Below, in pieces: positions 1 through 64,000 of a stretch of DNA of 64,000 bases (positions within the stretch are counted from its first letter, which is position 1; each line of letters opens with the position of its first letter). The DNA comes from Terracoccus sp. 273MFTsu3.1 (GTDB lineage: Bacteria > Actinomycetota > Actinomycetes > Actinomycetales > Dermatophilaceae). The notes below the pieces were generated by a model. That model was not told the origin of the DNA and did no database searches. It saw only the letters and a list, made by a program, of their open reading frames with translations. The position numbers and the translations under genes are program-made. Where the stretch lies: assembly GCF_000383675.1 (NCBI RefSeq), contig NZ_KB911821.1:682001-746000 (forward strand), given 5' to 3'.

Positions 1-158
1 CCTGCCACTTCCCGGAGAACACCGAGGCTCCCGCCCCGCCGGCCGGCGCCCCGCTCGGCGACATCGTGCCCGACGACGCCCCCCGGGCCGACGCCACCGG
101 CACCCCCGTCACGCCCCGGCGCGACGCCTCCGGGGACGGCGACGGCGCACCAGCCTGA
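1..158 (+). CDS. C-terminal end of a peptide ABC transporter ATP-binding protein (partial)
   Basis: An open frame enters from the left edge and stops at TGA 156-158. The visible 51 residues begin CHFPEN and continue as a Pro/Ala/Asp-rich tail. A terminal Cys-His-Phe-Pro stretch followed by a disordered tail is typical of the C-terminal oligopeptide/dipeptide-transporter region of OppD/OppF/DppD-type ATPases. The nucleotide-binding domain lies outside the window, so the identification rests on this short motif alone. The next gene starts 41 bases downstream on the same strand. Confidence 0.5.
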   Translation, partial: CHFPENTEAPAPPAGAPLGDIVPDDAPRADATGTPVTPRRDASGDGDGAPA

Positions 159-199
159 CGGGCGGGAAGCAATCCCCCGTCGCCGTCGTTGAGCGGTGC

Positions 200-919
200 A
201 TGAAGGTCGAGATCTGGTCTGACATCGCCTGCCCGTGGTGCTACATCGGCAAGCGCCGCTTCGAGAAGGCGCTCGACGCGTTCCCGCACCGGGACGAGGT
301 CGAGGTGGAGTGGCGCAGCTACCAGCTCGACCCCACGCTGCCGGACCGCCACGACGGCACGGAGCTCGACTACCTCGTGGACCGCAAGGGCATGTCGCGC
401 GCCCAGGTGAGCCAGATGTTCGACCAGGTGACGGCGATCGCCGCCGACGAGGGCCTGCGCTACGACTTCGCGTCCGTCGTCGTGGCCAACAGCTTCGCCG
501 GCCACGAGCTGCTCCACCTCGCGCAGGCCCGCGGTGTGGGCGACGAGGTCAAGGAGGCGCTGCTGTCGGCGCACTTCGAGCACGGGGAGGACATCGGTGA
601 CCGCGAGGTCCTCGTCCGCATCGGCACGCAGGTCGGCCTCGACGCCGAGGAGATCGCGCGCGGCCTCGCGACGCACACGTGGCGGGACGCGGTCGTCGCC
701 GACATCACCGCCGCGAACTCCCTTGGCATCAGAGGTGTTCCGTTCTTCGTGCTCGACGAGAAGTACGGCGTGTCCGGTGCTCAGCCCACCGAGCTCTTCA
801 CCCAGGCGCTCGAGCAGGCGTGGCGCGAGTCGCACCCCCTCGTCATGCTCCAGCCCGTCGCGACGGGGATCGCCACCGACGCCACCGACACGGTCGCCTG
901 CGGGCCCGACGGCTGCTGA
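200..919 (+). CDS. DsbA-family oxidoreductase, FrnE-like
   Basis: 239 residues. The thioredoxin-fold active site CPWC is at residues 11-14, immediately after the first beta strand, and the family cis-proline region GIRGVPFFV lies near residue 180. FrnE-type DsbA proteins are cytoplasmic 2-hydroxychromene-isomerase-like disulfide oxidoreductases; no signal peptide is present, which fits a cytosolic enzyme. Length matches the family (about 215-240). A C-terminal Cys-Gly-Pro-Asp-Gly-Cys pair could add a second redox or metal site. The ATG follows a weak ribosome site. The substrate is unknown. Confidence 0.9.
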   Translation: MKVEIWSDIACPWCYIGKRRFEKALDAFPHRDEVEVEWRSYQLDPTLPDRHDGTELDYLVDRKGMSRAQVSQMFDQVTAIAADEGLRYDFASVVVANSFAGHELLHLAQARGVGDEVKEALLSAHFEHGEDIGDREVLVRIGTQVGLDAEEIARGLATHTWRDAVVADITAANSLGIRGVPFFVLDEKYGVSGAQPTELFTQALEQAWRESHPLVMLQPVATGIATDATDTVACGPDGC

Positions 920-1066
920 GCGCTCGCCCCTTGTCACGCCGCCCTCGCCGCCGACGGGCGCGGATCCGGGCGTTCCGGCTTAAGGGATTCTTGACCCGGG
1001 CTTGAGGCGGCGTGCCGAGCGACTCCGTAGGCTCGGGAGGATCTTCCGCCTCCGGATGGAGTCATC

Positions 1067-2446
1067 GTGGCCTCGACCCCCGTCGGCGGTCGGCGCATGT
1101 GGTGGGGCGGCAGGGGCGGCGCATCCCGGCGACGACTCGCCCCTGCACTGTGGGCGCTACTGGTCGCCGCTGCCCTCGTCGTGCCGTTGTGGGCTCTGTG
1201 GTCGGCGCCCGACGGCGCGCACCAGGGGCCGCTGAGGGTGGTCTCGCTCGTCGCGGCCCTCGCGGCCGCCTCCCTGCTCGTGCTGACGTTCGTGCTGCCG
1301 AGCCGCTTCCGCCCCGTCACGGGCTATCTCGGCGTCGAGCGACTCCTGCGCAACCACCGGGCGCTGGCGCTCGCTGCCGTGACGCTCGTCGCGGTGCACG
1401 TCGGTGTGGTCATCGTCCGTCCCGGACCGGGGATGGCCGTGCTCGACCTGCGATCGGCACCTCCTCGCGTCTGGGCGGCTCTCATCGCCACCGCGGGCCT
1501 GGTCGGCATCGTGGTCCTCGGCATGAGTCGTCGGCGCCGTCGGCCGCGCTACGAGGGGTGGCGCCTCGTCCACGTCCTGCTCGCCCACATCGTTCTCCTC
1601 GCCACGGCCCTGCACGTCCTGTGGCTCGGGGACCTGACCCGCTTCTCGTCGGCACGGCTCTGGTTCCAGGCCCTGGCCGTCCTCCTCGTCCTCGCCTTCC
1701 TGCACCGCTGGGTCTGGCGCCCGCTTCGGTCCTACCGCAACCGCTACGTCGTCGACGAGGTGCGGCACGTCTCGCCCACCGCGACGACCCTGGTGCTGCA
1801 TGCTGCCGGTCACCCCGGGGTGGCCTTCCGGCCCGGACAGTTCGCCTGGCTCAAGATCGGCACGTCGCCGTACGTCTTCGAGGAGCACCCCTTCACCATC
1901 GCCTCGGCCGCGACCGAGCCGTGGCGCAAGGAGTTCACGATCAAGGGCATGGGCGACTTCAGCGAGCTCATCGCGGGCCTGCGCCCCGGACGCAGCGTCT
2001 TCATCGACGGCCCGCACGGGTCGTTCACCCTCGACGGACTGCGATCCGACCGCTTCGTCCTCATCGCCGGTGGCGTCGGCATCACCCCGATGCTGAGCAT
2101 GATCCGCACCCTTGCCGACCGTGGCGACGAGCGGCCCGTGCTGCTCGTCGTCGCCGGCCGCACGGCCGACGACCTGCTCCACCGGGCCGACGGGGAGCAC
2201 CTCGGCGAGCGGCTCGACCTCCACGTGGTCGAGATCCTCGAGGAGCCGCCGGACGAGTGGGACGGCGAGGTCGGGCGCTTCACGGCCGCGGTGCTCGATC
2301 GGGCGCTCCCCCGGCGTCGCACCAAGGAGGTCGTCGACTACTTCGTCTGCGGTCCCGGCCCGATGGTGGCCGCCGCGACCGAGATCATCGGCGACCGCGG
2401 AGTGCCCTCGCGGCGCATCCACACCGAGCTGTTCGACGTCGTCTAG
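1067..2446 (+). CDS. Ferric-reductase-like transmembrane oxidoreductase (FAD/NAD(P)H-binding)
   Basis: 459 residues from a GTG start. The N-terminal half carries about six membrane segments between residues 25 and 220 with paired His residues (for example in AVHVGVV and LLAHIVLLATALHVLW) expected to hold haem. The C-terminal half is a ferredoxin-NADP reductase module: FAD-binding motif RPGQFAWLKI, nucleotide-binding IAGGVGITPM and the terminal CGPGPM motif. The architecture is that of ferric reductases and NOX-like flavocytochromes that move electrons from NAD(P)H across the membrane. Whether the acceptor is ferric iron, oxygen or another oxidant cannot be told. It converges on the polyamine-type transporter. 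Confidence 0.88.
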   Translation: MASTPVGGRRMWWGGRGGASRRRLAPALWALLVAAALVVPLWALWSAPDGAHQGPLRVVSLVAALAAASLLVLTFVLPSRFRPVTGYLGVERLLRNHRALALAAVTLVAVHVGVVIVRPGPGMAVLDLRSAPPRVWAALIATAGLVGIVVLGMSRRRRRPRYEGWRLVHVLLAHIVLLATALHVLWLGDLTRFSSARLWFQALAVLLVLAFLHRWVWRPLRSYRNRYVVDEVRHVSPTATTLVLHAAGHPGVAFRPGQFAWLKIGTSPYVFEEHPFTIASAATEPWRKEFTIKGMGDFSELIAGLRPGRSVFIDGPHGSFTLDGLRSDRFVLIAGGVGITPMLSMIRTLADRGDERPVLLVVAGRTADDLLHRADGEHLGERLDLHVVEILEEPPDEWDGEVGRFTAAVLDRALPRRRTKEVVDYFVCGPGPMVAAATEIIGDRGVPSRRIHTELFDVV

Positions 2447-2512
2447 GACTCGGTCCCGCCGCGCGACCCGGCGCCGGCCGCCGGTCCTTCCGCACTGGGA
2501 GCGACGCCCGGG

Positions 2513-3331
2513 TCAGAGGCGGCTCTCGGCCGCGTCGGCCCCACCGAGTCGCTGCGCCAGCCAGACCGGGATGATCGACAGGACGATGAGCACGACGGCG
2601 ACGACGTTGACGACGGGCGCCTGGTTGGGCCGGAAGAGGTTGTTGAAGATCCAGATCGGGAGGGTCTGGCTCTCCGGGCCCGCCGTGAACGTCGTGACGA
2701 CGATCTCGTCGAAGCTGAGGGCGAAGGCGAGCAGCGCCCCCGCGAGCAGGCTCGAGCGCAGCAGCGGGAACGTCACGCGACGGAAGGTCGTCAGGGGCCG
2801 TGCCCCGAGGTCGGCCGACGCCTGCTCGAGCGATCCGCCGAGCCGGCGCAGCCGGGCGGTCACGTTGTTGAACGCGATGACGATACAGAACGTCGCGTGC
2901 CCGACGATGATCGTGAAGAGGCCGGCACCGATCCCGAAGACCGGGCTCAGGACGTTCTGGATGACCGACTGCAGGGCGACACCGGTGACGATGCCGGGCA
3001 GGGCGATCGGCAGGACGACGAGGATCGAGACCGCGTGCTTGCCGAAGAAGTCGTAGCGGGAGAGGGCGAGCGCCAGCAGCGTGCCGAGCACGAGGGCGAT
3101 CGCGGTCGCACCGAGACCCGCCTTGACCGAGGTGAGCAGCGCGTCGCGCGGCCCCTGTGCCTGCAGGGCCGCCTCCCACCACTTCGTCGTGAAGCCGGGC
3201 GGTGGCCACCCGAAGGTCCGGTCGCTGTTGAACGAGTTGACCCCGACGACGACGAGCGGCACGTAGACGAAGGTCAGCACGAGGGTGGCGAAGACGGTCA
3301 TGCCGATCCTCGCGCCACGTCCGAGTCTCAT
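2513..3331 (-). CDS. ABC transporter permease, PotC-like (spermidine/putrescine type)
   Basis: 272 residues with about six membrane helices. The first is at residues 12-30. The inner-membrane permease signature (EAA loop) is visible as ADLGARPLTTFRRVTFP around residue 170. It is the last gene of a four-gene minus-strand operon (ATPase, lipoprotein, PotB-like, PotC-like) and starts 10 bases after the PotB-like stop. Family knowledge says PotB and PotC form the heterodimeric channel for putrescine/spermidine-type substrates. Actual specificity is not proven by sequence; a related amino-acid-derived cation is possible. Confidence 0.9.
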   Translation of the reverse strand: MRLGRGARIGMTVFATLVLTFVYVPLVVVGVNSFNSDRTFGWPPPGFTTKWWEAALQAQGPRDALLTSVKAGLGATAIALVLGTLLALALSRYDFFGKHAVSILVVLPIALPGIVTGVALQSVIQNVLSPVFGIGAGLFTIIVGHATFCIVIAFNNVTARLRRLGGSLEQASADLGARPLTTFRRVTFPLLRSSLLAGALLAFALSFDEIVVTTFTAGPESQTLPIWIFNNLFRPNQAPVVNVVAVVLIVLSIIPVWLAQRLGGADAAESRL

Positions 3332-3341
3332 CGCAGGCCCC

Positions 3342-4154
3342 TCACAGGTTGTCGAGCGCGCCCGTGCGCCGCACGGCGAGCAGGTAGAGGACCATGATCA
3401 CGACCGACGCCGTGCCCAGTGCCGCGGCGAAGGGGAGGTCGAGCGTGATGTTCTGGAGCACGGCGGTGCCGAGGACTTGGAGCTTGCCCCCGACGATCTG
3501 CACGGCGATGTAGTCGCCGAGCGACAGGGAGAACGTGAAGACCGACCCCGCCGCGACAGCCGGGAGGAGAGCGGGCAGCACGACACGGCGGAACGTCGTC
3601 CACGGCCGTCCACCGAGGTCGGCGCTGGCCTCGAGGTGGCTCTCGGGCAGCCGCTCGAACGCGGCGTACACCGGCAGGACCATGTAGGGCAGCCAGAGGT
3701 AGGTCAGCGTGAGCACGACTGCCGCCAGACCGAACCCGGGCGTCGCTCCGAAGGTGCTGTCGATGACCCCGTCCGGCTGGAGCATCGTGCGCCACGCATA
3801 CGCCTTGACGAGGTAGCTGGCCCACAGCGGGACGAGCACGGCCGCGAGCAGCAGGCCGCGGAGGCGGCGGGGCGCGACCCGAGCCATGAAGAAGGCGAAC
3901 GGGATCGCGACGACCATGCACAGCACCGTGACGAGCACCGCGATGAGCAGGGTCCGACCGATGATGCCGAGGTAGGTCGGCGTGAGGAGCTCGCGGAAGT
4001 TCTCGAGCGTGAAGGTGCGCACGACGAGGTTCGTGAACGGGTCGGTCGTCCAGAACGCCGTCGCGAAGATCACCGCCAGCGCGCCGAGGTAGACGACGAC
4101 GAGCCACAGCATCGGTGGCCCGAGCAGTATCGCGAGCCCTCTGCGAGGTCTCAT
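3342..4154 (-). CDS. ABC transporter permease, PotB-like (spermidine/putrescine type)
   Basis: 270 residues when started at the ATG at 4154, which follows a GAGGAGGCG ribosome site; an upstream in-frame extension into the preceding gene is not credible. About six membrane helices are seen, with the EAA loop as ADLGGRPWTTFRRVVLP near residue 165. It partners with the PotC-like permease downstream. The gene lies 68 bases after the lipoprotein stop, in the same operon. Confidence 0.9.
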   Translation of the reverse strand: MRPRRGLAILLGPPMLWLVVVYLGALAVIFATAFWTTDPFTNLVVRTFTLENFRELLTPTYLGIIGRTLLIAVLVTVLCMVVAIPFAFFMARVAPRRLRGLLLAAVLVPLWASYLVKAYAWRTMLQPDGVIDSTFGATPGFGLAAVVLTLTYLWLPYMVLPVYAAFERLPESHLEASADLGGRPWTTFRRVVLPALLPAVAAGSVFTFSLSLGDYIAVQIVGGKLQVLGTAVLQNITLDLPFAAALGTASVVIMVLYLLAVRRTGALDNL

Positions 4155-4222
4155 CGTCGCCTCCTCGGCGCGGTCGCGGTCAGGTGTGAGTGGTGCGTGG
4201 GTGCTGTGTCGCCGGACGGCGT

Positions 4223-5461
4223 TCAGCTGTTGCGGATCTCGGTCCAGGCCTTCGTCCACGTCGCGTAGTCGGTGCACTTGACGTCGGTGCGGCCGTCGAG
4301 GCAGGCACTGATCGGCGTGTTCCAGTAGCGCACCTTGGAGAAGTACGCCTCGTCCTCTGCATGGAAGACCTTGCAGTGGTTGGGATCCGCCGTCTCGGCG
4401 CAGGCCTTCTTGTTGGCGGGTGCCTCACCGAAGTACTCGGCGATCTGGGCGTTGACCTTGGGCGAGACGATGTGGTCGATGAACGTGTAGGCGCAGGTCT
4501 TGTTCTTCGACTTGGCGGAGACCATCCACGTGTCCGACCAGCCGGTCGCACCCTCCTTGGGCAGGACCGCCTCGACCGGGGCCTTCTCGGACTGCGCGAC
4601 GTTGGCGATGACCTGCCACGTCGTGCCGATGGTCGTCGAGCCGTTCTTGAAGGCCTGGACCTCCTTGAGGTAGTCCGACCAGTACTCGCTGATGTTGGCC
4701 TTCTGGGCCTTGAGCAGGTCGACGGCAGCGGCGAGCTGGGTCTCGTCGAGGGCGTAGGGGTCCTTGATGCCGAGCTCGGGCTTGGTCGTCATGAGGTAGA
4801 GCGCCGCGTCGGCGATGTAGATCGGCGAGTCGTAGGCCGTCACCTTGCCCTTCTGCGCCCCGGCCTGGTCGAAGACGGCGGCCCACGAGTCGGGGGCCGG
4901 CTTGACCATGTCGGTGCGGTACATCAGCAGGTTGGCGCCGCGCCCGTGCGGGATGCCGTAGGCGACCCCGTTCACCGAGTTCCAGGGCTTCATCTTGAGC
5001 GCGTCGAAGATGTCGGCATAGTTCGGGATGAGCGAGGTGTTGACGGGCTCGACGTCCCCGGCAGCGATGAGGCGCAGGGTCGCGTCGCCCGAGGCCGAGA
5101 CGGTGTCGTACTGACCGGTCCGCATCAGCTGGACGGCCTCGTCGGACGTGCCGAAGGTCTTGATGTTGACGGTGCAGCCGGAGGACTTCTCGAAGTCGCT
5201 GACCCAGTCGACCTTGGGGTCGTTGCTGCCGTCCTCGACGTAGCCGGGCCATGCGAGGACGTTGACCTGGCCCTCGGGGGTGCCGAGCTTGTCGAGGGCC
5301 TTGAGGTCGGGCACCTGCATCCCACCGGGCGCTGCACTGCCCCCCGGGGTGCTCGGGGTGGAGCTGCCGCATCCGGCCAGGGCGAGGACGGCCACGGCCG
5401 CGACGGTCCCGACGGTCCCCCGCAGGGACTTCTTTGACGTGCGCACGCCGATCTCCTTCAT
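4223..5461 (-). CDS. Extracellular solute-binding lipoprotein, PotD-like
   Basis: 412 residues. A lipoprotein signal peptide ends in the lipobox LALAGC with the acylated Cys at residue 31, followed by a Ser/Pro/Gly linker. The mature part resembles PotD/PotF periplasmic polyamine-binding proteins (LNVLAWPGYVEDG-like opening, IPHGRGANLLMYR, GTTWQVIANVAQ). It would sit on the outer face of the membrane and deliver substrate to the permeases. Its start overlaps the ATPase stop by four bases (ATGA), so the two are translationally coupled. Four Cys near the C-terminus could form disulfides. Substrate is inferred only from family and operon. Confidence 0.88.
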   Translation of the reverse strand: MKEIGVRTSKKSLRGTVGTVAAVAVLALAGCGSSTPSTPGGSAAPGGMQVPDLKALDKLGTPEGQVNVLAWPGYVEDGSNDPKVDWVSDFEKSSGCTVNIKTFGTSDEAVQLMRTGQYDTVSASGDATLRLIAAGDVEPVNTSLIPNYADIFDALKMKPWNSVNGVAYGIPHGRGANLLMYRTDMVKPAPDSWAAVFDQAGAQKGKVTAYDSPIYIADAALYLMTTKPELGIKDPYALDETQLAAAVDLLKAQKANISEYWSDYLKEVQAFKNGSTTIGTTWQVIANVAQSEKAPVEAVLPKEGATGWSDTWMVSAKSKNKTCAYTFIDHIVSPKVNAQIAEYFGEAPANKKACAETADPNHCKVFHAEDEAYFSKVRYWNTPISACLDGRTDVKCTDYATWTKAWTEIRNS

Positions 5462-6573
5462 GTGGTGGTGGGTGACTGCTGTGGTGATGCGCCGAGCGGC
5501 GACCGCTCGGGCGCGGGTGGGCCCGGTACGTCGATGACGTGGTCGGCCCGCCAGCGGAGCGCGACGCGCTCACCGCGACGCAGGGCGGCGACGTCGGGAC
5601 GCGTCCCGGCGTTCTGCTCGAGGGCGGTGAGCCGGCCGCCCGCGTCGAGGGCGACGACGTAGCGGGTGACGGGGCCGCCGTAGACGACCTCCTCGAGGGT
5701 GCCGTCGGCGCTCATCATCCCCGTGTCCGCCGGGGATCCCACCGCCATGACGGCGACCTTCTCGGGACGGATGGCGAACGAGCCGTCCCGCCGGATCACG
5801 GCACGGGCGGCGTCCCCCGTCAGGAGGTTCGAGGTGCCGACGAAGCCGGCGACGAACGCGGACGCGGGGCTCTCGTAGACCTCGTGCGCCGTGCCCACCT
5901 GCTCGATGCGTCCGGCGTCGAAGACGGCGATCCGGTCGGACAGGGTGAGCGCCTCCTCCTGGTCGTGGGTGACGAAGAGGAAGGTGATGCCGACGTCACG
6001 CTGGATGCCCTTGAGCTCGACCTGCATCTGCTCGCGGAGCTTGAGGTCGAGGGCACCGAGCGGCTCGTCGAGGAGCAGGACGGTCGGTCGGTTGACGAGC
6101 GCCCGGGCGAGGGCGACCCGCTGGCGCTGGCCGCCGGAGAGCTGCGACGGGCGGCGCGACCCGTGGTCACCGAGCCGCACCTGCTCGAGCGCCTCCGCCA
6201 CGCGGGAGCGACGCTCCGCGCGGCCGACCTTCGTGACGAGGAGCCCGTACTCGACGTTCTCCGCGACGCTCATGTGCGGGAAGAGCGCGTAGTCCTGGAA
6301 GACGGTGTTGACGTCGCGCTCGTAGGGCTGACGACCGGTGACGTCCTCGCCGGCGAGCTCGATGCGGCCGCTCGTCGGCTCCTCGAAACCGGCGATCATC
6401 CGCAGCACGGTCGTCTTGCCGGAGCCCGACGGACCGAGCATCGAGAAGAACTCCCCGGCGCGGACGTCGAGGTCGACGTCGTGGACGGCGACGACCGGGG
6501 GCGTGCCGGCGAACTCCTTGCGCAGACCGTTCAGCCGGATGGCCGGCGTGCCGGACGCCGTCTCGGCAGCCAT
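5458..6573 (-). CDS. ABC transporter ATP-binding protein, PotA-like
   Basis: 371 residues from ATG 6573. Walker A GPSGSGKT is at 47-54, the Q-loop FQDYALFPH around 92-100, the signature LSGGQ at 145-149 and the Walker B/catalytic pair D169-E170. A C-terminal TOBE-type regulatory region follows (from about residue 240). This is the energising subunit of the polyamine-type importer and the first gene of the operon. It is divergent from the GntR-type regulator, with a promoter and palindrome between them. Long upstream in-frame extension is antisense to the regulator and is discounted. Confidence 0.93.
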   Translation of the reverse strand: MAAETASGTPAIRLNGLRKEFAGTPPVVAVHDVDLDVRAGEFFSMLGPSGSGKTTVLRMIAGFEEPTSGRIELAGEDVTGRQPYERDVNTVFQDYALFPHMSVAENVEYGLLVTKVGRAERRSRVAEALEQVRLGDHGSRRPSQLSGGQRQRVALARALVNRPTVLLLDEPLGALDLKLREQMQVELKGIQRDVGITFLFVTHDQEEALTLSDRIAVFDAGRIEQVGTAHEVYESPASAFVAGFVGTSNLLTGDAARAVIRRDGSFAIRPEKVAVMAVGSPADTGMMSADGTLEEVVYGGPVTRYVVALDAGGRLTALEQNAGTRPDVAALRRGERVALRWRADHVIDVPGPPAPERSPLGASPQQSPTTT

Positions 6574-6612
6574 GCGGACTCCTCTGGTCGTCGGTGTTGC
6601 TTCTGGACGGAA

Positions 6613-6641
6613 AAGGTATGGGTCCATATGTTTAAGCGCAA
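6613..6641 (-). promoter_or_regulatory. Promoter with palindromic operator for the polyamine-type transporter operon
   Basis: On the minus strand TTGCGC (6636-6641) is separated by 17 bases from TACCTT (6613-6618), a plausible sigma-70-type promoter 40 bases upstream of the ATPase gene. A perfect palindrome TATGG-GT-CCATA (6617-6628) overlaps the -10 box. That placement suits repression by the adjacent GntR-type regulator. Function is inferred. Confidence 0.5.
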
Positions 6642-6672
6642 GGGAAATGACCAAACTGTTAGGGAGGGCCCG

Positions 6673-7425
6673 ATGGCGGATCGGTCGATGCCGCTCGGCC
6701 CGTATGCCGCCGTGTTCGCGCCGTTGCCCACCGCGGGCCGCGCCGAGGCCGTTCGCCGCCGCCTGGGCGAGGCGATCGCGCTCGGTCTGCTCCCCGACGG
6801 CAGCATGCTCCCGCCCGAGAGCGACCTCGCCGACCGGTTCGGCGTCGCCACGGTCACGGTCCGTGAGGCGCTCGGCACCCTGCGCGACGACGACCTCATC
6901 GTGACGCGCCGCGGCCGCGGGGGCGGGTCCTTCGTCAAGGCGCCTCATGACGGTGGCCGGGCGGCCCTGCTGACCCGGCTCACCCGGGTCGGCCTCGGCG
7001 AGCTGCGTGACCTCGCCGACCACTACTGCGCCATCAGCGGCCACTGCGCCGCCCTCGCGGCCGAGCGGGCCGACCCCGACGACGTGGCGCGCCTGCGCCG
7101 CCTGGCGGCGCTGCGCCCCGAGCCGGACGAACCGAGCGCCACGCCCCGACAGGAGGGCACCTTCCATCTCGAGCTGGCCGCAACCGCGCAGTCGGCGCGC
7201 CTGACCCGTGAGGAGATGGTGCTCCAGAGGGAGATCGGACCCGTGCTCTGGCTCGCGGACGCCGAGTCGGGCGCCGTGCGGCACCGTGAGCACGAGGCCG
7301 TCGTCGAGGCCGTGGCGCTCGGCGATCCCGCGGCGGCACGGGCCCGGGCGGAGGATCATGTCAGGCACCTGTTCGACGCGGTGAAGTCCCTGCACCGCGA
7401 GACCCGATCGCGGAGGGCCCCATGA
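6673..7425 (+). CDS. GntR-family transcriptional regulator (FadR/FCD type)
   Basis: 250 residues. The start chosen is the ATG at 6673 behind AGGGAGGG. An N-terminal winged helix (about residues 18-85) has the GntR signature LPPESDLADRFGVATVTVREAL followed, split for brevity, by the wing region TRRGRGGGSFV. An all-helical C-terminal domain (about 100-240) with conserved His/Asp/Arg-rich helices resembles the FCD ligand domain. Divergent from the ABC importer, it is the likely regulator of that operon through the palindrome at 6617-6628. It ends in a four-base overlap with the Cache-domain gene. Confidence 0.88.
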   Translation: MADRSMPLGPYAAVFAPLPTAGRAEAVRRRLGEAIALGLLPDGSMLPPESDLADRFGVATVTVREALGTLRDDDLIVTRRGRGGGSFVKAPHDGGRAALLTRLTRVGLGELRDLADHYCAISGHCAALAAERADPDDVARLRRLAALRPEPDEPSATPRQEGTFHLELAATAQSARLTREEMVLQREIGPVLWLADAESGAVRHREHEAVVEAVALGDPAAARARAEDHVRHLFDAVKSLHRETRSRRAP

Positions 7426-8153
7426 CGACCACGATGACCGACACCGACGTCGCCCGGTGGGTCTCGGACTTCGGGCAGTGGGTCTTCGGTCAGCTCGACG
7501 ACATCGCCGGGCTGCTCGAGGCCCCGCTGTCGGCGCCGGCCCCGAGGCGTTCCGACCTCGCCATCGAACAGCGCTGCCACGAGCTCCTCGCCGACCCACA
7601 GACGCCGGTGGCCGGGGCGGGCGCTGTGCTCGCTCCCGATGTCCTCGCGGACGCGCCCTACTGGCTGGAGTGGTGGACCGTCGAGTCCCGCGGCGGCACG
7701 ACGGTGATCGCCAAGCTTGCCGCCGAGACCGACCCACGCGCGGTCGGGTTTCGTGACTACACCGAGCTGCCTTGGTACGCAAAGCCTTTCGAGAGCGGCC
7801 AGCGCCATGTCACCGGACCGTACGTCGACTACCTCTGCACCGACCAGTACACCCTGACCTTCACCCAGCCCCTCGTCGTCGACGGCACGTTCGCCGGCGT
7901 CGTCGGGGTCGACGTCCTCGTCGCCTGGTTCGAGGAGCACCTCCTCGACGTCATGGAGGCCGTCGAGCGCACCTGCGTCCTCGTCAACGCCGCCGGCCGC
8001 GTCGTCACGTCGTCGGACCCGACGTGGGTGACCGGCGACCTCCTCCGGGGACTGCCGATCGAGGCCTGGCTGTCCGGAGACGAGGTCGACCACGCAGCAT
8101 GGTCGGCGACCCGCTGCGAGGGACTGCCGTTCCTCGTGCTCTCCCCGCGCTGA
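7422..8153 (+). CDS. Soluble Cache (PDC)-type sensor domain protein
   Basis: 243 residues, overlapping the GntR gene by ATGA. The centre reads as a Cache/PDC fold: PYWLEWWTV, a Tyr-rich RDYTELPWYAKPFESG segment, VTGPYVDYLC, TFTQPLVVDGTFAGVVGVDVL. In typical transmembrane receptors this domain is extracellular and binds amines, amino acids or carboxylates. Here there is no signal peptide and no membrane helix, so it appears cytoplasmic. Coupling to the regulator of a polyamine-type importer suggests it senses the same ligand or modulates the regulator. This is inference; no output domain is visible. Confidence 0.8.
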   Translation: MTTTMTDTDVARWVSDFGQWVFGQLDDIAGLLEAPLSAPAPRRSDLAIEQRCHELLADPQTPVAGAGAVLAPDVLADAPYWLEWWTVESRGGTTVIAKLAAETDPRAVGFRDYTELPWYAKPFESGQRHVTGPYVDYLCTDQYTLTFTQPLVVDGTFAGVVGVDVLVAWFEEHLLDVMEAVERTCVLVNAAGRVVTSSDPTWVTGDLLRGLPIEAWLSGDEVDHAAWSATRCEGLPFLVLSPR

Positions 8154-8162
8154 GGCTCCGGG

Positions 8163-9053
8163 TCAGCGTGCGGACGTCCGCCGGGGCGCCGGCCGCGCGG
8201 ACGTCCCTCGCGCCCGCTCACGTCTCGCCATGGAGCTCCAGAGGAGCAGCGAGGCCCCGAGCGTGGCGGCGAAGCCCGTCAGGAGCAGCCACGTCAGGGG
8301 ACGGTCGGTGTAGAGGTCGGTCCGCGCTCGCACGGCCCCGACGAGGATGAGCGTCAGCATGACGACCTCCACCTCGACCATGAGCCGCAGGCGTATCCAC
8401 CTGCTGTCACGGAGCACGACGAGACCGGCGCTGCCGAGGCAGAAGACCGCGCCGACGACGCGACACGTGAGCGGAGTCAGCAGCCACGGCCAGACCGGGA
8501 TCACGAGGCTCGGGAACGCGAACATCACGAGACCCTGCGCGAGCGCGAGGCCAGCACCGCCGGCGACGACCGCCCGGGCGCCGGGCCTGAGGCGCAGCTC
8601 GTCGGGTCGGGGCAGCGCGGCGACCCTGGTGTTGCCCACCCAGGCCGCGAGCACGAGGAACGGAGCGACGAAGTAGAGCGTGGCCCAGAGCCAGAAGGCG
8701 ACGTGTCCGTGGTTGAACCGGTCCCAGTGGAGGACCGTGGCCACGCAGAGCAGGGCAGCGAAGAGCGTGACGGACAGCAGGCCCGCACCGACCCGGGCCC
8801 ACCGCCGCTCACGCACGACGCGGACGAAGAACCACGCCCCGCCGAGATAGGCCGACGCCAGCACCATGGGGGTCAGGCTCGGCCTGATCGTCCAGGCGAA
8901 GAGCCGCCCGGTGTCGGACGGGAAGCCGTAGAGGATGGCGAACGCCGTCACGAGGATCGGCACGAGCACGATCGCGAGCACCCGCGTGGCCGGCAGGACG
9001 CGGTCGTCCCTCCGCGTCGTCGAGGGCGGGGACACAGGGTCGACGCGCGACAC
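8163..9053 (-). CDS. Uncharacterised membrane protein with about eight helices
   Basis: 296 residues from a GTG start. Eight hydrophobic segments are spaced evenly between residues 20 and 275, with a basic, Arg-rich C-terminal tail. I recognise no family. It begins only six bases after the stop of the soluble 199-residue gene upstream, so the two form an operon. Short charged loops and absence of catalytic-looking motifs suggest a channel, sensor or scaffold rather than an enzyme, but nothing specific can be claimed. Confidence 0.8.
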   Translation of the reverse strand: MSRVDPVSPPSTTRRDDRVLPATRVLAIVLVPILVTAFAILYGFPSDTGRLFAWTIRPSLTPMVLASAYLGGAWFFVRVVRERRWARVGAGLLSVTLFAALLCVATVLHWDRFNHGHVAFWLWATLYFVAPFLVLAAWVGNTRVAALPRPDELRLRPGARAVVAGGAGLALAQGLVMFAFPSLVIPVWPWLLTPLTCRVVGAVFCLGSAGLVVLRDSRWIRLRLMVEVEVVMLTLILVGAVRARTDLYTDRPLTWLLLTGFAATLGASLLLWSSMARRERARGTSARPAPRRTSAR

Positions 9054-9059
9054 AGCCGC

Positions 9060-9659
9060 TCACCCCCTCGACCGTCCGACGGCGTCGAGCAGGGCGGCAT
9101 ACGACGCGACGAGTGCCCGGCGCTCGGCGGCCACCAGAGGGTCGGTGAGCGAGCAGCCCCCGCGCACCCAGGCGTCGGAGAGATCCATCGCCTCGACCCG
9201 CCACGCGGCCGCGGGCCGCACACGGTCGGGATCGGCCGCGTACACGTAGGAGTAGAGGTCGACGAGGGCGCCGACGAGCTGGTCCTTGGTCACGTCGCCG
9301 TCGTGCTGGTGCTCGCGGTGCACGCGCCACCACTCGACCTCGAGGGTGGCGGCCCGCACCGGATCGAGGTCGAGACCGGCCGTCTCCGCGACCAGCGCGT
9401 AGAAGCGACGCATCAGGTCGCGCGCACGCTGGGCGTCGTTGTCGGGAAAGGGCGCCCACGCCTGGTTGGCCCGCAGCACGAGCCACGCACCGCGCAGCGT
9501 GTCGGCCTTGTTCATCCCGAAACCCGCCGCCACCATCGCCACCGACGCCCGCAGGAAGGCTGCCCACTCGTGCCTGTAGTAGGCCACCCACGCGTCCGTC
9601 TCCCGCTGCCCGACGGTGACCGCGTCGAACGACCTGGGCCCGTGCGTCCGTGCTCTCAT
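9060..9659 (-). CDS. Uncharacterised soluble protein, Trp/His-rich, paired with a membrane protein
   Basis: 199 residues from ATG 9659. The sequence is soluble, predicted mainly helical, with two notable stretches: DAWVAYYRHEWAAFL (residues about 24-38) and LEVEWWRVHREHQHD (about 105-120). An FGMNK stretch lies at about residues 50-54. No known family is recognised. It is divergent from a DUF5995 gene and is followed after six bases by an eight-helix membrane protein. The sequence looks conserved and codon use is normal, so I believe it is real. Confidence 0.75.
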   Translation of the reverse strand: MRARTHGPRSFDAVTVGQRETDAWVAYYRHEWAAFLRASVAMVAAGFGMNKADTLRGAWLVLRANQAWAPFPDNDAQRARDLMRRFYALVAETAGLDLDPVRAATLEVEWWRVHREHQHDGDVTKDQLVGALVDLYSYVYAADPDRVRPAAAWRVEAMDLSDAWVRGGCSLTDPLVAAERRALVASYAALLDAVGRSRG

Positions 9660-9772
9660 CCGGCCTCCTCGACCAGGAGCGCCCCCGCGCGACGGCGTTC
9701 GGATTCGACTGACACCGTGCGACTCCCGATCCAGAATAGGAGCGAGGGGCGGCGTGCGTGAGGAGAAACGCG

Positions 9773-10537
9773 ATGACCGGAACCGTGGGCGGTCGCACCA
9801 TCGACGACGTCCTCGAGCGGATGACCGCGACCCTCGAGCAGATGCCACCGGAGCTCTCCGCCCGACGCGCGTTCCTCGCGACCTACCAGCGCACGACGCG
9901 GGCCGTCGGCGCGGCCATCGAGGCCGCCGCCTTCGAGGACCCGGAGTGGGTCGAGCAGTGGGACGTCGTCTTCGCCGACCTCTACCTCGACGCCCTCGAC
10001 GCCGACCTGTCAGGCGACCCGGGACGGCAGGCGCCGCGGCCGTGGCGCCTCGCGTTCGGGGCCCCCGCCGACCTGCCGCCGCTGCGGCAGGTGCTCCTCG
10101 GCATCAACGCCCACATCAACTACGACCTGCCACAGGCCCTCCTCGGCGTCATCAGCGACGCCGACTTCGCCGACCTCGTCCTGCTCGACCGGCGGCGACG
10201 CGACCACGAGCGCATCGACGCGGTGCTGTCCGCCCGGGTCGCCGCGGAGGACGACGAGCTGGCCGCCCTGAGCGCCAAGAGCGCGCTCGACCGGGTGCTG
10301 ACGCCGCTCAACCGCGCGGCCTCGACCCGCTTCCTGCGCGAGGCCCGCACCAAGGTGTGGCACAACACGACCGAGCTCCAGCGGGCTCGCGTCGCCGGCC
10401 CGGAGGCGTATGCCGTCCGGCTCGCCGAGCTCGAGGTGCTCAGCGCCGCTCGCATCGCCGACCTGCTCGCCCCCGGACAGGTGCTGCTCCGGCTGGCCGT
10501 GGCGGGCTTCGGCGTCGTGCTGCCACCGGCGGGCTGA
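9773..10537 (+). CDS. DUF5995 family protein
   Basis: 254 residues. ATG 9773 is preferred over GTG 9758 because AGGAGA sits at the right distance before it. The segment GINAHINYDLPQAL (about residues 106-119) is the hallmark of the DUF5995 family of actinobacteria. The fold is probably all-helical; the conserved His and Asp residues in that segment could bind a metal. The function is unknown. It is divergent from the 199-residue unknown gene and ends before a strong hairpin. Confidence 0.82.
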   Translation: MTGTVGGRTIDDVLERMTATLEQMPPELSARRAFLATYQRTTRAVGAAIEAAAFEDPEWVEQWDVVFADLYLDALDADLSGDPGRQAPRPWRLAFGAPADLPPLRQVLLGINAHINYDLPQALLGVISDADFADLVLLDRRRRDHERIDAVLSARVAAEDDELAALSAKSALDRVLTPLNRAASTRFLREARTKVWHNTTELQRARVAGPEAYAVRLAELEVLSAARIADLLAPGQVLLRLAVAGFGVVLPPAG

Positions 10538-10578
10538 GGCCGCCACACGCAGACGCGAGCAGGCCTCCCGGACACAGG

Positions 10579-10616
10579 AGAGGCGCCACTCGCTCGGGGG
10601 TCCGAGTGGCGCCTCT
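10579..10616 (+). terminator. Hairpin terminator after the DUF5995 gene
   Basis: A perfect 14-bp stem (10579-10592 with 10603-10616) encloses a 10-base loop, 40 bases after the stop codon. No long T run follows, which is usual in high-GC actinobacteria. Confidence 0.65.
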
Positions 10617-10783
10617 TCTGACCGCTCCATCGGCGGTGCGCACCGGAGCGTTACACCGTCCGGGAAGTTTTTTCGGCGACGTCGCGCCCAGCCCGCAACA
10701 TGTCGCTCACACGGCGGCAACGGCCGCGTCACGTCGGTCGGTCACCGTGGTGTGACCCGCCCCGACCACGGAGGCCAGACGCC

Positions 10784-11257
10784 ATGACGACGACCGAACG
10801 AGGGATCGCCCTCGTCGCCCACGACAACAAGAAGCCCGACCTGCTTCGGTGGGCCGCCTTCAACAGCGAGACCCTGGCGGAGCACCGCCTCTTCGCCACG
10901 GGCACGACGGGCACCCTGCTGCAGTATGAGCTGGGCCTTCCCGTCACCCGGCTGCTCAGCGGTCCGGTCGGTGGTGACCAGCAGATCGGCGCCCGGATCG
11001 CCGAGGGTCTCATCGACCTGCTCGTCTTCTTCTGGGACCCGCTGGAGCCCCAGCCGCACGATCCGGACGTCAAGGCGCTGCTGCGTGTGGCCGCGGTCTG
11101 GAACACCGCCGTCGCCTGCAACGTCGCGAGCGCCGACCTCATGATCTCCTCGCCCCTGCTCTCGGGCGACTACACCCCGGTGCGTCCCGACTTCGGCGAC
11201 CGCTCGCTGACGAGCGACCTGTCCCCACCACCGTCCCGTTCGCCGCTCGTGGCCTGA
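10784..11257 (+). CDS. mgsA: Methylglyoxal synthase
   Basis: 157 residues from ATG 10784 behind GGAGG. The sequence follows the family closely: IALVAHDNKK opening with the phosphate-binding Lys, ATGTTG, SGPVGGDQQIG, the catalytic-Asp segment IDLLVFFWDPLEPQPHDPDVKALLR given here in two parts (IDLLVFFWDP and HDPDVKALLR), and NVASAD. The enzyme converts dihydroxyacetone phosphate to methylglyoxal and phosphate, a bypass that relieves sugar-phosphate stress. The Ser/Pro-rich C-terminal tail is longer than in the E. coli protein. It converges with the glucosidase gene. Confidence 0.95.
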   Translation: MTTTERGIALVAHDNKKPDLLRWAAFNSETLAEHRLFATGTTGTLLQYELGLPVTRLLSGPVGGDQQIGARIAEGLIDLLVFFWDPLEPQPHDPDVKALLRVAAVWNTAVACNVASADLMISSPLLSGDYTPVRPDFGDRSLTSDLSPPPSRSPLVA

Positions 11258-11297
11258 TCCCGGGCGCACGACGAGCCGTCGCGGCGGCGCCGGGGCC

Positions 11298-13964
11298 TCA
11301 GAGGCCCCACGGCCGCTGGTCGCCCGCGAACGGGTCGGGCCGGCAGATCAGGTCGGCCACGAGCCCGGTCCACCCGGTCTGGTGGCTGGCCCCCAGCCCG
11401 GCACCGTTGTCACCGTGGAAGTACTCGAAGAAGGTCACGTTGTCCCGCCAGCGGGGGTCGGCCTGCAGCTTCTCGACGTGCCCGTGGCACGGGCGTCGGC
11501 CGTCCGGACCTCGGAGGAACAACGAGATCAGGCGCCGACGCAGGTCCTCGGCGCAGTCGGCCAGCCCCTGCGTGTGCCCGCTTCCGGTGGGGTACTCGAC
11601 CTCGCTCGCGGACCCGAGCGACCGGGCATACCGTTGGAGGTTGCGCAGCACGAGGTAGTTGACGGGCATCCACACGGGTCCGCGCCAGTTGGAGTTGCCG
11701 CCGAACATGCCTGTCGTGGACTCCGCGGGCTCGTAGTCGACCGTGACCGTCGACCCGGCGAGCTCGACCGACAGCGGGTGCTCGAGGTGGAAGCGCGAGA
11801 GCCCACGCAGCCCGTGCGGCGACAGGAACTCGTCCTCGTCGAAGACCCGGCCCAGGACCCGACGCGCTGCTCTCGGCGGCACGACACCGATCGCGACGGC
11901 CTCCGTGCCGGGGATCTCGACGACCCGACCGCGACCGCGCTCACCGGAGGTCGGTCCCTGGTGCCCGAGGAACCCCGAGAAGCGCTTCTGGAGGGTGCCG
12001 AGCGTCCGGAGCAGCTCCGGCCTGACGACGACCATCCCGAGCAGCGGCAGCACGCCGACCATCGACCGTGCCCTGATCGGGACCGTGCTGCCGTCTGCGC
12101 CGTGGAAGACGTCGTAGAAGAAGCCGTCCTCCCCGTCCCAGAGACCCTGGGAGTGCATGGCGTCGACGATGAGCACGAAGTGCTCGACGAACTTCACCTC
12201 GATGTCGGTCCACGCGTCGTCCTTCTCGGCGAGGATCCTGGCGATCTCGAGGAGGGTGAGCGAGTAGAACGCCATCCAGCTCGTCCCGTCGGCCTGCTCG
12301 AGGCGGCCACCCGGTGGCAGGTGGGACCGGTCGATGGCGCTGATGTTGTCCAGGCCCAGGAAGCCACCGGCGAAGAGGTGGTCTCCCTCCGGGTCCATCC
12401 GGTTGACCCACCACGTGAAGTTCATGAGCAGCTTGGGCATGAGTCGGCCCAGGAAGTCGGTGTCGCGCCTTCCGTCGATGTCCCACACGTGCAGGGCAGC
12501 CCACGCGTGAACGGGTGGGTTGGCGTCGCTGAAGGACCATTCGTAGGCCGGGAGCGCGCCGTTGGGGTTCTGGAACCACTCCCGGCACAGCACGAGCAGC
12601 TGGTACTTGGCGAACGCCGGGTCGAGGTGGGCCAGGGCGACGGTGTGGAACGCCATGTCCCAGGCGGCGAACCACGGGTACTCCCACGGGTCCGGCATCG
12701 ACAGGATGTCGCGAGCGTCCACGTTGAGCCAACCGGCGTTGCGCCCGGACCGTCGCTCCGGCGGAGGCGGAGGCTGCGTGGGATCGCCCTCGAGCCAGCG
12801 CTTCACGTCGTATCGGTAGAACTGCTTGCCCCAGATCATCCCGGCGAAGGCTTGTCGCGCCACGAGGCGGGCGTCCTCGTCGACGTCGGCGGGGATGACC
12901 TCGGCATAGAACTCGTCGGCCTCGGCGCGACGCTGCTCGAGCACCGTGTCGAACGCAGCGCCGAAGGCGGGTGCCGTGGACGGTGCACGGAGGCGGACGC
13001 GTACGACCTGCGTCTCGCCCGGCGCCACGGTCAGGCGGTACCAGGCCGCACTCTTCGACCCGACCCGGTCCGGGTTGACCGTGCGCGCGCCGGACACGAC
13101 GTGGTCGTTGACGCCGTCCTTCGGGTAGTCCGCTGACGAGTCCGACCCGTACAGTCGCCGGCCGTTGGTCTCGTTCTCGCAGAACAGCAGGTCGGGCGGT
13201 CCTCCCGCGGGTGCGGGCGCGAGCTCCCACTCGAGCTCGCCGAACCGCGGGTGCTGCACCTGGACCCGATCGGGACCCGTCGCCCTCAGCGCGGGCCGGA
13301 TGGCACCCACGTCCCACGACCACGTGTTGCGGAACCACAGCTGGGGCAGCACGTGCAGCGTCGCGACGTCCGGACCCGCGTTGGTGACGCGAACCTCCAT
13401 GAGCAGGTCGTGCGGGTCGGCCTTGGCGTGCACGACGTCGACCACCCAGTAGCGGTCGTCGTCGAAGACCCCGGTGTCCATGAGCTCGTACTCCGGCTGC
13501 GTGTGGTCACGCCGGGCACTCTCGGCCACGAGGGCGGCATACGGGTACTCGGCCTGCGGGTAGTGGTAGCGCCAGCGCAGCCAGGCGTGGCTGGGCAGGG
13601 CGTCGAGGAACCACCAGTACTCCTTGACGTCCTCGCCGTGGTTGCCCTCGGGACCGGTCAGGCCGAACATCCGCTCCTTGATGATCGGGTCCCGACCGTT
13701 CCACAGGGCCAGCGCCATGCACAGGTTCTGGCCGACGTCGCTGACGCCGGCCATGCCGTCCTCGCCCCAGCGGTACGCACGGGAGCGCGCGTGGTCGTGC
13801 GGGAAGTAGTCCCAGGCCGAGCCGTCGGCGCTGTAGTCCTCGCGCACCGTTCCCCAGGCCCGCTCGGAGAGATAGGGGCCCCAGTCGTACCACGGGGTGG
13901 CCTCGTGCAGACCGTCCTCGGGGTGACCGAACGAGTCCACCCTGGCGCGTTCCGTACCGGGCAT
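11298..13964 (-). CDS. GH63/MGH1-like glucosidase
   Basis: 888 residues from ATG 13964, preceded by GAAGGAG. The N-terminal third is a beta-sandwich region; the C-terminal two thirds are an (alpha/alpha)6-barrel typical of the mannosyl-oligosaccharide-glucosidase-like superfamily: WGKQFYRYDVKRWL, PWEYPWFAAWDMAFH, YEWSFSDANPP, GGNSNWRGPVWMPVNY and a terminal FFEYFHGDNG stretch. Asp in AWDMAFH and Glu in the late region are plausible catalytic acids. No signal peptide, so cytoplasmic. Likely substrates are glucosylglycerate, trehalose-like or alpha-glucan oligosaccharides; sequence alone does not decide. It lies beside a ROK regulator. Confidence 0.85.
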   Translation of the reverse strand: MPGTERARVDSFGHPEDGLHEATPWYDWGPYLSERAWGTVREDYSADGSAWDYFPHDHARSRAYRWGEDGMAGVSDVGQNLCMALALWNGRDPIIKERMFGLTGPEGNHGEDVKEYWWFLDALPSHAWLRWRYHYPQAEYPYAALVAESARRDHTQPEYELMDTGVFDDDRYWVVDVVHAKADPHDLLMEVRVTNAGPDVATLHVLPQLWFRNTWSWDVGAIRPALRATGPDRVQVQHPRFGELEWELAPAPAGGPPDLLFCENETNGRRLYGSDSSADYPKDGVNDHVVSGARTVNPDRVGSKSAAWYRLTVAPGETQVVRVRLRAPSTAPAFGAAFDTVLEQRRAEADEFYAEVIPADVDEDARLVARQAFAGMIWGKQFYRYDVKRWLEGDPTQPPPPPERRSGRNAGWLNVDARDILSMPDPWEYPWFAAWDMAFHTVALAHLDPAFAKYQLLVLCREWFQNPNGALPAYEWSFSDANPPVHAWAALHVWDIDGRRDTDFLGRLMPKLLMNFTWWVNRMDPEGDHLFAGGFLGLDNISAIDRSHLPPGGRLEQADGTSWMAFYSLTLLEIARILAEKDDAWTDIEVKFVEHFVLIVDAMHSQGLWDGEDGFFYDVFHGADGSTVPIRARSMVGVLPLLGMVVVRPELLRTLGTLQKRFSGFLGHQGPTSGERGRGRVVEIPGTEAVAIGVVPPRAARRVLGRVFDEDEFLSPHGLRGLSRFHLEHPLSVELAGSTVTVDYEPAESTTGMFGGNSNWRGPVWMPVNYLVLRNLQRYARSLGSASEVEYPTGSGHTQGLADCAEDLRRRLISLFLRGPDGRRPCHGHVEKLQADPRWRDNVTFFEYFHGDNGAGLGASHQTGWTGLVADLICRPDPFAGDQRPWGL

Positions 13965-14083
13965 GTGCGCTCTCCTTCGTCGGACGGCCTGCACGTCCGA
14001 CCGGCACGTCCGCCGGATGGACGCCGAGGGCTCCCCGTGTTCCGGATGCGTCCGCGCGCTCGCCCCCTGACCCGCTCACCAAC

Positions 14084-15235
14084 CTAGACCGGGTCCGGTG
14101 TCCGGACGGTGGTGATGATGACATCTCTCAGCCGCTGGAGGGCCTCGGCTCGCGCGCCGACGAGCTGGGGCTGCTGGGTGACGGCCGCCACCACCACGGG
14201 CACCCGGCGCGGAAGGTCTGCCGACCGGCGACGCAGCTCGCCGACCATCGCCTCGTCGCTCCCCCACGCGCCCCCGACGACGACCTTCTCGGGGTCCACG
14301 AGCGCGACGGCCGCCTCGAGGACGCCCGAGACGGCGGCCCCGAGGGCGTCGAGGGTCGACGCGCCGCGGCCCGAGTCGGCGATCGTCGTCCTCAGACGCC
14401 CGACGTCGATGGCGGTCGAGCCGGCCCGGCGCAGGCCCAGCTGGGCGAAGACCTCGGTCAGTCGCGTCGCCCGGCCGTCGGGGCCCTGCGTCGTGAGGTG
14501 GGCGATCTCGCCGGCCAGGCCGGAGTGGCCGCGCCGCACCTCGCCGTCGGAGACGACGGCGAGCCCGAGCCCCTCATCGAGGTAGAGGTAGACGAAGTCG
14601 TGGGAGCCGTCGACGGCGCCGGCCCCACCCGCGGCGCGCTCGGCTCGGGCCGCCCAGTTGACGTCGTTGTCGACGAGGACGGGCCCGTCGACGGCGGTGG
14701 CGAGCAACGACGGCGCGTCGAGGTCGCCGACGAGGAACGGGGCGTCGGGCAGGTGCACGAGCCGCCCCGTCTCGCGGTCGACGGGGTCGGCCGCGCTGAC
14801 GACGGCCAGCCGCAGCCTCCCGGTCACCCTGGCCGCGGCGGCGTTCGCCGCTCGCGTCAGGGCGAGGCCCACGGCACCGACGCCTGCGTCTCGGGGGAGC
14901 GCCACGTCGGCCGACCCGACGACCACGCCGAAGGCGTCGACGGCCTCGGCCACGACCCCCTGCGGCGTGATGCCGACGACGAGGGCGGCGCCGGAATCGG
15001 GCGCGAGCGTGAAGTAGGACCCGGCCCGACCCCGGCCCGAGCTGCGCTCCCCCGTGTCGACGACGAGGCCGGCGTCGACGAGACGCCGGACCCCCTCGGA
15101 GATCGTCGGTTTCGAGATGCCGGTCCGGGCCGCGACCTCGGCCCGGGTGAGTCGCCCGTGCTCCATCAGGGCGTGCAGCACGTGCTCCTCGGTGAGCGAG
15201 CGGAGCAGGTCGAGGCTCGGTTTCGCGGACGACAT
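14084..15235 (-). CDS. ROK-family transcriptional regulator
   Basis: 383 residues. An N-terminal winged helix-turn-helix (about 8-65, RAEVAARTGISKPTISEGV) precedes a ROK/sugar-kinase-like domain (about 80-375) with VLVDNDVNWAA and GHSGLAGEIAHL. The usual zinc-binding CxCGxxGCxE stretch after the GEIxH motif is replaced by QGPDGRATRLTE, so the structural zinc is probably absent. Members sense sugars or sugar phosphates. It is divergent from the DUF1479 gene; two similar operator-like boxes lie between the two, implying control of that gene and of itself. Confidence 0.9.
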   Translation of the reverse strand: MSSAKPSLDLLRSLTEEHVLHALMEHGRLTRAEVAARTGISKPTISEGVRRLVDAGLVVDTGERSSGRGRAGSYFTLAPDSGAALVVGITPQGVVAEAVDAFGVVVGSADVALPRDAGVGAVGLALTRAANAAAARVTGRLRLAVVSAADPVDRETGRLVHLPDAPFLVGDLDAPSLLATAVDGPVLVDNDVNWAARAERAAGGAGAVDGSHDFVYLYLDEGLGLAVVSDGEVRRGHSGLAGEIAHLTTQGPDGRATRLTEVFAQLGLRRAGSTAIDVGRLRTTIADSGRGASTLDALGAAVSGVLEAAVALVDPEKVVVGGAWGSDEAMVGELRRRSADLPRRVPVVVAAVTQQPQLVGARAEALQRLRDVIITTVRTPDPV

Positions 15236-15247
15236 GCGCCCATTCTA

Positions 15248-15316
15248 GTTAGGACTCTTGCCCAAATGGAGGGTGACGCGCTACCGTCATTCTTCGTAAG
15301 GAGTCCTGACCAAAGG
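15248..15316. promoter_or_regulatory. Two direct operator-like boxes between the ROK regulator and the DUF1479 gene
   Basis: GTTAGGACTCTTGCCCAAA (from 15248) and GTAAGGAGTCCTGACCAAA (from 15296) match at 15 of 19 positions and start 48 bases apart, on the same face of the helix after about 4.6 turns only if bent. The second contains a 9-base palindrome AGGAGTCCT. ROK regulators bind inverted or direct AGGA-type boxes, so these are the natural candidate operators. Confidence 0.55.
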
Positions 15317-15323
15317 AACCACC

Positions 15324-16616
15324 ATGACCACCACGCACGTCACCCCCGCCGACACCGACCTCCCGCACTGGGAGACCCCACCCGAGGACCTGCCCGCGGC
15401 GATCCGTGAGGTCAAGAGCGCGATCCGGGCGCGCATCGAGGCGTCCGGCCGGTCCGTCGCCGAGGTCTTCGCCGTCGTCGAGGCTCGTGTCGCCGAGCGC
15501 GTCGCCGAGATCCGCGCGGCCCGCGAGCGCGGCGAGGACGTCTGGCCCGTCATCGACTACGCCGACATCGAGCAGGGCACGGTCACCCCGGAGCAGCTCG
15601 CGGCGCTCCGCCGGCGTGGCTGCCTCGTCGTCCGCGGCCACTTCCCGCGCGAGCAGGCGCTCGCCTGGAATGCCGGCATCGTCGACTACGTCGAGGGCAA
15701 CGCCTTCTTCGAGAGCTACCGGGGGCCGGGTGACGACTTCTTCGGCAGCGTCGGGTCGAAGCCCGAGATCTACCCCGTGTACTGGTCCCCTGCGCAGATG
15801 GAGGCCCGACAGAGCGAGCGCATGGCCACGGTCCAGTCGCTGCTCAACGCGCAGTGGACGCACGAGTCCGACGGCGTGCAGTGGTTCGACCCCGACCGCG
15901 ACTCGCTCTACCCCGACCGCATCCGCCGCCGCCCTCCGGGCGCCGACTCGAACGGCCTCGGGGCGCACTGCGACCCGGGCACGCTGGACCTCTGGATGAC
16001 GCAGGGCTACCAGCAGGCCTTCCGCCACCTCTTCGACGGCAGCGTGGAGCAGTACGACCCCTGGGACGCCGCCCACCGCACCTCCGGCCCGCAGTACCCG
16101 GGCACGACGATGTGCTCGGCCTTCCGCACGTTCCAGGGCTGGACCGCGCTGTCCGACATGGACCACGACCAGGGCGTCCTGCACACGGTCCCGATCCCCG
16201 AGGCGATGGCATACCTCATGCTTCGCCCGCTGCTCGACGACGTCCCGGACGACGACATGTGCGGGGTCACGACCAACCAGGTCTTCCCGGCCAGCGAGCG
16301 CTGGCACCCGCTCCTGCTCGAGGCTCTGAGCGGCATCCCCGACGTGCGCGCCGGCGACTCCGTGTGGTGGCACTGCGACATGATCCACAGCGTCGCGCCC
16401 GTCACCGACCAGCAGGGCTGGGGCAACGTCATGTACATCCCCGCCGCGCCCTGGTGCGAGCGCAACGAGCGGTATGCCGCCAGCGTGCGCGAGGCGTTCC
16501 TCACCGGTTCCAGCCCGAGCGACTTCCCGGAGGAGGACTACGAGCGCAGCTGGCCCGACCGGTTCGCCCCCGAGCAGCTCAACGAGACGGGACGCCGCGG
16601 GCTCGGGCTCGACTGA
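15324..16616 (+). CDS. DUF1479 family protein, Fe(II)/2-oxoglutarate oxygenase-like (YbiU-type)
   Basis: 430 residues. The sequence matches the DUF1479/YbiU family: RRRGCLVVRGHFP near residue 100, GAHCDPGTLDLW with H215 and D217, and DSVWWHCDMIHSVAP with H355. H215, D217 and H355 are well placed for the 2-His-1-carboxylate iron triad of the jelly-roll dioxygenases. Substrate is unknown. The ROK regulator upstream hints at a sugar or sugar-acid. The gene converges with an ArsC-like gene, with two bases between stop codons. Confidence 0.88.
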   Translation: MTTTHVTPADTDLPHWETPPEDLPAAIREVKSAIRARIEASGRSVAEVFAVVEARVAERVAEIRAARERGEDVWPVIDYADIEQGTVTPEQLAALRRRGCLVVRGHFPREQALAWNAGIVDYVEGNAFFESYRGPGDDFFGSVGSKPEIYPVYWSPAQMEARQSERMATVQSLLNAQWTHESDGVQWFDPDRDSLYPDRIRRRPPGADSNGLGAHCDPGTLDLWMTQGYQQAFRHLFDGSVEQYDPWDAAHRTSGPQYPGTTMCSAFRTFQGWTALSDMDHDQGVLHTVPIPEAMAYLMLRPLLDDVPDDDMCGVTTNQVFPASERWHPLLLEALSGIPDVRAGDSVWWHCDMIHSVAPVTDQQGWGNVMYIPAAPWCERNERYAASVREAFLTGSSPSDFPEEDYERSWPDRFAPEQLNETGRRGLGLD

Positions 16617-16618
16617 GC

Positions 16619-16975
16619 TCAGTCGGCGAGGAAGGCCGCGACCCGCTCCTTGGGCCGGCCGATGATGGCACGGTCACCCTTGACGAGGACAGGTCTCTGG
16701 AGCAGCCGCGGGTGCTCGGCCAGGACGGCGACGACCTGCTGGCGGCTCTCGACGTCGGCGTCGGTCAGCCCGAGCTCGGCGAAGTAGGCGTCACGGCGGA
16801 CGAGGTCGGTCGGCGGGTCCTCGAGCTTGTCGAGCAGGTCCTCGAGTGCGGCCGCGTCGAGCGGGTGGCGCAGGTAGTCGACGACCTCGGCCTCGACGTG
16901 CGCGTCATCGAGGCGCTCGACGGCAGCCCGGGACGTCGAACAGCGCTTGTTGTGCAGGATCGTGACGTCGCTCAT
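16619..16975 (-). CDS. ArsC-family arsenate reductase-like protein
   Basis: 118 residues from ATG 16975. It has the thioredoxin-like ArsC fold, with NKRCSTSRAAV at residues 9-19; C12 is the expected catalytic Cys. QRPVLVKGDRAIIGRP near residue 95 holds the conserved Arg. The length fits glutaredoxin-coupled ArsC/YffB proteins. No other arsenic genes are nearby, so a general thiol role (YffB/Spx-like) is as likely as arsenate reduction. Confidence 0.85.
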   Translation of the reverse strand: MSDVTILHNKRCSTSRAAVERLDDAHVEAEVVDYLRHPLDAAALEDLLDKLEDPPTDLVRRDAYFAELGLTDADVESRQQVVAVLAEHPRLLQRPVLVKGDRAIIGRPKERVAAFLAD

Positions 16976-17114
16976 GGCCCGCACCCTAGCGGCGGGCGGC
17001 GACGCACCGGGCGGCCCGGGGTTGCTCAGCCCTTGTCCCCCGGCACGGCATGGGAGGACGATCGACGGGCCAGGGCGGTCCGCGTCGACGACGCGAGGTG
17101 CTCGAGGAGCGCAC

Positions 17115-17675
17115 ATGGGGATTCGCGACAGGCTCGGCAAGGTCAGGCCACGGAAGCGGGCCGATGCACCCGACGGGGAGGCGATGGACGTCGCCCGATA
17201 CACCTACCTCCTGCGCGTGGCGTCGTCCGACGCGCTCCGCCAGGCGCACCGCGAAGCCTTCGCCACGCTCTCGTCGGAGCAGTCGGAGGCTCTCTTCCTG
17301 CGTCTCCGCCACGACCTGCCGGACGGACTTCGTCCGCCGACGGCAGAGCCGGCCGACCTCGCCCAGGCCGCCTTCTCGGCGCAGCTGCTCGACCCCGGAC
17401 ACCTGGTGAGGATCCTGCGCCGCCCGGGCCAGGGCGTCACCGAAGGGCACGCGGTCGGTTCCGGCGCCACGCCGGAGAGTGCGCTGCTCTACGCGCACTC
17501 GCTCCTCGCGTCCGTCGCCGCCTCGGTGGCCGTGTCGCCTGCCGTGACGGAGTGGCTCGCGGGCTTCTCCAACTCGCCGGAGGCCGCACAGGTCGACCCC
17601 TCGCTCTTCGCCCGCAGTCCCGGTGGGGGCACCCACGGTTCGACGCTCGCCCGGTACACCGGCGTCGGCGACTGA
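17115..17675 (+). CDS. Uncharacterised protein, alpha-helical
   Basis: 186 residues from ATG 17115 (GAGGAG eight bases upstream). A basic N-terminus (MGIRDRLGKVRPRKR) is followed by a helical region with YTYLLRVASSDALRQAHREAF (split: YTYLLRVASS, DALRQAHREAF) and LSSEQSEALFLRLRHDLP. A hydrophobic helix around 128-142 (LLASVAASVAVSPAV) could touch a membrane. The ending is Gly/Ser/Thr-rich. I do not recognise a family. It converges with the small DUF4760-like gene. Confidence 0.65.
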   Translation: MGIRDRLGKVRPRKRADAPDGEAMDVARYTYLLRVASSDALRQAHREAFATLSSEQSEALFLRLRHDLPDGLRPPTAEPADLAQAAFSAQLLDPGHLVRILRRPGQGVTEGHAVGSGATPESALLYAHSLLASVAASVAVSPAVTEWLAGFSNSPEAAQVDPSLFARSPGGGTHGSTLARYTGVGD

Positions 17676-17688
17676 GTGTCGGAGGGCG

Positions 17689-18024
17689 TCAGACCTGCCG
17701 CGTGGCCAGGGCCTCGAAGTTCTCGTACAGCTCGGGCACACCGTGCTCTTCGCGCAGCTTCTTCGCCGCGGGCCCGACGCGCGACCACAGTCCCGCCATC
17801 CAGAGCCAGTCGAGGACGAGGTCGGTGTCGAGGAGCCCGTTCTTCGTGAGCGTCCCGATCGTCTCGCCCCAGTTGAGGACACGGGAGACGAGCACGTCGT
17901 CGGTGGAGGCGGTCTCGGGATCGAAGTCGTCGGACCAGATCGCCTGCTGGGCCTCCTCGATGCCCATCGTGGAGCCCCACTGGGCCACCTGCACGAGCAG
18001 TGCTCCGTCAGCCTGGTTCGGCAT
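17689..18024 (-). CDS. Small DUF4760-like protein
   Basis: 111 residues from ATG 18024, preceded by GGGAG. The pattern [27 protein letters not shown], here split as [15 protein letters not shown] and [12 protein letters not shown], resembles the helical core of DUF4760-type proteins in which an aromatic-rich helix follows a GLLD turn. It is soluble and acidic. Function is unknown. It is divergent from the cold shock gene across a 359-base gap. Confidence 0.65.
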
Positions 18025-18383
18025 CTCGATCTCCCTTGTCCCGGCTCCCATGTGACTCCAAGGAACGCTACTCGTCGCTGTCGCGCGCGACAGGCCTTCG
18101 TCAGAACTGCGAGTCAGGCGCGGCACCGAGTGCGCGCGAAGGGGGCTCCGCGCGGTCCTCGGCGCATCTCGAGGCCCGGACACACCGGGCTCGCACCCAC
18201 CGGGACGGGGTCAGGGGCGCCTGCGGCTGCTACCTTCGTTCCCAGTTGCCGTCCCAGTCCGCCATGTGCGGGCTCGGCACGACGAAGCGGCTGCGCGAAG
18301 GTTCGCGTGACGCGCCCGTCGTGACCAGCGGCAGCCTGAGGTCTCCGCACGGGAGGCCTCGCAGACAAGAAGAGGCAACACCA
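18025..18383. other. 359-base intergenic region upstream of the cold shock gene
   Basis: No convincing gene is seen on either strand. The stretch should hold divergent promoters and a long 5' leader for the cold shock gene, as is common for csp mRNAs. No clear -10/-35 pair could be chosen. An AAGAAGAGG purine run at 18368-18376 lies just before the GTG start. Confidence 0.4.
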
Positions 18384-18587
18384 GTGGCAACAGGCACCGT
18401 GAAGTGGTTCAACAGCGAAAAGGGCTTCGGCTTCATTGAGCAGGACGGCGGCGGCGCCGATGTCTTCGTTCACTACTCGGCCATCGAGAGCGGCGGCTAC
18501 CGCGAGCTCCAGGAGGGCCAGAAGGTCGAGTTCGACGTCACGCAGGGCCCGAAGGGTCCTCAGGCGGAGAAGGTCAAGGGCATCTGA
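18384..18587 (+). CDS. Cold shock protein, CspA family
   Basis: 67 residues from a GTG start. Both RNA-binding motifs are intact: KGFGFI (residues about 13-18) and VFVHY (about 28-32), within [11 protein letters not shown]. This is a single cold-shock domain that binds single-stranded RNA or DNA and acts as an RNA chaperone. The open frame continues upstream of the start by chance and is ignored. A strong intrinsic terminator follows 30 bases after the stop. Confidence 0.95.
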
Positions 18588-18619
18588 CCCCCCACAGCCT
18601 TCGGTGACTTCGGTCCCGC

Positions 18620-18657
18620 GCAGATCCCCGGCCATCTGGTCGGGGATCTGCTTTTTT
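18620..18657 (+). terminator. Intrinsic terminator of the cold shock gene
   Basis: A perfect 11-bp stem, GCAGATCCCCG with CGGGGATCTGC (18620-18630 and 18641-18651), has a 10-base loop and is followed directly by six T residues. It is the clearest rho-independent terminator in the window. Confidence 0.9.
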
Positions 18658-18783
18658 GACGGGCAAGTGCCAGCGCCCACCCCGACGACGGCCCGGTGCC
18701 CGGAGGTCCACACGGAGCACGCACCCTCGCCATGTGTCGCGACGCGCACAGACGGCGGGACCGGTCTCAGCCGATCCTGAGGC

Positions 18784-19062
18784 ATGGACACGACGAAGAG
18801 CTTCACGTGCATGATCGGCCGCCACCGCTGGGAGCCGGCCACGGACGACCCGACGCACGGCCACACCTGCACGGAGTGCGGTAGGCACCGTCCCGGTGCG
18901 CGAGGCGCCCGGCACGGGGAAGGCCGAGGCCACTGCGCCGGCTTCGGGGCCGAGAGCGGTTGGGGCTACTCCAACGGCGACGGGTTCAGCGGCGGCTTCG
19001 ACGGGTTCGGTGGCGGATTCGACGGCGGCGGCTGCGGTGGCGACGGCGGCGGCGGCTGTTGA
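18784..19062 (+). CDS. Small CxxxxH/CxxC protein with a Gly-rich tail
   Basis: 92 residues. The first 35 residues contain C9, H14, C29 and C32 (FTCMIGRHRW and HTCTECGRHR), a plausible zinc ribbon. The tail from about residue 50 is almost wholly Gly/Phe/Asp/Ser (GGFDGFGGG-type) and ends in Cys-Gly and Gly-Gly-Cys. The next gene carries the same Cys/His spacing without the tail. Function is unknown. The glycine tail could be disordered or drive assembly. Confidence 0.65.
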   Translation: MDTTKSFTCMIGRHRWEPATDDPTHGHTCTECGRHRPGARGARHGEGRGHCAGFGAESGWGYSNGDGFSGGFDGFGGGFDGGGCGGDGGGGC

Positions 19063-19083
19063 GCGCGGGAGAGAGGACCGATC

Positions 19084-19236
19084 ATGCGACTGAGGAACGC
19101 CCCGTGCTGGGTCATGGGGCACATGTATCGACGCCAGCCGGGTGACAAGGACGTGATCGTCTGCCAGCGGTGCGGCAACCGGGAGCTCCTCGCGGTCAAG
19201 CGCATGCGTGACAGCGCCGACCGACCCTGGGTGTGA
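19084..19236 (+). CDS. Tiny zinc-ribbon-like protein, 50 residues
   Basis: This short gene starts at ATG 19084 after GAGAGAGG and ends at TGA 19234-19236. C8, H13, C27 and C30 repeat the spacing of the preceding gene (C9, H14, C29, C32), with CQRCGNRE matching CTECGRHR. The two are likely tandem paralogues in one transcript, 21 bases apart. No catalytic feature is visible; nucleic-acid or protein binding through one zinc ion is plausible. Confidence 0.6.
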   Translation: MRLRNAPCWVMGHMYRRQPGDKDVIVCQRCGNRELLAVKRMRDSADRPWV

Positions 19237-19325
19237 CTCCCTCCCCGCCGGCGTGGGGAGAGAGCCGCCGGACATGACTCACCTGCAGCAGCAGGCGGCA
19301 GAACTTCCAGGGAAAGGGTGATCAC

Positions 19326-19844
19326 ATGTCATCTCACCGAATCGTCATGGCGGCACTGGGCGCCGCCCTCCTCGCAGTCCCGACGGTCAATGCGGGATCC
19401 GCCGCGGCGGGGCTCGTCGGCGGAGGTGGACAGCCGAGCCCGCGCGTCTTCGTCCCCTCGGGTCTTCCGTTCACGTTCGGCGCAGGAGACGTCTGCCCGT
19501 TCGCGGCCACCCTCTCGGAGGTGGCGAACCATGAGTTCGCGCGCACCTTCCCGAACGGGAACACCCTGGTCACAGGCCGGCTCGTCGTGAGAGTCACGAA
19601 CGAGACGACAGGCGCGTCGGTGGTCCGGGACGTCTCGGGGCCAGTCCTCAGCTCTTCGGGGACGAGCGGTGAGACGGTGGTCGTTCTCACGGGTTCGTCA
19701 CTCTCACCCGTGCTCGCGGGACACGACGCCACGGGAGCGGTCGGACAGGGACTGTTCGTGTTCCACGGTCCGACGGTCTTCACCGACTTCCAGCTCACCC
19801 GTGTCACCGGCTCGTTCGAGAACCTCTGCACGACGCTCCGCTAG
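19326..19844 (+). CDS. Secreted protein of unknown function
   Basis: 172 residues. A signal peptide (basic start, hydrophobic VMAALGAALLAV, likely cleavage near residue 25-29) precedes a beta-rich domain with two Cys (in GDVCPFAATL and the terminal FENLCTTLR) that may form a disulfide. The region is less GC-rich than its neighbours. No family is recognised. It converges with ychF. Confidence 0.75.
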   Translation: MSSHRIVMAALGAALLAVPTVNAGSAAAGLVGGGGQPSPRVFVPSGLPFTFGAGDVCPFAATLSEVANHEFARTFPNGNTLVTGRLVVRVTNETTGASVVRDVSGPVLSSSGTSGETVVVLTGSSLSPVLAGHDATGAVGQGLFVFHGPTVFTDFQLTRVTGSFENLCTTLR

Positions 19845-19873
19845 ACGCGGCAGGTCCGGTGTCGTCGAGCGGG

Positions 19874-20959
19874 TCAGACGTTGAAGCGGAACTCCACGAC
19901 GTCGCCGTCGGCCATGACGTAGTCCTTGCCCTCGATGCGGACCTTGCCGGCGGCCTTGGCTGCGTTCATGTTCCCCGCCGCGACGAGGTCGTCGAACGAG
20001 ACGACCTCGGCCTTGATGAAGCCGCGCTGGAAGTCGGTGTGGATGACCCCGGCGGCCATCGGCGCGGTCCACCCCTTGCCGATCGTCCACGCGCGCGACT
20101 CCTTGGGGCCGGCCGTGAGGTACGTCTGCAGCCCGAGCGTGTGGAAGCCGGTGCGGGCGAGCTGGTCCATGCCGGACTCCTCGGCCCCGAAGCTCTGGAG
20201 CAGCTCGAGCGCCTCGTCGGGCTCCATCTCCATGAGGTCCATCTCGAGCTTGGCGTTGAGGAAGACCGCGTCGGCCGGCGCCGCGAGCTCACGCAGCGAC
20301 GCCTGGAGGTCCGCGTCCGCGAGCTGGTCCTCGTCGAGGTTGAAGACGTAGATGAAGGGCTTGGTCGTCAGCAGACCGAGCTGCTTGGCCTCGGCCAGGT
20401 CCACCCCGGCGGCCGGCCCGGCGGCATACAGCGTGTGGCCCTCCTCGAGGACCTTCTGCGCGGCGAGCGCGAGGTCGACGGCAGCCTTCTTGTCCTTGTT
20501 GACCCGGGCCTCCTTCTCGAGGCGGGGCACGGCCTTCTCGAGCGTCTGGAGGTCGGCGAGGATGAGCTCGGTGTGGATCGTCTCGATGTCGCTCGCGGGG
20601 CTCACCTTGCCGTCGACGTGGACGACGTCGCCGTCCTCGAAGGCGCGGACGACCTGGCAGATCGCGTCGGCCTCACGGATGTTGGCGAGGAACTTGTTGC
20701 CGAGCCCCTCCCCCTCGGAGGCGCCGCGGACGATGCCGGCGATGTCGACGAAGCTCACCGTGGCCGGGAGGATCTTCTCCGAGCTGAAGATCTCGGCGAG
20801 CGCGCCGAGGCGCGAGTCCGGCAGCGGGACGACGCCGACGTTGGGCTCGATGGTCGCGAACGGGTAGTTCGCGGCGAGCACGTTGTTCTTGGTCAGCGCG
20901 TTGAAGAGCGTCGACTTGCCGACGTTGGGGAGACCGACGATTCCGATGGTGAGTGCCAC
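19874..20959 (-). CDS. ychF: Redox-regulated ATPase/GTPase YchF
   Basis: 361 residues, the usual length for YchF. The P-loop GLPNVGKST is at residues 9-17, [20 protein letters not shown] is the switch region (split: [15 protein letters not shown]), and NLDE replaces the canonical NKxD, which is why YchF prefers ATP. A coiled-coil insert and a C-terminal TGS domain ([11 protein letters not shown] to [13 protein letters not shown]) follow. YchF binds ribosomes and modulates oxidative stress responses. It lies 67 bases downstream of the phosphatase gene. Confidence 0.97.
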
Positions 20960-21026
20960 GAGGACAAGAGTTTAGTGGCGATCTGAGGCCACGCCGACCA
21001 CGAGGGCGTATGCCGCCCTCCCCCGC

Positions 21027-21566
21027 TCACGCCAGCGTCCAGTCCCAGCCGGGCTGCCACGCGAAGGGCGCGGTGACGAGCTGCTCGAGCGGCACCCCGT
21101 CGAGCAGGTGCTGGAGTGCCCAGCGGTTGGCCGAATGGGCGATGAGGAGCACGCGCTCGCCCTCGTGGACGCGGCGCAGGTCGCGCAGCACGTCCGCCAT
21201 CGCGTCGACGACGTCACGGTAGCTCTGCCCGCCGCCCGGGAAGGGCACGTCGACGTGGTCGAGCCGCACGCGTTCGAGGTCGGCGACGGGCCCACCGTTC
21301 AGCTCGCCGTAGTCGCACTCGCGCAGCCGCGCGTCGGTGTGCCGGGGCACGTCGGTGCCACCGTAGGCGAGCTCGGCCGTCTCGACCGCACGGGCCAGGT
21401 CCGAGGTGTAGACCGCGGCGAACCCGGCCGCCGGTCGCCGTCTGCCGAGCTCGACGGCGAGGCGACGGCCTTCGTCCGAGAGCCGGCCCGGCAGCCAGCC
21501 GGTCGCGATCCCGGCCTCGTTGTCGTCGGTGATCGAGTGGGTCTCGTAGACGAGCTCGACGCTCAC
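21027..21566 (-). CDS. Histidine phosphatase-like protein with altered RHG motif
   Basis: 179 residues from a GTG that overlaps the thioesterase stop (GTGA). The phosphoglycerate-mutase fold is evident: TGWLPGRLSDEGR, YTSDLARAVETAE, RLRECDYGELNG and LLIAHSANRWALQHLLDG. The canonical N-terminal RHG is ETHSIT, so the phospho-accepting His (H10) is kept while the phosphate-clamping Arg before it is Thr. The second His (in IAHS) and the acid region are retained. Activity may be altered. Substrate is unknown. Confidence 0.88.
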   Translation of the reverse strand: MSVELVYETHSITDDNEAGIATGWLPGRLSDEGRRLAVELGRRRPAAGFAAVYTSDLARAVETAELAYGGTDVPRHTDARLRECDYGELNGGPVADLERVRLDHVDVPFPGGGQSYRDVVDAMADVLRDLRRVHEGERVLLIAHSANRWALQHLLDGVPLEQLVTAPFAWQPGWDWTLA

Positions 21567-22411
21567 CCGCCGGCCTTGGGCAGTCGGACGCCGCACAGCT
21601 GGCGGGACTGCGCGACGAGGTTGCCGCCCGAGTCCCAGATCATCGCGTCCTCCTCCATCATCCCGCCGCCGAGGGTGTCGCTCCCGAGCGTCACCTGCAG
21701 CCAGCCCGGCTCGGGGCGACGGCGCACGTGGCCGGTGAACTCCAGCGTCGGCGTCCAGCCGAAGAGCCCGAGGTCGAACGCGACGGGCGGGAGGGCGTCG
21801 AGCGCCATCATGAGCATCGTCGTGTCGGGCTCGCGGCCGTCGCGCAGCCGCAGCCAGCCGCGCATGACCCCGCGCATCGAGGGCTTGCCGAGCGCCCACC
21901 CGGCCGTGCTCGGGTCGAGGCGCAGGTCGAGGCGCTCGAGGAACTTCGCGTTGGCGAGGAAGTCGGGCGGTGCCTGCTCGGCCGAGACGCACTGCTCGGG
22001 CGGCGGCATCTCTGGCGGGCTCGCCTGGCGCTGCACGTCGAGGTCGGTGAGGTTGCCGAACGAGCCGATGGCGCGCATCCGCTCGACGGGCCGGCCGTCG
22101 TCTCCGGTCTGGTGGATCGTCATCTGCCCCGTCGAGAGCTTCCGTCCGCACCGCATCACCTCGGTCGTGACGGTGAACGGCCCGGGCTGCGAGGCCGTCA
22201 TGAAGTAGGCGGAGAGCACGACCGGGTCGACGTGCTCGGTCGTCTCGGTCGGGTCGGCGGCGAGGTGCTCGCCGAGCGCCCGGAGGGCCGTCGTCATGAC
22301 GAGGCCGCCGTTGACGGCGTTGCCGATCATCCACTCCTCGTGGAAGGTGCCGTGCCGCTGCGTGGGGTCGTCGCCCGTCTCGAGCCGGGTCGCGTCGTCG
22401 TACTCGCTCAC
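21563..22411 (-). CDS. Acyl-CoA thioesterase-family protein (double hot-dog)
   Basis: 282 residues from GTG 22411; a TTG two codons upstream is an alternative. Two hot-dog-like halves are visible: GNAVNGGLVMTTALRAL with TEVMRCGRKLSTGQMTIHQ in the first, and FTGHVRRRPEPGWLQVTLGSD (split: FTGHVRRRP, GWLQVTLGSD) in the second. This matches TesB/4HBT-like thioesterases that hydrolyse acyl-CoA. The physiological acyl group is unknown. It is translationally coupled to the histidine phosphatase. Confidence 0.85.
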   Translation of the reverse strand: MSEYDDATRLETGDDPTQRHGTFHEEWMIGNAVNGGLVMTTALRALGEHLAADPTETTEHVDPVVLSAYFMTASQPGPFTVTTEVMRCGRKLSTGQMTIHQTGDDGRPVERMRAIGSFGNLTDLDVQRQASPPEMPPPEQCVSAEQAPPDFLANAKFLERLDLRLDPSTAGWALGKPSMRGVMRGWLRLRDGREPDTTMLMMALDALPPVAFDLGLFGWTPTLEFTGHVRRRPEPGWLQVTLGSDTLGGGMMEEDAMIWDSGGNLVAQSRQLCGVRLPKAGG

Positions 22412-22551
22412 GGACAAGGTGTAACAGACGTCCCCGACGTCCCGTCCACCCCGGGCGTATGCCGTCCGCCACGTCCGGTCCGCCCCAGCCGTTGCGACGT
22501 GGCCGGGTGTCGCGTCCCCATGGTGTCGGCGCCGTCTGGGACGGTGCTCGC

Positions 22552-23808
22552 ATGGACCTCACCGCTCTGCTCGTCGGGCTCGTCATCGGGGCACTCGTCG
22601 GGGGCCTGCTCGCCTGGCTCTCGGCGCGCTCCGCCCTGCTGGCCCGATCGGCCGGCGCCGAGGCCGAGCGCGACGTGCTCCGGGAGCGCGTGGCCGACCT
22701 CGAGGCCGCCCGCGACGTCGACGACACGACTGCGAGCCTGCTCGCTCCGCTGCGCGACACCATCGGCCGGGTCGAGCGCCAGGTCGGGGCGCTCGAGCGC
22801 GACCGGTCCCTCCAGTTCGGCCAGCTGGGCGAGCGGCTCACCGAGGTGAGCCGGTCCACGGAGTCGCTCCGCTCCGAGACGGCGACGCTCGCGAGCGCCC
22901 TCAACGCCTCCACCGTCCGCGGCGCGTGGGGCGAGGTCCAGCTGAGGCGCGTTCTCGAGCTGGCGGGTCTCATCGCCCGCTGCGACTTCGACGAGCAGGT
23001 GACGCGTGTCAGCCGCCACGGCGCGACGGTGCGACCCGACGCGGTCATCAACCTCCCCGGGTCCCGTCACGTCGTCGTCGACTCCAAGGCGCCGATGGCG
23101 CACTTCCTCCAGGCCCACGGCGACACCGTGTCCGAGGTCGAGCGTGCCGAGCTGCTCGCCGCCCACGCGACCTCCCTGCGGCGGCACGTCGAGGGCCTGG
23201 CCGCCAAGGCGTACTGGACGGCCTTCACCCGCTCCCCCGAGGTCGTCATCTGCTTCGTCCCCGGCGAGGCGATCCTCGCGACGGCCCTCTCCGACGATCC
23301 CGGCCTCTACGAGCACGCCCTGTCGCGCAAGGTCGTCCTCGCCTCCCCCGGCACGCTCTTCGCCGTGCTGCGCACCATCGGGGCGATCTGGCAGCAGGAC
23401 GCCCTCGAGCAGAACGCTCGCGAGCTGCTCGTCATCGGCCAGGACCTCTACGCGCGTCTGACGACCCTCGGCGGACACGTGACGACGATGGGCCAGTCCC
23501 TCTCGCGCTCCGTCGAGCAGTACAACCGGTTCGTCGGCACCCTCGAGTCGCGAGTGCTCGTCACGGCGCGGCGGATGCACGAGCTGCACCTGGCCACCGA
23601 GGCGCCGCCGACGCTCGAGCCGCTCGAGGTCGCACCGCGTTCGCTCAGCGCGGCGGAGCTCACCGACGACCTCGGGCGCATGGCCCGGGACGACGCGTTC
23701 CTCGGCCGAACCGTCGGACGATCCGGGGTGGCTGCACCGGGGGGCGCGGATGCCGCCGACCGCGACTCCCGTCAGGGGTCCGACGACTCCCGCGAGCAGT
23801 CCGCCTGA
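22552..23808 (+). CDS. rmuC: DNA recombination protein RmuC
   Basis: 418 residues. An N-terminal membrane anchor (residues 3-22) is followed by a long coiled coil (about 35-115) and the RmuC nuclease-like domain: RGAWGEVQLRRVLELAG, VVVDSKAPMAHFLQ, KAYWTAFTRSPEVVICFVPGE (split: KAYWTAF, SPEVVICFVPGE) and LASPGTLFAVLRTIG. The PD-(D/E)xK-like residues in DSKAP fit. RmuC limits DNA inversions at short repeats. It is divergent from the thioesterase gene and precedes the first VWA protein. Confidence 0.95.
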   Translation: MDLTALLVGLVIGALVGGLLAWLSARSALLARSAGAEAERDVLRERVADLEAARDVDDTTASLLAPLRDTIGRVERQVGALERDRSLQFGQLGERLTEVSRSTESLRSETATLASALNASTVRGAWGEVQLRRVLELAGLIARCDFDEQVTRVSRHGATVRPDAVINLPGSRHVVVDSKAPMAHFLQAHGDTVSEVERAELLAAHATSLRRHVEGLAAKAYWTAFTRSPEVVICFVPGEAILATALSDDPGLYEHALSRKVVLASPGTLFAVLRTIGAIWQQDALEQNARELLVIGQDLYARLTTLGGHVTTMGQSLSRSVEQYNRFVGTLESRVLVTARRMHELHLATEAPPTLEPLEVAPRSLSAAELTDDLGRMARDDAFLGRTVGRSGVAAPGGADAADRDSRQGSDDSREQSA

Positions 23809-23990
23809 GCCGGAGGGTCCGTCGCGGCCGCTTCCACGGCGCCGGCCCGGTCGAGGGCTCGTCGGTGCGCAGCCGTGAGCTGTCTTGTGCCGCAGGCAGG
23901 TCGGCCGCTCGTCGGCGATGTCCGATTTGTCCGGGAAGTGGACACCCGCTAGGACGCCGCGGACAATACGCGCGTGGGATTGGGTAGATC

Positions 23991-25697
23991 GTGACCGGGG
24001 CGGGGGGCCCGGGTCCGGAGGACTCCAGCGCGCCGAGCCGGCGCATCGGTCCGTACGAGCAGAGCCTGCGCGAGTCGCGCGAGCGTCTCGAGGCGGCCGA
24101 GCGCGAGCATGCGCGCCGGCGCCGACGCACGCGCGTCATCGCCGCCGTCGCGACTCTCGCCGTGGTCGCCGGCGTCGGCTACGGCGCCTTCCGCTACGTC
24201 GGACTCCGTGAGGTCCCGACCGCCTTGCCCACCACCGCTGCCCAGCCGACGTCGTGCGCCGACCCGGTCAAGGTCCGCGTGTCCGTGGCGCCGGCCATCG
24301 CGCCCGCGGTGGCCGCTGCCGCCGAGTCCCTCGCCGGACGTCCGGACGGCCCGTGCGCGGCCTACACGATCGACTCCGAGGAGCCCTTCTCCGTCGCCGG
24401 TTCCCTCGGCGGAGCGGGACGTCCGGACGCCTGGATCACCGACTCCTCCGTCTGGGTCGGGCGCGCGAACGCCGTCTCCGGTTCCACGGTCACCCCCGGC
24501 GAGCCCTTCGCCTCGAGCGCCGTCCTCGTGGCGATGAAGGACGAGACCGCGTCCGGCCTCGGCAGCCGACTGCGCTGGGCCGACCTGCTCGGTGGTCCCG
24601 TGCCGATGCGCATCCCCGACCCGAACCGGTCGGCGATCGCCCGGATCGCCCTCGGCGTCGCGTCGACGTCGCTGCCGGACGCGAGGTTGCGCACGCTCGC
24701 GGCGGCGTCGGCGCCCACGGGCACCGGTGGCGTGTCGCTCGCCGGCATCGCCACGGCCGACCGCAGCGTCGGCGCCGTCGTCTCGCAGGCCCAGCTCGTC
24801 GCGTGGAACGCCGCCCACCCCGACGAGGAGCTGGCGGCCGTGGGGCCGTCCGAGGGAGCCCCGGCCCTGGAGTACTCCCTCGTGTCGCTGACCAAGGATC
24901 CGACCAAGACCGGTGCCGTCACCGCGCTGGAGCACTACCTCACGTCCGCGGACGTGAGGAAGGTCCTGCAGGACAGCGGGTTCCGCACAGCCGACGGCAA
25001 CCCCAAGGACCCGTCGCCGCTGTACGGCGAGATCCGCGTGGACGGTGAGGCGGAGGGTGCCTCGATCACGAAGGCCGCCGGGCTGTGGAACGCCGCGGCC
25101 CGGAAGACCCAGGCCCTGCTCGCCGTCGACGTCTCCGGTTCGATGCTCGAGCGCACCGACAAGGGCACCCGTCTGGCGATCGTGCAGAAGTCGACGGCAC
25201 GCGCCGTGGCCGCCGTCTCCCCGACCACGATCGCGTCACTGTGGATCTACTCGCTCCACGTCGGCAGCCGCGCCGACGACTACCGGCAGCTCACCGACTA
25301 CGGCGGGCTCGGCGTGAGCAAGAGCCTCGGCGCGCTGGACGACGCGGTCGCCCGCCTCGACACGTACGTCGGCGGTGGGAGCGGGCTCTACGACACCATC
25401 GCGGCCGCCTACGACCGCGCCCGCTCAGCGTGGCGGCCCGGCTACGCCAACACCCTCATCGTCGTCGCCGACGGCCCCAACGAGGACGACTACGGCCTGA
25501 CCCTCGAGCTGCTCAAGAAGCGGCTCGCTGCCGCGAAGGACCCGGCGCGACCGGTCCGGGTCGTCGTGCTCGGCATCGGCGGTCGCGCGGACGAGGCCGC
25601 GATGCGCCAGGTCGTGGCGATCACGGGCGGTCAGTACGTCTCGACCCGGACGGTCGAGGACCTCCAGCCGGCCCTGACCACGGCGCTCGGCGGCTGA
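23991..25697 (+). CDS. Membrane-anchored substrate-binding/von Willebrand A protein (paralogue 1)
   Basis: 568 residues from a GTG start. A short cytosolic segment with RRIGPYEQSL (about 18-27) and a charged helix precedes one membrane helix (about 48-65). Outside lies a periplasmic-binding-protein-like domain (about 85-360) and a VWA domain (about 370-565) whose MIDAS motif DVSGS begins at D380 and whose second metal-loop is VADGPNED. Similar proteins in actinobacteria are annotated as substrate-binding and VWA proteins; their ligands are unknown. The paralogue at 31653-33380 shares every module including the GPYEQSL motif. Confidence 0.85.
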   Translation: MTGAGGPGPEDSSAPSRRIGPYEQSLRESRERLEAAEREHARRRRRTRVIAAVATLAVVAGVGYGAFRYVGLREVPTALPTTAAQPTSCADPVKVRVSVAPAIAPAVAAAAESLAGRPDGPCAAYTIDSEEPFSVAGSLGGAGRPDAWITDSSVWVGRANAVSGSTVTPGEPFASSAVLVAMKDETASGLGSRLRWADLLGGPVPMRIPDPNRSAIARIALGVASTSLPDARLRTLAAASAPTGTGGVSLAGIATADRSVGAVVSQAQLVAWNAAHPDEELAAVGPSEGAPALEYSLVSLTKDPTKTGAVTALEHYLTSADVRKVLQDSGFRTADGNPKDPSPLYGEIRVDGEAEGASITKAAGLWNAAARKTQALLAVDVSGSMLERTDKGTRLAIVQKSTARAVAAVSPTTIASLWIYSLHVGSRADDYRQLTDYGGLGVSKSLGALDDAVARLDTYVGGGSGLYDTIAAAYDRARSAWRPGYANTLIVVADGPNEDDYGLTLELLKKRLAAAKDPARPVRVVVLGIGGRADEAAMRQVVAITGGQYVSTRTVEDLQPALTTALGG

Positions 25698-25734
25698 CGG
25701 GGCTGCGAGTCTCGGGGTCGCGGACGTCCCCGCG

Positions 25735-26769
25735 TCAGTGGAGCGAGCCGGAGTCCTCGAAGGCGGCGTCGTGGCGCACCGTGCCGGCGTCCTCGCCCCT
25801 GGCGGCCTTGAGGTCGCGGCGCAGCTCGTTGGGCAGCGAGAAGAGCAGTGACTCCTCGGCGGCGATGACCGCCTCGACCTCGCCGTAGCCACGCTCCGCG
25901 AGCCACGTCAGCACGTCGCGCACGAGCACCTCCGGCACGCTGGCACCCGACGTGACGCCCACGGTGGAGACGCCGTCGAGCCACGTCTCGTCGATCTCGT
26001 CGGCGAAGTCGACGAGATGCCCGTCCCGGGCGCCGTGCTCGATCGCGACCTCGACGAGGCGCACCGAGTTGGACGAGTTGCGCGACCCGACGACGATCAT
26101 GAGATCGGTGTCCTTGGCCATCTGCTTGACGGCGAGCTGGCGGTTCTGGGTGGCGTAGCAGATGTCGTCGGACGGCGGGCTCTGCAGCGCCGGGAACTTC
26201 TCCTTGAGGCGGGCGACCGTCTGCATCGTCTCGTCGACCGACAGGGTCGTCTGGGAGAGCCAGACGACCTTCTCCGGGTCGCGCACGGTGACGTTCTCGA
26301 CGTCGTCAGGACCGTCGACGAGGGTGATGTGCTCAGGGGCCTCGCCCGCGGTGCCGACGACCTCCTCGTGCCCCTCGTGCCCGATGAGGAGGATGTCGAA
26401 GTCGTCGTCGGCGAAGCGGACGGCCTCGCGGTGCACCTTCGTCACGAGGGGACACGTCGCGTCGATCGTCTTGAGGCTGCGGACCCGCGCCTCCTCGTGC
26501 ACCACGGGGGCCACACCGTGCGCGGAGAAGATGACGGTGGCGCCCTCGGGCACCTCGTCGGTCTCGTCGACGAAGATCGCGCCGCGCTTCTCGAGCGTGG
26601 TGACGACGTGCTTGTTGTGCACGATCTGCTTGCGCACGTAGACCGGCGGGCCGTAGAGCTCGAGGGCCTTCTCGACGGTCACGACCGCCCGGTCGACACC
26701 CGCGCAGTAGCCGCGTGGCGCCGCGAGGAGGACCTTCTTGGCGGACGTCTGGTCGGCTGGCTCGCTCAT
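25735..26769 (-). CDS. ispH: 4-Hydroxy-3-methylbut-2-enyl diphosphate reductase
   Basis: 344 residues from ATG 26769. It catalyses the last step of the MEP isoprenoid pathway, producing IPP and DMAPP with a [4Fe-4S] cluster. The three cluster Cys are visible: C22 in APRGYCAGV, one in [11 protein letters not shown] and one in [11 protein letters not shown]. The catalytic-loop [11 protein letters not shown] is intact. No second copy is in the window. It is divergent from xseA, as is common in actinobacteria, and converges with the first VWA gene. Confidence 0.97.
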
Positions 26770-26933
26770 GGCCCCATCGTACGGTGGCGCACGGCTCGCC
26801 CCCGATTCGCCGTCCGGGCCGAGCGGCGAGCGCCGACCGGTCGGCCATCCAGGCGCAGACCCCTCCGGCTCGGGGACCGCCACCCGATGCCGGGTGGGTC
26901 ACTCCGTCCCCCCACACCTCTAGGGTGACGCGG

Positions 26934-28337
26934 GTGAGCATGACGAGCCCGCTGCCCGACAAGGCTGCCGAGACGACGGCCGAGCAGCCGTGGCCGGTGC
27001 GGGTGCTCAGCCTCAAGATCTCCGACTACGTCGACCGGATGAGCCAGCTGTGGGTCGAGGGACAGGTCGTCCAGTTCAACCCGCGCGGAGGCACCGCGTT
27101 CCTCACCCTGCGCGACCCCGACGTCGACATGTCCCTGTCGGTCTCCGTGCCGATGAACGCCGTCAACGCCATGCCGATCCCGCTCGCCCAGGGCGCCCGG
27201 GTCGTGCTCCAGGCGAAGCCCACGTTCTGGACCAAGCGCGGCACCCTCCAGCTCGAGGCACGCCAGATCCGTCCCGTCGGCATCGGCGACCTCCTCGCCC
27301 GCGTCGAGATCCTCAAGCGCACGCTCGCTGCCGAGGGCGTCTTCGACGCGGGACGCAAGCGACCGATCCCCTTCCTCCCGCACCGAGTCGGCCTCATCAC
27401 CGGACGCAACTCCGCGGCCGAGAAGGACGTCGTCGAGAACGCCCGGCGCCGGTGGCCCGCCGTCGTCTTCGAGATCCGCGAGGTCGCCGTGCAGGGCACG
27501 TCAGCCGTCACCGAGGTCGTCGAGGCGCTCCGCGAGCTGGACGCGATGCCGTCCGTCGACGTCATCGTCATCGCCCGCGGCGGTGGTGCGCTCGAGGAGC
27601 TGCTCCCCTTCTCCAACGAGGCGATGGTCCGTGCCGTCGCCCAGGCCCGCACCCCCGTGATCAGCGCCATCGGGCACGACGTCGACACCCCGCTGCTCGA
27701 CCTCGTCGCCGACTGGCGGGCCTCGACACCGACCGACGCCGGCAAGAAGGTCGTCCCCGACGCGGCCCACGAGCGCGCCCTCGTCGACGCGGCACGCGAC
27801 CGGGTGCGCCGCGCGCTCGTGCGTCGTGTCGAGGCCGAGCGGTCCGGGCTGCGCTCCCTCGTCTCCCGTCCCGTCATGGCCGACCCGGTCGCCCTGGTCC
27901 GCGTGCGTCGTCAGGAGGTCGCCGCCCTCCGGGCGCGGGCGACCACGCGCATCGAGGCCCGACTGCACCGTGCCGCCGACCAGGCCGAACACCTCCGTCG
28001 CCAGGTCGTGGCGCTCTCCCCCCAGTCGACCCTCGAGCGCGGATATGCCGTCGTGCAGCACCGCGACGGCCGCATCGTCATGGACCAGGACGACGTCGGG
28101 GTCGGCGAGCTGCTCCGGGTCCGCGTCGCCCGCGGCGACTTCGGCGTACGCCCCGTGACCGCTGGCGCCGAGGACGCCCCACCGAAGGCCTCGACGCGCA
28201 GGACGGCGACTCGGAAGGCGACGAGCGCCCCTGCCGGGAAGGCGGCCTCGCCACGCCCGCCACGCCCGCCCCGCGCCGGCCAGCGACCCGACACCCCGCC
28301 GGAGCCGGCCGGCGGCGGTGACGCCGCCACGCCGTAG
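26934..28337 (+). CDS. xseA: Exodeoxyribonuclease VII large subunit
   Basis: 467 residues from GTG 26934 (ATG 26940 is equally possible). An N-terminal OB-fold (about 20-120, LWVEGQVVQFNPRGG) precedes the nuclease core: GLITGRNSAAEKDVVENARRR (split: GLITGRNSAAEKD, VVENARRRWP), VIARGGGALEELLPFSNE, AIGHDVDTPLLDLVADWRAS. A helical region follows, then a Lys/Ala/Pro/Thr-rich disordered tail from about residue 415. It forms a complex with XseB that degrades single-stranded DNA. The xseB start is 11 bases downstream. Confidence 0.96.
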   Translation: MSMTSPLPDKAAETTAEQPWPVRVLSLKISDYVDRMSQLWVEGQVVQFNPRGGTAFLTLRDPDVDMSLSVSVPMNAVNAMPIPLAQGARVVLQAKPTFWTKRGTLQLEARQIRPVGIGDLLARVEILKRTLAAEGVFDAGRKRPIPFLPHRVGLITGRNSAAEKDVVENARRRWPAVVFEIREVAVQGTSAVTEVVEALRELDAMPSVDVIVIARGGGALEELLPFSNEAMVRAVAQARTPVISAIGHDVDTPLLDLVADWRASTPTDAGKKVVPDAAHERALVDAARDRVRRALVRRVEAERSGLRSLVSRPVMADPVALVRVRRQEVAALRARATTRIEARLHRAADQAEHLRRQVVALSPQSTLERGYAVVQHRDGRIVMDQDDVGVGELLRVRVARGDFGVRPVTAGAEDAPPKASTRRTATRKATSAPAGKAASPRPPRPPRAGQRPDTPPEPAGGGDAATP

Positions 28338-28347
28338 GGTGGCGCCC

Positions 28348-28638
28348 ATGGCTGACGCGACGACCACCGACGGCTTCCCCGACATCGCCGGGATGCGCTA
28401 CGAGGACGCCCGTGAGGAGCTCATCGCGATCGTCGCCAAGCTCGAGGCCGGGCAGGCCCCGCTCGAGGACTCGATGCACCTCTGGCGTCGCGGCGAGGCG
28501 CTCGCAGCGCACTGCGCGACGTGGCTCGACGGCGCGCAGGCCGAGATCGAGCTCGCGACGCGGCCGGCGTCTCCGGCCGCACCGGCCGGTGAGCTGCACG
28601 CCGACGACGAGATCTTCGACGAGGACGACGAGTCCTGA
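28348..28638 (+). CDS. xseB: Exodeoxyribonuclease VII small subunit
   Basis: 96 residues. The helical XseB core YEDAREELIAIVAKLEAGQ with PLEDSMHLWRRGEALAAHC is intact. An acidic tail (DDEIFDEDDES) balances the basic tail of the large subunit. The stop codon TGA lies at the left edge of a 14-base tandem repeat array, so the array begins within the last codons. Confidence 0.95.
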   Translation: MADATTTDGFPDIAGMRYEDAREELIAIVAKLEAGQAPLEDSMHLWRRGEALAAHCATWLDGAQAEIELATRPASPAAPAGELHADDEIFDEDDES

Positions 28639-28787
28639 CCGACGGCCCCTGACCGACGGCCCCTGACCGAGGCCCCTGACCGACGGCCCCTGACCGACGG
28701 CCCCTGACCGACGGCCCCTGACCGACGGCCCCTGACCGACGGCCCCTGTCCAACGGCCCCTGAAACGGCTCCTGACCGACGGCTCCT
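28637..28787. repeat. Tandem array of a 14-base unit after xseB
   Basis: Eleven head-to-tail units of GACCGACGGCCCCT fill 151 bases. Units 1, 2 and 4-8 are identical; unit 3 lacks one base; units 9-11 are diverged, so decay is one-sided. The array lies between the convergent genes xseB and DUF4245 and overlaps the xseB stop codon. Fourteen is not a multiple of three, so gain or loss of units cannot alter a frame downstream of the stop. Confidence 0.95.
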
Positions 28788-28799
28788 GAGGCGGTCGGG

Positions 28800-29477
28800 T
28801 CAGCCGGTCGTGGTCGACGGCACGGGCGTCACGCCGGCCGCTGGCGCCACGGGCGCGAGGGCCGCGACGAACGCCTTGAGCTCGTCCTCGGGCGCGGTGC
28901 CGCCCGCCACGAGCGTCAGCCCGCGAGCACCGTCTCCGCGCGCGACGTAGGCGACCTGGCCGGCGTCGTTCGCGACGAACTTCTCGAAGGTGCGGCCCGA
29001 GACCGTCACGGTGCCGGCGGCGTCCCCGTCATTGACCGAGCGAGCGACCCACCCCGGGGTCGCGCCCGCCGCCTGCTTGAGGGCGATGTCCTTGCCGCTC
29101 GGGGTCGTCCAGACCGTCGTGAAGGTCTGGACCTTCTCGGTCCCCGGCGCGTACGTCGCCACGGTCGGCACCCAGCCTTCGCCGAGGCCCTTCGGCAGCT
29201 GGACCGGCCAGGACGTCTGCGCCGCGACCTGGCTCGCCTTGCCGGCCGCGTCGACGGCCGGGCGCTGGACCTGGGTGATGCGGGGGACGATCGCGACGAG
29301 CGCGAGCACGAACAGCCCGATGACGAACATCGAGCGGAACATGTTGGGGAAGGTCCCGAGCGAGTAGCGGCTCGGCGGAGCGGCAGACGTCGTGGAGCCC
29401 GCGGCCTCCGGTGACTCGGTCACCGGAGCGGGGGTGGTCTCTGCCGGGGGTGTCGACGGCGTCGACGGGGTGCTCAT
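28800..29477 (-). CDS. DUF4245 family membrane-anchored protein
   Basis: 225 residues from ATG 29477. A Thr/Pro/Ser-rich N-terminus (1-40) precedes one membrane helix (about 48-66) and an extracytoplasmic domain of alternating beta and alpha segments ending PVPSTTTG. The segment TVATYAPGTEKVQTFTTVW (split: TVATYAPGTEK, VQTFTTVW) and GWVARSVNDG fit DUF4245, an actinobacterial family of unknown function typically next to glpX. It is divergent from glpX here, too. Confidence 0.88.
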   Translation of the reverse strand: MSTPSTPSTPPAETTPAPVTESPEAAGSTTSAAPPSRYSLGTFPNMFRSMFVIGLFVLALVAIVPRITQVQRPAVDAAGKASQVAAQTSWPVQLPKGLGEGWVPTVATYAPGTEKVQTFTTVWTTPSGKDIALKQAAGATPGWVARSVNDGDAAGTVTVSGRTFEKFVANDAGQVAYVARGDGARGLTLVAGGTAPEDELKAFVAALAPVAPAAGVTPVPSTTTG

Positions 29478-29573
29478 GCCCCCATGGTCCCCGACTCCCG
29501 GACGCGGTCCAAACGCGGGTGTGGCCACCGATAGGCTGGCGCCGACTCGTTCTGCGCCGACGGAGGACCTTTG

Positions 29574-30566
29574 ATGAAGCACAGCCAGCCGGATCGCAAC
29601 CTCGCTCTCGAGCTGGTCCGGGTGACCGAGGCAGCAGCCATGGCCGGGGGCCGCTGGGTCGGCCGCGGCGAGAAGAACAAGGCCGACGGTGCTGCCGTCG
29701 AGGCGATGCGGGCCATGATCTCGACCGTCAGCATGCGCGGCGTCGTCGTCATCGGCGAGGGCGAGAAGGACAACGCCCCGATGCTCTTCAACGGCGAGCA
29801 GGTCGGTGACGGCACCGGCCCGGAGGTCGACGTCGCCGTCGACCCGATCGACGGCACGACGCTGACGGCCAAGGGCATGAACAACGCCGTCGCGGTGATG
29901 GCCGTCGCCAACCGGGGCGCGATGTACGACCCCTCCGCCGTGTTCTACATGGACAAGCTCGCGACCGGTCCCGAGGCGGCCGAGGTCGTCGACATCCGGC
30001 TCCCCGTCGCCGAGAACATCCGTCGCATCGCCAAGGCCAAGAAGGAGACGCCGGCCGACGTCACGGTCGTCATGCTCGACCGGCCGCGCCACGACCACCT
30101 CGCCGAGCAGATCCGCGACACGGGCGCCCGCATCCGCTACATCGTCGACGGCGACGTCGCCGGCGCCGTCATGGCGGCCCGCCCGGGCACCGGTGTCGAC
30201 CTGCTCCTCGGCATCGGCGGCACCCCCGAGGGGATCATCGCCGCCTGCGCCATCAAGTGCACCGGCGGCGTCATCCAGGGTCGGCTCTGGCCCAAGGACG
30301 ACGAGGAGCGCCAGAAGGCCCTCGATGCCGGTCACGACCTTGAGCGGGTCCTGTCCACCGACGACCTCGTCGTCGGTGAGTGCTTCTTCGTCGCGACCGG
30401 CATCACCGACGGCGAGCTGCTCCGCGGCGTGCGCTACGGCGCGAAGTCGGCGCGGACCAACTCCCTCGTCATGCGCTCGCGCAGCGGCACGATCCGCACG
30501 ATCGACAGCGAGCACCGCTTCGACCGCCCGGGCTGGTTCGGCAGCACCGACATGATCGAGGAGTGA
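29574..30566 (+). CDS. glpX: Class II fructose-1,6-bisphosphatase
   Basis: 330 residues from ATG 29574; GGAGG is eight bases upstream (TTG just before is an alternative). The lithium-sensitive phosphatase motifs [11 protein letters not shown] and VDPIDGTTL are present, as are the conserved [11 protein letters not shown] and [11 protein letters not shown]. It removes the 1-phosphate of fructose 1,6-bisphosphate in gluconeogenesis and is the main FBPase of actinobacteria. A PfkB-type kinase starts 11 bases downstream and probably shares the transcript. Confidence 0.97.
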
Positions 30567-30577
30567 GGATCGCCACG

Positions 30578-31525
30578 ATGTCCGACCCGACGCCCCCCTC
30601 GTCGCCCGTGCGCACCCTCGTCGTCGGCGAAGCCCTCGTCGACGCGGTGACGACCGCTGCCGGCGACACCGCCGAGCACGTCGGCGGCAGCCCCGCCAAC
30701 GTCGCCTTCGGCCTGGCGGCCCTCGAGCACCCGGTCGACCTCGCGACGTGGATCGCGACCGACGAGCGCGGTCGCCGCATCGAGGACGTATGCCGTGAGC
30801 GCGGCGTCGCCCTGACCGCGGGCTCCCAGGGTGCACCCTTCACCTCCGTCGCGCACGCGACGCTCGACGCCACGGGTGCCGCGACGTACGTCTTCGACCT
30901 CGAGTGGCAGGTGGCCGCGGTCCCCGGCCTCACGGCATACGGCCACGTCCACACCGGCAGCATCGCCGCCGTCCTCGAGCCCGGCGGCAGTCAGGTGCGC
31001 GAGATCCTCACCGAGGCCCGCGAGCTGGGTGCGACGGTGTCCTACGACCCGAACGCACGACCGTCGCTCATGGGGCGTCCCGAGCAGGCCAGGCACACCA
31101 TCGAGAGCTCGATCGCGCTGTCCGACGTCGTCAAGGTCAGCGACGAGGACATCGAGTGGCTGTGCCCCGGCGAGGCCATCGACGACGTCATCCGCGCGTG
31201 GGGCGAGCTCGGACCCTCCCTCGTCGTCGTGACCCGCGGGGGCGAGGGCGCGGTCTTCCGTGTCACCCGCACCGGCGAGCAGCAGGCGCTCGCGGCGCCC
31301 ACCGTCACCGTCGTCGACACGGTCGGGGCCGGTGACTCGTTCATGGCGGGGCTCGTGTCGGGCCTCATCGATGCCGGCCTGCTCGGTGGGTCGGCCGCGA
31401 GGACCCGTCTGCGGGCGGCCTCCCTGGCCGAGGTCGTGCCCTCGGTGGAGCGCGCGCTGCACACGGGCGCGCTCACCGTCGAGCGGGCCGGGGCCCACGC
31501 GCCGACCCGAAACGACCTGACCTGA
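30578..31525 (+). CDS. PfkB-family carbohydrate kinase (fructokinase-like)
   Basis: 315 residues. The family markers are clear: HVGGSPANVAFGLAAL near residue 38, SYDPNARPSL around 155, and the anion hole/catalytic motif DTVGAGDSFMAGLVSG near 247-262, with the base Asp in GAGD. The opening TLVVGEALVD resembles fructokinases. It phosphorylates a sugar at the expense of ATP; fructose is the most likely substrate and this fits co-transcription with glpX, but ribokinase-like substrates cannot be excluded. Confidence 0.9.
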   Translation: MSDPTPPSSPVRTLVVGEALVDAVTTAAGDTAEHVGGSPANVAFGLAALEHPVDLATWIATDERGRRIEDVCRERGVALTAGSQGAPFTSVAHATLDATGAATYVFDLEWQVAAVPGLTAYGHVHTGSIAAVLEPGGSQVREILTEARELGATVSYDPNARPSLMGRPEQARHTIESSIALSDVVKVSDEDIEWLCPGEAIDDVIRAWGELGPSLVVVTRGGEGAVFRVTRTGEQQALAAPTVTVVDTVGAGDSFMAGLVSGLIDAGLLGGSAARTRLRAASLAEVVPSVERALHTGALTVERAGAHAPTRNDLT

Positions 31526-31612
31526 GGACAATTCGGGCATTCGACAAGAAGGCAAGCAGTCGGGCACCATTCTGCGCGACTCGCCGGGTAGTTTTGGCCG
31601 GTGGTTCACCCT

Positions 31613-31634
31613 GACGCCCCGGTGCCGGGGCGTC
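31613..31634 (+). terminator. Hairpin between the kinase and the second VWA gene
   Basis: GACGCCCC and GGGGCGTC form an 8-bp stem with a six-base loop. It lies 87 bases after the kinase stop and 18 bases before the GTG of the next gene. It may be a terminator of the kinase transcript or a leader structure for the VWA gene. Confidence 0.45.
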
Positions 31635-31652
31635 CTCATGTGAGGAAACCTC

Positions 31653-33380
31653 GTGTCCAACCCCACCCCTCCACAACGCCCTGTCGGCCCGTACGAGCAG
31701 AGTCTCATCGAGAGCCGTGCCAACCGTAAGGCCCTCGAGGCCCGGATCGCCGCGGCGCGGCGCAACCGCATCATCGCGGCCGTGCTCGGCGTCGTGCTGC
31801 TCGCCGGAGCCGGCGCCGGCGGCTTCGTCTGGTGGAAGGGCCGCGAGGTGGCACCCGTCGCCGCCCTCACGGCGACCCCGGGCAAGTCGTGCCCCGACCG
31901 CACCCCCGTCTCCGTCTGGGTGTCCGAGGCGGCCCAGCCCGCGGTGCTCGCGCTCGCCAAGGAGTACCAGGCCGACCCGGACTCCCCGTGCGTCGACTAC
32001 GTCGTCAAGGGCAAGGCACCGATCGAGGCCATGATCGGTCTGGGCCAGGGTCAGCCGGACCGGCCCGACGCCTGGATCCCCGACTCCCCGCGCTGGGTCG
32101 AGCGCGTCAACGAGGCCGCCAAGCTCAACGCCAAGCCGGCGGGCGCCTTCGCCAAGAGCCCCCTCGTCATCGCGATGGACCCCACCCAGGCCGACAAGCT
32201 CGGGGACCAGCCGAAGTGGCTCGAGCTCGTCGCCTCCGACAGCCCGATCCGGATGAGCGACCCACGCTCGACCACGGCCGGCATGCTGACGCTCGCCTCG
32301 GCCCTGCCGGAGCTGTCCAACGAGCAGGGACGCGTCGTCATCCCCAAGCTCGCCAAGGGTGCGGCCGCCTCGGTCGACGACCTCTTCAGCGCCTACAACG
32401 CCGACCCCGCGACCGCGGCCGCCTTCCCGGTCTCCGAGGCCGACCTCATCGACCACAACCGGCTCTACCCCGACCACAAGATGGTGTCGGTCACCCCGAG
32501 CGAGGGCACCCCGGCCTTCGAGTTCTCCCTCGTCAACGTCGCGACCGACCCGGTCCGCGACCAGGCGGTCGAGCTGCTCCGCGCCTACCTCATGACGCCG
32601 ACGGCAGCGAAGATCTTCGCGCAGTACGGCATCCGCTCGACGGCCGTCCCCGTCACGATGCCGACACCGGCGGGCAGCGTGGGCGAGGTCAAGATCGGGC
32701 CGAGCCCCGACGCCGACACCGTCACCGCGGCCACCAACGTCTGGCAGTCGGCGACGACCGACTTCTCGATCCTGTCCGTCTTCGACGTCTCCGGCTCGAT
32801 GAACGACAAGGTCGGGGACACGACGCGCGTCGCCATCACGCAGGAGGCGGCCGGCATCGCCCTGGCGGCCCTGCCCAAGACGACGAAGCTCGGGCTCTGG
32901 ATCTTCTCCATCGACAAGGGTGGCAAGGGCCAGGACTGGCGCGAGCTCGCCCCCATCGGTCGCCTCGACGACGACTCCCACCGAGCCGTCGTCGCGACCG
33001 CCGCGAGCACCCTCGCCAAGAACGTCGGCGGCGGCACCGGCCTCTACGACACGATCTGGGCCGCCTACCAGAAGGTCAAGCAGCAGTACGACCCCAACCG
33101 GGTCAACGCCGTCGTCATCCTCACGGACGGCCGCAACGAGGACCCGAAGGGCATCTCGCTCGAGCAGCTCAAGGCCAACCTGCGCGCCGCGAGCGACCCG
33201 TCCAAGCCGATCGCCATCACGACCATCGGCATCGGGCCCGACGTCGACCCCAAGGCGCTGTCGCAGATCTCGAAGATGACCTATTCGGACTTCTACGCGG
33301 CGCCCTCCCCGGCCGACATGACCACCGTCCTCGCCCGGGCGCTCTTCGACCACGAATGCAAGAACGGTCGCTGCGTCTGA
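31653..33380 (+). CDS. Membrane-anchored substrate-binding/von Willebrand A protein (paralogue 2)
   Basis: 575 residues from a GTG start. Architecture is the same as at 23991-25697: cytosolic RPVGPYEQSL (about 9-18), a charged helix, one membrane helix (about 41-60), a periplasmic-binding-protein-like domain, and a VWA domain with MIDAS DVSGS beginning at D378 and ILTDGRNED as the second metal loop. SVTPSEGTPAFEFSLVNV aligns with AVGPSEGAPALEYSLVSL of the paralogue. The three MIDAS regions are intact, so metal-dependent adhesion is possible. Ligand unknown. Confidence 0.85.
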   Translation: MSNPTPPQRPVGPYEQSLIESRANRKALEARIAAARRNRIIAAVLGVVLLAGAGAGGFVWWKGREVAPVAALTATPGKSCPDRTPVSVWVSEAAQPAVLALAKEYQADPDSPCVDYVVKGKAPIEAMIGLGQGQPDRPDAWIPDSPRWVERVNEAAKLNAKPAGAFAKSPLVIAMDPTQADKLGDQPKWLELVASDSPIRMSDPRSTTAGMLTLASALPELSNEQGRVVIPKLAKGAAASVDDLFSAYNADPATAAAFPVSEADLIDHNRLYPDHKMVSVTPSEGTPAFEFSLVNVATDPVRDQAVELLRAYLMTPTAAKIFAQYGIRSTAVPVTMPTPAGSVGEVKIGPSPDADTVTAATNVWQSATTDFSILSVFDVSGSMNDKVGDTTRVAITQEAAGIALAALPKTTKLGLWIFSIDKGGKGQDWRELAPIGRLDDDSHRAVVATAASTLAKNVGGGTGLYDTIWAAYQKVKQQYDPNRVNAVVILTDGRNEDPKGISLEQLKANLRAASDPSKPIAITTIGIGPDVDPKALSQISKMTYSDFYAAPSPADMTTVLARALFDHECKNGRCV

Positions 33381-33428
33381 CGCTCGGCGCCCGGTGACGC
33401 CTCGTCCCACCTTTCACACGCGAAACAT

Positions 33429-33458
33429 CGACGGCCCCCGGCCACCCGGGGGCCGTCG
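33429..33458 (+). terminator. Hairpin terminator after the second VWA gene
   Basis: A perfect 13-bp stem (33429-33441 with 33446-33458) closes a CCAC loop, 49 bases after the stop codon. No T run follows. Confidence 0.65.
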
Positions 33459-33559
33459 GCGTACCCGGGGTGTCTCGTCAGCATCCGTCCGGGGTAGGTC
33501 ACGGGGTGATCACTCGCACTAGACCCACCTGCTACGACGCGGTAGGAATGAGTTACTTC

Positions 33560-33577
33560 ACGTGACCGTGGTCACGT
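33560..33577. promoter_or_regulatory. 18-base palindrome upstream of the alpha-glucoside-type importer
   Basis: ACGTGACC-GT-GGTCACGT is a perfect 8-bp inverted repeat with a two-base centre, 44 bases before the lipoprotein ATG. Its size and position suit a dimeric LacI- or GntR-type repressor. No regulator gene is adjacent, so it must act in trans if real. Confidence 0.5.
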
Positions 33578-33621
33578 TGATCGGTGGGGATCGACGCACA
33601 ACTCAACGACGAGGAGCGACC

Positions 33622-34986
33622 ATGAGCGGTTTTCCCAGACGCGCACTGCAAGCAGGCGGGGTGGTCGCCGCGGCAGCGTTGGTGCTGACCGGCTGTCTGC
33701 AGAACCCCAACGCCAGTGGCGGTGACGGCTCGGGCGGAGCAGGAGGCGCCGGCGGCTTCATCGACAGCGGCACGGCCGACGGCGACAAGGTCGTCACGAT
33801 CCTCGGTGCCTTCGGCGGCGACGAGGAGAAGAACTTCAACGCCTCGCTCGCCGACTTCGAGAAGAGCAGCGGCATCAAGATCCAGTACACCGGTGACCAG
33901 GACTTCACGACGACCGTCAAGCAGAAGGTCGCCGCGGGAGACTCCCCCGACATCGGCCTCTTCCCACAGCCGGGCGGCATGCTCGAGTTCGCGGCCCAGA
34001 AGAAGGTCTGGCCGATCGACACGTACCTCGACTACGACAAGCTCCAGGGCACCCTGCTCCCGGGCTTCCTCGACGCCGCCCGCTACAAGGGCCGGGTCTA
34101 CGGCGCCCCGATGCGCAACGCGGTCAAGAGCATCGTGTGGTACCCCAAGGCAGCCTACGAGAAGGGCGGCTACAACCAGTCGCCCGACACCATCCAGCAG
34201 CTGCAGAGCGACGTCGCCGGCAAGATCGCGGCGACCGGCATCACCCCGTGGTGCATCGGCTGGGGGTCCGACCAGGCCACCGGCTGGGTCGGCACCGACT
34301 GGGTCGAGGAGCTCATGCTCCGGATGTGGGGACCCGACGTCTACGACGACTGGACCTCGCACCGCATCCCCTTCAACGACCCGCGGGTCGTCAAGGCCCT
34401 CGACGAGGCGGCCAAGTTCAACAAGGACCCGAAGATGGTCCTCGGCGGCACCAAGGGCGTGCTCAACACCAAGTTCGGTGACGCCATGACCCCGGCGTTC
34501 TCCAACCCGCCGAAGTGCATGCTGCACCGCCAGGGCAACTTCGCCACGACGTTCTACCCGAAGAACGTCCAGGCCGACCTCGACAACTCGGTGGGCATCT
34601 ACGTCTTCCCGAAGTTCTCGGGCGGCTACGACGGTCAGGCGATCCTCGGTGGCGGCGACCTCGCGGCCCTCTTCAACGGCACCGACCCCGATGCCAAGAA
34701 GGTCATGGACTTCATCACCTCCGACAAGTTCGGCGCACCCTGGGCCAAGGCCGGTGGCTGGCTGTCACCGCACAAGACCTTCGACCTCAGCAACTACCCC
34801 AACGAGACGACGAAGAAGATCGCGCTGATCGCCAACCGGTCGGCCGTGCTGCGCTTCGACGGCTCGGACCTCATGCCCAAGGCCGTCGGGTCGGGCACCT
34901 TCTGGACCGAGATGGTCAAGTGGGAGAGCGGGCAGAGCTCGCAGCAGACCGCTGACAACATCGAAGCGTCCTGGCCGAAGTCATGA
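33622..34986 (+). CDS. Sugar ABC transporter substrate-binding lipoprotein (alpha-glucoside type)
   Basis: 454 residues from ATG 33622 behind GAGGAG. The signal peptide ends in a lipobox LTGC with C25, then a Gly/Ser linker. The mature domain has the family-1 sugar-binding layout: ILGAFGGDEEKNF, GDSPDIGLFPQPGG, GWGSDQATGW and WAKAGGWLSPHK. Closest by eye to AglE-like alpha-glucoside binders. It begins a three-gene operon with two permeases; the stop overlaps the first permease start (ATGA). Linear alpha-glucosides from the secreted amylase/pullulanase are plausible substrates. Confidence 0.88.
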   Translation: MSGFPRRALQAGGVVAAAALVLTGCLQNPNASGGDGSGGAGGAGGFIDSGTADGDKVVTILGAFGGDEEKNFNASLADFEKSSGIKIQYTGDQDFTTTVKQKVAAGDSPDIGLFPQPGGMLEFAAQKKVWPIDTYLDYDKLQGTLLPGFLDAARYKGRVYGAPMRNAVKSIVWYPKAAYEKGGYNQSPDTIQQLQSDVAGKIAATGITPWCIGWGSDQATGWVGTDWVEELMLRMWGPDVYDDWTSHRIPFNDPRVVKALDEAAKFNKDPKMVLGGTKGVLNTKFGDAMTPAFSNPPKCMLHRQGNFATTFYPKNVQADLDNSVGIYVFPKFSGGYDGQAILGGGDLAALFNGTDPDAKKVMDFITSDKFGAPWAKAGGWLSPHKTFDLSNYPNETTKKIALIANRSAVLRFDGSDLMPKAVGSGTFWTEMVKWESGQSSQQTADNIEASWPKS

Positions 34987-36140
34987 CTGCCGACACCAGC
35001 GCGGCAGCGCCGCGTCAACGAGTGCGCACCGGGGACGACCCCGACGCGCACCTGCGCACCAACCCGGTGAAGATCGGCGTCGGACTCGTCGGCATGATCG
35101 CCGTGATCTGGGCGCTGGCCAACCTCTTCCTCGCGTTCGGCTACTACCCCGAGTGGTTCGGCAACAAGTTCGTCATCGGCATCCTGGCGATCGTCGCGGG
35201 AGTGGGTGGGGCAGCCCTGCTCTTCTACTTCCTCAACATGTTCGTCGAGGGCCTGCCGCGGCGGCTGTCGGAGGGCGCGATCCCCTACGCCTTCCTCCTG
35301 CCCGGGCTCCTGCTCGTCGGGCTCATGCTCATCTACCCGACGTTCCAGACGATCAACTACTCGTTCGCCAACGCCGACAGCACCGCCTACGTGGGTCTGG
35401 AGAACTACAAGACGATCTTCGGCAGCAGCGAGTTCTGGCAGTCCATCGTCAACAACATCCTGTGGCTGCTCATCGTGCCGGCGCTCGTCGTCGCGTTCGG
35501 GGTCGTCGTCGCGGTGCTCGCCGACAAGCTGTCCGCCACCGGTGAGAAGGTCGCCAAGAGCATGGTCTTCCTGCCGATGGCGATCTCGGCCGTCGGCGCC
35601 TCCGCCATCTGGCTGCTCGTCTACGCCTACAACAACCCGGGCCAGCCGCAGACCGGTCTGCTCAACGCGATCTGGACCGGCCTCGGCGGCGACCCGCAGA
35701 CGTGGCTCGCCATCGACACACTCAAGCTCAACTCGATCCTGCTCATGGTCATCCTCATCTGGCTCCAGGCGGGTTTTGCCATGGTCCTGCTCTCCTCGGC
35801 CATCAAGGGCGTCCCCGAGGACACCGTCGAGGCGGCGCGCATCGACGGCGCCGGCGAGTTCCAGATCTTCTGGCAGGTGATCATCCCGCAGATCAAGGGC
35901 ACGATCATCACGGTGTTCGTCACGGTCTTCATCACCGTCCTCAAGGTCTTCGACATCGTCTACGTCACGACGAACGGTGCCTACGGCACCAACGTCATCG
36001 CGAACCTCTTCTTCAACAAGCTGTTCGCGGCCAGCGAGGCCGGACAGGCGACGGCCATCGTCGTCGTCCTGCTGATCGCGGTGATTCCGCTCATCTGGTA
36101 CCAGGTCAAGCACTTCCGCGACGAGGAGGCAGGTCGATGA
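34983..36140 (+). CDS. Sugar ABC transporter permease (AglF/MalF-like)
   Basis: 385 residues, longer than most MalF-type permeases because of two additional N-terminal helices (about residues 34-54 and 63-85) before the conserved core. The permease signature EAARIDGAGEFQIFWQVIIP is near residue 283. About eight membrane helices in all. It is translationally coupled on both sides by ATGA overlaps and forms the channel with the next gene product. Confidence 0.9.
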   Translation: MTADTSAAAPRQRVRTGDDPDAHLRTNPVKIGVGLVGMIAVIWALANLFLAFGYYPEWFGNKFVIGILAIVAGVGGAALLFYFLNMFVEGLPRRLSEGAIPYAFLLPGLLLVGLMLIYPTFQTINYSFANADSTAYVGLENYKTIFGSSEFWQSIVNNILWLLIVPALVVAFGVVVAVLADKLSATGEKVAKSMVFLPMAISAVGASAIWLLVYAYNNPGQPQTGLLNAIWTGLGGDPQTWLAIDTLKLNSILLMVILIWLQAGFAMVLLSSAIKGVPEDTVEAARIDGAGEFQIFWQVIIPQIKGTIITVFVTVFITVLKVFDIVYVTTNGAYGTNVIANLFFNKLFAASEAGQATAIVVVLLIAVIPLIWYQVKHFRDEEAGR

Positions 36141-37000
36141 GCCGATCCCTGATGAAGGACGGGCGGCCCCGCAGCCCCTTCTCGATCGTCACCATGACGA
36201 TCCTGGCGCTCCTCTGGACGATCCCGACGCTGGGACTGCTCGTCACCTCGTTCCGCACCCGGGACGACGCGGCGACCTCCGGCTGGTGGACCGCGCTGTT
36301 CAACCCCTTCGGCGCCGACTGGACGACGAGCAACTACTCGGGGGCGTGGACCGGGGCGGACCTCAGCTCGGGATTCGTCAACAGCATCATCGTGGCGATC
36401 CCGGCCACCGTCATCCCGATCATGTTCGCGGCGTTCGCGGCCTACGCGTTCACCTTCATGGACTTCCCCTTCAAGGAGTTCTTCTTCCTGCTCATCATCG
36501 CGGTCATGGTGGTCCCCATCCAGGTGGCCTTCCAGCCGATGCTCAACATCCTCGGCCCGCGTGGCCTCGGCATCAGCGGGCAGTACATCGCGGTGTGGCT
36601 GCTGCACACGGGCTTCGGCATGCCGCTGTGCATCTACACCCTGCGCAACTACATGAGCACCCTGCCGCGCAGCGTCGTCGAGTCGGCCAAGATCGACGGG
36701 TGCAGCCACTTCCAGACGTTCTGGAAGCTCGTGGCACCGATGTCGATCCCGGCCATCGCGGCGTTCGCCACGCTCCAGTTCCTCTGGGTGTGGAACGACC
36801 TGCTCATCGCCAAGCTCTTCCTCAAGAGCGAGAACACGACCGTCATCGTCAAGCTCCAGCAGCTCCTGGGCTCGCAGGGGCAGGGTCAGGAGCTCCTGAC
36901 CGCGGGCGCGTTCATCACGATCATCGTCCCGATGATCGTCTTCGTCACGCTGCAGCGCTACATGATCCGCGGCATGACGTCCGGCGCGGTCAAGGGCTGA
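36137..37000 (+). CDS. Sugar ABC transporter permease (AglG/MalG-like)
   Basis: 287 residues from ATG 36137, overlapping the preceding stop. Six membrane helices; signature ESAKIDGCSHFQTFWKLVAP around residue 178-197. MalG-type C-terminus (FVTLQRYMIRGMTSGAVKG). No ATPase gene follows, so the importer presumably uses a shared ATPase of the MsiK type encoded elsewhere, as is known for many actinobacterial sugar importers. A hairpin terminator lies 36 bases downstream. Confidence 0.92.
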   Translation: MSRSLMKDGRPRSPFSIVTMTILALLWTIPTLGLLVTSFRTRDDAATSGWWTALFNPFGADWTTSNYSGAWTGADLSSGFVNSIIVAIPATVIPIMFAAFAAYAFTFMDFPFKEFFFLLIIAVMVVPIQVAFQPMLNILGPRGLGISGQYIAVWLLHTGFGMPLCIYTLRNYMSTLPRSVVESAKIDGCSHFQTFWKLVAPMSIPAIAAFATLQFLWVWNDLLIAKLFLKSENTTVIVKLQQLLGSQGQGQELLTAGAFITIIVPMIVFVTLQRYMIRGMTSGAVKG

Positions 37001-37035
37001 GGCGCCGCCTCGGCACCCGCACCGACCTGCTCGCC

Positions 37036-37072
37036 AGTCCCCTCCCGGCCGTCACTAGGCTGGGAGGGGACT
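37036..37072 (+). terminator. Hairpin terminator of the sugar importer operon
   Basis: AGTCCCCTCCC (37036-37046) pairs perfectly with GGGAGGGGACT (37062-37072) around a 15-base loop. Confidence 0.65.
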
Positions 37073-37074
37073 GT

Positions 37075-37102
37075 CGTATGCCGTGGGGCTCGGCGGCATA
37101 CG
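37075..37102. repeat. Inverted pair of the GTATGCCG motif before the fumarase gene
   Basis: CGTATGCCG (37075-37083) and CGGCATACG (37094-37102) are exact reverse complements separated by 10 bases. They are two of the 22 window copies of the over-represented octamer and could form a 9-bp hairpin 42 bases before the fumarase start. Confidence 0.7.
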
Positions 37103-37143
37103 CCTGACCAGCTCGAGCCCATCTGTATCGCAAGGAGCGTTTC

Positions 37144-38856
<1,713 letters not shown>

Positions 38857-38870
38857 CCGAAAGGACAGAC

Positions 38871-39386
38871 ATGAGCGAGAACGCCTCTGCGACAGCGGGA
38901 TTCGATGACCTCCTAGCCGCCAACCGCACGTGGGCCGAAGACTTCTCCCTGAACGGCTTCGACGGCGTGGCCCACGCCGGCGTGGCCGTCGTGACGTGCA
39001 TGGACTCGCGCATCGACCCCTTGCGCATGCTCGGCCTCTCGCCCGGCGACGCCAAGATCTTCCGCAACCCGGGTGGACGCGTGACCGACGCGGCGCTCGA
39101 GGCGCTCGTGCTCGGCACCCACCTGCTCAACGTGGAGCGCGTGCTCGTCGTGCCGCACACGCGGTGCGCCGTCGCCTCGAACTCCGAGGCCGAGCTGCGC
39201 GAGAAGGTCGGTGCGAGCGCCGGCAAGGACGCGTCGTGGATGAGCTTCGGCGTCATCGAGGACCAGGTGCGCACGCTGCGTGCCGACGTCGCACGGGTGC
39301 GCAGCCACCCGCTCATCGCCGACGGGACGCTCGTCGGCGGGTTCATCTACGACGTCGACTCCGGGCTGCTCCAGCCCGTCGACTGA
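38871..39386 (+). CDS. Beta-class carbonic anhydrase
   Basis: 171 residues. Zinc ligands are C43 (in VTCMDSR), H96 and C99 (in VVPHTRCA); the catalytic dyad D45/R47 is in the same CMDSR motif. The length matches the short actinobacterial type. It interconverts carbon dioxide and bicarbonate in the cytosol. It starts 14 bases after the fumarase stop, with AAGGAC as the ribosome site, and is probably co-transcribed with it. Confidence 0.93.
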   Translation: MSENASATAGFDDLLAANRTWAEDFSLNGFDGVAHAGVAVVTCMDSRIDPLRMLGLSPGDAKIFRNPGGRVTDAALEALVLGTHLLNVERVLVVPHTRCAVASNSEAELREKVGASAGKDASWMSFGVIEDQVRTLRADVARVRSHPLIADGTLVGGFIYDVDSGLLQPVD

Positions 39387-39394
39387 CCCGCCTC

Positions 39395-39435
39395 CCGACG
39401 TGCCCGCTCGACTCGTCGTCGAGTGGGCACGTCGG
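39395..39435. terminator. Long hairpin between convergent carbonic anhydrase and LtrA genes
   Basis: A 17-bp stem (39395-39411 with 39419-39435, one G-T pair) encloses a seven-base loop. It sits between the two stop codons, so it may terminate both transcripts. The right arm contains TCGAGTGGG, the core also found in the 22-base repeat array at 48972-49173. Confidence 0.75.
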
Positions 39436-39440
39436 TCCGG

Positions 39441-40610
39441 TCACGCCTCGACGCGGGTGGTCCAGACGTGGTGGGCGACGGCGGCGGCCAGCACGAGCCC
39501 GGTGATCAGCACCGTCACGCCGACCGGCGGGCCCACCGCGGCGACGGCCAGCAGGACGAGCCCGACGAGGACGCCCACCCGGGTCTCGACGACGGGCGCC
39601 CCCGCCATGGCGTGCATGGCCGTCAGACACCACACGTAGACGGCCACGGCACCGGCGAGCGCGAGTCCGACCACCCGGTCCGTCGTGGTCGCCTCTCCCT
39701 GGACGAGGTCGACGGCGGCGGCAAGGGCGGCGCCGGTCGCCGCCACCGAGACGAAGACGAGGTAGTGGCCGTAGCCGGTGATGAACGTGCTGCGGATACC
39801 GCCCTCGAAGAGGCCGGCGTGCTCGCGCTTGAAGTAGAGCCACCACATCGAGAAGACGATGAGCAGCCCGCCGACGACGATGGCGAGCAGCCCCACCTCC
39901 GCGCCCTGTTCCAGTGCTCCCTGGACCGCCTGCACCGAGGCGAGGATGACCTCGCCGAGCACGATGATCGTCAGCAGCGCGTAGCGCTCGGCGATGTGGT
40001 GCGGGTGGAACGGGGTGATGCCGTGGCGCTCGGCCACGATGGGCACGAGCAGCTCCAGGACGACGAGGGCGAAGAACGACACGAGCAGGGCCGTCCGACC
40101 GTCGAGGAGCAGCCGGGCGATCCACAGCACCTGGACGACAGCGATGCCCGCCGCATACGTCAAGGCGGTCCGCCGCCCCTCCGGGTGGCCGGCCGCCGCC
40201 CGGAGCCACATCGCCACCATCGCGAAGCGCATCACGGCGTAGCCGCCGACGACGAGCCCGGACTGCTCGGTGCTGAAGAGCTCGGGGATGCCTGCGGCGA
40301 GCATGAGCGAGCCGGCCATGATCGCGAAGGTGAGGAGGCGGTAGGTCACGTCGTCGCAGTCGTACGACGATGCGAACCACGTGTAGTTCATCCACGCCCA
40401 CCAGATGGCGAAGAAGACCATGACGAAGTTGACGAGGTCGCCGAGGTGCCCCTGGGCCAGGCCGTGGTGCCACTGCGCGGCGGCGCTCGCGATGGCCACG
40501 ACGAAGACGAGGTCGAAGAGCAGCTCGAGCGGGGTCGCGACGCGATGCGGCTCGTGGGGGTCACGAGGCTGCATGCGCCGTGAGAGGGGCACGACGTTGA
40601 CGTGGCTCAC
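39441..40610 (-). CDS. LtrA-family (low temperature requirement A) membrane protein
   Basis: 389 residues from a GTG start. About ten membrane helices. The family opening ATPLELLFDLVFVVAIASAA (residues about 25-44) and HHIAERYALLTIIVLGEVIL are diagnostic of LtrA proteins, first linked to growth of Listeria at low temperature. Biochemical role is unknown. The His/Glu residues in AERYALLTIIVLGE are conserved. It converges with carbonic anhydrase. Confidence 0.9.
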   Translation of the reverse strand: MSHVNVVPLSRRMQPRDPHEPHRVATPLELLFDLVFVVAIASAAAQWHHGLAQGHLGDLVNFVMVFFAIWWAWMNYTWFASSYDCDDVTYRLLTFAIMAGSLMLAAGIPELFSTEQSGLVVGGYAVMRFAMVAMWLRAAAGHPEGRRTALTYAAGIAVVQVLWIARLLLDGRTALLVSFFALVVLELLVPIVAERHGITPFHPHHIAERYALLTIIVLGEVILASVQAVQGALEQGAEVGLLAIVVGGLLIVFSMWWLYFKREHAGLFEGGIRSTFITGYGHYLVFVSVAATGAALAAAVDLVQGEATTTDRVVGLALAGAVAVYVWCLTAMHAMAGAPVVETRVGVLVGLVLLAVAAVGPPVGVTVLITGLVLAAAVAHHVWTTRVEA

Positions 40611-40647
40611 GGACCGAGTCTGCCAGCCGCGCCCCGCGGCGTCCCCG

Positions 40648-42699
40648 TCAGCCGAGGCCGCGACGCTCGAGCAGGTGCCGGATGTCCGCGTCGGCGCCGC
40701 GGAACTCGCGGTAGGACTCGAGCGGGTCGGCGGCGCCGCCGATCCCGACCACGTGGCGGCGGTAGCGGTCGCCGTTGGCGCGGGTCAGGCCGCCGTTCTC
40801 GCGGAACCACGCCACGGTGTCGGCATCGAGCACCTCGCTCCAGATGTAGGCGTAGTACTGGGCGTCGTACGCGTACGAGAAGGTGTGCGCGAAGTACGTC
40901 GACCGGTAGCGCGGCGGCACGAGGGGGTTCGCGAGCCCGACCGCGGCGAGGGCGGACGCCTCGAAGGCCTCGACGTCCGTCACCGTCGCGGCCTCCTCGA
41001 CGTCGATGGCGTGCCACGCCTGGTCCAGCAGCGCTGCCGCGAGGTACTCACCCGTCGCGAAGCCCTCCCCGAAGGACTGCGCCGCGACGAGGCGGTCGAC
41101 GAGCTCCTGCGGCAGGGGCTCCCCCGTCTCGTGGTGCACCGCGTAGCTCCCGAGCACCTCGGGCCAGAGCATCCACATCTCGTTGACCTGGCTCGGGTAC
41201 TCGACGAAGTCGCGGAAGACGCGGGTGCCGGCGAAGTGCGGGTAGGTCACCCGCGCGAGCAGGCCGTGGATCGCGTGCCCGAACTCGTGGAAGAAGGTGC
41301 GGGTCTCGTCGAAGGTGAGCAGCGTCGGCTCACCCGGGCCGGGCTTGGGCACGTTGAGGTTGTTGCACACGACGGCGCTCGTCTGACCCAGCAGGGTGTT
41401 CTGGTGGACGAGGCTGTTCATCCACGCCCCGCCCTTCTTCGTGTCGCGGGTGTGGAGGTCGAGCAGGTAGAGCCCGAAGGGCGTCCCGTCGGAGTCGTGC
41501 ACCTCGAAGACGCGGACGTCGGGGTGGTAGCCCTCGAGGTCGTCGCGCTCGTGGAAGGTCAGGCCGTACAGCAGCCCGGCCGCGTGGAAGATCCCGTCGT
41601 GGAGCACCCGCTCGGCCTCGAAGTAGGGTCGCATCGCCGCGAGGTCGACGGCATACCTCGACGCGCGGACGCGTTCGGCCCAGAACGCCCAGTCGTGCGC
41701 CTCCACGGGGTGGCCGGCCTCCTCCTCGAGGAGGGCCCGCTCGGCCTCGATGTTGCGGGCCGCGGCCGGGGCGAGGCGCCCCAGCAGGTCCATGACGCGT
41801 TCAGGGGTGCGCGCCGTGGAGTCGGCGAGCGCTGCAGCGGCATGCGTGTCGTAGCCGAGGAGCCGGGCCCGCTCGGCCCGGAGCCGGACGGTCTCGAGGA
41901 CGAGCGCCTTGGTGTCGTTGGCGTTGTCCCGGTTGCCGCGGGAGCCCTGCGCCTCGTGGAGCCGACGGCGCAGGTGACGGTCGGTGAGCGAGGCGAGGTG
42001 GGGATGCCCGGTCGGCAGGACGAGGGTGAGCAGCCAGGCCCCTTCGTGCCCGTGCTCGGCCGCAGCCGCCGCGGCGGCCGAGATCTCGCCCGCGGTCAGC
42101 CCGTCGAGCGCCGTCACGTCGTCGACGAGGACGGCGAGGTCGTTGGAGTCGGCGAGCAGCCGCTTCTCGAACTGGGTGCCGAGGCTCGCCAGCCGGCCGT
42201 TGAGCTCGCGCAGGCGGTCCTTCGCGCTCTCGTCGAGCCCCGCCCCGGCGACGGTCATCTCGGTGAGGTGCCGCTCGACGAGACGTCGAGACTCCGGGTC
42301 GAGGGCGGCCATCGCCGCCTCGTCGTCGTGGAGGGCCCTGATCCGGGCGTAGAGGCGCGGGTCGAGCCGGACCGCGTCGGCGTGAGCGGTGAGGCGCGGC
42401 GCGTACTCCTCCTCGATCGCCTGCACGGCGTCGGTGGCGAGGGAGCTCGACGTCCCGAAGAAGGCGAGGCTCGTCCGGCTCAGCGTCTGCCCCGAGCGCT
42501 CCAGTGCGACGAGCGTGTTCTCGAAGGTCGGGGGCGCCGGGTCGCCCGCGATCGAGTCGACCTCGGCGAGGTGCTCGGCCATGCCGCGGTCGAAGGCCTC
42601 GCGGTAGTGCTCGTCGCGGATCAGGGCGAAGGGCGGCAGCCCGTGGGGCAGCGGGCTCGGGGCGAGCAGCGGGTTGGCGGCCGGGATCTCGTCGGGCAT
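40648..42699 (-). CDS. M3-family zinc oligopeptidase (Dcp/oligopeptidase A-like)
   Basis: 683 residues. The zinc motif HEFGH is at 471-475 (H471, E472 and H475), inside RTFFHEFGHAIHGLL. The third ligand Glu lies about 25 residues later in the DFVEYPSQVNEMW segment. The C-terminal YRSTYFAHTFSYAYDAQYYAY (split: YRSTYFAHTF, SYAYDAQYYAY) supplies the substrate-binding Tyr/His loop. No signal peptide: a cytosolic enzyme that trims short peptides, dipeptidyl carboxypeptidase or oligopeptidase A type. Confidence 0.95.
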   Translation of the reverse strand: MPDEIPAANPLLAPSPLPHGLPPFALIRDEHYREAFDRGMAEHLAEVDSIAGDPAPPTFENTLVALERSGQTLSRTSLAFFGTSSSLATDAVQAIEEEYAPRLTAHADAVRLDPRLYARIRALHDDEAAMAALDPESRRLVERHLTEMTVAGAGLDESAKDRLRELNGRLASLGTQFEKRLLADSNDLAVLVDDVTALDGLTAGEISAAAAAAAEHGHEGAWLLTLVLPTGHPHLASLTDRHLRRRLHEAQGSRGNRDNANDTKALVLETVRLRAERARLLGYDTHAAAALADSTARTPERVMDLLGRLAPAAARNIEAERALLEEEAGHPVEAHDWAFWAERVRASRYAVDLAAMRPYFEAERVLHDGIFHAAGLLYGLTFHERDDLEGYHPDVRVFEVHDSDGTPFGLYLLDLHTRDTKKGGAWMNSLVHQNTLLGQTSAVVCNNLNVPKPGPGEPTLLTFDETRTFFHEFGHAIHGLLARVTYPHFAGTRVFRDFVEYPSQVNEMWMLWPEVLGSYAVHHETGEPLPQELVDRLVAAQSFGEGFATGEYLAAALLDQAWHAIDVEEAATVTDVEAFEASALAAVGLANPLVPPRYRSTYFAHTFSYAYDAQYYAYIWSEVLDADTVAWFRENGGLTRANGDRYRRHVVGIGGAADPLESYREFRGADADIRHLLERRGLG

Positions 42700-42780
42700 G
42701 GACCGAACCCTACGCAGGAGCCGCCCCGCCCTCGACCCGGTTTCGACCGGACCCCGGAGGACGTTTGCCGTCCGGTCGGC

Positions 42781-44127
42781 TCAGAGCGACAGCTCGGCCC
42801 TGACCACCCCGACGAGGCGGTCGGCGAGGGTGCGGGCCTGGTCGCCGTCGGCAGCCTCGACCATGACGCGGACGACGGGCTCGGTGCCGGACTTGCGCAG
42901 CAGGACCCGGCCGCTCTCCCCGAGCTCTCCCTCGGCCGCACGCACGGCGTCGGCGACGGCCGTGTTGGCCTCGAGAGCCGACTTGTCGACGTCCTTGACG
43001 TTGACGAGCACCTGCGGGAAGTGGGTCATGATGCCGGCGAGGTCGGCGAGCGCCCGACCGGTCGCGGCGACGCGCGAGGCGAGCATGAGCCCGGTGAGGG
43101 TGCCGTCGCCCGTCGTGCCGTGGTCGAGCATGACGACGTGGCCGGACTGCTCGCCGCCGAGCACGTAGCCGCCGGACTTCATCCCCTCGAGGACGTAGCG
43201 GTCGCCGACAGCGGTCTGCAGCACCTTGATGCCGGCTCCACCGAGAGCCTGGATCATGCCGAGGTTGGACATGACGGTCGCGACGAGCGTGTCACCGCGC
43301 AGCACGCCCTGCTCCTTCATGGCGAGCGCGAGGATCGCCATGATCTGGTCGCCGTCCACCTCGTGCCCGGCGGCGTCGACGGCGAGGCAGCGGTCGGCGT
43401 CGCCGTCGAGGGCGATGCCGAAGTCGGCGCCGACCGAGATGACGGTCTCCTTGAGGTGCTCGAGGTGGGTGGAGCCGTAGCCGTCATTGATGTTGAGCCC
43501 GTCCGGCTCGCCGCCGATGAGCGTCACCTGCGCGCCGGCCTCGCGAAAGGCGCGTGGGGCGACCTCCGACGCAGCACCGTGCGCGGCGTCGACGACGACG
43601 TGCAGGCCCTCGAGCCGGTGCGGCAGCACCGAGAGCAGGTGCGCGACGTAGCGGTCCGCACCGTCGAGCAGGGGCGTGATGCGGCCGACGTCACCGCCCG
43701 TGGGACGCTGCCACTCGTCGCGCAGCCGGGCCTCGATGCGGTCCTCGAGGTCGTCGGCGAGCTTGTGCCCGCCCCGGGCGAAGAACTTGATGCCGTTGTC
43801 GGGCATCGGGTTGTGCGACGCCGAGAGCATGGCACCGAGGTCGGCGTCCTGCTCGCCCACGAGGTAGGCGATCGCCGGTGTGGGCAGCACGCCAGCGTCG
43901 CGCACGTCGATGCCCGCCGAGGCGAGGCCGGCCACCGTAGCCGCGGCGAGGAACTCGCCGGACGCCCGGGGGTCGCGGCCGACGACGGCGACGGGGCGGT
44001 GACCGTTGAAGGCGCCAACCTCGCCGAGGACGTGCGCCGCGGCGACGGAGAGGTCGAGCGCGAGCTCGGCGGTGATGTCCTTGTTCGCCACACCACGGAC
44101 GCCGTCCGTGCCGAAGAGTCGAGCCAC
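42781..44127 (-). CDS. glmM: Phosphoglucosamine mutase
   Basis: 448 residues from GTG 44127 ([12 protein letters not shown] is the normal family N-terminus). Catalytic phosphoserine S104 in [12 protein letters not shown]; metal-binding DGDADRC near 243; sugar-binding [10 protein letters not shown] near 330; phosphate-binding [14 protein letters not shown] near the C-terminus. It converts glucosamine 6-phosphate to glucosamine 1-phosphate for peptidoglycan precursors. In many actinobacteria glmM lies just downstream of rplM-rpsI, as it does here with one secreted-protein gene between on the other strand. Confidence 0.97.
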
Positions 44128-44386
44128 GCTTGTGTGCCTTCCCGAGGGGTCCGACCCACTGGGCCGAGAGATGTGCTCGCACGACGATACCGCCCCGACG
44201 GCATACGGCCATCCGGCCCAGCCAGAACGGGTCACAACGGACATACCCGCTCCGACGGTGCCGGAAAGTGGCAGGGAACTGGCAGGTGGCACCCATCCAC
44301 TTCCCAGACATACCCCGCGACGATGTGCCCATCCCCGGGGCCCGACACCCGCGGGCCTTCCCGGGTCCTTCCCAGAGAGGCACTCG

Positions 44387-45559
44387 ATGAGCACTCGACG
44401 TTCAGGGCGTGTGGCCGCAGCCACCGCAACGGCCGCCACCATCCTCAGCGTGGCGACGGCGTTCGGCGCGTCCGCCGCGGCACCGAGCGCGGCGCCGTCC
44501 ACGCCCGCTGCAGGGGCGTCCGCCGCGGGCGTGACCAACCCCTACTCTCCGGCCTACGGCCACCCCTACCGCCACGGCGCGGTCCCGACCCGCGAACTCA
44601 ACACCCAGATGCACCGGTGGGAGGCCCAGACCAAGGGCGCGCGGCCCACCCAGTCCAAGACCCTCTCCTACGGCGGCGGCGTCGACGGGACCGGGGTCAC
44701 GAGCGGCGGCGCCGAGAAGGTCTACCTCGTGTTCTACGGCAGCCAGTGGGGCAGCCAGGGCACCGACGCAGGCGGCAACCTCACCTTCACCGGCGACCCC
44801 AAGGCGGGCGCACCGATCGTCCAGAAGCTCTTCAAGGGCCTGGGGACGGGCGGCGAGGCCTGGTCGGGCGTCATGACGCAGTACTGCGACGGTCCGCTCG
44901 TGGCCAGGGGCGCGACATCCTGCCCGTCGGGCGCTACTCACGTGCGGTACCCGACCGGCGGGGCCCTCGCCGGCGTGTGGTTCGACCCCTCGGTCGCGGC
45001 GCCCGCCAACGCCACGGCCAAGCAGCTCGGCGACGAGGCCGTCCGCGCCGCAGCGCATTTCGGCAACACCACCGCCGCGAGCAACCGCGACGCGCAGTAC
45101 GTCGTCCTCTCCCCGACCGGCACGCACCCGGACGGCTTCAACACCTCGTCCGGGCAGTTCTGCGCCTGGCACGACTACAACGGGGACCCCTACGTCGGGT
45201 CGACCAGCCCCTACGGTGACATCGCCTTCACGAACATGCCCTACGTCATGGACATGGGCACGAGCTGCGGGCAGAACTTCGTCAACACCGGCGCCGCGGG
45301 CACCGACGACGGCTACTCCATGGTCGAGGGCCACGAGTACGCCGAGACGATCACCGACCAGAACCCGGCCGGCGGATGGACGAACACCACGTCACGCACC
45401 TACTCCGGCCAGGAGAACGCCGACGAGTGCGCGTGGATCGCCCCCGGCAGCGCGGGCGGGGCGGGCAACGTCTCGACGACGTCGGGCAGCTTCGCGATGC
45501 AGGCGACGTGGTCCAACGACACGAACCGGTGCGACCTCAGCCACGTGACGGTGGGCTGA
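44387..45559 (+). CDS. Secreted protein with conserved HEYAE motif
   Basis: 390 residues from ATG 44387. A Sec-type signal peptide (about 1-30) is followed by an Ala/Pro linker and a globular domain. Notable segments: [57 protein letters not shown] and [21 protein letters not shown] recall similar secreted proteins in Streptomyces without assigned function. HEYAE preceded by Glu is reminiscent of a metal site but no HExxH is present. Six or so Cys probably form disulfides. A hydrolase is possible; not claimed. Confidence 0.8.
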
Positions 45560-45602
45560 CGGGGCACCGACCCCGCCTGACGGCATACGCCATCGGGCAC
45601 GA

Positions 45603-45635
45603 CGAAGGCCCCCGAGCAGTGCTCGGGGGCCTTCG
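45603..45635. terminator. Strong hairpin terminator between secreted-protein gene and rpsI
   Basis: A perfect 15-bp stem (45603-45617 with 45621-45635) with an AGT loop. It lies 44 bases after the secreted-protein stop and beyond the tandem duplication that follows rpsI, so it can serve both convergent transcripts. Confidence 0.85.
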
Positions 45636-45645
45636 TTCGCACCTT

Positions 45646-45739
45646 CAGCGCGACTGGAGCCAAGCGGTGATGCTCGGCGCCAGTCGAAGCATCAGCGCGA
45701 CTGGAGCCAAGCGGTGATGCTCGGCGCCAGCCGAAGCAT
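45646..45739 (-). repeat. 47-base tandem duplication at the 3' end of rpsI
   Basis: Two copies (45646-45692 and 45693-45739) differ at a single base. On the rpsI strand each copy contains GATGCTTCGRC-TGGC-GCCGAGCATC, a bulged hairpin. The upstream copy abuts the rpsI stop codon. The array thus gives the mRNA two nearly identical 3' hairpins in series. Confidence 0.9.
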
Positions 45740-46242
45740 CAGCGCTTGGAGTACTGGGGAGCCTTGCGGGCCTTCTTGAGACCGGCCTTCTTGCGCTCCG
45801 GGACGCGGGGGTCACGGGTGAGGAAGCCGGCCTTCTTGAGGGCGGGACGGTTGAGCTCCTCGTCGATGCCGTTCAGCGAGCGGGCGACGCCGAGGCGCAC
45901 CGCGCCGGCCTGGCCGGAGGGGCCACCGCCGTGCACGCGGACGAGCACGTCGTAGGAGCCGTCCAGCTCGAGGAGCGTCAGCGGCTCCTTGACGATCTGC
46001 TGGTGCACCTTGTTGGGGAAGTAGGCGTCGAGGGTACGGCCGTTGATCTTCCACTCGCCGGTGCCGGGGACGATGCGCACGCGGGCGATGGCCTGCTTGC
46101 GGCGACCGGTGGCAGCGCCGGGGGTCGAGACCTCACGGGCGCGCTTCGGCTCGCCGGCGACGGAGCCGTCGGACTCCGAGGTGTACTCGGTCAGCTCGGG
46201 CTCGTCGGTGTCGAGGACTTCCTCGTTCACGATGTCAGTCAC
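45739..46242 (-). CDS. rpsI: 30S ribosomal protein S9
   Basis: 167 residues from a GTG start. The conserved core [23 protein letters not shown] (split: [20 protein letters not shown]) and the basic C-terminus [17 protein letters not shown] are intact; the terminal SKR tail reaches the ribosomal P site. An acidic N-terminal extension of about 45 residues is an actinobacterial feature. It follows rplM by 36 bases, the usual operon. Confidence 0.98.
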
Positions 46243-46278
46243 GTGTCTTGTCGCTTTCTACGCAGCAGCCGGGGGGGC

Positions 46279-46722
46279 TTACTGCGCAACCTGGGTGATC
46301 TCGAAGGGGACGGGCTGCTGGGCCGCGTGGGGGTGCTCGGCACCGCGGTAGACCTTGAGCTTGGAGAGCTGCTGGCGGGCCAGCGAGTTCTTCGGGAGCA
46401 TGCCGCGGATGGCCTTCTCGACGGCCTTCTCGGGGCTCTTGGCGAGCAGCTCGGTGTAGGAGGTCGACCGCAGACCGCCCGGGAAGCCCGAGTGGCGGTA
46501 GGCCTTCTTCTGCTCGAGCTTGGCGCCGGTCAGGGCGACCTTGTCGGCGTTGATGATGATGACGAAGTCACCGGTGTCGACGTGCGGTGCGAACTGCGGC
46601 TTGTGCTTGCCCCGGAGCAGGACAGCGGCCTGGCTCGCGAGACGGCCGAGCACGACGTCGGTCGCGTCGATGACGTGCCACGTGCGAGTGACCTCGCCGG
46701 GCTTCGGGGTGTACGTGCGCAA
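46279..46722 (-). CDS. rplM: 50S ribosomal protein L13
   Basis: 147 residues from a TTG start ([12 protein letters not shown]). Conserved L13 stretches: [39 protein letters not shown] and [13 protein letters not shown]. First gene of the rplM-rpsI operon. Promoter and roughly 130-base leader lie upstream. Confidence 0.97.
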
Positions 46723-46860
46723 TGGAGTCTGCCTTCGCTTCTGAAATGGTGGAGCAGTGAATGCCGCTGGGCTCGGTCCGCGTCGCCCGGCCCCGCCCTC
46801 GTGGAGTCCACGTGATGGGGATGCTGGGTTCGCCTGACGGCCCGGTGCACAACTTCATCC

Positions 46861-46889
46861 ATGTTACGGGGTCGGGCCCTCGTGCCCAA
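46861..46889 (-). promoter_or_regulatory. Promoter of the rplM-rpsI operon
   Basis: Minus-strand TTGGGC (46884-46889) and TAACAT (46861-46866) are separated by exactly 17 bases. The predicted transcript would have a leader of about 130 bases before rplM. Confidence 0.6.
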
Positions 46890-46962
46890 ATCATGTGCAC
46901 CGGGACCGAAAACGCGGGCTGACCTGCAGCGATGTCCCTGAAAACCGGTCGTGCAAAGATCT

Positions 46963-47009
46963 TGTGCAGCCATAGTGTGCACAGGTATTGTGCACACTAT
47001 GGCTGCACA
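46963..47009. promoter_or_regulatory. Large inverted repeat over the start codon of the ArsR-type gene
   Basis: Two 21-base arms (46963-46983 and 46989-47009) are perfect reverse complements around a GGTAT centre. Each arm is itself bounded by TGTGCA and TGCACA, giving four half-boxes in 47 bases. The right arm contains the ATG (46999-47001). Another TGTGCA lies at 46894. A dimeric ArsR-type repressor bound here would block its own translation start region and transcription. Confidence 0.85.
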
Positions 47010-47631
47010 GGACTCCTCGACCCCCTCCCCTCGGACCGCGTCCGGCCCCTCCGACGACGAGAACGTCTGGCTCACGCCGGAGAGCGTGCGCGTCCTCGCC
47101 CACCCGCTCCGGTCGCGCCTGCTCGGGGCCCTGCGTCGCGGCGGCCCGGCGACCGCCACCGACCTCGCCACGCTCCTCGGCACCAACTCCGGCGCCACGA
47201 GCTACCACCTGCGCAAGCTCGAGTCGGTCGGGCTCGTCCACGACACCGAGGAGGGTGAGGGCAAGCGCCGGCTGTGGCGCGCGAGCTCGGAGTACCACTC
47301 CTGGCACCCGAGCGACTTCGAGGGCGACGAGGACTCCGAGACCGCCCTCAACTGGCTGACCCGCGACTACGCCCGCCACTTCAGCGAGCAGTACGACAAG
47401 TGGCTCGACGTCTCGACGACGTGGCCCACCGCCTGGCAGGACGCCTGCGGTTCGAGCGACGCCGCCGTGCTCGTCACCGCTGAGTCGCTCGAGGCGATGC
47501 GGGAGGAGATGTGGGACCTCATCGAGCGCTACCGCCGCGTCGGACAGGGCAACCCGCAGGCGCGACGCATCGCCGTCTACGCCTTCGCCTACCCGCTCGA
47601 CCTCGACCGACCCCCGACGACGAAGGAGTGA
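46999..47631 (+). CDS. ArsR/HTH_20-type transcriptional regulator
   Basis: 210 residues from ATG 46999. The winged helix (about 22-95) reads VRVLAHPLRSRLLGALRRGGP, split as VRVLAHPLRSRLL and GALRRGGP, then TDLATLLGTNSGATSYHLRKLE as the recognition helix region. The C-terminal half (about 100-210) is Trp- and charge-rich with no metal-binding Cys cluster, so a small hydrophobic ligand is more likely than a metal. It precedes an MFS exporter by five bases, and the large inverted repeat over its start implies autoregulation. Confidence 0.9.
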   Translation: MAAQDSSTPSPRTASGPSDDENVWLTPESVRVLAHPLRSRLLGALRRGGPATATDLATLLGTNSGATSYHLRKLESVGLVHDTEEGEGKRRLWRASSEYHSWHPSDFEGDEDSETALNWLTRDYARHFSEQYDKWLDVSTTWPTAWQDACGSSDAAVLVTAESLEAMREEMWDLIERYRRVGQGNPQARRIAVYAFAYPLDLDRPPTTKE

Positions 47632-47636
47632 GCCCG

Positions 47637-48953
47637 ATGAGCCCACGCGACACCCTGCTCTCCCCCACCGCGGCCCGCCGCGTCTTCCTCGCCCTGAGCT
47701 TCACCCGGTGGTTCCCGGTCGGGCTCGTCGTCGGCCTGCTCACCCTGTGGCAGCTCGAGCGCGGTCTCACCGTGGCGCAGGCGATGACGATCTCGTCGGC
47801 CGCGGGTCTGACGATCTTCGCGCTCGAGCTGCCCACGAGCGGCTTCGCGGACGCCTTCGGTCGTCGGCCGGTCTTCGTCGTCTCGGCCGTCGTCAACGTC
47901 GTCGCGAGCAGCATCCTGCTCGTGGCGCACTCCTTCTGGGCCTTCTTCGCGGCCGCCGTGCTCACCGGCATCTTCCGTGCCCTCGACTCCGGTCCCCTCG
48001 AGGCGTGGTACGTCGACACGGTGCACGCCACGACTCCCGGCGCCGACGTCGACGGTGCCCTCGCGGCCCAGGGCACCGTGCTCGGCGGAGCGATCGCCTC
48101 CGGGGCCCTCGTCTCCGGCGCCCTCGTCTGGTGGCACCCCTTCTCGGGCGCGTCGGCGCTCGTCCTCCCCGTGGCCGTCTTCGTCGCGCTCAACGTCGTG
48201 CACCTCGTCGCCGTCCTCGTCCTGCTGCGCGAGCCGCGCGGTGCCGAGCACCTCGACGCCTCGGGTGCCCGCCGTGCCCTCGCCTCCGCGAAGGAGGCTC
48301 CCGCCGTCGTGCGTGACGGCCTCGGCCTGCTGCGGAGCAACCGAGCGCTGCGCGGCATCGTCTGCGTCGAGGTCTTCTGGTCGGTGGCGATGATCGTCTT
48401 CGAGACGTTCCAGCCGATCCGCCTGGCCGAGCTCGTCGGGGGCGAGGAGCGCGCCGGCGCGATCATGGGCCCGGTGGCCGCCGCCGGGTGGGCCGTCTTC
48501 GCCCTCGGCGCGGCCCTCTCGGGTTGGTCGAGCCGACGCATCGGTGTCACCCGCACCGCGATAGCCGCACGCGTGCTCAACGGGCTCGGCGCGGTCGTCA
48601 TGGGGCTCGTCGCCGGGCCTGCCGCGCTCATCGCCGCCTACGGCGTGACGTACCTGCTGCACGGCGCTGCCGGTCCGGCCCACTCCGCCCTGCTCCACCG
48701 CGAGGCCCGGGCCCGCAACCGCGCCACGGTCCTCTCGATGAACTCGATGGTCGCCTCGGCCGCCTTCGGCATCGCGGCCCCGCTCCTGGGCCTGCTGGCC
48801 GAGCGCACCTCGACACAGCTGGCCATGGTGACCGCCGGAGCGGTCAGCATCCTCGGCGCATGGTTCTACCGGTACGCCCTGCGCGCCGAGAAGACGCGCA
48901 CCGCCGACACGGACGTGGTTCCCGAGCCCACGCTCCACGCAGCCACCGACTAG
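47637..48953 (+). CDS. Major facilitator superfamily transporter
   Basis: 438 residues with 12 membrane helices. The loop 2-3 motif GFADAFGRRPVFVVSA is a good match to the MFS motif A (GxxxDRxGRR). This arrangement, an ArsR-type regulator followed by an exporter, is typical of drug or toxic-compound efflux. The substrate cannot be read from the sequence. It ends just before the 22-base repeat array. Confidence 0.9.
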   Translation: MSPRDTLLSPTAARRVFLALSFTRWFPVGLVVGLLTLWQLERGLTVAQAMTISSAAGLTIFALELPTSGFADAFGRRPVFVVSAVVNVVASSILLVAHSFWAFFAAAVLTGIFRALDSGPLEAWYVDTVHATTPGADVDGALAAQGTVLGGAIASGALVSGALVWWHPFSGASALVLPVAVFVALNVVHLVAVLVLLREPRGAEHLDASGARRALASAKEAPAVVRDGLGLLRSNRALRGIVCVEVFWSVAMIVFETFQPIRLAELVGGEERAGAIMGPVAAAGWAVFALGAALSGWSSRRIGVTRTAIAARVLNGLGAVVMGLVAGPAALIAAYGVTYLLHGAAGPAHSALLHREARARNRATVLSMNSMVASAAFGIAAPLLGLLAERTSTQLAMVTAGAVSILGAWFYRYALRAEKTRTADTDVVPEPTLHAATD

Positions 48954-48971
48954 TCCGCCACCCACCCTCAC

Positions 48972-49173
48972 GTCGAGTGAGCGCCCAGTCACAGTCGAGT
49001 GAGCGCCCAGTCACAGTCGAGTGGCCCCGACGACACACCAGCCCCATGGGGCCAGTGACGGCGGGGCCACTCGACGGGACGTGTGGGACGGCGCGCTCAC
49101 TCGAGTGGGACCGGGCGCTCACTCGAGTGGGACGGGGCGCTCACTCGAGTGGGACGGGGCGCTCACTCGAGTG
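48972..49173. repeat. Array of CTCGAG palindromes at 22-base period with central inversion
   Basis: GTCGAGTG starts at 48972, 48994 and 49016, exactly 22 bases apart. The palindrome CACTCGAGTG starts at 49098, 49120, 49142 and 49164, again 22 apart and in the opposite orientation. Between them a 13-bp perfect inverted repeat (49016-49028 with 49063-49075) encloses a GCCCCATGGGGC palindrome. The array fills the gap between the convergent MFS and aldo/keto reductase genes. Confidence 0.9.
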
Positions 49174-49186
49174 GATCTCGGGGCCG

Positions 49187-50146
49187 TCAGGCGGTCGGGG
49201 TCGTGATCTGGTCGAGCTCGGCCAGGTCCTCGGCGGTCGGCTCCCACAGGCCGGCCCGGACGTTGTCGACGACCTGCTCGGGGCGCGTCGCCCCCGCGAT
49301 CACCGAGGCGACCGCGGGCTGGGCCGCGAGGCCGCCGATCGCGACGTCGATGGGGCGCAGACCGCGCTGGGCGGCATACGCCTCGAGGGCCTCGATCGTG
49401 TCCCAGTCGGCGCCGTCGAGGCGGTCGGCCATCCCGGCGAGGCGGGTGCCCTCCGGGGCCGGCTCGCCGCGGCGGTACTTTCCGGTGAGCAGGCCGGAGG
49501 CGAGCGGGAAGAACGGGAGCAGCCCGACTCCGACGTGCTCGCACGCGGGCACGAGCTCGTCCTCGACGTCACGCTCGAGCAGGGAGTACTCGTTCTGCGC
49601 CGAGACGAACCGGGAGGTGCCTGCGGCCCGCGCTGTCCAGTCGGCGTCGACGACCTGCCAGCCGGTGAAGTTGCTGCTGCCGAGATAGCGCACCTTGCCC
49701 TCGCGGACCAGCTCGTCGAGGGCCGCCAGCGTCTCGTCGATCGGGGTCTGCGGGTCGGGTCGGTGAAGCTGGTAGAGGTCGATCCAGTCGGTGCCGAGCC
49801 GTCGCAGGCTCGCTTCGACGGCCTTGCGGACGTAGCGGCGCGAGCCACGCACCCCCCAGTCGGGGCCGTTGGCACCCTGCATGTCCATGCCGAACTTCGT
49901 TGCCACCACGACGTTCTCGCGCTCAGATCCCAGCGCGAGGCCGAGCATCTCCTCGCTGGCACCCTGGCCGTAGATGTCGGCGGTGTCGAAGAGGGTGATG
50001 CCGCTGTCGAGTGCCTGGCGCACGACGGCGTTCGTGCCGTCCTGGTCGAGGCGTCGGCCGAAGTTGTTGCAGCCGACGCCGACGGTCGAGACGGTGAGCC
50101 CGCTGTCGCCGAGCTGCCGGTAGGTCATGTCAGGAGTCGCAGTCAC
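49187..50146 (-). CDS. Aldo/keto reductase
   Basis: 319 residues from a GTG start. Catalytic tetrad residues are visible: D and Y in FDTADIYGQG, K in VVATKFGM and H in DLYQLHRPD. The NADPH-binding C-terminal stretch AVASVIAGATRPEQVVDNV is intact. An (alpha/beta)8 barrel that reduces aldehydes or ketones; the general YghZ/KAT-beta-like group gives no substrate. It converges with the MFS gene and is followed by the pullulanase on the same strand further upstream. Confidence 0.92.
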   Translation of the reverse strand: MTATPDMTYRQLGDSGLTVSTVGVGCNNFGRRLDQDGTNAVVRQALDSGITLFDTADIYGQGASEEMLGLALGSERENVVVATKFGMDMQGANGPDWGVRGSRRYVRKAVEASLRRLGTDWIDLYQLHRPDPQTPIDETLAALDELVREGKVRYLGSSNFTGWQVVDADWTARAAGTSRFVSAQNEYSLLERDVEDELVPACEHVGVGLLPFFPLASGLLTGKYRRGEPAPEGTRLAGMADRLDGADWDTIEALEAYAAQRGLRPIDVAIGGLAAQPAVASVIAGATRPEQVVDNVRAGLWEPTAEDLAELDQITTPTA

Positions 50147-50248
50147 CCGTCCAACCTATGCCCGCGCCCGGCCGGTCGGCAGGTCCCGCACCCACGACGA
50201 GGGCCGGCCCCCGCGTGGCGGGGACCGGCCCTCGAGGAGGCTGCGCGC

Positions 50249-56044
<5,796 letters not shown>

Positions 56045-56144
56045 GCGCACTCCTTTGTGGGCTGGGTCGCTCACGCCCGTGTCTGGACGCTCGACCACCG
56101 GGGAGAACCTAGCGCCCGAATCGGACACCACGCCAGCCCTGGCC

Positions 56145-56158
56145 TGCAAAATCTTGCA
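56145..56158. promoter_or_regulatory. MalR-like operator upstream of the pullulanase gene
   Basis: TGCAA-AATC-TTGCA is a 14-base palindrome 100 bases before the pullulanase ATG; a related TTGCGGTTTCTTGCG follows at about 56174-56188. The TGCAA/TTGCA arms resemble maltose-regulator sites of actinobacteria. Assignment is by resemblance only. Confidence 0.45.
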
Positions 56159-56203
56159 CTCAGGCTCAGGATGTTGCGGTTTCTTGCGCCGAACGGCAAC
56201 CGT

Positions 56204-57298
56204 TCAGCCCACCGAGGCACCCGGGTGCGGCACGAGGGCGGCCACGGCCGCACGGAAGTCGGCGGCCCGCGTCACGGTCACGGGCCCCTCGGGCGCGACG
56301 ATCCCGTCGGGCCAGCCGGGGCCGCCGATGACGACCTCGAGCGGCCAGTCGATGACCTCCAGGTCGCGCCAGAACGGCTCGGCCTGCGGACGCGCGAGCG
56401 AGGCCCAGAGGAAGACCGCACGTGGTTGCGACTCACGCAGCGCCGACACGAGGGCGTCGGACGGCACGCGCGGGCCGAGGAAGAGGCTCGCCACCCCGTG
56501 GCGTGCGAGCTCCGCCTCGAGCGCGAGCAGTGGTAGGTGGTGCTGCTCGTCGTCGGCGCTGGCCAGCACGACCGGCAGACCCGCGACGTGGAGCCGGTTG
56601 GCCCGCACGACCGCGCGCAGCTCGGACTGGAGCAGCTCGCTCGTCAGGTGCTCGGACTGCACCCCGAGTCGCCCCTCCTCCCAGAGGTCACCGACGCGGC
56701 GCAGCGCCGGCGCGAAGACCTCCACCCAGGCCCTGCCGACGTCGCGGCGGCGCATGACCTGACGGTAGAGCAGCGCCATCGTGCGGGGGTCGAGTGCTCG
56801 GGCCGCGCCCACGATGGCCTCGACGAGGTCGGTCGCATCCTGCTCGGCGCCCTCCACCTCAGTCGCGGGTGCACCACCGACGGGGAGCCCGCCGGGCAGA
56901 CCGGTCCCGCCAGGCAGGCCGGTCCCGCCCCCCTTGCCCGAGCCCGCGAGCTCGCGATCCCCGTCGAGACGTTCGACGATCGCCCCGGCGTCCATCGCTA
57001 GCACCGAGTCGGCGGCGCTCTGCGCGGGCACACCCTGGGCGGTCAGGCGGGACATCAGGAGCACGCGCCGGATGTCGAGCTCGGTGTAGCGGCGGTGGTT
57101 GCCCCGGGTCCTCAGGCTCGGTCCGACGCCGTGGCGGCGGTCCCAGGACCGGAGCGTCGGGGCGGCGATGGCGAGCCGCTCGGACACGACTCCGACGGGC
57201 CAGCCCAGCTCGGGCGCCGACTCCCCCAGCTCGGGGTCGTCGGGCTCCGTCTGGCCAGGCTCCCTCGAGGCTGCCGGCTGCGGGTTCATGTCGATCAT
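56204..57298 (-). CDS. MerR-family regulator with cobalamin-binding domain (CarH/LitR-like)
   Basis: 364 residues from ATG 57298 (GTG 57301 and ATG 57289 are alternatives). The MerR helix-turn-helix (about 34-100) reads VSERLAIAAPTLRSWDRRHG; the wing is RGNHRRYTELDIRRV. After a Gly-rich linker comes a helical bundle (about 160-240, WEEGRLGVQSEHLTSELL) and a Rossmann-like B12-binding domain (about 240-360) with EQHHLPLLALEAEL, where the His after EQ is the expected lower cobalt ligand. CarH/LitR proteins use adenosylcobalamin to sense light. It is divergent from a WhiB gene. Confidence 0.85.
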   Translation of the reverse strand: MIDMNPQPAASREPGQTEPDDPELGESAPELGWPVGVVSERLAIAAPTLRSWDRRHGVGPSLRTRGNHRRYTELDIRRVLLMSRLTAQGVPAQSAADSVLAMDAGAIVERLDGDRELAGSGKGGGTGLPGGTGLPGGLPVGGAPATEVEGAEQDATDLVEAIVGAARALDPRTMALLYRQVMRRRDVGRAWVEVFAPALRRVGDLWEEGRLGVQSEHLTSELLQSELRAVVRANRLHVAGLPVVLASADDEQHHLPLLALEAELARHGVASLFLGPRVPSDALVSALRESQPRAVFLWASLARPQAEPFWRDLEVIDWPLEVVIGGPGWPDGIVAPEGPVTVTRAADFRAAVAALVPHPGASVG

Positions 57299-57390
57299 CA
57301 CCGTTTCACGTTGGTCACCCGCGTCGGGCGGAGCGGTCCGAGATTCCCGTCATGGACCGCTCCAGCGCCGATCGGGCTCCCCAGATCATA

Positions 57391-57424
57391 AACTTATGCA
57401 GACCTCTTGTGCAATGCATAAGTT
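57391..57424. promoter_or_regulatory. Inverted repeat between the CarH/LitR-like gene and whiB
   Basis: AACTTATGCA (57391-57400) and TGCATAAGTT (57415-57424) are exact reverse complements spaced by 14 bases, in an AT-rich patch. GTTCTGCGTA and GTTCTGCATC repeats follow at 57422 and 57433. It lies 51 bases before the WhiB ATG and is a strong candidate operator for the divergent MerR-type regulator. Confidence 0.65.
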
Positions 57425-57474
57425 CTGCGTAGGTTCTGCATCAGATCGCTCGACCGGACCCGACGGAGGAAGCC

Positions 57475-57756
57475 ATGACGATCACCCGCCTTCCGCGCCC
57501 CACCTACTCCTCGTACGAGTGGCAGGAGCAGGGTCGGTGCCGCACCAAGGCCGTCGAGCAGTTCTTCGCCGACGACCAGGAGCTCGACCAGCGCGAGCGC
57601 CGCGAGCAGACCGAGGCCGCCCGCATGGTGTGCGCCTCGTGTCCCGTCCGTGAGCGGTGCCTCGACCACGCGCTCCGGGTTCCCGAGACCTTCGGCATCT
57701 GGGGCGGCACGACGCCGACCGAGCGCGCCCAGATGCTCTGGGACGTCGCCGGCTGA
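57475..57756 (+). CDS. WhiB-family iron-sulfur regulator
   Basis: 93 residues. The four cluster Cys are C22, C53, C56 and C62, and the GIWGG turn (about 74-78) precedes a short C-terminal helix. Proteins of this family hold a [4Fe-4S] cluster and act with the principal sigma factor. The basic end of the DNA-binding helix is short (TERAQMLWDVAG), more like WhiB1/WhiB2-type length variation than WhiB7. It is divergent from a CarH/LitR-like regulator, which may control it in response to light or B12. Confidence 0.93.
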   Translation: MTITRLPRPTYSSYEWQEQGRCRTKAVEQFFADDQELDQRERREQTEAARMVCASCPVRERCLDHALRVPETFGIWGGTTPTERAQMLWDVAG

Positions 57757-57764
57757 CCGAGCCG

Positions 57765-58295
57765 TCAGCGCACGGCGAGGGCGATGACCTGCGCCATCGG
57801 CAGCCCGGCCAGTGCGGCCCCGTCGAGGAGCAGCTTGGCGCCGCGGAGACCCGCTCCGATGACGACCGGACCTGCTGCGACGACGGCTTCGTCGACGAGC
57901 ACCGGCCAGCCAGCCGGCAGTCCGACGGGGGTGATCCCACCCTGCTGCATCCCGGTCAGCTCCTGGGCCTTCGCCTGGTCGGCGAAGGAGATCTTGCGGG
58001 CCCCGAGGTGCTTGCGCACGACGCGGTTGATGTCGGCCCGGTCGGTCGCGAGCACCATGACGGCCGCGAGGGTCGTCCCCTCACCGCGCCGTGCCTCCAC
58101 GACGACACAGTTGGCAGACGCCTCGGGCGCGACGTCGTAGGCCTCGCAGAAGGCCGCCGTGTCGGCGAGCGTGGCGTCGATCGGCGCGACCCGGACCCCG
58201 GGCACGTGCTCGAGCGCTGCCGCGACGGGCGGGGCGAGCAGGTCGGGGCGCTCGGAGGCGGCCACCCACGTCAGGTTTCCTTCGGCGCTGGGCAT
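57765..58295 (-). CDS. YbaK/EbsC-type aminoacyl-tRNA deacylase-like protein
   Basis: 176 residues. The family segments are clear: SANCVVVEARRGEGTTLAAVMVLA with the conserved Lys region KHLGARKISFADQAKAQELTG split as KHLGARKISFA and QELTGMQQGGITPVGLP, and GAGLRGAKLLLDGAAL. YbaK-type proteins hydrolyse mischarged Cys-tRNA(Pro); some members act on other mischarged tRNAs. Cytosolic. It converges with the WhiB gene, with eight bases between the two stop codons. Confidence 0.88.
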   Translation of the reverse strand: MPSAEGNLTWVAASERPDLLAPPVAAALEHVPGVRVAPIDATLADTAAFCEAYDVAPEASANCVVVEARRGEGTTLAAVMVLATDRADINRVVRKHLGARKISFADQAKAQELTGMQQGGITPVGLPAGWPVLVDEAVVAAGPVVIGAGLRGAKLLLDGAALAGLPMAQVIALAVR

Positions 58296-58416
58296 GGCCC
58301 GAGCGTATGCCGCGGGCTCCCCCGACGCCCCGGGGGTCCGCAGGCCGTCATCCCCGTATGCCGTCAGCGCAGCGGGCGGCAGCCTCCGGAAGGTCGCCGC
58401 CGCGGCCCCGCCCGCC

Positions 58417-59466
58417 TCAGTGCGAGAGCTCGGCGACGACGGTGGCGGCGGGCACCGGTCGTGCCGACCTCCAGCCCGAACCGGCCCACAGGGCCAGCAG
58501 GTCCGAGCGCTCCGCCTGTGCCGACGCCCGCCGCAACGGCACCGTGAGGTGGTGGACCTCCGGGTAGGCGGCGGGGGCGTGGCCGTCGTGCCGACGCAGG
58601 AACTCGGTCTCGAGACCGCGGGCGAGGCGGCCCGAGTAGGCCCGGGTCACGGCGGTGCGCTCGTACGAGGGGTCGGCGAGCGCGCGGCGGTAGGCGAGGC
58701 CGGTCCCGGCCTCGGGAGTGAGCAGCAGCGCGGTCCCGACCTGGACGGCGTCGGCCCCGGCGGCTCGCACCTGCGCGGCTCGCTCGGGGGTCGAGATCCC
58801 GCCCGCGGCGACGATCGGCGCGTCCGTCTGCGACCGCACGGCGGCGACGAGGTCGAGCAGGTCGGAGGTCGACGGCTCCTTGGCCGGGTCTAGGGTGCCA
58901 CGGTGTCCGCCGCCCTCCGGTCCTTGGAGGCAGAGCCCGTCGACGCCGGCACCGAGGGCCGCCGCCGCCTCGTCGACGTCGGTGACCGTCGCGACGGTCT
59001 CGATGCCAGCACGGCGCAGCTCACCGAGAACTGCGGTGCTCGGCAGCCCGAAGGTGAAGGACACCAAGGGAACTCGCTCCCGCACGACGAGGTCGAGCTT
59101 GCGTTCCCAGTCGTCGTCGTCGCCGGGTCTCGGCTCACCGGGCTCGACGCCGACGGACCGCGCGTCGTCTCCGAGCGTCTCGCGGTAGGCGGCCACCGCG
59201 TCGGCGCGCTCGGCGCCGGTCAGCTCGCCCGGCCCGACGGCATACGCGTTCGCCTGGGCGGGCACGAAGAGGTTGACGCCGAAGGGGCGCGAGCTCGCGT
59301 CCCACACCTCGGCGATCGCCGACGCGAGCTGGGGTGCCGTGAGGTAGCCGGCAGCGAGGAAGCCCAGCCCGCCGGCCTCGCCGACAGCGGCGACGAGCTC
59401 GGGAGTCGTCGGGCCTCCCGCCATCGGGGCGCCGACGACACCGGTCTCCAGGGTTCGCAGCAGCAT
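58417..59466 (-). CDS. Nitronate monooxygenase-family flavoprotein
   Basis: 349 residues. TIM-barrel FMN enzyme: APMAGGPTTPELVAAVGEAGG at the start (split: APMAGGPTTP, ELVAAVGEAGG), GADAVQVGTALLLTPEAG for the FMN phosphate, and LCLQGPEGGGHRGT with the His proposed as the catalytic base in bacterial nitronate monooxygenases. It oxidises alkyl nitronates such as propionate 3-nitronate, detoxifying natural nitro compounds. It is 121 bases upstream of ybaK, and the gap carries two copies of the GTATGCCG octamer. Confidence 0.9.
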   Translation of the reverse strand: MLLRTLETGVVGAPMAGGPTTPELVAAVGEAGGLGFLAAGYLTAPQLASAIAEVWDASSRPFGVNLFVPAQANAYAVGPGELTGAERADAVAAYRETLGDDARSVGVEPGEPRPGDDDDWERKLDLVVRERVPLVSFTFGLPSTAVLGELRRAGIETVATVTDVDEAAAALGAGVDGLCLQGPEGGGHRGTLDPAKEPSTSDLLDLVAAVRSQTDAPIVAAGGISTPERAAQVRAAGADAVQVGTALLLTPEAGTGLAYRRALADPSYERTAVTRAYSGRLARGLETEFLRRHDGHAPAAYPEVHHLTVPLRRASAQAERSDLLALWAGSGWRSARPVPAATVVAELSH

Positions 59467-59537
59467 GCCCCGACGCTACTCCGCTCCCCCGCCCGGGGCA
59501 CCGGGCCGTGCGGCCGGCGTCGCGGGTGTGGGCGGGG

Positions 59538-61220
59538 TCACCGCGGTCGGACGACCCGCCCCTCGTCCCACACCGGCTCGGTCGACTCGTAGACGCGGCC
59601 GTCGGCACCGAAGACGAGGAAGCGGTCGAAGCCGCGCGCGAACCACCGGTCGTGGGTGACGGCCACGACCGTGCCCTCGAAGCGGTCGAGCCCCTCCTCG
59701 AGCGCCTCGGCCGACTGGAGGTCGAGGTTGTCGGTGGGCTCGTCGAGCAGCAGCATCGTCGCGCCCGAGAGCTCGAGCAGCAGGATCTGGAAGCGGGCCT
59801 GCTGGCCTCCTGACAGCGACTCGAACTTCTGCTCGCCCGAACGCGCCAGCTCGTAGCGGTCGAGGGCGCGGGCGGCCTGCTCGCGCGGGCGGCCCTCGCG
59901 GTGCTCGTCGCCCCGGTGCAGGATCTCGAGCAGCGTGCGCCCCATGAGCGAGGGGTGCTCGTGCGTCTGCGCGAACCATCCCGGACGCACCCGCGACCCC
60001 AGTCGCACGACGCCGGAGTGATCGACGGGGACCGGCCGCACGTCGCCGACGGGCTGGTGCTCGCGCTCGGGATCGGTGCCGCCGCACGCGAGCAGCCGCA
60101 GGAAGTGCGACTTGCCGGAGCCGTTGCTGCCGAGGATCGCGACGCGCTCGCCGTACCAGACCTCGAGGTCGAAGGGCTTCATCAGACCGGTCAGCTCGAG
60201 CCCCGTCGCGACGATGGCCCGCTTGGCCGTGCGGCCTCCCGTGAGGCGCATCTTGACCGACTGCGTCATCGGCGTCTCCTCGGGCGGCCCGGCCTGCTCG
60301 AACTTCGCGAGGCGGGTCTGCGCGGCCTGGTAGCGCGACGCCATGCCGTCGTTGAACTTGGCCTTGACCTTGAGCGTCTGCACGAGGGTCTTGAGCTTGA
60401 CGTGCTCCTCGTCCCAGCGGCGCCGCAGCTCCTCGAGGCGGTCGTTGCGGTCGGTGCGGGCCTGCGCGTACGTCGCGAAACGGCCCGGGTGCACCCAGAG
60501 GGTGGCGCCGGCGGCACCGGGCTCGAGCGTCGCGACGCGGGTCGCGACCCGGTCGAGCAGCTCGCGGTCGTGGCTGATGAAGAGCACCGTCTTGGGCGAT
60601 GCCACGAGCGCCTCCTCGAGCCAGCGCTTCGTCGGCACGTCGAGGTAGTTGTCCGGCTCGTCGAGGAGCAGCACCTCCTCGGGCCCGCGCAGCAGCGCCT
60701 CGAGCACGAGCCGCTTCTGCTCACCACCGGAGAGCGTCGTGACCGTGCGCCACTGCGCCTGCTCGTAGGGGATGCCGAGGGCCGCGACGGTGCACTGGTC
60801 CCAGAGCGTCTCCTGCTCGTAGCCGCCGGCCTCGCCCCACTCGACGAGCGCGTGGGCGTAGGCCATCTGGTCGTCCTCGGAGTCGCGCTCCATCATGAGC
60901 AGCTCGCTGCGGTCGATCTCCTCGGCGGCGGCGCGGATGCGGTCGGGGGCCACCGAGACGAGCAGGTCGCGCACCGTCGTGTCGTCGCGCACCTTGCCGA
61001 TGAACTGGCGCATGACGCCCAGTCCGCCCGAGCGCGTCACCGCTCCCTCGTGGGCCGCGATGTCGCCGGCGATGATCCGCGTCAGCGTCGTCTTCCCGGT
61101 GCCGTTGGGGCCGATGAGCGCGACCTTGGCGCCCTCCCCGACCCGCACGGAGACGTCGTTGAGCAGCGGCCTGCCGTCAGGCAGGCTGAACGAGACGGAG
61201 TTGACGTCGACATGGCCCAC
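59538..61220 (-). CDS. ABC-F family ATPase
   Basis: 560 residues from GTG 61220; the VGHVDVNSVSFSL opening matches the usual family N-terminus better than TTG 61229. Two nucleotide-binding domains: Walker A GPNGTGKTT and GSNGSGKSH, signatures TLSGGEQKR and SLSGGQQAR, Walker B LLLDEPDNYLD and LLLDEPTDNLD. A charged linker (about 240-300) is the ribosome-binding PtIM region. No membrane domain. ABC-F proteins act on stalled ribosomes or give antibiotic resistance by target protection; which applies is not clear. Confidence 0.93.
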   Translation of the reverse strand: MGHVDVNSVSFSLPDGRPLLNDVSVRVGEGAKVALIGPNGTGKTTLTRIIAGDIAAHEGAVTRSGGLGVMRQFIGKVRDDTTVRDLLVSVAPDRIRAAAEEIDRSELLMMERDSEDDQMAYAHALVEWGEAGGYEQETLWDQCTVAALGIPYEQAQWRTVTTLSGGEQKRLVLEALLRGPEEVLLLDEPDNYLDVPTKRWLEEALVASPKTVLFISHDRELLDRVATRVATLEPGAAGATLWVHPGRFATYAQARTDRNDRLEELRRRWDEEHVKLKTLVQTLKVKAKFNDGMASRYQAAQTRLAKFEQAGPPEETPMTQSVKMRLTGGRTAKRAIVATGLELTGLMKPFDLEVWYGERVAILGSNGSGKSHFLRLLACGGTDPEREHQPVGDVRPVPVDHSGVVRLGSRVRPGWFAQTHEHPSLMGRTLLEILHRGDEHREGRPREQAARALDRYELARSGEQKFESLSGGQQARFQILLLELSGATMLLLDEPTDNLDLQSAEALEEGLDRFEGTVVAVTHDRWFARGFDRFLVFGADGRVYESTEPVWDEGRVVRPR

Positions 61221-61285
61221 GAGGGTCAAGCCTGACGTATGCCGTGTGGCCGCGTCACCCGGTTAAGCATCCCAGCGCGCACGCG

Positions 61286-61924
61286 TCACCCCCACGCCCA
61301 GGAGTCGAGCACGGCGCGGTAGACGTCGAGCGCCTCCGGGTGGGCAGGATCGTAGGTGAGCCGGATCGCGAAGGCCTGCTCGGTGTAGGCCACGACGTAG
61401 TAGACATGGCGCACCTGCTCCGACTGGTCGACGACGATGCCCATCGCCCGGTAGCCGGCGATCTCGCGCTCGGGCGCCGCCATGGGCGTCAGACCCTTGG
61501 CCTCGAAGCCCTGACGGATCCCGTCGACGACCTCGGCCAGCGAGTGCGAGCCCACCTTGATGGGGCGCTCGACGGCGATGAACGCCGGCACGCCGTCGTC
61601 GTCGGGCTGCACGAGGCTGTCCGGTGGCGGGTCGAGGTCGCGCTCGGCCCGGCTCCACCCGACGGGTTGGAGATAGCTGTAGTCGACCCCGCGGACACGG
61701 TCCTCGGTCATCGCCACCGGGCCGACCGCTGACGGGAGCGGCTCGATGCGGTGGCCGCCGCTGTCGGTCGTCGGCGCCGCGGACGTCGGCAGGTGGACGA
61801 CGCCGACGTCGGTCGGGGTCGGCGCCACCGGGGCGGGGTCGGCGGAGCACCCGGCGAGGCCCGGGCCCACCACCAGGGCGATCGCCGGGAGGAGTGCCGC
61901 CGACGTCCTCACGCGAGACGCCAT
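61286..61924 (-). CDS. Lipoprotein of unknown function (paralogue A)
   Basis: 212 residues. The signal peptide ends in GLAGC with the modified Cys at 26. The mature domain (about 60-212) contains YSYLQPVGWSRAERD and ends AVLDSWAWG. The neighbour at 61929 ends LLSTWAWT and has a PPEGWTEATD segment in the matching position, so the two are likely tandem paralogues of an LpqN/PsbP-like fold. Extracytoplasmic and membrane-anchored. Ligand unknown. Confidence 0.78.
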   Translation of the reverse strand: MASRVRTSAALLPAIALVVGPGLAGCSADPAPVAPTPTDVGVVHLPTSAAPTTDSGGHRIEPLPSAVGPVAMTEDRVRGVDYSYLQPVGWSRAERDLDPPPDSLVQPDDDGVPAFIAVERPIKVGSHSLAEVVDGIRQGFEAKGLTPMAAPEREIAGYRAMGIVVDQSEQVRHVYYVVAYTEQAFAIRLTYDPAHPEALDVYRAVLDSWAWG

Positions 61925-61928
61925 GGGG

Positions 61929-62531
61929 CTACGTCCACGCCCAGGTCGAGAGGAGCTCGTCGAACTCGGCCATCGCGTGCGTCGCATCGGCCTGCGAGGA
62001 GCTGAGGGTGAGCAGGTAGATGCGGCCTGCCCGCGCGACGCCGTAGGAGCGGGCGAGCACCTTGATGCCCTGCTGCTCGAAGGTCGTCGTGAAGCCGACG
62101 GCCGAAGAGCCCGACACGCTCTTGTCGGGGGCCGAGGACACGGTGCGTCCCGCGGCTCCGAGCTGCTGGCGCCCCTTGGCCAGCTCGCCGTCGAGGACCG
62201 ACTGGTCGCCGGCGGCCGAGGTGACGACGAGGTTGTTGGCGAAGGCACCGACCTTCTTGGACGACAGGAGCACGAGGTCGATGTCGGCCACGCCGGTGGC
62301 CTTGTCGGTCGCCTCGGTCCACCCCTCCGGAGGCACGACCGTGAAGGCACCCGAGCGGCCCCGGACCTCGTCGCCCGCGGACGTCGTGGCCGAGCCGGTC
62401 GCCGTCGAACCCGACGCTGAGGCCGGGCTGCTCGCGGGCGGCGAGGCGGTGGTGTCCTTCGAGCAGCCCGTGAGCACCAGAGCGCAGGTGAGGACGCCCA
62501 CCGAGACGACGCGGGTCGGGCGGGCCTTCAT
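61929..62531 (-). CDS. Lipoprotein of unknown function (paralogue B)
   Basis: 200 residues. Lipobox VLTGC with Cys at 23, then a Ser/Ala/Thr-rich linker to about residue 55. The domain has FTVVPPEGWTEATDK and VLARSYGVARAGRIYLLTLS, and ends DELLSTWAWT. It precedes paralogue A by four bases, so the two are one operon. PsbP/LpqN-like folds are common for such actinobacterial lipoproteins, inferred from layout rather than proven. Confidence 0.78.
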   Translation of the reverse strand: MKARPTRVVSVGVLTCALVLTGCSKDTTASPPASSPASASGSTATGSATTSAGDEVRGRSGAFTVVPPEGWTEATDKATGVADIDLVLLSSKKVGAFANNLVVTSAAGDQSVLDGELAKGRQQLGAAGRTVSSAPDKSVSGSSAVGFTTTFEQQGIKVLARSYGVARAGRIYLLTLSSSQADATHAMAEFDELLSTWAWT

Positions 62532-62593
62532 GCGGACGATCCAACCACAGGTGGTCGGTGGCCGCCGGTCCGGTCTCGGGCCTGAGACACCGC

Positions 62594-63451
62594 TCAGACG
62601 GGAGAACGCCGCGCTCGCGTGGCCGCGGCGCGCGCGGCGAGGTCGTCGTCGCCCGGGTAGACGACCTCCTCGAGACTGAGGCCGTGCGGCGGCATGACGT
62701 GGATCCCCGCCGTGCGCTGGGCCCCGTCCCGGAGAGCCCGCGGCCAGTCCACGGCGCGACGGCCCTCGCCGACGGGCACGACGGCACCGACGAGCGACCG
62801 CACCATCGAGTGGCAGAACGCGTCAGCCCGCACCGTGGCGGCGAGCACGCCGTCGGGCAGGCGGACCCACGAGAAGTCGATCAGGGTACGCACGGTCGTC
62901 GCACCCTCCCGCTGCTTGCAGAACGCCGCGAAGTCCCGCAGTCCGACGAGCGAGCGTGACGCCTCGTCCATGGCCGCGACGTCGAGGGGTCGACGCCACC
63001 ACACGGTGTCATGGCGCCGGAGCGGGTCACGGTCTGCGTCGACGTCGGCAAGCCGGTAGAGGTAGCGGCGTTCGACCGCCGAGAAGCGTGCGTCGAAGCC
63101 GACGGGGGCCACCGCGGCACGGCGAACGACGACGTCCGTGCCCAGCAGGCCGCCGAGGCGACTGACGAGGGCCACCCCAGGCTCGCGGTCGGAGCGGCCC
63201 GGCAGGGCCGCCCACGCCCGGGCGTCGAGGTCGACGTGTGCGACCTGACCGCGCGCGTGGACGCCGGCGTCGGTGCGACCGGCCACGGTGACCCGGACGG
63301 GCTCGGGGCTGCGCAGCACGGTGGACAGGGCGGCGGTCAGCTCACCCTGGACCGTCCTCAGCGCCGGCTGGGCGGCCCACCCCGAGAAGGCCGTCCCGTC
63401 GTAGGCCAGGTCGAGGCGCACGCGCAGCGTGGACCCGCTCGACTCGTTCAT
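62594..63451 (-). CDS. truA: tRNA pseudouridine(38-40) synthase
   Basis: 285 residues. The catalytic Asp is D61 in VAGRTDAGVHARGQVAHVD (split: VAGRTDAGVHARG). The opening VRLDLAYDGTAFSGWAAQP and FCHSMVRSLVGAVVPVGEGRR complete the family pattern. It isomerises U38-U40 in the anticodon stem of many tRNAs. It is usually linked to the ribosomal-protein operon containing rplM-rpsI in actinobacteria, but here it is about 16 kb away from it. Confidence 0.96.
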   Translation of the reverse strand: MNESSGSTLRVRLDLAYDGTAFSGWAAQPALRTVQGELTAALSTVLRSPEPVRVTVAGRTDAGVHARGQVAHVDLDARAWAALPGRSDREPGVALVSRLGGLLGTDVVVRRAAVAPVGFDARFSAVERRYLYRLADVDADRDPLRRHDTVWWRRPLDVAAMDEASRSLVGLRDFAAFCKQREGATTVRTLIDFSWVRLPDGVLAATVRADAFCHSMVRSLVGAVVPVGEGRRAVDWPRALRDGAQRTAGIHVMPPHGLSLEEVVYPGDDDLAARAAATRARRSPV

Positions 63452-63579
63452 GGCGCCCGAGCCTAACGGGATCCGACGGGCGTCCGTGACTCGCGCCCGT
63501 CAACCACGCCGGGGCCGTGCACGTCCTATGAGTGGGCACCGGACGACCCGGTCCGGGCCCACCAGAAGGGGGAACCTCC

Positions 63580-64000
63580 ATGCACACCGTCACCCGCCGG
63601 CTCCTCGTCGCCGCGTGCGCGGCCGCACTCGCGGCCCCGGTCGCGTCCGCCGGCACCATCACACCCGCCACGGCGTCGACCGCGCCGTACTGCGGCATCA
63701 CCTGGGGATCGAGCGCGAAGGCGACGAGCCCCACCCAGCTCTGGACCGGCGCCGTCACCGGCGTCCGGGCCGGCCGGCACGCCTGCTACGACCGGCTCGT
63801 CATCGACCTCGCCCATGGCCGTGGCAGCCTGGGCTACGACGTCCGCTACGTCAGCGCCGTCACCGCGCCGGGCAGCGGCCTCCCCGTCGCCGTGAACGGT
63901 GGCGCGAGGATCCAGGTCACCGTCGACGCGCCGTCGGTCCTCGGCCGGACCACGACGACCTTCTCCGGCTGGACCACGTTCCGGCAGCTCCGGGGCATCG
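63580..64000 (+). CDS. AMIN-like domain secreted protein (5' part)
   Basis: The gene starts at ATG 63580 behind AAGGGGGAA and runs off the right edge after 140 codons. A signal peptide (residues 1-26, LAAPVASAG) precedes PYCGITWGSSAKATSP, TGVRAGRHACYDRLVIDLAHG and GYDVRYVSAV, the pattern of actinobacterial AMIN-like secreted proteins. The two Cys (in YCGI and HACYD) could form a disulfide. The function of the family is not known. Confidence 0.75.
   Translation, partial: MHTVTRRLLVAACAAALAAPVASAGTITPATASTAPYCGITWGSSAKATSPTQLWTGAVTGVRAGRHACYDRLVIDLAHGRGSLGYDVRYVSAVTAPGSGLPVAVNGGARIQVTVDAPSVLGRTTTTFSGWTTFRQLRGI

Follow-up and report, generated by a model that had tools for sequence, protein, structure and literature searches.

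The eight-letter word GTATGCCG may serve as a self-DNA tag, in the manner of the uptake sequences DUS and USS; to this reading we give a probability of about 0.45. The word is enriched, it occupies a high share of synonymous sites, it is balanced between the strands and regularly spaced, it is replaced by dialects in some relatives, and it avoids itself in an orientation-specific manner. In the strength of its enrichment in coding sequence (18-fold; USS 32-fold, Chi 3-fold), in the saturation of its sites and in orientation-specific self-avoidance it resembles USS rather than Chi.

The window, by which we mean the whole stretch of 64,000 nt analysed, contains 22 copies of GTATGCCG, 11 on each strand. 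The initial annotation had listed 22 copies with balanced orientation, and an exact check of coordinates and strands reproduced every one of them:

6702..6709, + strand, within a called gene
9095..9102, - strand, outside called genes
10408..10415, + strand, within a called gene
13535..13542, - strand, within a called gene
16472..16479, + strand, within a called gene
20422..20429, - strand, within a called gene
21008..21015, + strand, outside called genes
22457..22464, + strand, overlaps the start of a called gene
30788..30795, + strand, outside called genes
30933..30940, - strand, outside called genes
37076..37083, + strand, left arm of the window's one close inverted pair
37094..37101, - strand, right arm of the same pair (with 37076)
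41649..41656, - strand, within a called gene
44199..44206, - strand, within a called gene
45581..45588, - strand, outside called genes
49372..49379, - strand, within a called gene
50315..50322, + strand, within a called gene (amylase/pullulanase)
55825..55832, - strand, within a called gene (amylase/pullulanase)
58305..58312, + strand, outside called genes
58356..58363, + strand, outside called genes
59238..59245, - strand, within a called gene
61237..61244, + strand, outside called genes; aligns with GGATGCCG in G026, a relative of the GGATGCCG dialect

Dinucleotide shuffles of the window (n = 100) gave a mean of 0.81 copies and a maximum of 4, and an order-3 Markov model predicted 1.2, which bears out the suspected over-representation. 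One pair had also been described as a hairpin. The inverted pair 37076/37094 is real, yet such pairs are not generally enriched: across 1.15 Mb drawn from eleven genomes, opposite copies lay within 60 bp of each other 15 times, versus 14 expected.

The suggestion that the word could be a genome-wide signal held as well. The whole genome contains 1,133 forward and 1,111 reverse copies (2,244 in all, or 0.45 per kb), compared with 116 + 141 = 257 copies of the reversed word used as a control, and this count does not lie near the Markov expectation. In a 464 kb sample, consisting of the window and 20 further stretches, 223 copies of GTATGCCG were present versus 11.6 expected, and 80 copies of CGTATGCCGT versus 0.91 expected. 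The flanks of the word in this sample show preferences as well (C before, 67%; then Y, 82%, and S, 94%). The word is non-palindromic, differing from its own reverse complement, and has no strand polarity: it is balanced genome-wide and roughly balanced inside 20 kb stretches.

Genes were called with a simple scorer of our own in the genomes that use the word (users); for USS and E. coli a longest-ORF rule was used. Inside called genes lie 146 of the 223 copies in the 464 kb; the density is 0.83 per kb outside called genes versus 0.39 per kb inside; the simple caller marks just 80% of the sequence as coding, so that some of the outside sites may sit in missed genes. This enrichment agrees with the window, in which 10 of the 22 copies fall outside called genes (nine had been counted as intergenic). 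The word had been described as mostly a TAT-GCC (Tyr-Ala) pair in a genome that otherwise prefers TAC. In agreement with this, GCC comes next after 98 of 161 TAT codons in the 464 kb, a far from equal use of the following codons, versus 153 of 2,154 for TAC. The Tyr-Ala frame offers 161 protein-compatible sites in the own genome, of which 86 hold GTATGCCG; in ten other user genomes (some with just 6 to 8 sites) 50 to 100% are filled, and in two genomes without the word 0/17 and 0/2. The 147 coding copies in the own genome exceed the 8.3 expected from codon usage 18-fold, and the corresponding factors in three further users are 14, 15 and 22. The Tyr-Ala pair itself occurs 2.2 to 3.8 times per 1,000 residues in users, and 2.9 and 1.0 times in two non-users. 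Selection on the word acts at the level of DNA and not of protein, as the initial annotation had supposed; the filling of Tyr-Ala sites, the excess over codon usage and the higher density outside genes all speak for it.

The spacing of the word is more regular than random. Same-orientation pairs 250 to 1,000 bp apart numbered 107 versus 172 expected, opposite pairs 205, and the same-orientation share of GTATGCCG was the lowest among 85 words, itself included. Across ten genomes, a same-orientation neighbour within 1 kb went with lower occupancy (stratified OR 0.43; 0 of 2,000 permutations were as low), and an opposite-orientation neighbour did not lower it (OR 1.23). Four of the ten (G003, G004, G039 and G068) displayed little self-avoidance when taken singly, and the dialect words, in small samples, gave no clear self-avoidance. 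In the own genome the effect extends 2 to 3 kb.

As yardstick we measured the USS of Pasteurellaceae, with four genomes for density, and took DUS by description. USS density was about 0.44 to 0.91 per kb, enrichment in coding sequence over codon usage was 32-fold (3.1-fold for E. coli Chi), and 220 of 349 permitted coding sites, all frames included, were occupied. USS likewise had a same-orientation OR of 0.54 (p 0.008) and an opposite OR of 1.48 (p 0.11). Its self-avoidance acts mainly below 250 bp and is small at the 1 kb cut (31x versus 34x), and the pair distances of the word and USS differ with p 0.002 at 250 to 1,000 bp and p 0.037 at 60 to 1,000 bp. Close opposite USS pairs numbered 31 versus about 8 expected. 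For E. coli Chi, a set of 63 sites with low power, self-avoidance was absent at 1 kb. USS on viral contigs proved too noisy as a yardstick. Orientation-specific avoidance was dropped as a proof against an uptake tag because USS shows it at short range. Counted against such a tag were the missing close opposite pairs, the reach of 2 to 3 kb and the indifference of USS to orientation, the available text of PMC1939737 having USS work either way round.

At least 341 copies of GTATGCCG are carried by 84 of 149 genomes of Dermatophilaceae, and none of 273 genomes from other families of Actinomycetales exceeds 177 copies (tallies made by eye); the highest density, 1.36 per kb, is that of G095. In some relatives a one-letter dialect, GGATGCCG, GTACGCCG or GTATGNCG, replaces the word. 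Both GTATGCCG and GGATGCCG are used in G044 and G079, and G003 accepts any base at word position 6. Coding enrichment of the dialect words is weaker (3.2x to 6.0x). A different enriched word, CGAAGGGG, is found in G037, just weak variants in G010 and G001, and no nameable enriched word in the sequence samples of G125, G041, G008 and G014. Since several low-count genomes proved in sequence samples to use dialects, we dropped a description by presence and absence. Accessory-gene loss as the cause of patchiness, a reading that took low-count genomes as motif-free and placed 9 or more changes on a tree of AdnAB from 40 genomes, was likewise rejected. An origin of GTACGCCG by C-to-T deamination is disfavoured because the neighbouring codons fit the word too; of the permitted places, 114 of 161 in the own genome and 4 of 17 in G010 have xxG before and GCC after. 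Given the one-letter dialects, the word and a protein that recognises it probably evolve together. Conservation of window sites, a check proposed in the initial annotation, exceeded the controls in G122 (14 of 16 aligned places, versus 43 to 52%) and G039 (12 of 17, versus 33 to 40%), two of the five relatives compared.

We know of no report of transformation in Dermatophilaceae. ComEC was matched in 145 of the 149 genomes, both with and without GTATGCCG; the word is present in each of the four genomes lacking a match (G029, G033, G034 and G085, 58 to 95% complete). TadE was matched in 38 of 38 genomes searched, again with and without the word; according to the available part of PMC4322843, transformation of the actinobacterium Micrococcus luteus depends on Flp/Tad pilus genes. 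PilM_2, a marker of the type IVa pilus, was matched in only 5 of 149 genomes and not in the own genome, and this pilus was rejected as the machinery. ComEC, TadE, PilM, RecC and AdnAB all fail to track the word, and none emerged as its reader. Also counted against an uptake tag were that ComEC and TadE are not diagnostic, the rarity of PilM_2, the four genomes with little avoidance and the weaker enrichment of dialects.

It is unlikely, in our view, that the word is a Chi-like site, at which AdnAB, travelling from a double-strand break, would read it on one strand and switch from degradation to recombination. Both genes of an AdnAB-type pair were matched in all 40 genomes fetched, some partially, and the second such gene of the own genome matches chain 6ppu_B at 1.2e-186 (entry name UvrD/REP helicase); we take entry 6ppu to be mycobacterial AdnAB. 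An effect that depends on orientation and spans 1 to 3 kb would suit an enzyme that reads one strand, and whether AdnAB obeys any Chi is called unknown in the consulted section of PMC4824097 and, in 2026, still unclear in that of PMC13309787. However, the 14- to 22-fold coding enrichment far exceeds that of E. coli Chi, which also lacks self-avoidance at 1 kb in that small set, and the word has no strand polarity. RecC was not matched in the own genome; it occurs in 7 of 24 users versus 12 of 22 low-count genomes, unrelated to the word's distribution, and a RecBCD link was rejected. No AdnA or AdnB residue cleanly separates the groups. At AdnB column 245 (helicase motif III), Asn is present in 13 genomes, all GTATG or GGATG word users, and His in the five GTACGCCG users and G010, but this hint was picked out afterwards from 2,097 columns, and His is also present in nine main-word users. 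A hint at column 61 failed: 133 of 5,000 random quartets equal it, and the GTACGCCG users G024, G048 and G069 keep His.

It also seems improbable that a methyltransferase marks one strand at the word and that mismatch repair, or some other process, uses this mark to choose the strand. Each strand would then need its own marks about every kb, as in the model for cyanobacterial HIP1, for which PMC4390886, in its available part, proposes that methylation guides mismatch repair over about 1,000 nt. The strand-specific self-avoidance at the 1 kb scale fits such a reach, and methyltransferase changes could yield single-base dialects. On the other hand, HIP1 is a palindrome and GTATGCCG is not, and the flank preferences are graded, which fits a binding site better than the site of an enzyme.

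A binding site of a nucleoid or regulatory protein, each copy being selected individually, is quite improbable. Enrichment outside genes and regular spacing would suit it, but the filling of at least half of the permitted coding sites and orientation-specific avoidance would not be expected of a regulator, and divergent gaps are not favoured (0.50 per kb, versus 0.86 in tandem and 0.87 in convergent gaps). A codon or composition artefact is refuted by the counts of the reversed word, the enrichment outside genes, the 147 coding copies and a Tyr-Ala pair about as common in users as in one non-user, though it is rarer in another non-user.

Under the self-DNA tag that we favour, a sequence-specific reader, probably part of a DNA import machinery, would prefer DNA bearing the word; imported pieces would recombine and spread its copies until most coding-permitted sites in the favoured frame were filled. 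The force would be biased uptake, and the specificity of the reader would change at positions 2, 4 and 6 (general form GKAYGNCG). An uptake signal had been named initially beside repair and nucleoid-protein sites, none being chosen, and the USS and Chi comparators favour that option. Somewhat more tentatively, we suggest a Gram-positive self-recognition code, in which the reader of a family-wide tag was repeatedly switched by single bases through relaxed states such as those of G044, G079 and G003. To our knowledge, such tags have so far been described in two Gram-negative families, Pasteurellaceae and Neisseriaceae; an uptake tag here would extend self-DNA recognition beyond them to Gram-positive bacteria, and its close dialects would let one study the joint change of a reader and thousands of genomic sites. 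A Chi site would bear on whether AdnAB is sequence-regulated. Under either reading the word may predict which DNA is treated as own, which is relevant to transforming Dermatophilaceae. Three features lay beyond the view of the initial annotation: the word is confined to a single one of the sampled families, its dialects differ by one letter, and its self-avoidance depends on orientation.

Compared with USS and DUS (the latter from the feature list in the available part of PMC1626085), the word has a similar copy density, strand balance, spacing more regular than random, a non-coding preference yet many coding copies, high occupancy of permitted coding sites, and a distribution across a family with variants; with USS it shares orientation-specific self-avoidance. 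Unlike the USS and DUS hosts, its host is an actinobacterium without a PilM_2 match. The word is shorter than DUS, and unlike USS it lacks an excess of close opposite pairs (a common, not a defining, feature of uptake sequences); its self-avoidance reaches further than that of USS, and it has a weaker excess of single mismatches (1.3 to 1.7 versus 1.8 to 2.3). Like Chi, which is active in one orientation according to the accessible text of PMC5443536, it is an over-represented non-palindromic octamer; unlike E. coli Chi, it has far stronger coding enrichment and self-avoidance at 1 kb, it lacks strand polarity, and its own genome has no RecC match. Like HIP1, as portrayed in the same part of PMC4390886, it is a highly repeated octamer that is low or replaced in some members of its group, whereas HIP1 is a palindrome tied to methyltransferases.

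All 22 copies of the octamer GTATGCCG that the initial annotation had reported in the window were found, each exactly at its listed position. The proposed genome-wide over-representation and strand balance were borne out as well: the word occurs 2,244 times on both strands of GCF_000383675.1 (1,133 forward, 1,111 reverse) versus 257 occurrences of the reversed word used as control, and across 464 kb of sequence from the genome its count lies 19-fold above an order-3 Markov expectation. Flank preferences in the same 464 kb are graded, with C preceding and Y then S following. The favoured extended form CGTATGCCGTC (DNA stretches L001-L020 plus the window) has ATGCCGTC in common with the uptake sequence of Neisseria (DUS), given as ATGCCGTCTGAA in PMC5031613; this overlap is probably a coincidence. 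In genome G004 (L026-L030) copies occur in runs at 63-bp steps, within near-identical repeats.

Within the 326 called genes GCC follows 98 of 161 TAT codons versus 153 of 2,154 TAC codons, in agreement with the Tyr-Ala codon claim. The word fills 86 of the 161 protein-compatible places in the Tyr-Ala frame; this occupancy was 50 to 100% in ten other genomes rich in the word ("users"; site numbers are small in some), and 0/17 and 0/2 in two genomes without it. With all frames included, 147 of 438 permitted coding places of the Terracoccus genome are occupied, while codon usage predicts 8.3. The TAT-GCC bias, the Tyr-Ala occupancy and this coding excess show that GTATGCCG is under selection as DNA, as had been suspected. 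Its density is also higher outside called genes (0.83/kb) than inside (0.39/kb), without preference for convergent over tandem intergenic gaps. Two window features are:

50249-56149: one protein of 1,966 residues in which an alpha-amylase-like part is joined to a pullulanase part
61237: a copy of GTATGCCG, aligned in relative G026 with GGATGCCG

Conservation of the window sites in relatives was confirmed in part. Comparison with two kinds of control words in five relatives revealed a clear excess of kept aligned sites in G122 (88% identity; 14/16, controls 43 to 52%) and G039 (84%; 12/17, controls 33 to 40%), no clear excess in G113 (94%; 15/20, controls 67 to 70%) and G136 (86%; 2/6, controls 33 to 50%), and loss in G026 (82%; 0/13, controls 27 to 34%). 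Site 61237 is an in-place dialect switch in G026.

In the family sample 84 of 149 genomes contain at least 341 copies and the other 65 at most 322, a split tallied by eye from the count listing; some of these 65 are still several-fold above control (for example G016, 235 versus 47). The maximum in other families of the order was 177 copies (reversed control 135; 273 genomes, 19 families). Both sets are samples, with kinship groups as given by the database and the name of the family taken over from the initial annotation.

Some low-count genomes bear one-letter variants (dialects) of the word. G026, nested among users in the tree of the helicase-nuclease AdnAB, has 56 copies of GGATGCCG in 77 kb versus 6 expected, and 3,949 genome-wide (reversed word, 289). 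Likewise, GTACGCCG exceeds its control in G040 (3,903 versus 310), G102 (4,185 versus 207) and G048 (2,618 versus 161). Among the 65 low-count genomes, ten contain 1,100 or more copies of GTACGCCG and six others 1,200 or more of GGATGCCG, which in G001 and G134 is just 4.3-fold over control; the remaining 49 reach neither count. G044 and G079 combine GTATGCCG (1,217 and 1,189) with GGATGCCG (2,195 and 2,099), and their congeners G103 and G118 have mostly GGATGCCG. G069 prefers GTACGGCG and GTACGACG, and position 6 tolerates all four bases in G003 and at least three in G004. Enrichment of dialect words over codon usage was 4.5-fold (G026), 6.0-fold (G040) and 3.2-fold (G023), versus 0.8- to 2.7-fold for off-dialect words; the lower values are in part due to a high background. 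In G037 (L309-L311, L274) another word, CGAAGGGG, is enriched (64 copies in 67 kb versus 9.4 expected).

The word avoids itself in an orientation-specific manner. In 1.15 Mb from eleven users, pairs 250 to 1,000 bp apart numbered 107 in the same orientation, versus 172 expected, and 205 in opposite orientation; the same-orientation share of 0.34 is the lowest among 85 similarly abundant words including itself (mean 0.52). In the Terracoccus genome occupancy was 62% when the nearest same-orientation copy lay beyond 3 kb and 14 to 28% when it lay within 1 kb, and it stayed between 36 and 52% relative to opposite copies. Nearby opposite copies were accompanied by slightly higher occupancy when the 11 genomes were pooled (OR 1.47, p 0.013). 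With stratification over 10 genomes, the odds ratio was 0.43 for copies in the same orientation and 1.23 for those in the opposite one. Taken singly, G003, G004, G039 and G068 display little self-avoidance.

Among the genomes surveyed, the presence of ComEC (145/149), TadE (38/38), PilM_2 (5/149), RecC (7/24 users, 12/22 low-count genomes, absent from the Terracoccus genome) or AdnAB-type pairs, which are general, did not correlate with the word. Thirteen genomes have Asn at column 245 of AdnB, in helicase motif III (GDP-N/H-QSIY), and every one of them uses GTATG or GGATG words; the 27 others have His at this column (L244-L283).

Biased uptake plus recombination is the known process generating such patterns, and a 2010 modelling paper by Maughan is reportedly titled to that effect. 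Our leading reading is that the word is a tag for uptake of self-DNA. It has the features of DUS and of the Pasteurellaceae uptake sequence (USS) in the list by Redfield and colleagues (PMC1626085), save close opposite pairs. Uptake tags are placed in two Gram-negative families in a review (PMC5031613), and one paper states that none has been reported for mycobacteria (PMC10526031); no prior report of the word or of actinobacterial uptake sequences was among the matches listed from open-licence PMC papers. Known USS function irrespective of orientation, according to PMC1939737, and so the uptake model does not explain the orientation rule, which is also present in USS. Two other readings therefore stay alive: a Chi-like recombination site for AdnAB, and a methylated strand mark.

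As yardsticks we used 200 kb of E. coli for Chi and 400 kb from two Pasteurellaceae genomes (G422, G423) for USS. Chi occupied 63 of 251 sites (20 expected), and these filled sites revealed no avoidance at 1 kb. USS occupied 220 of 349 permitted sites. At less than 250 bp from a same-orientation copy their occupancy was 22%, and farther away 59 to 73% (L224-L243), with no drop near opposite copies; the parts of the USS literature covered make no mention of such short-range avoidance for the Haemophilus-type USS. At 250 to 1,000 bp USS pairs lacked orientation asymmetry (89 and 94 versus 102 expected), and close opposite pairs were abundant (31 versus about 8). By these yardsticks the word is therefore USS-like in its strength and in its orientation rule, and differs from USS in that its self-avoidance reaches further and that it lacks hairpin pairs.
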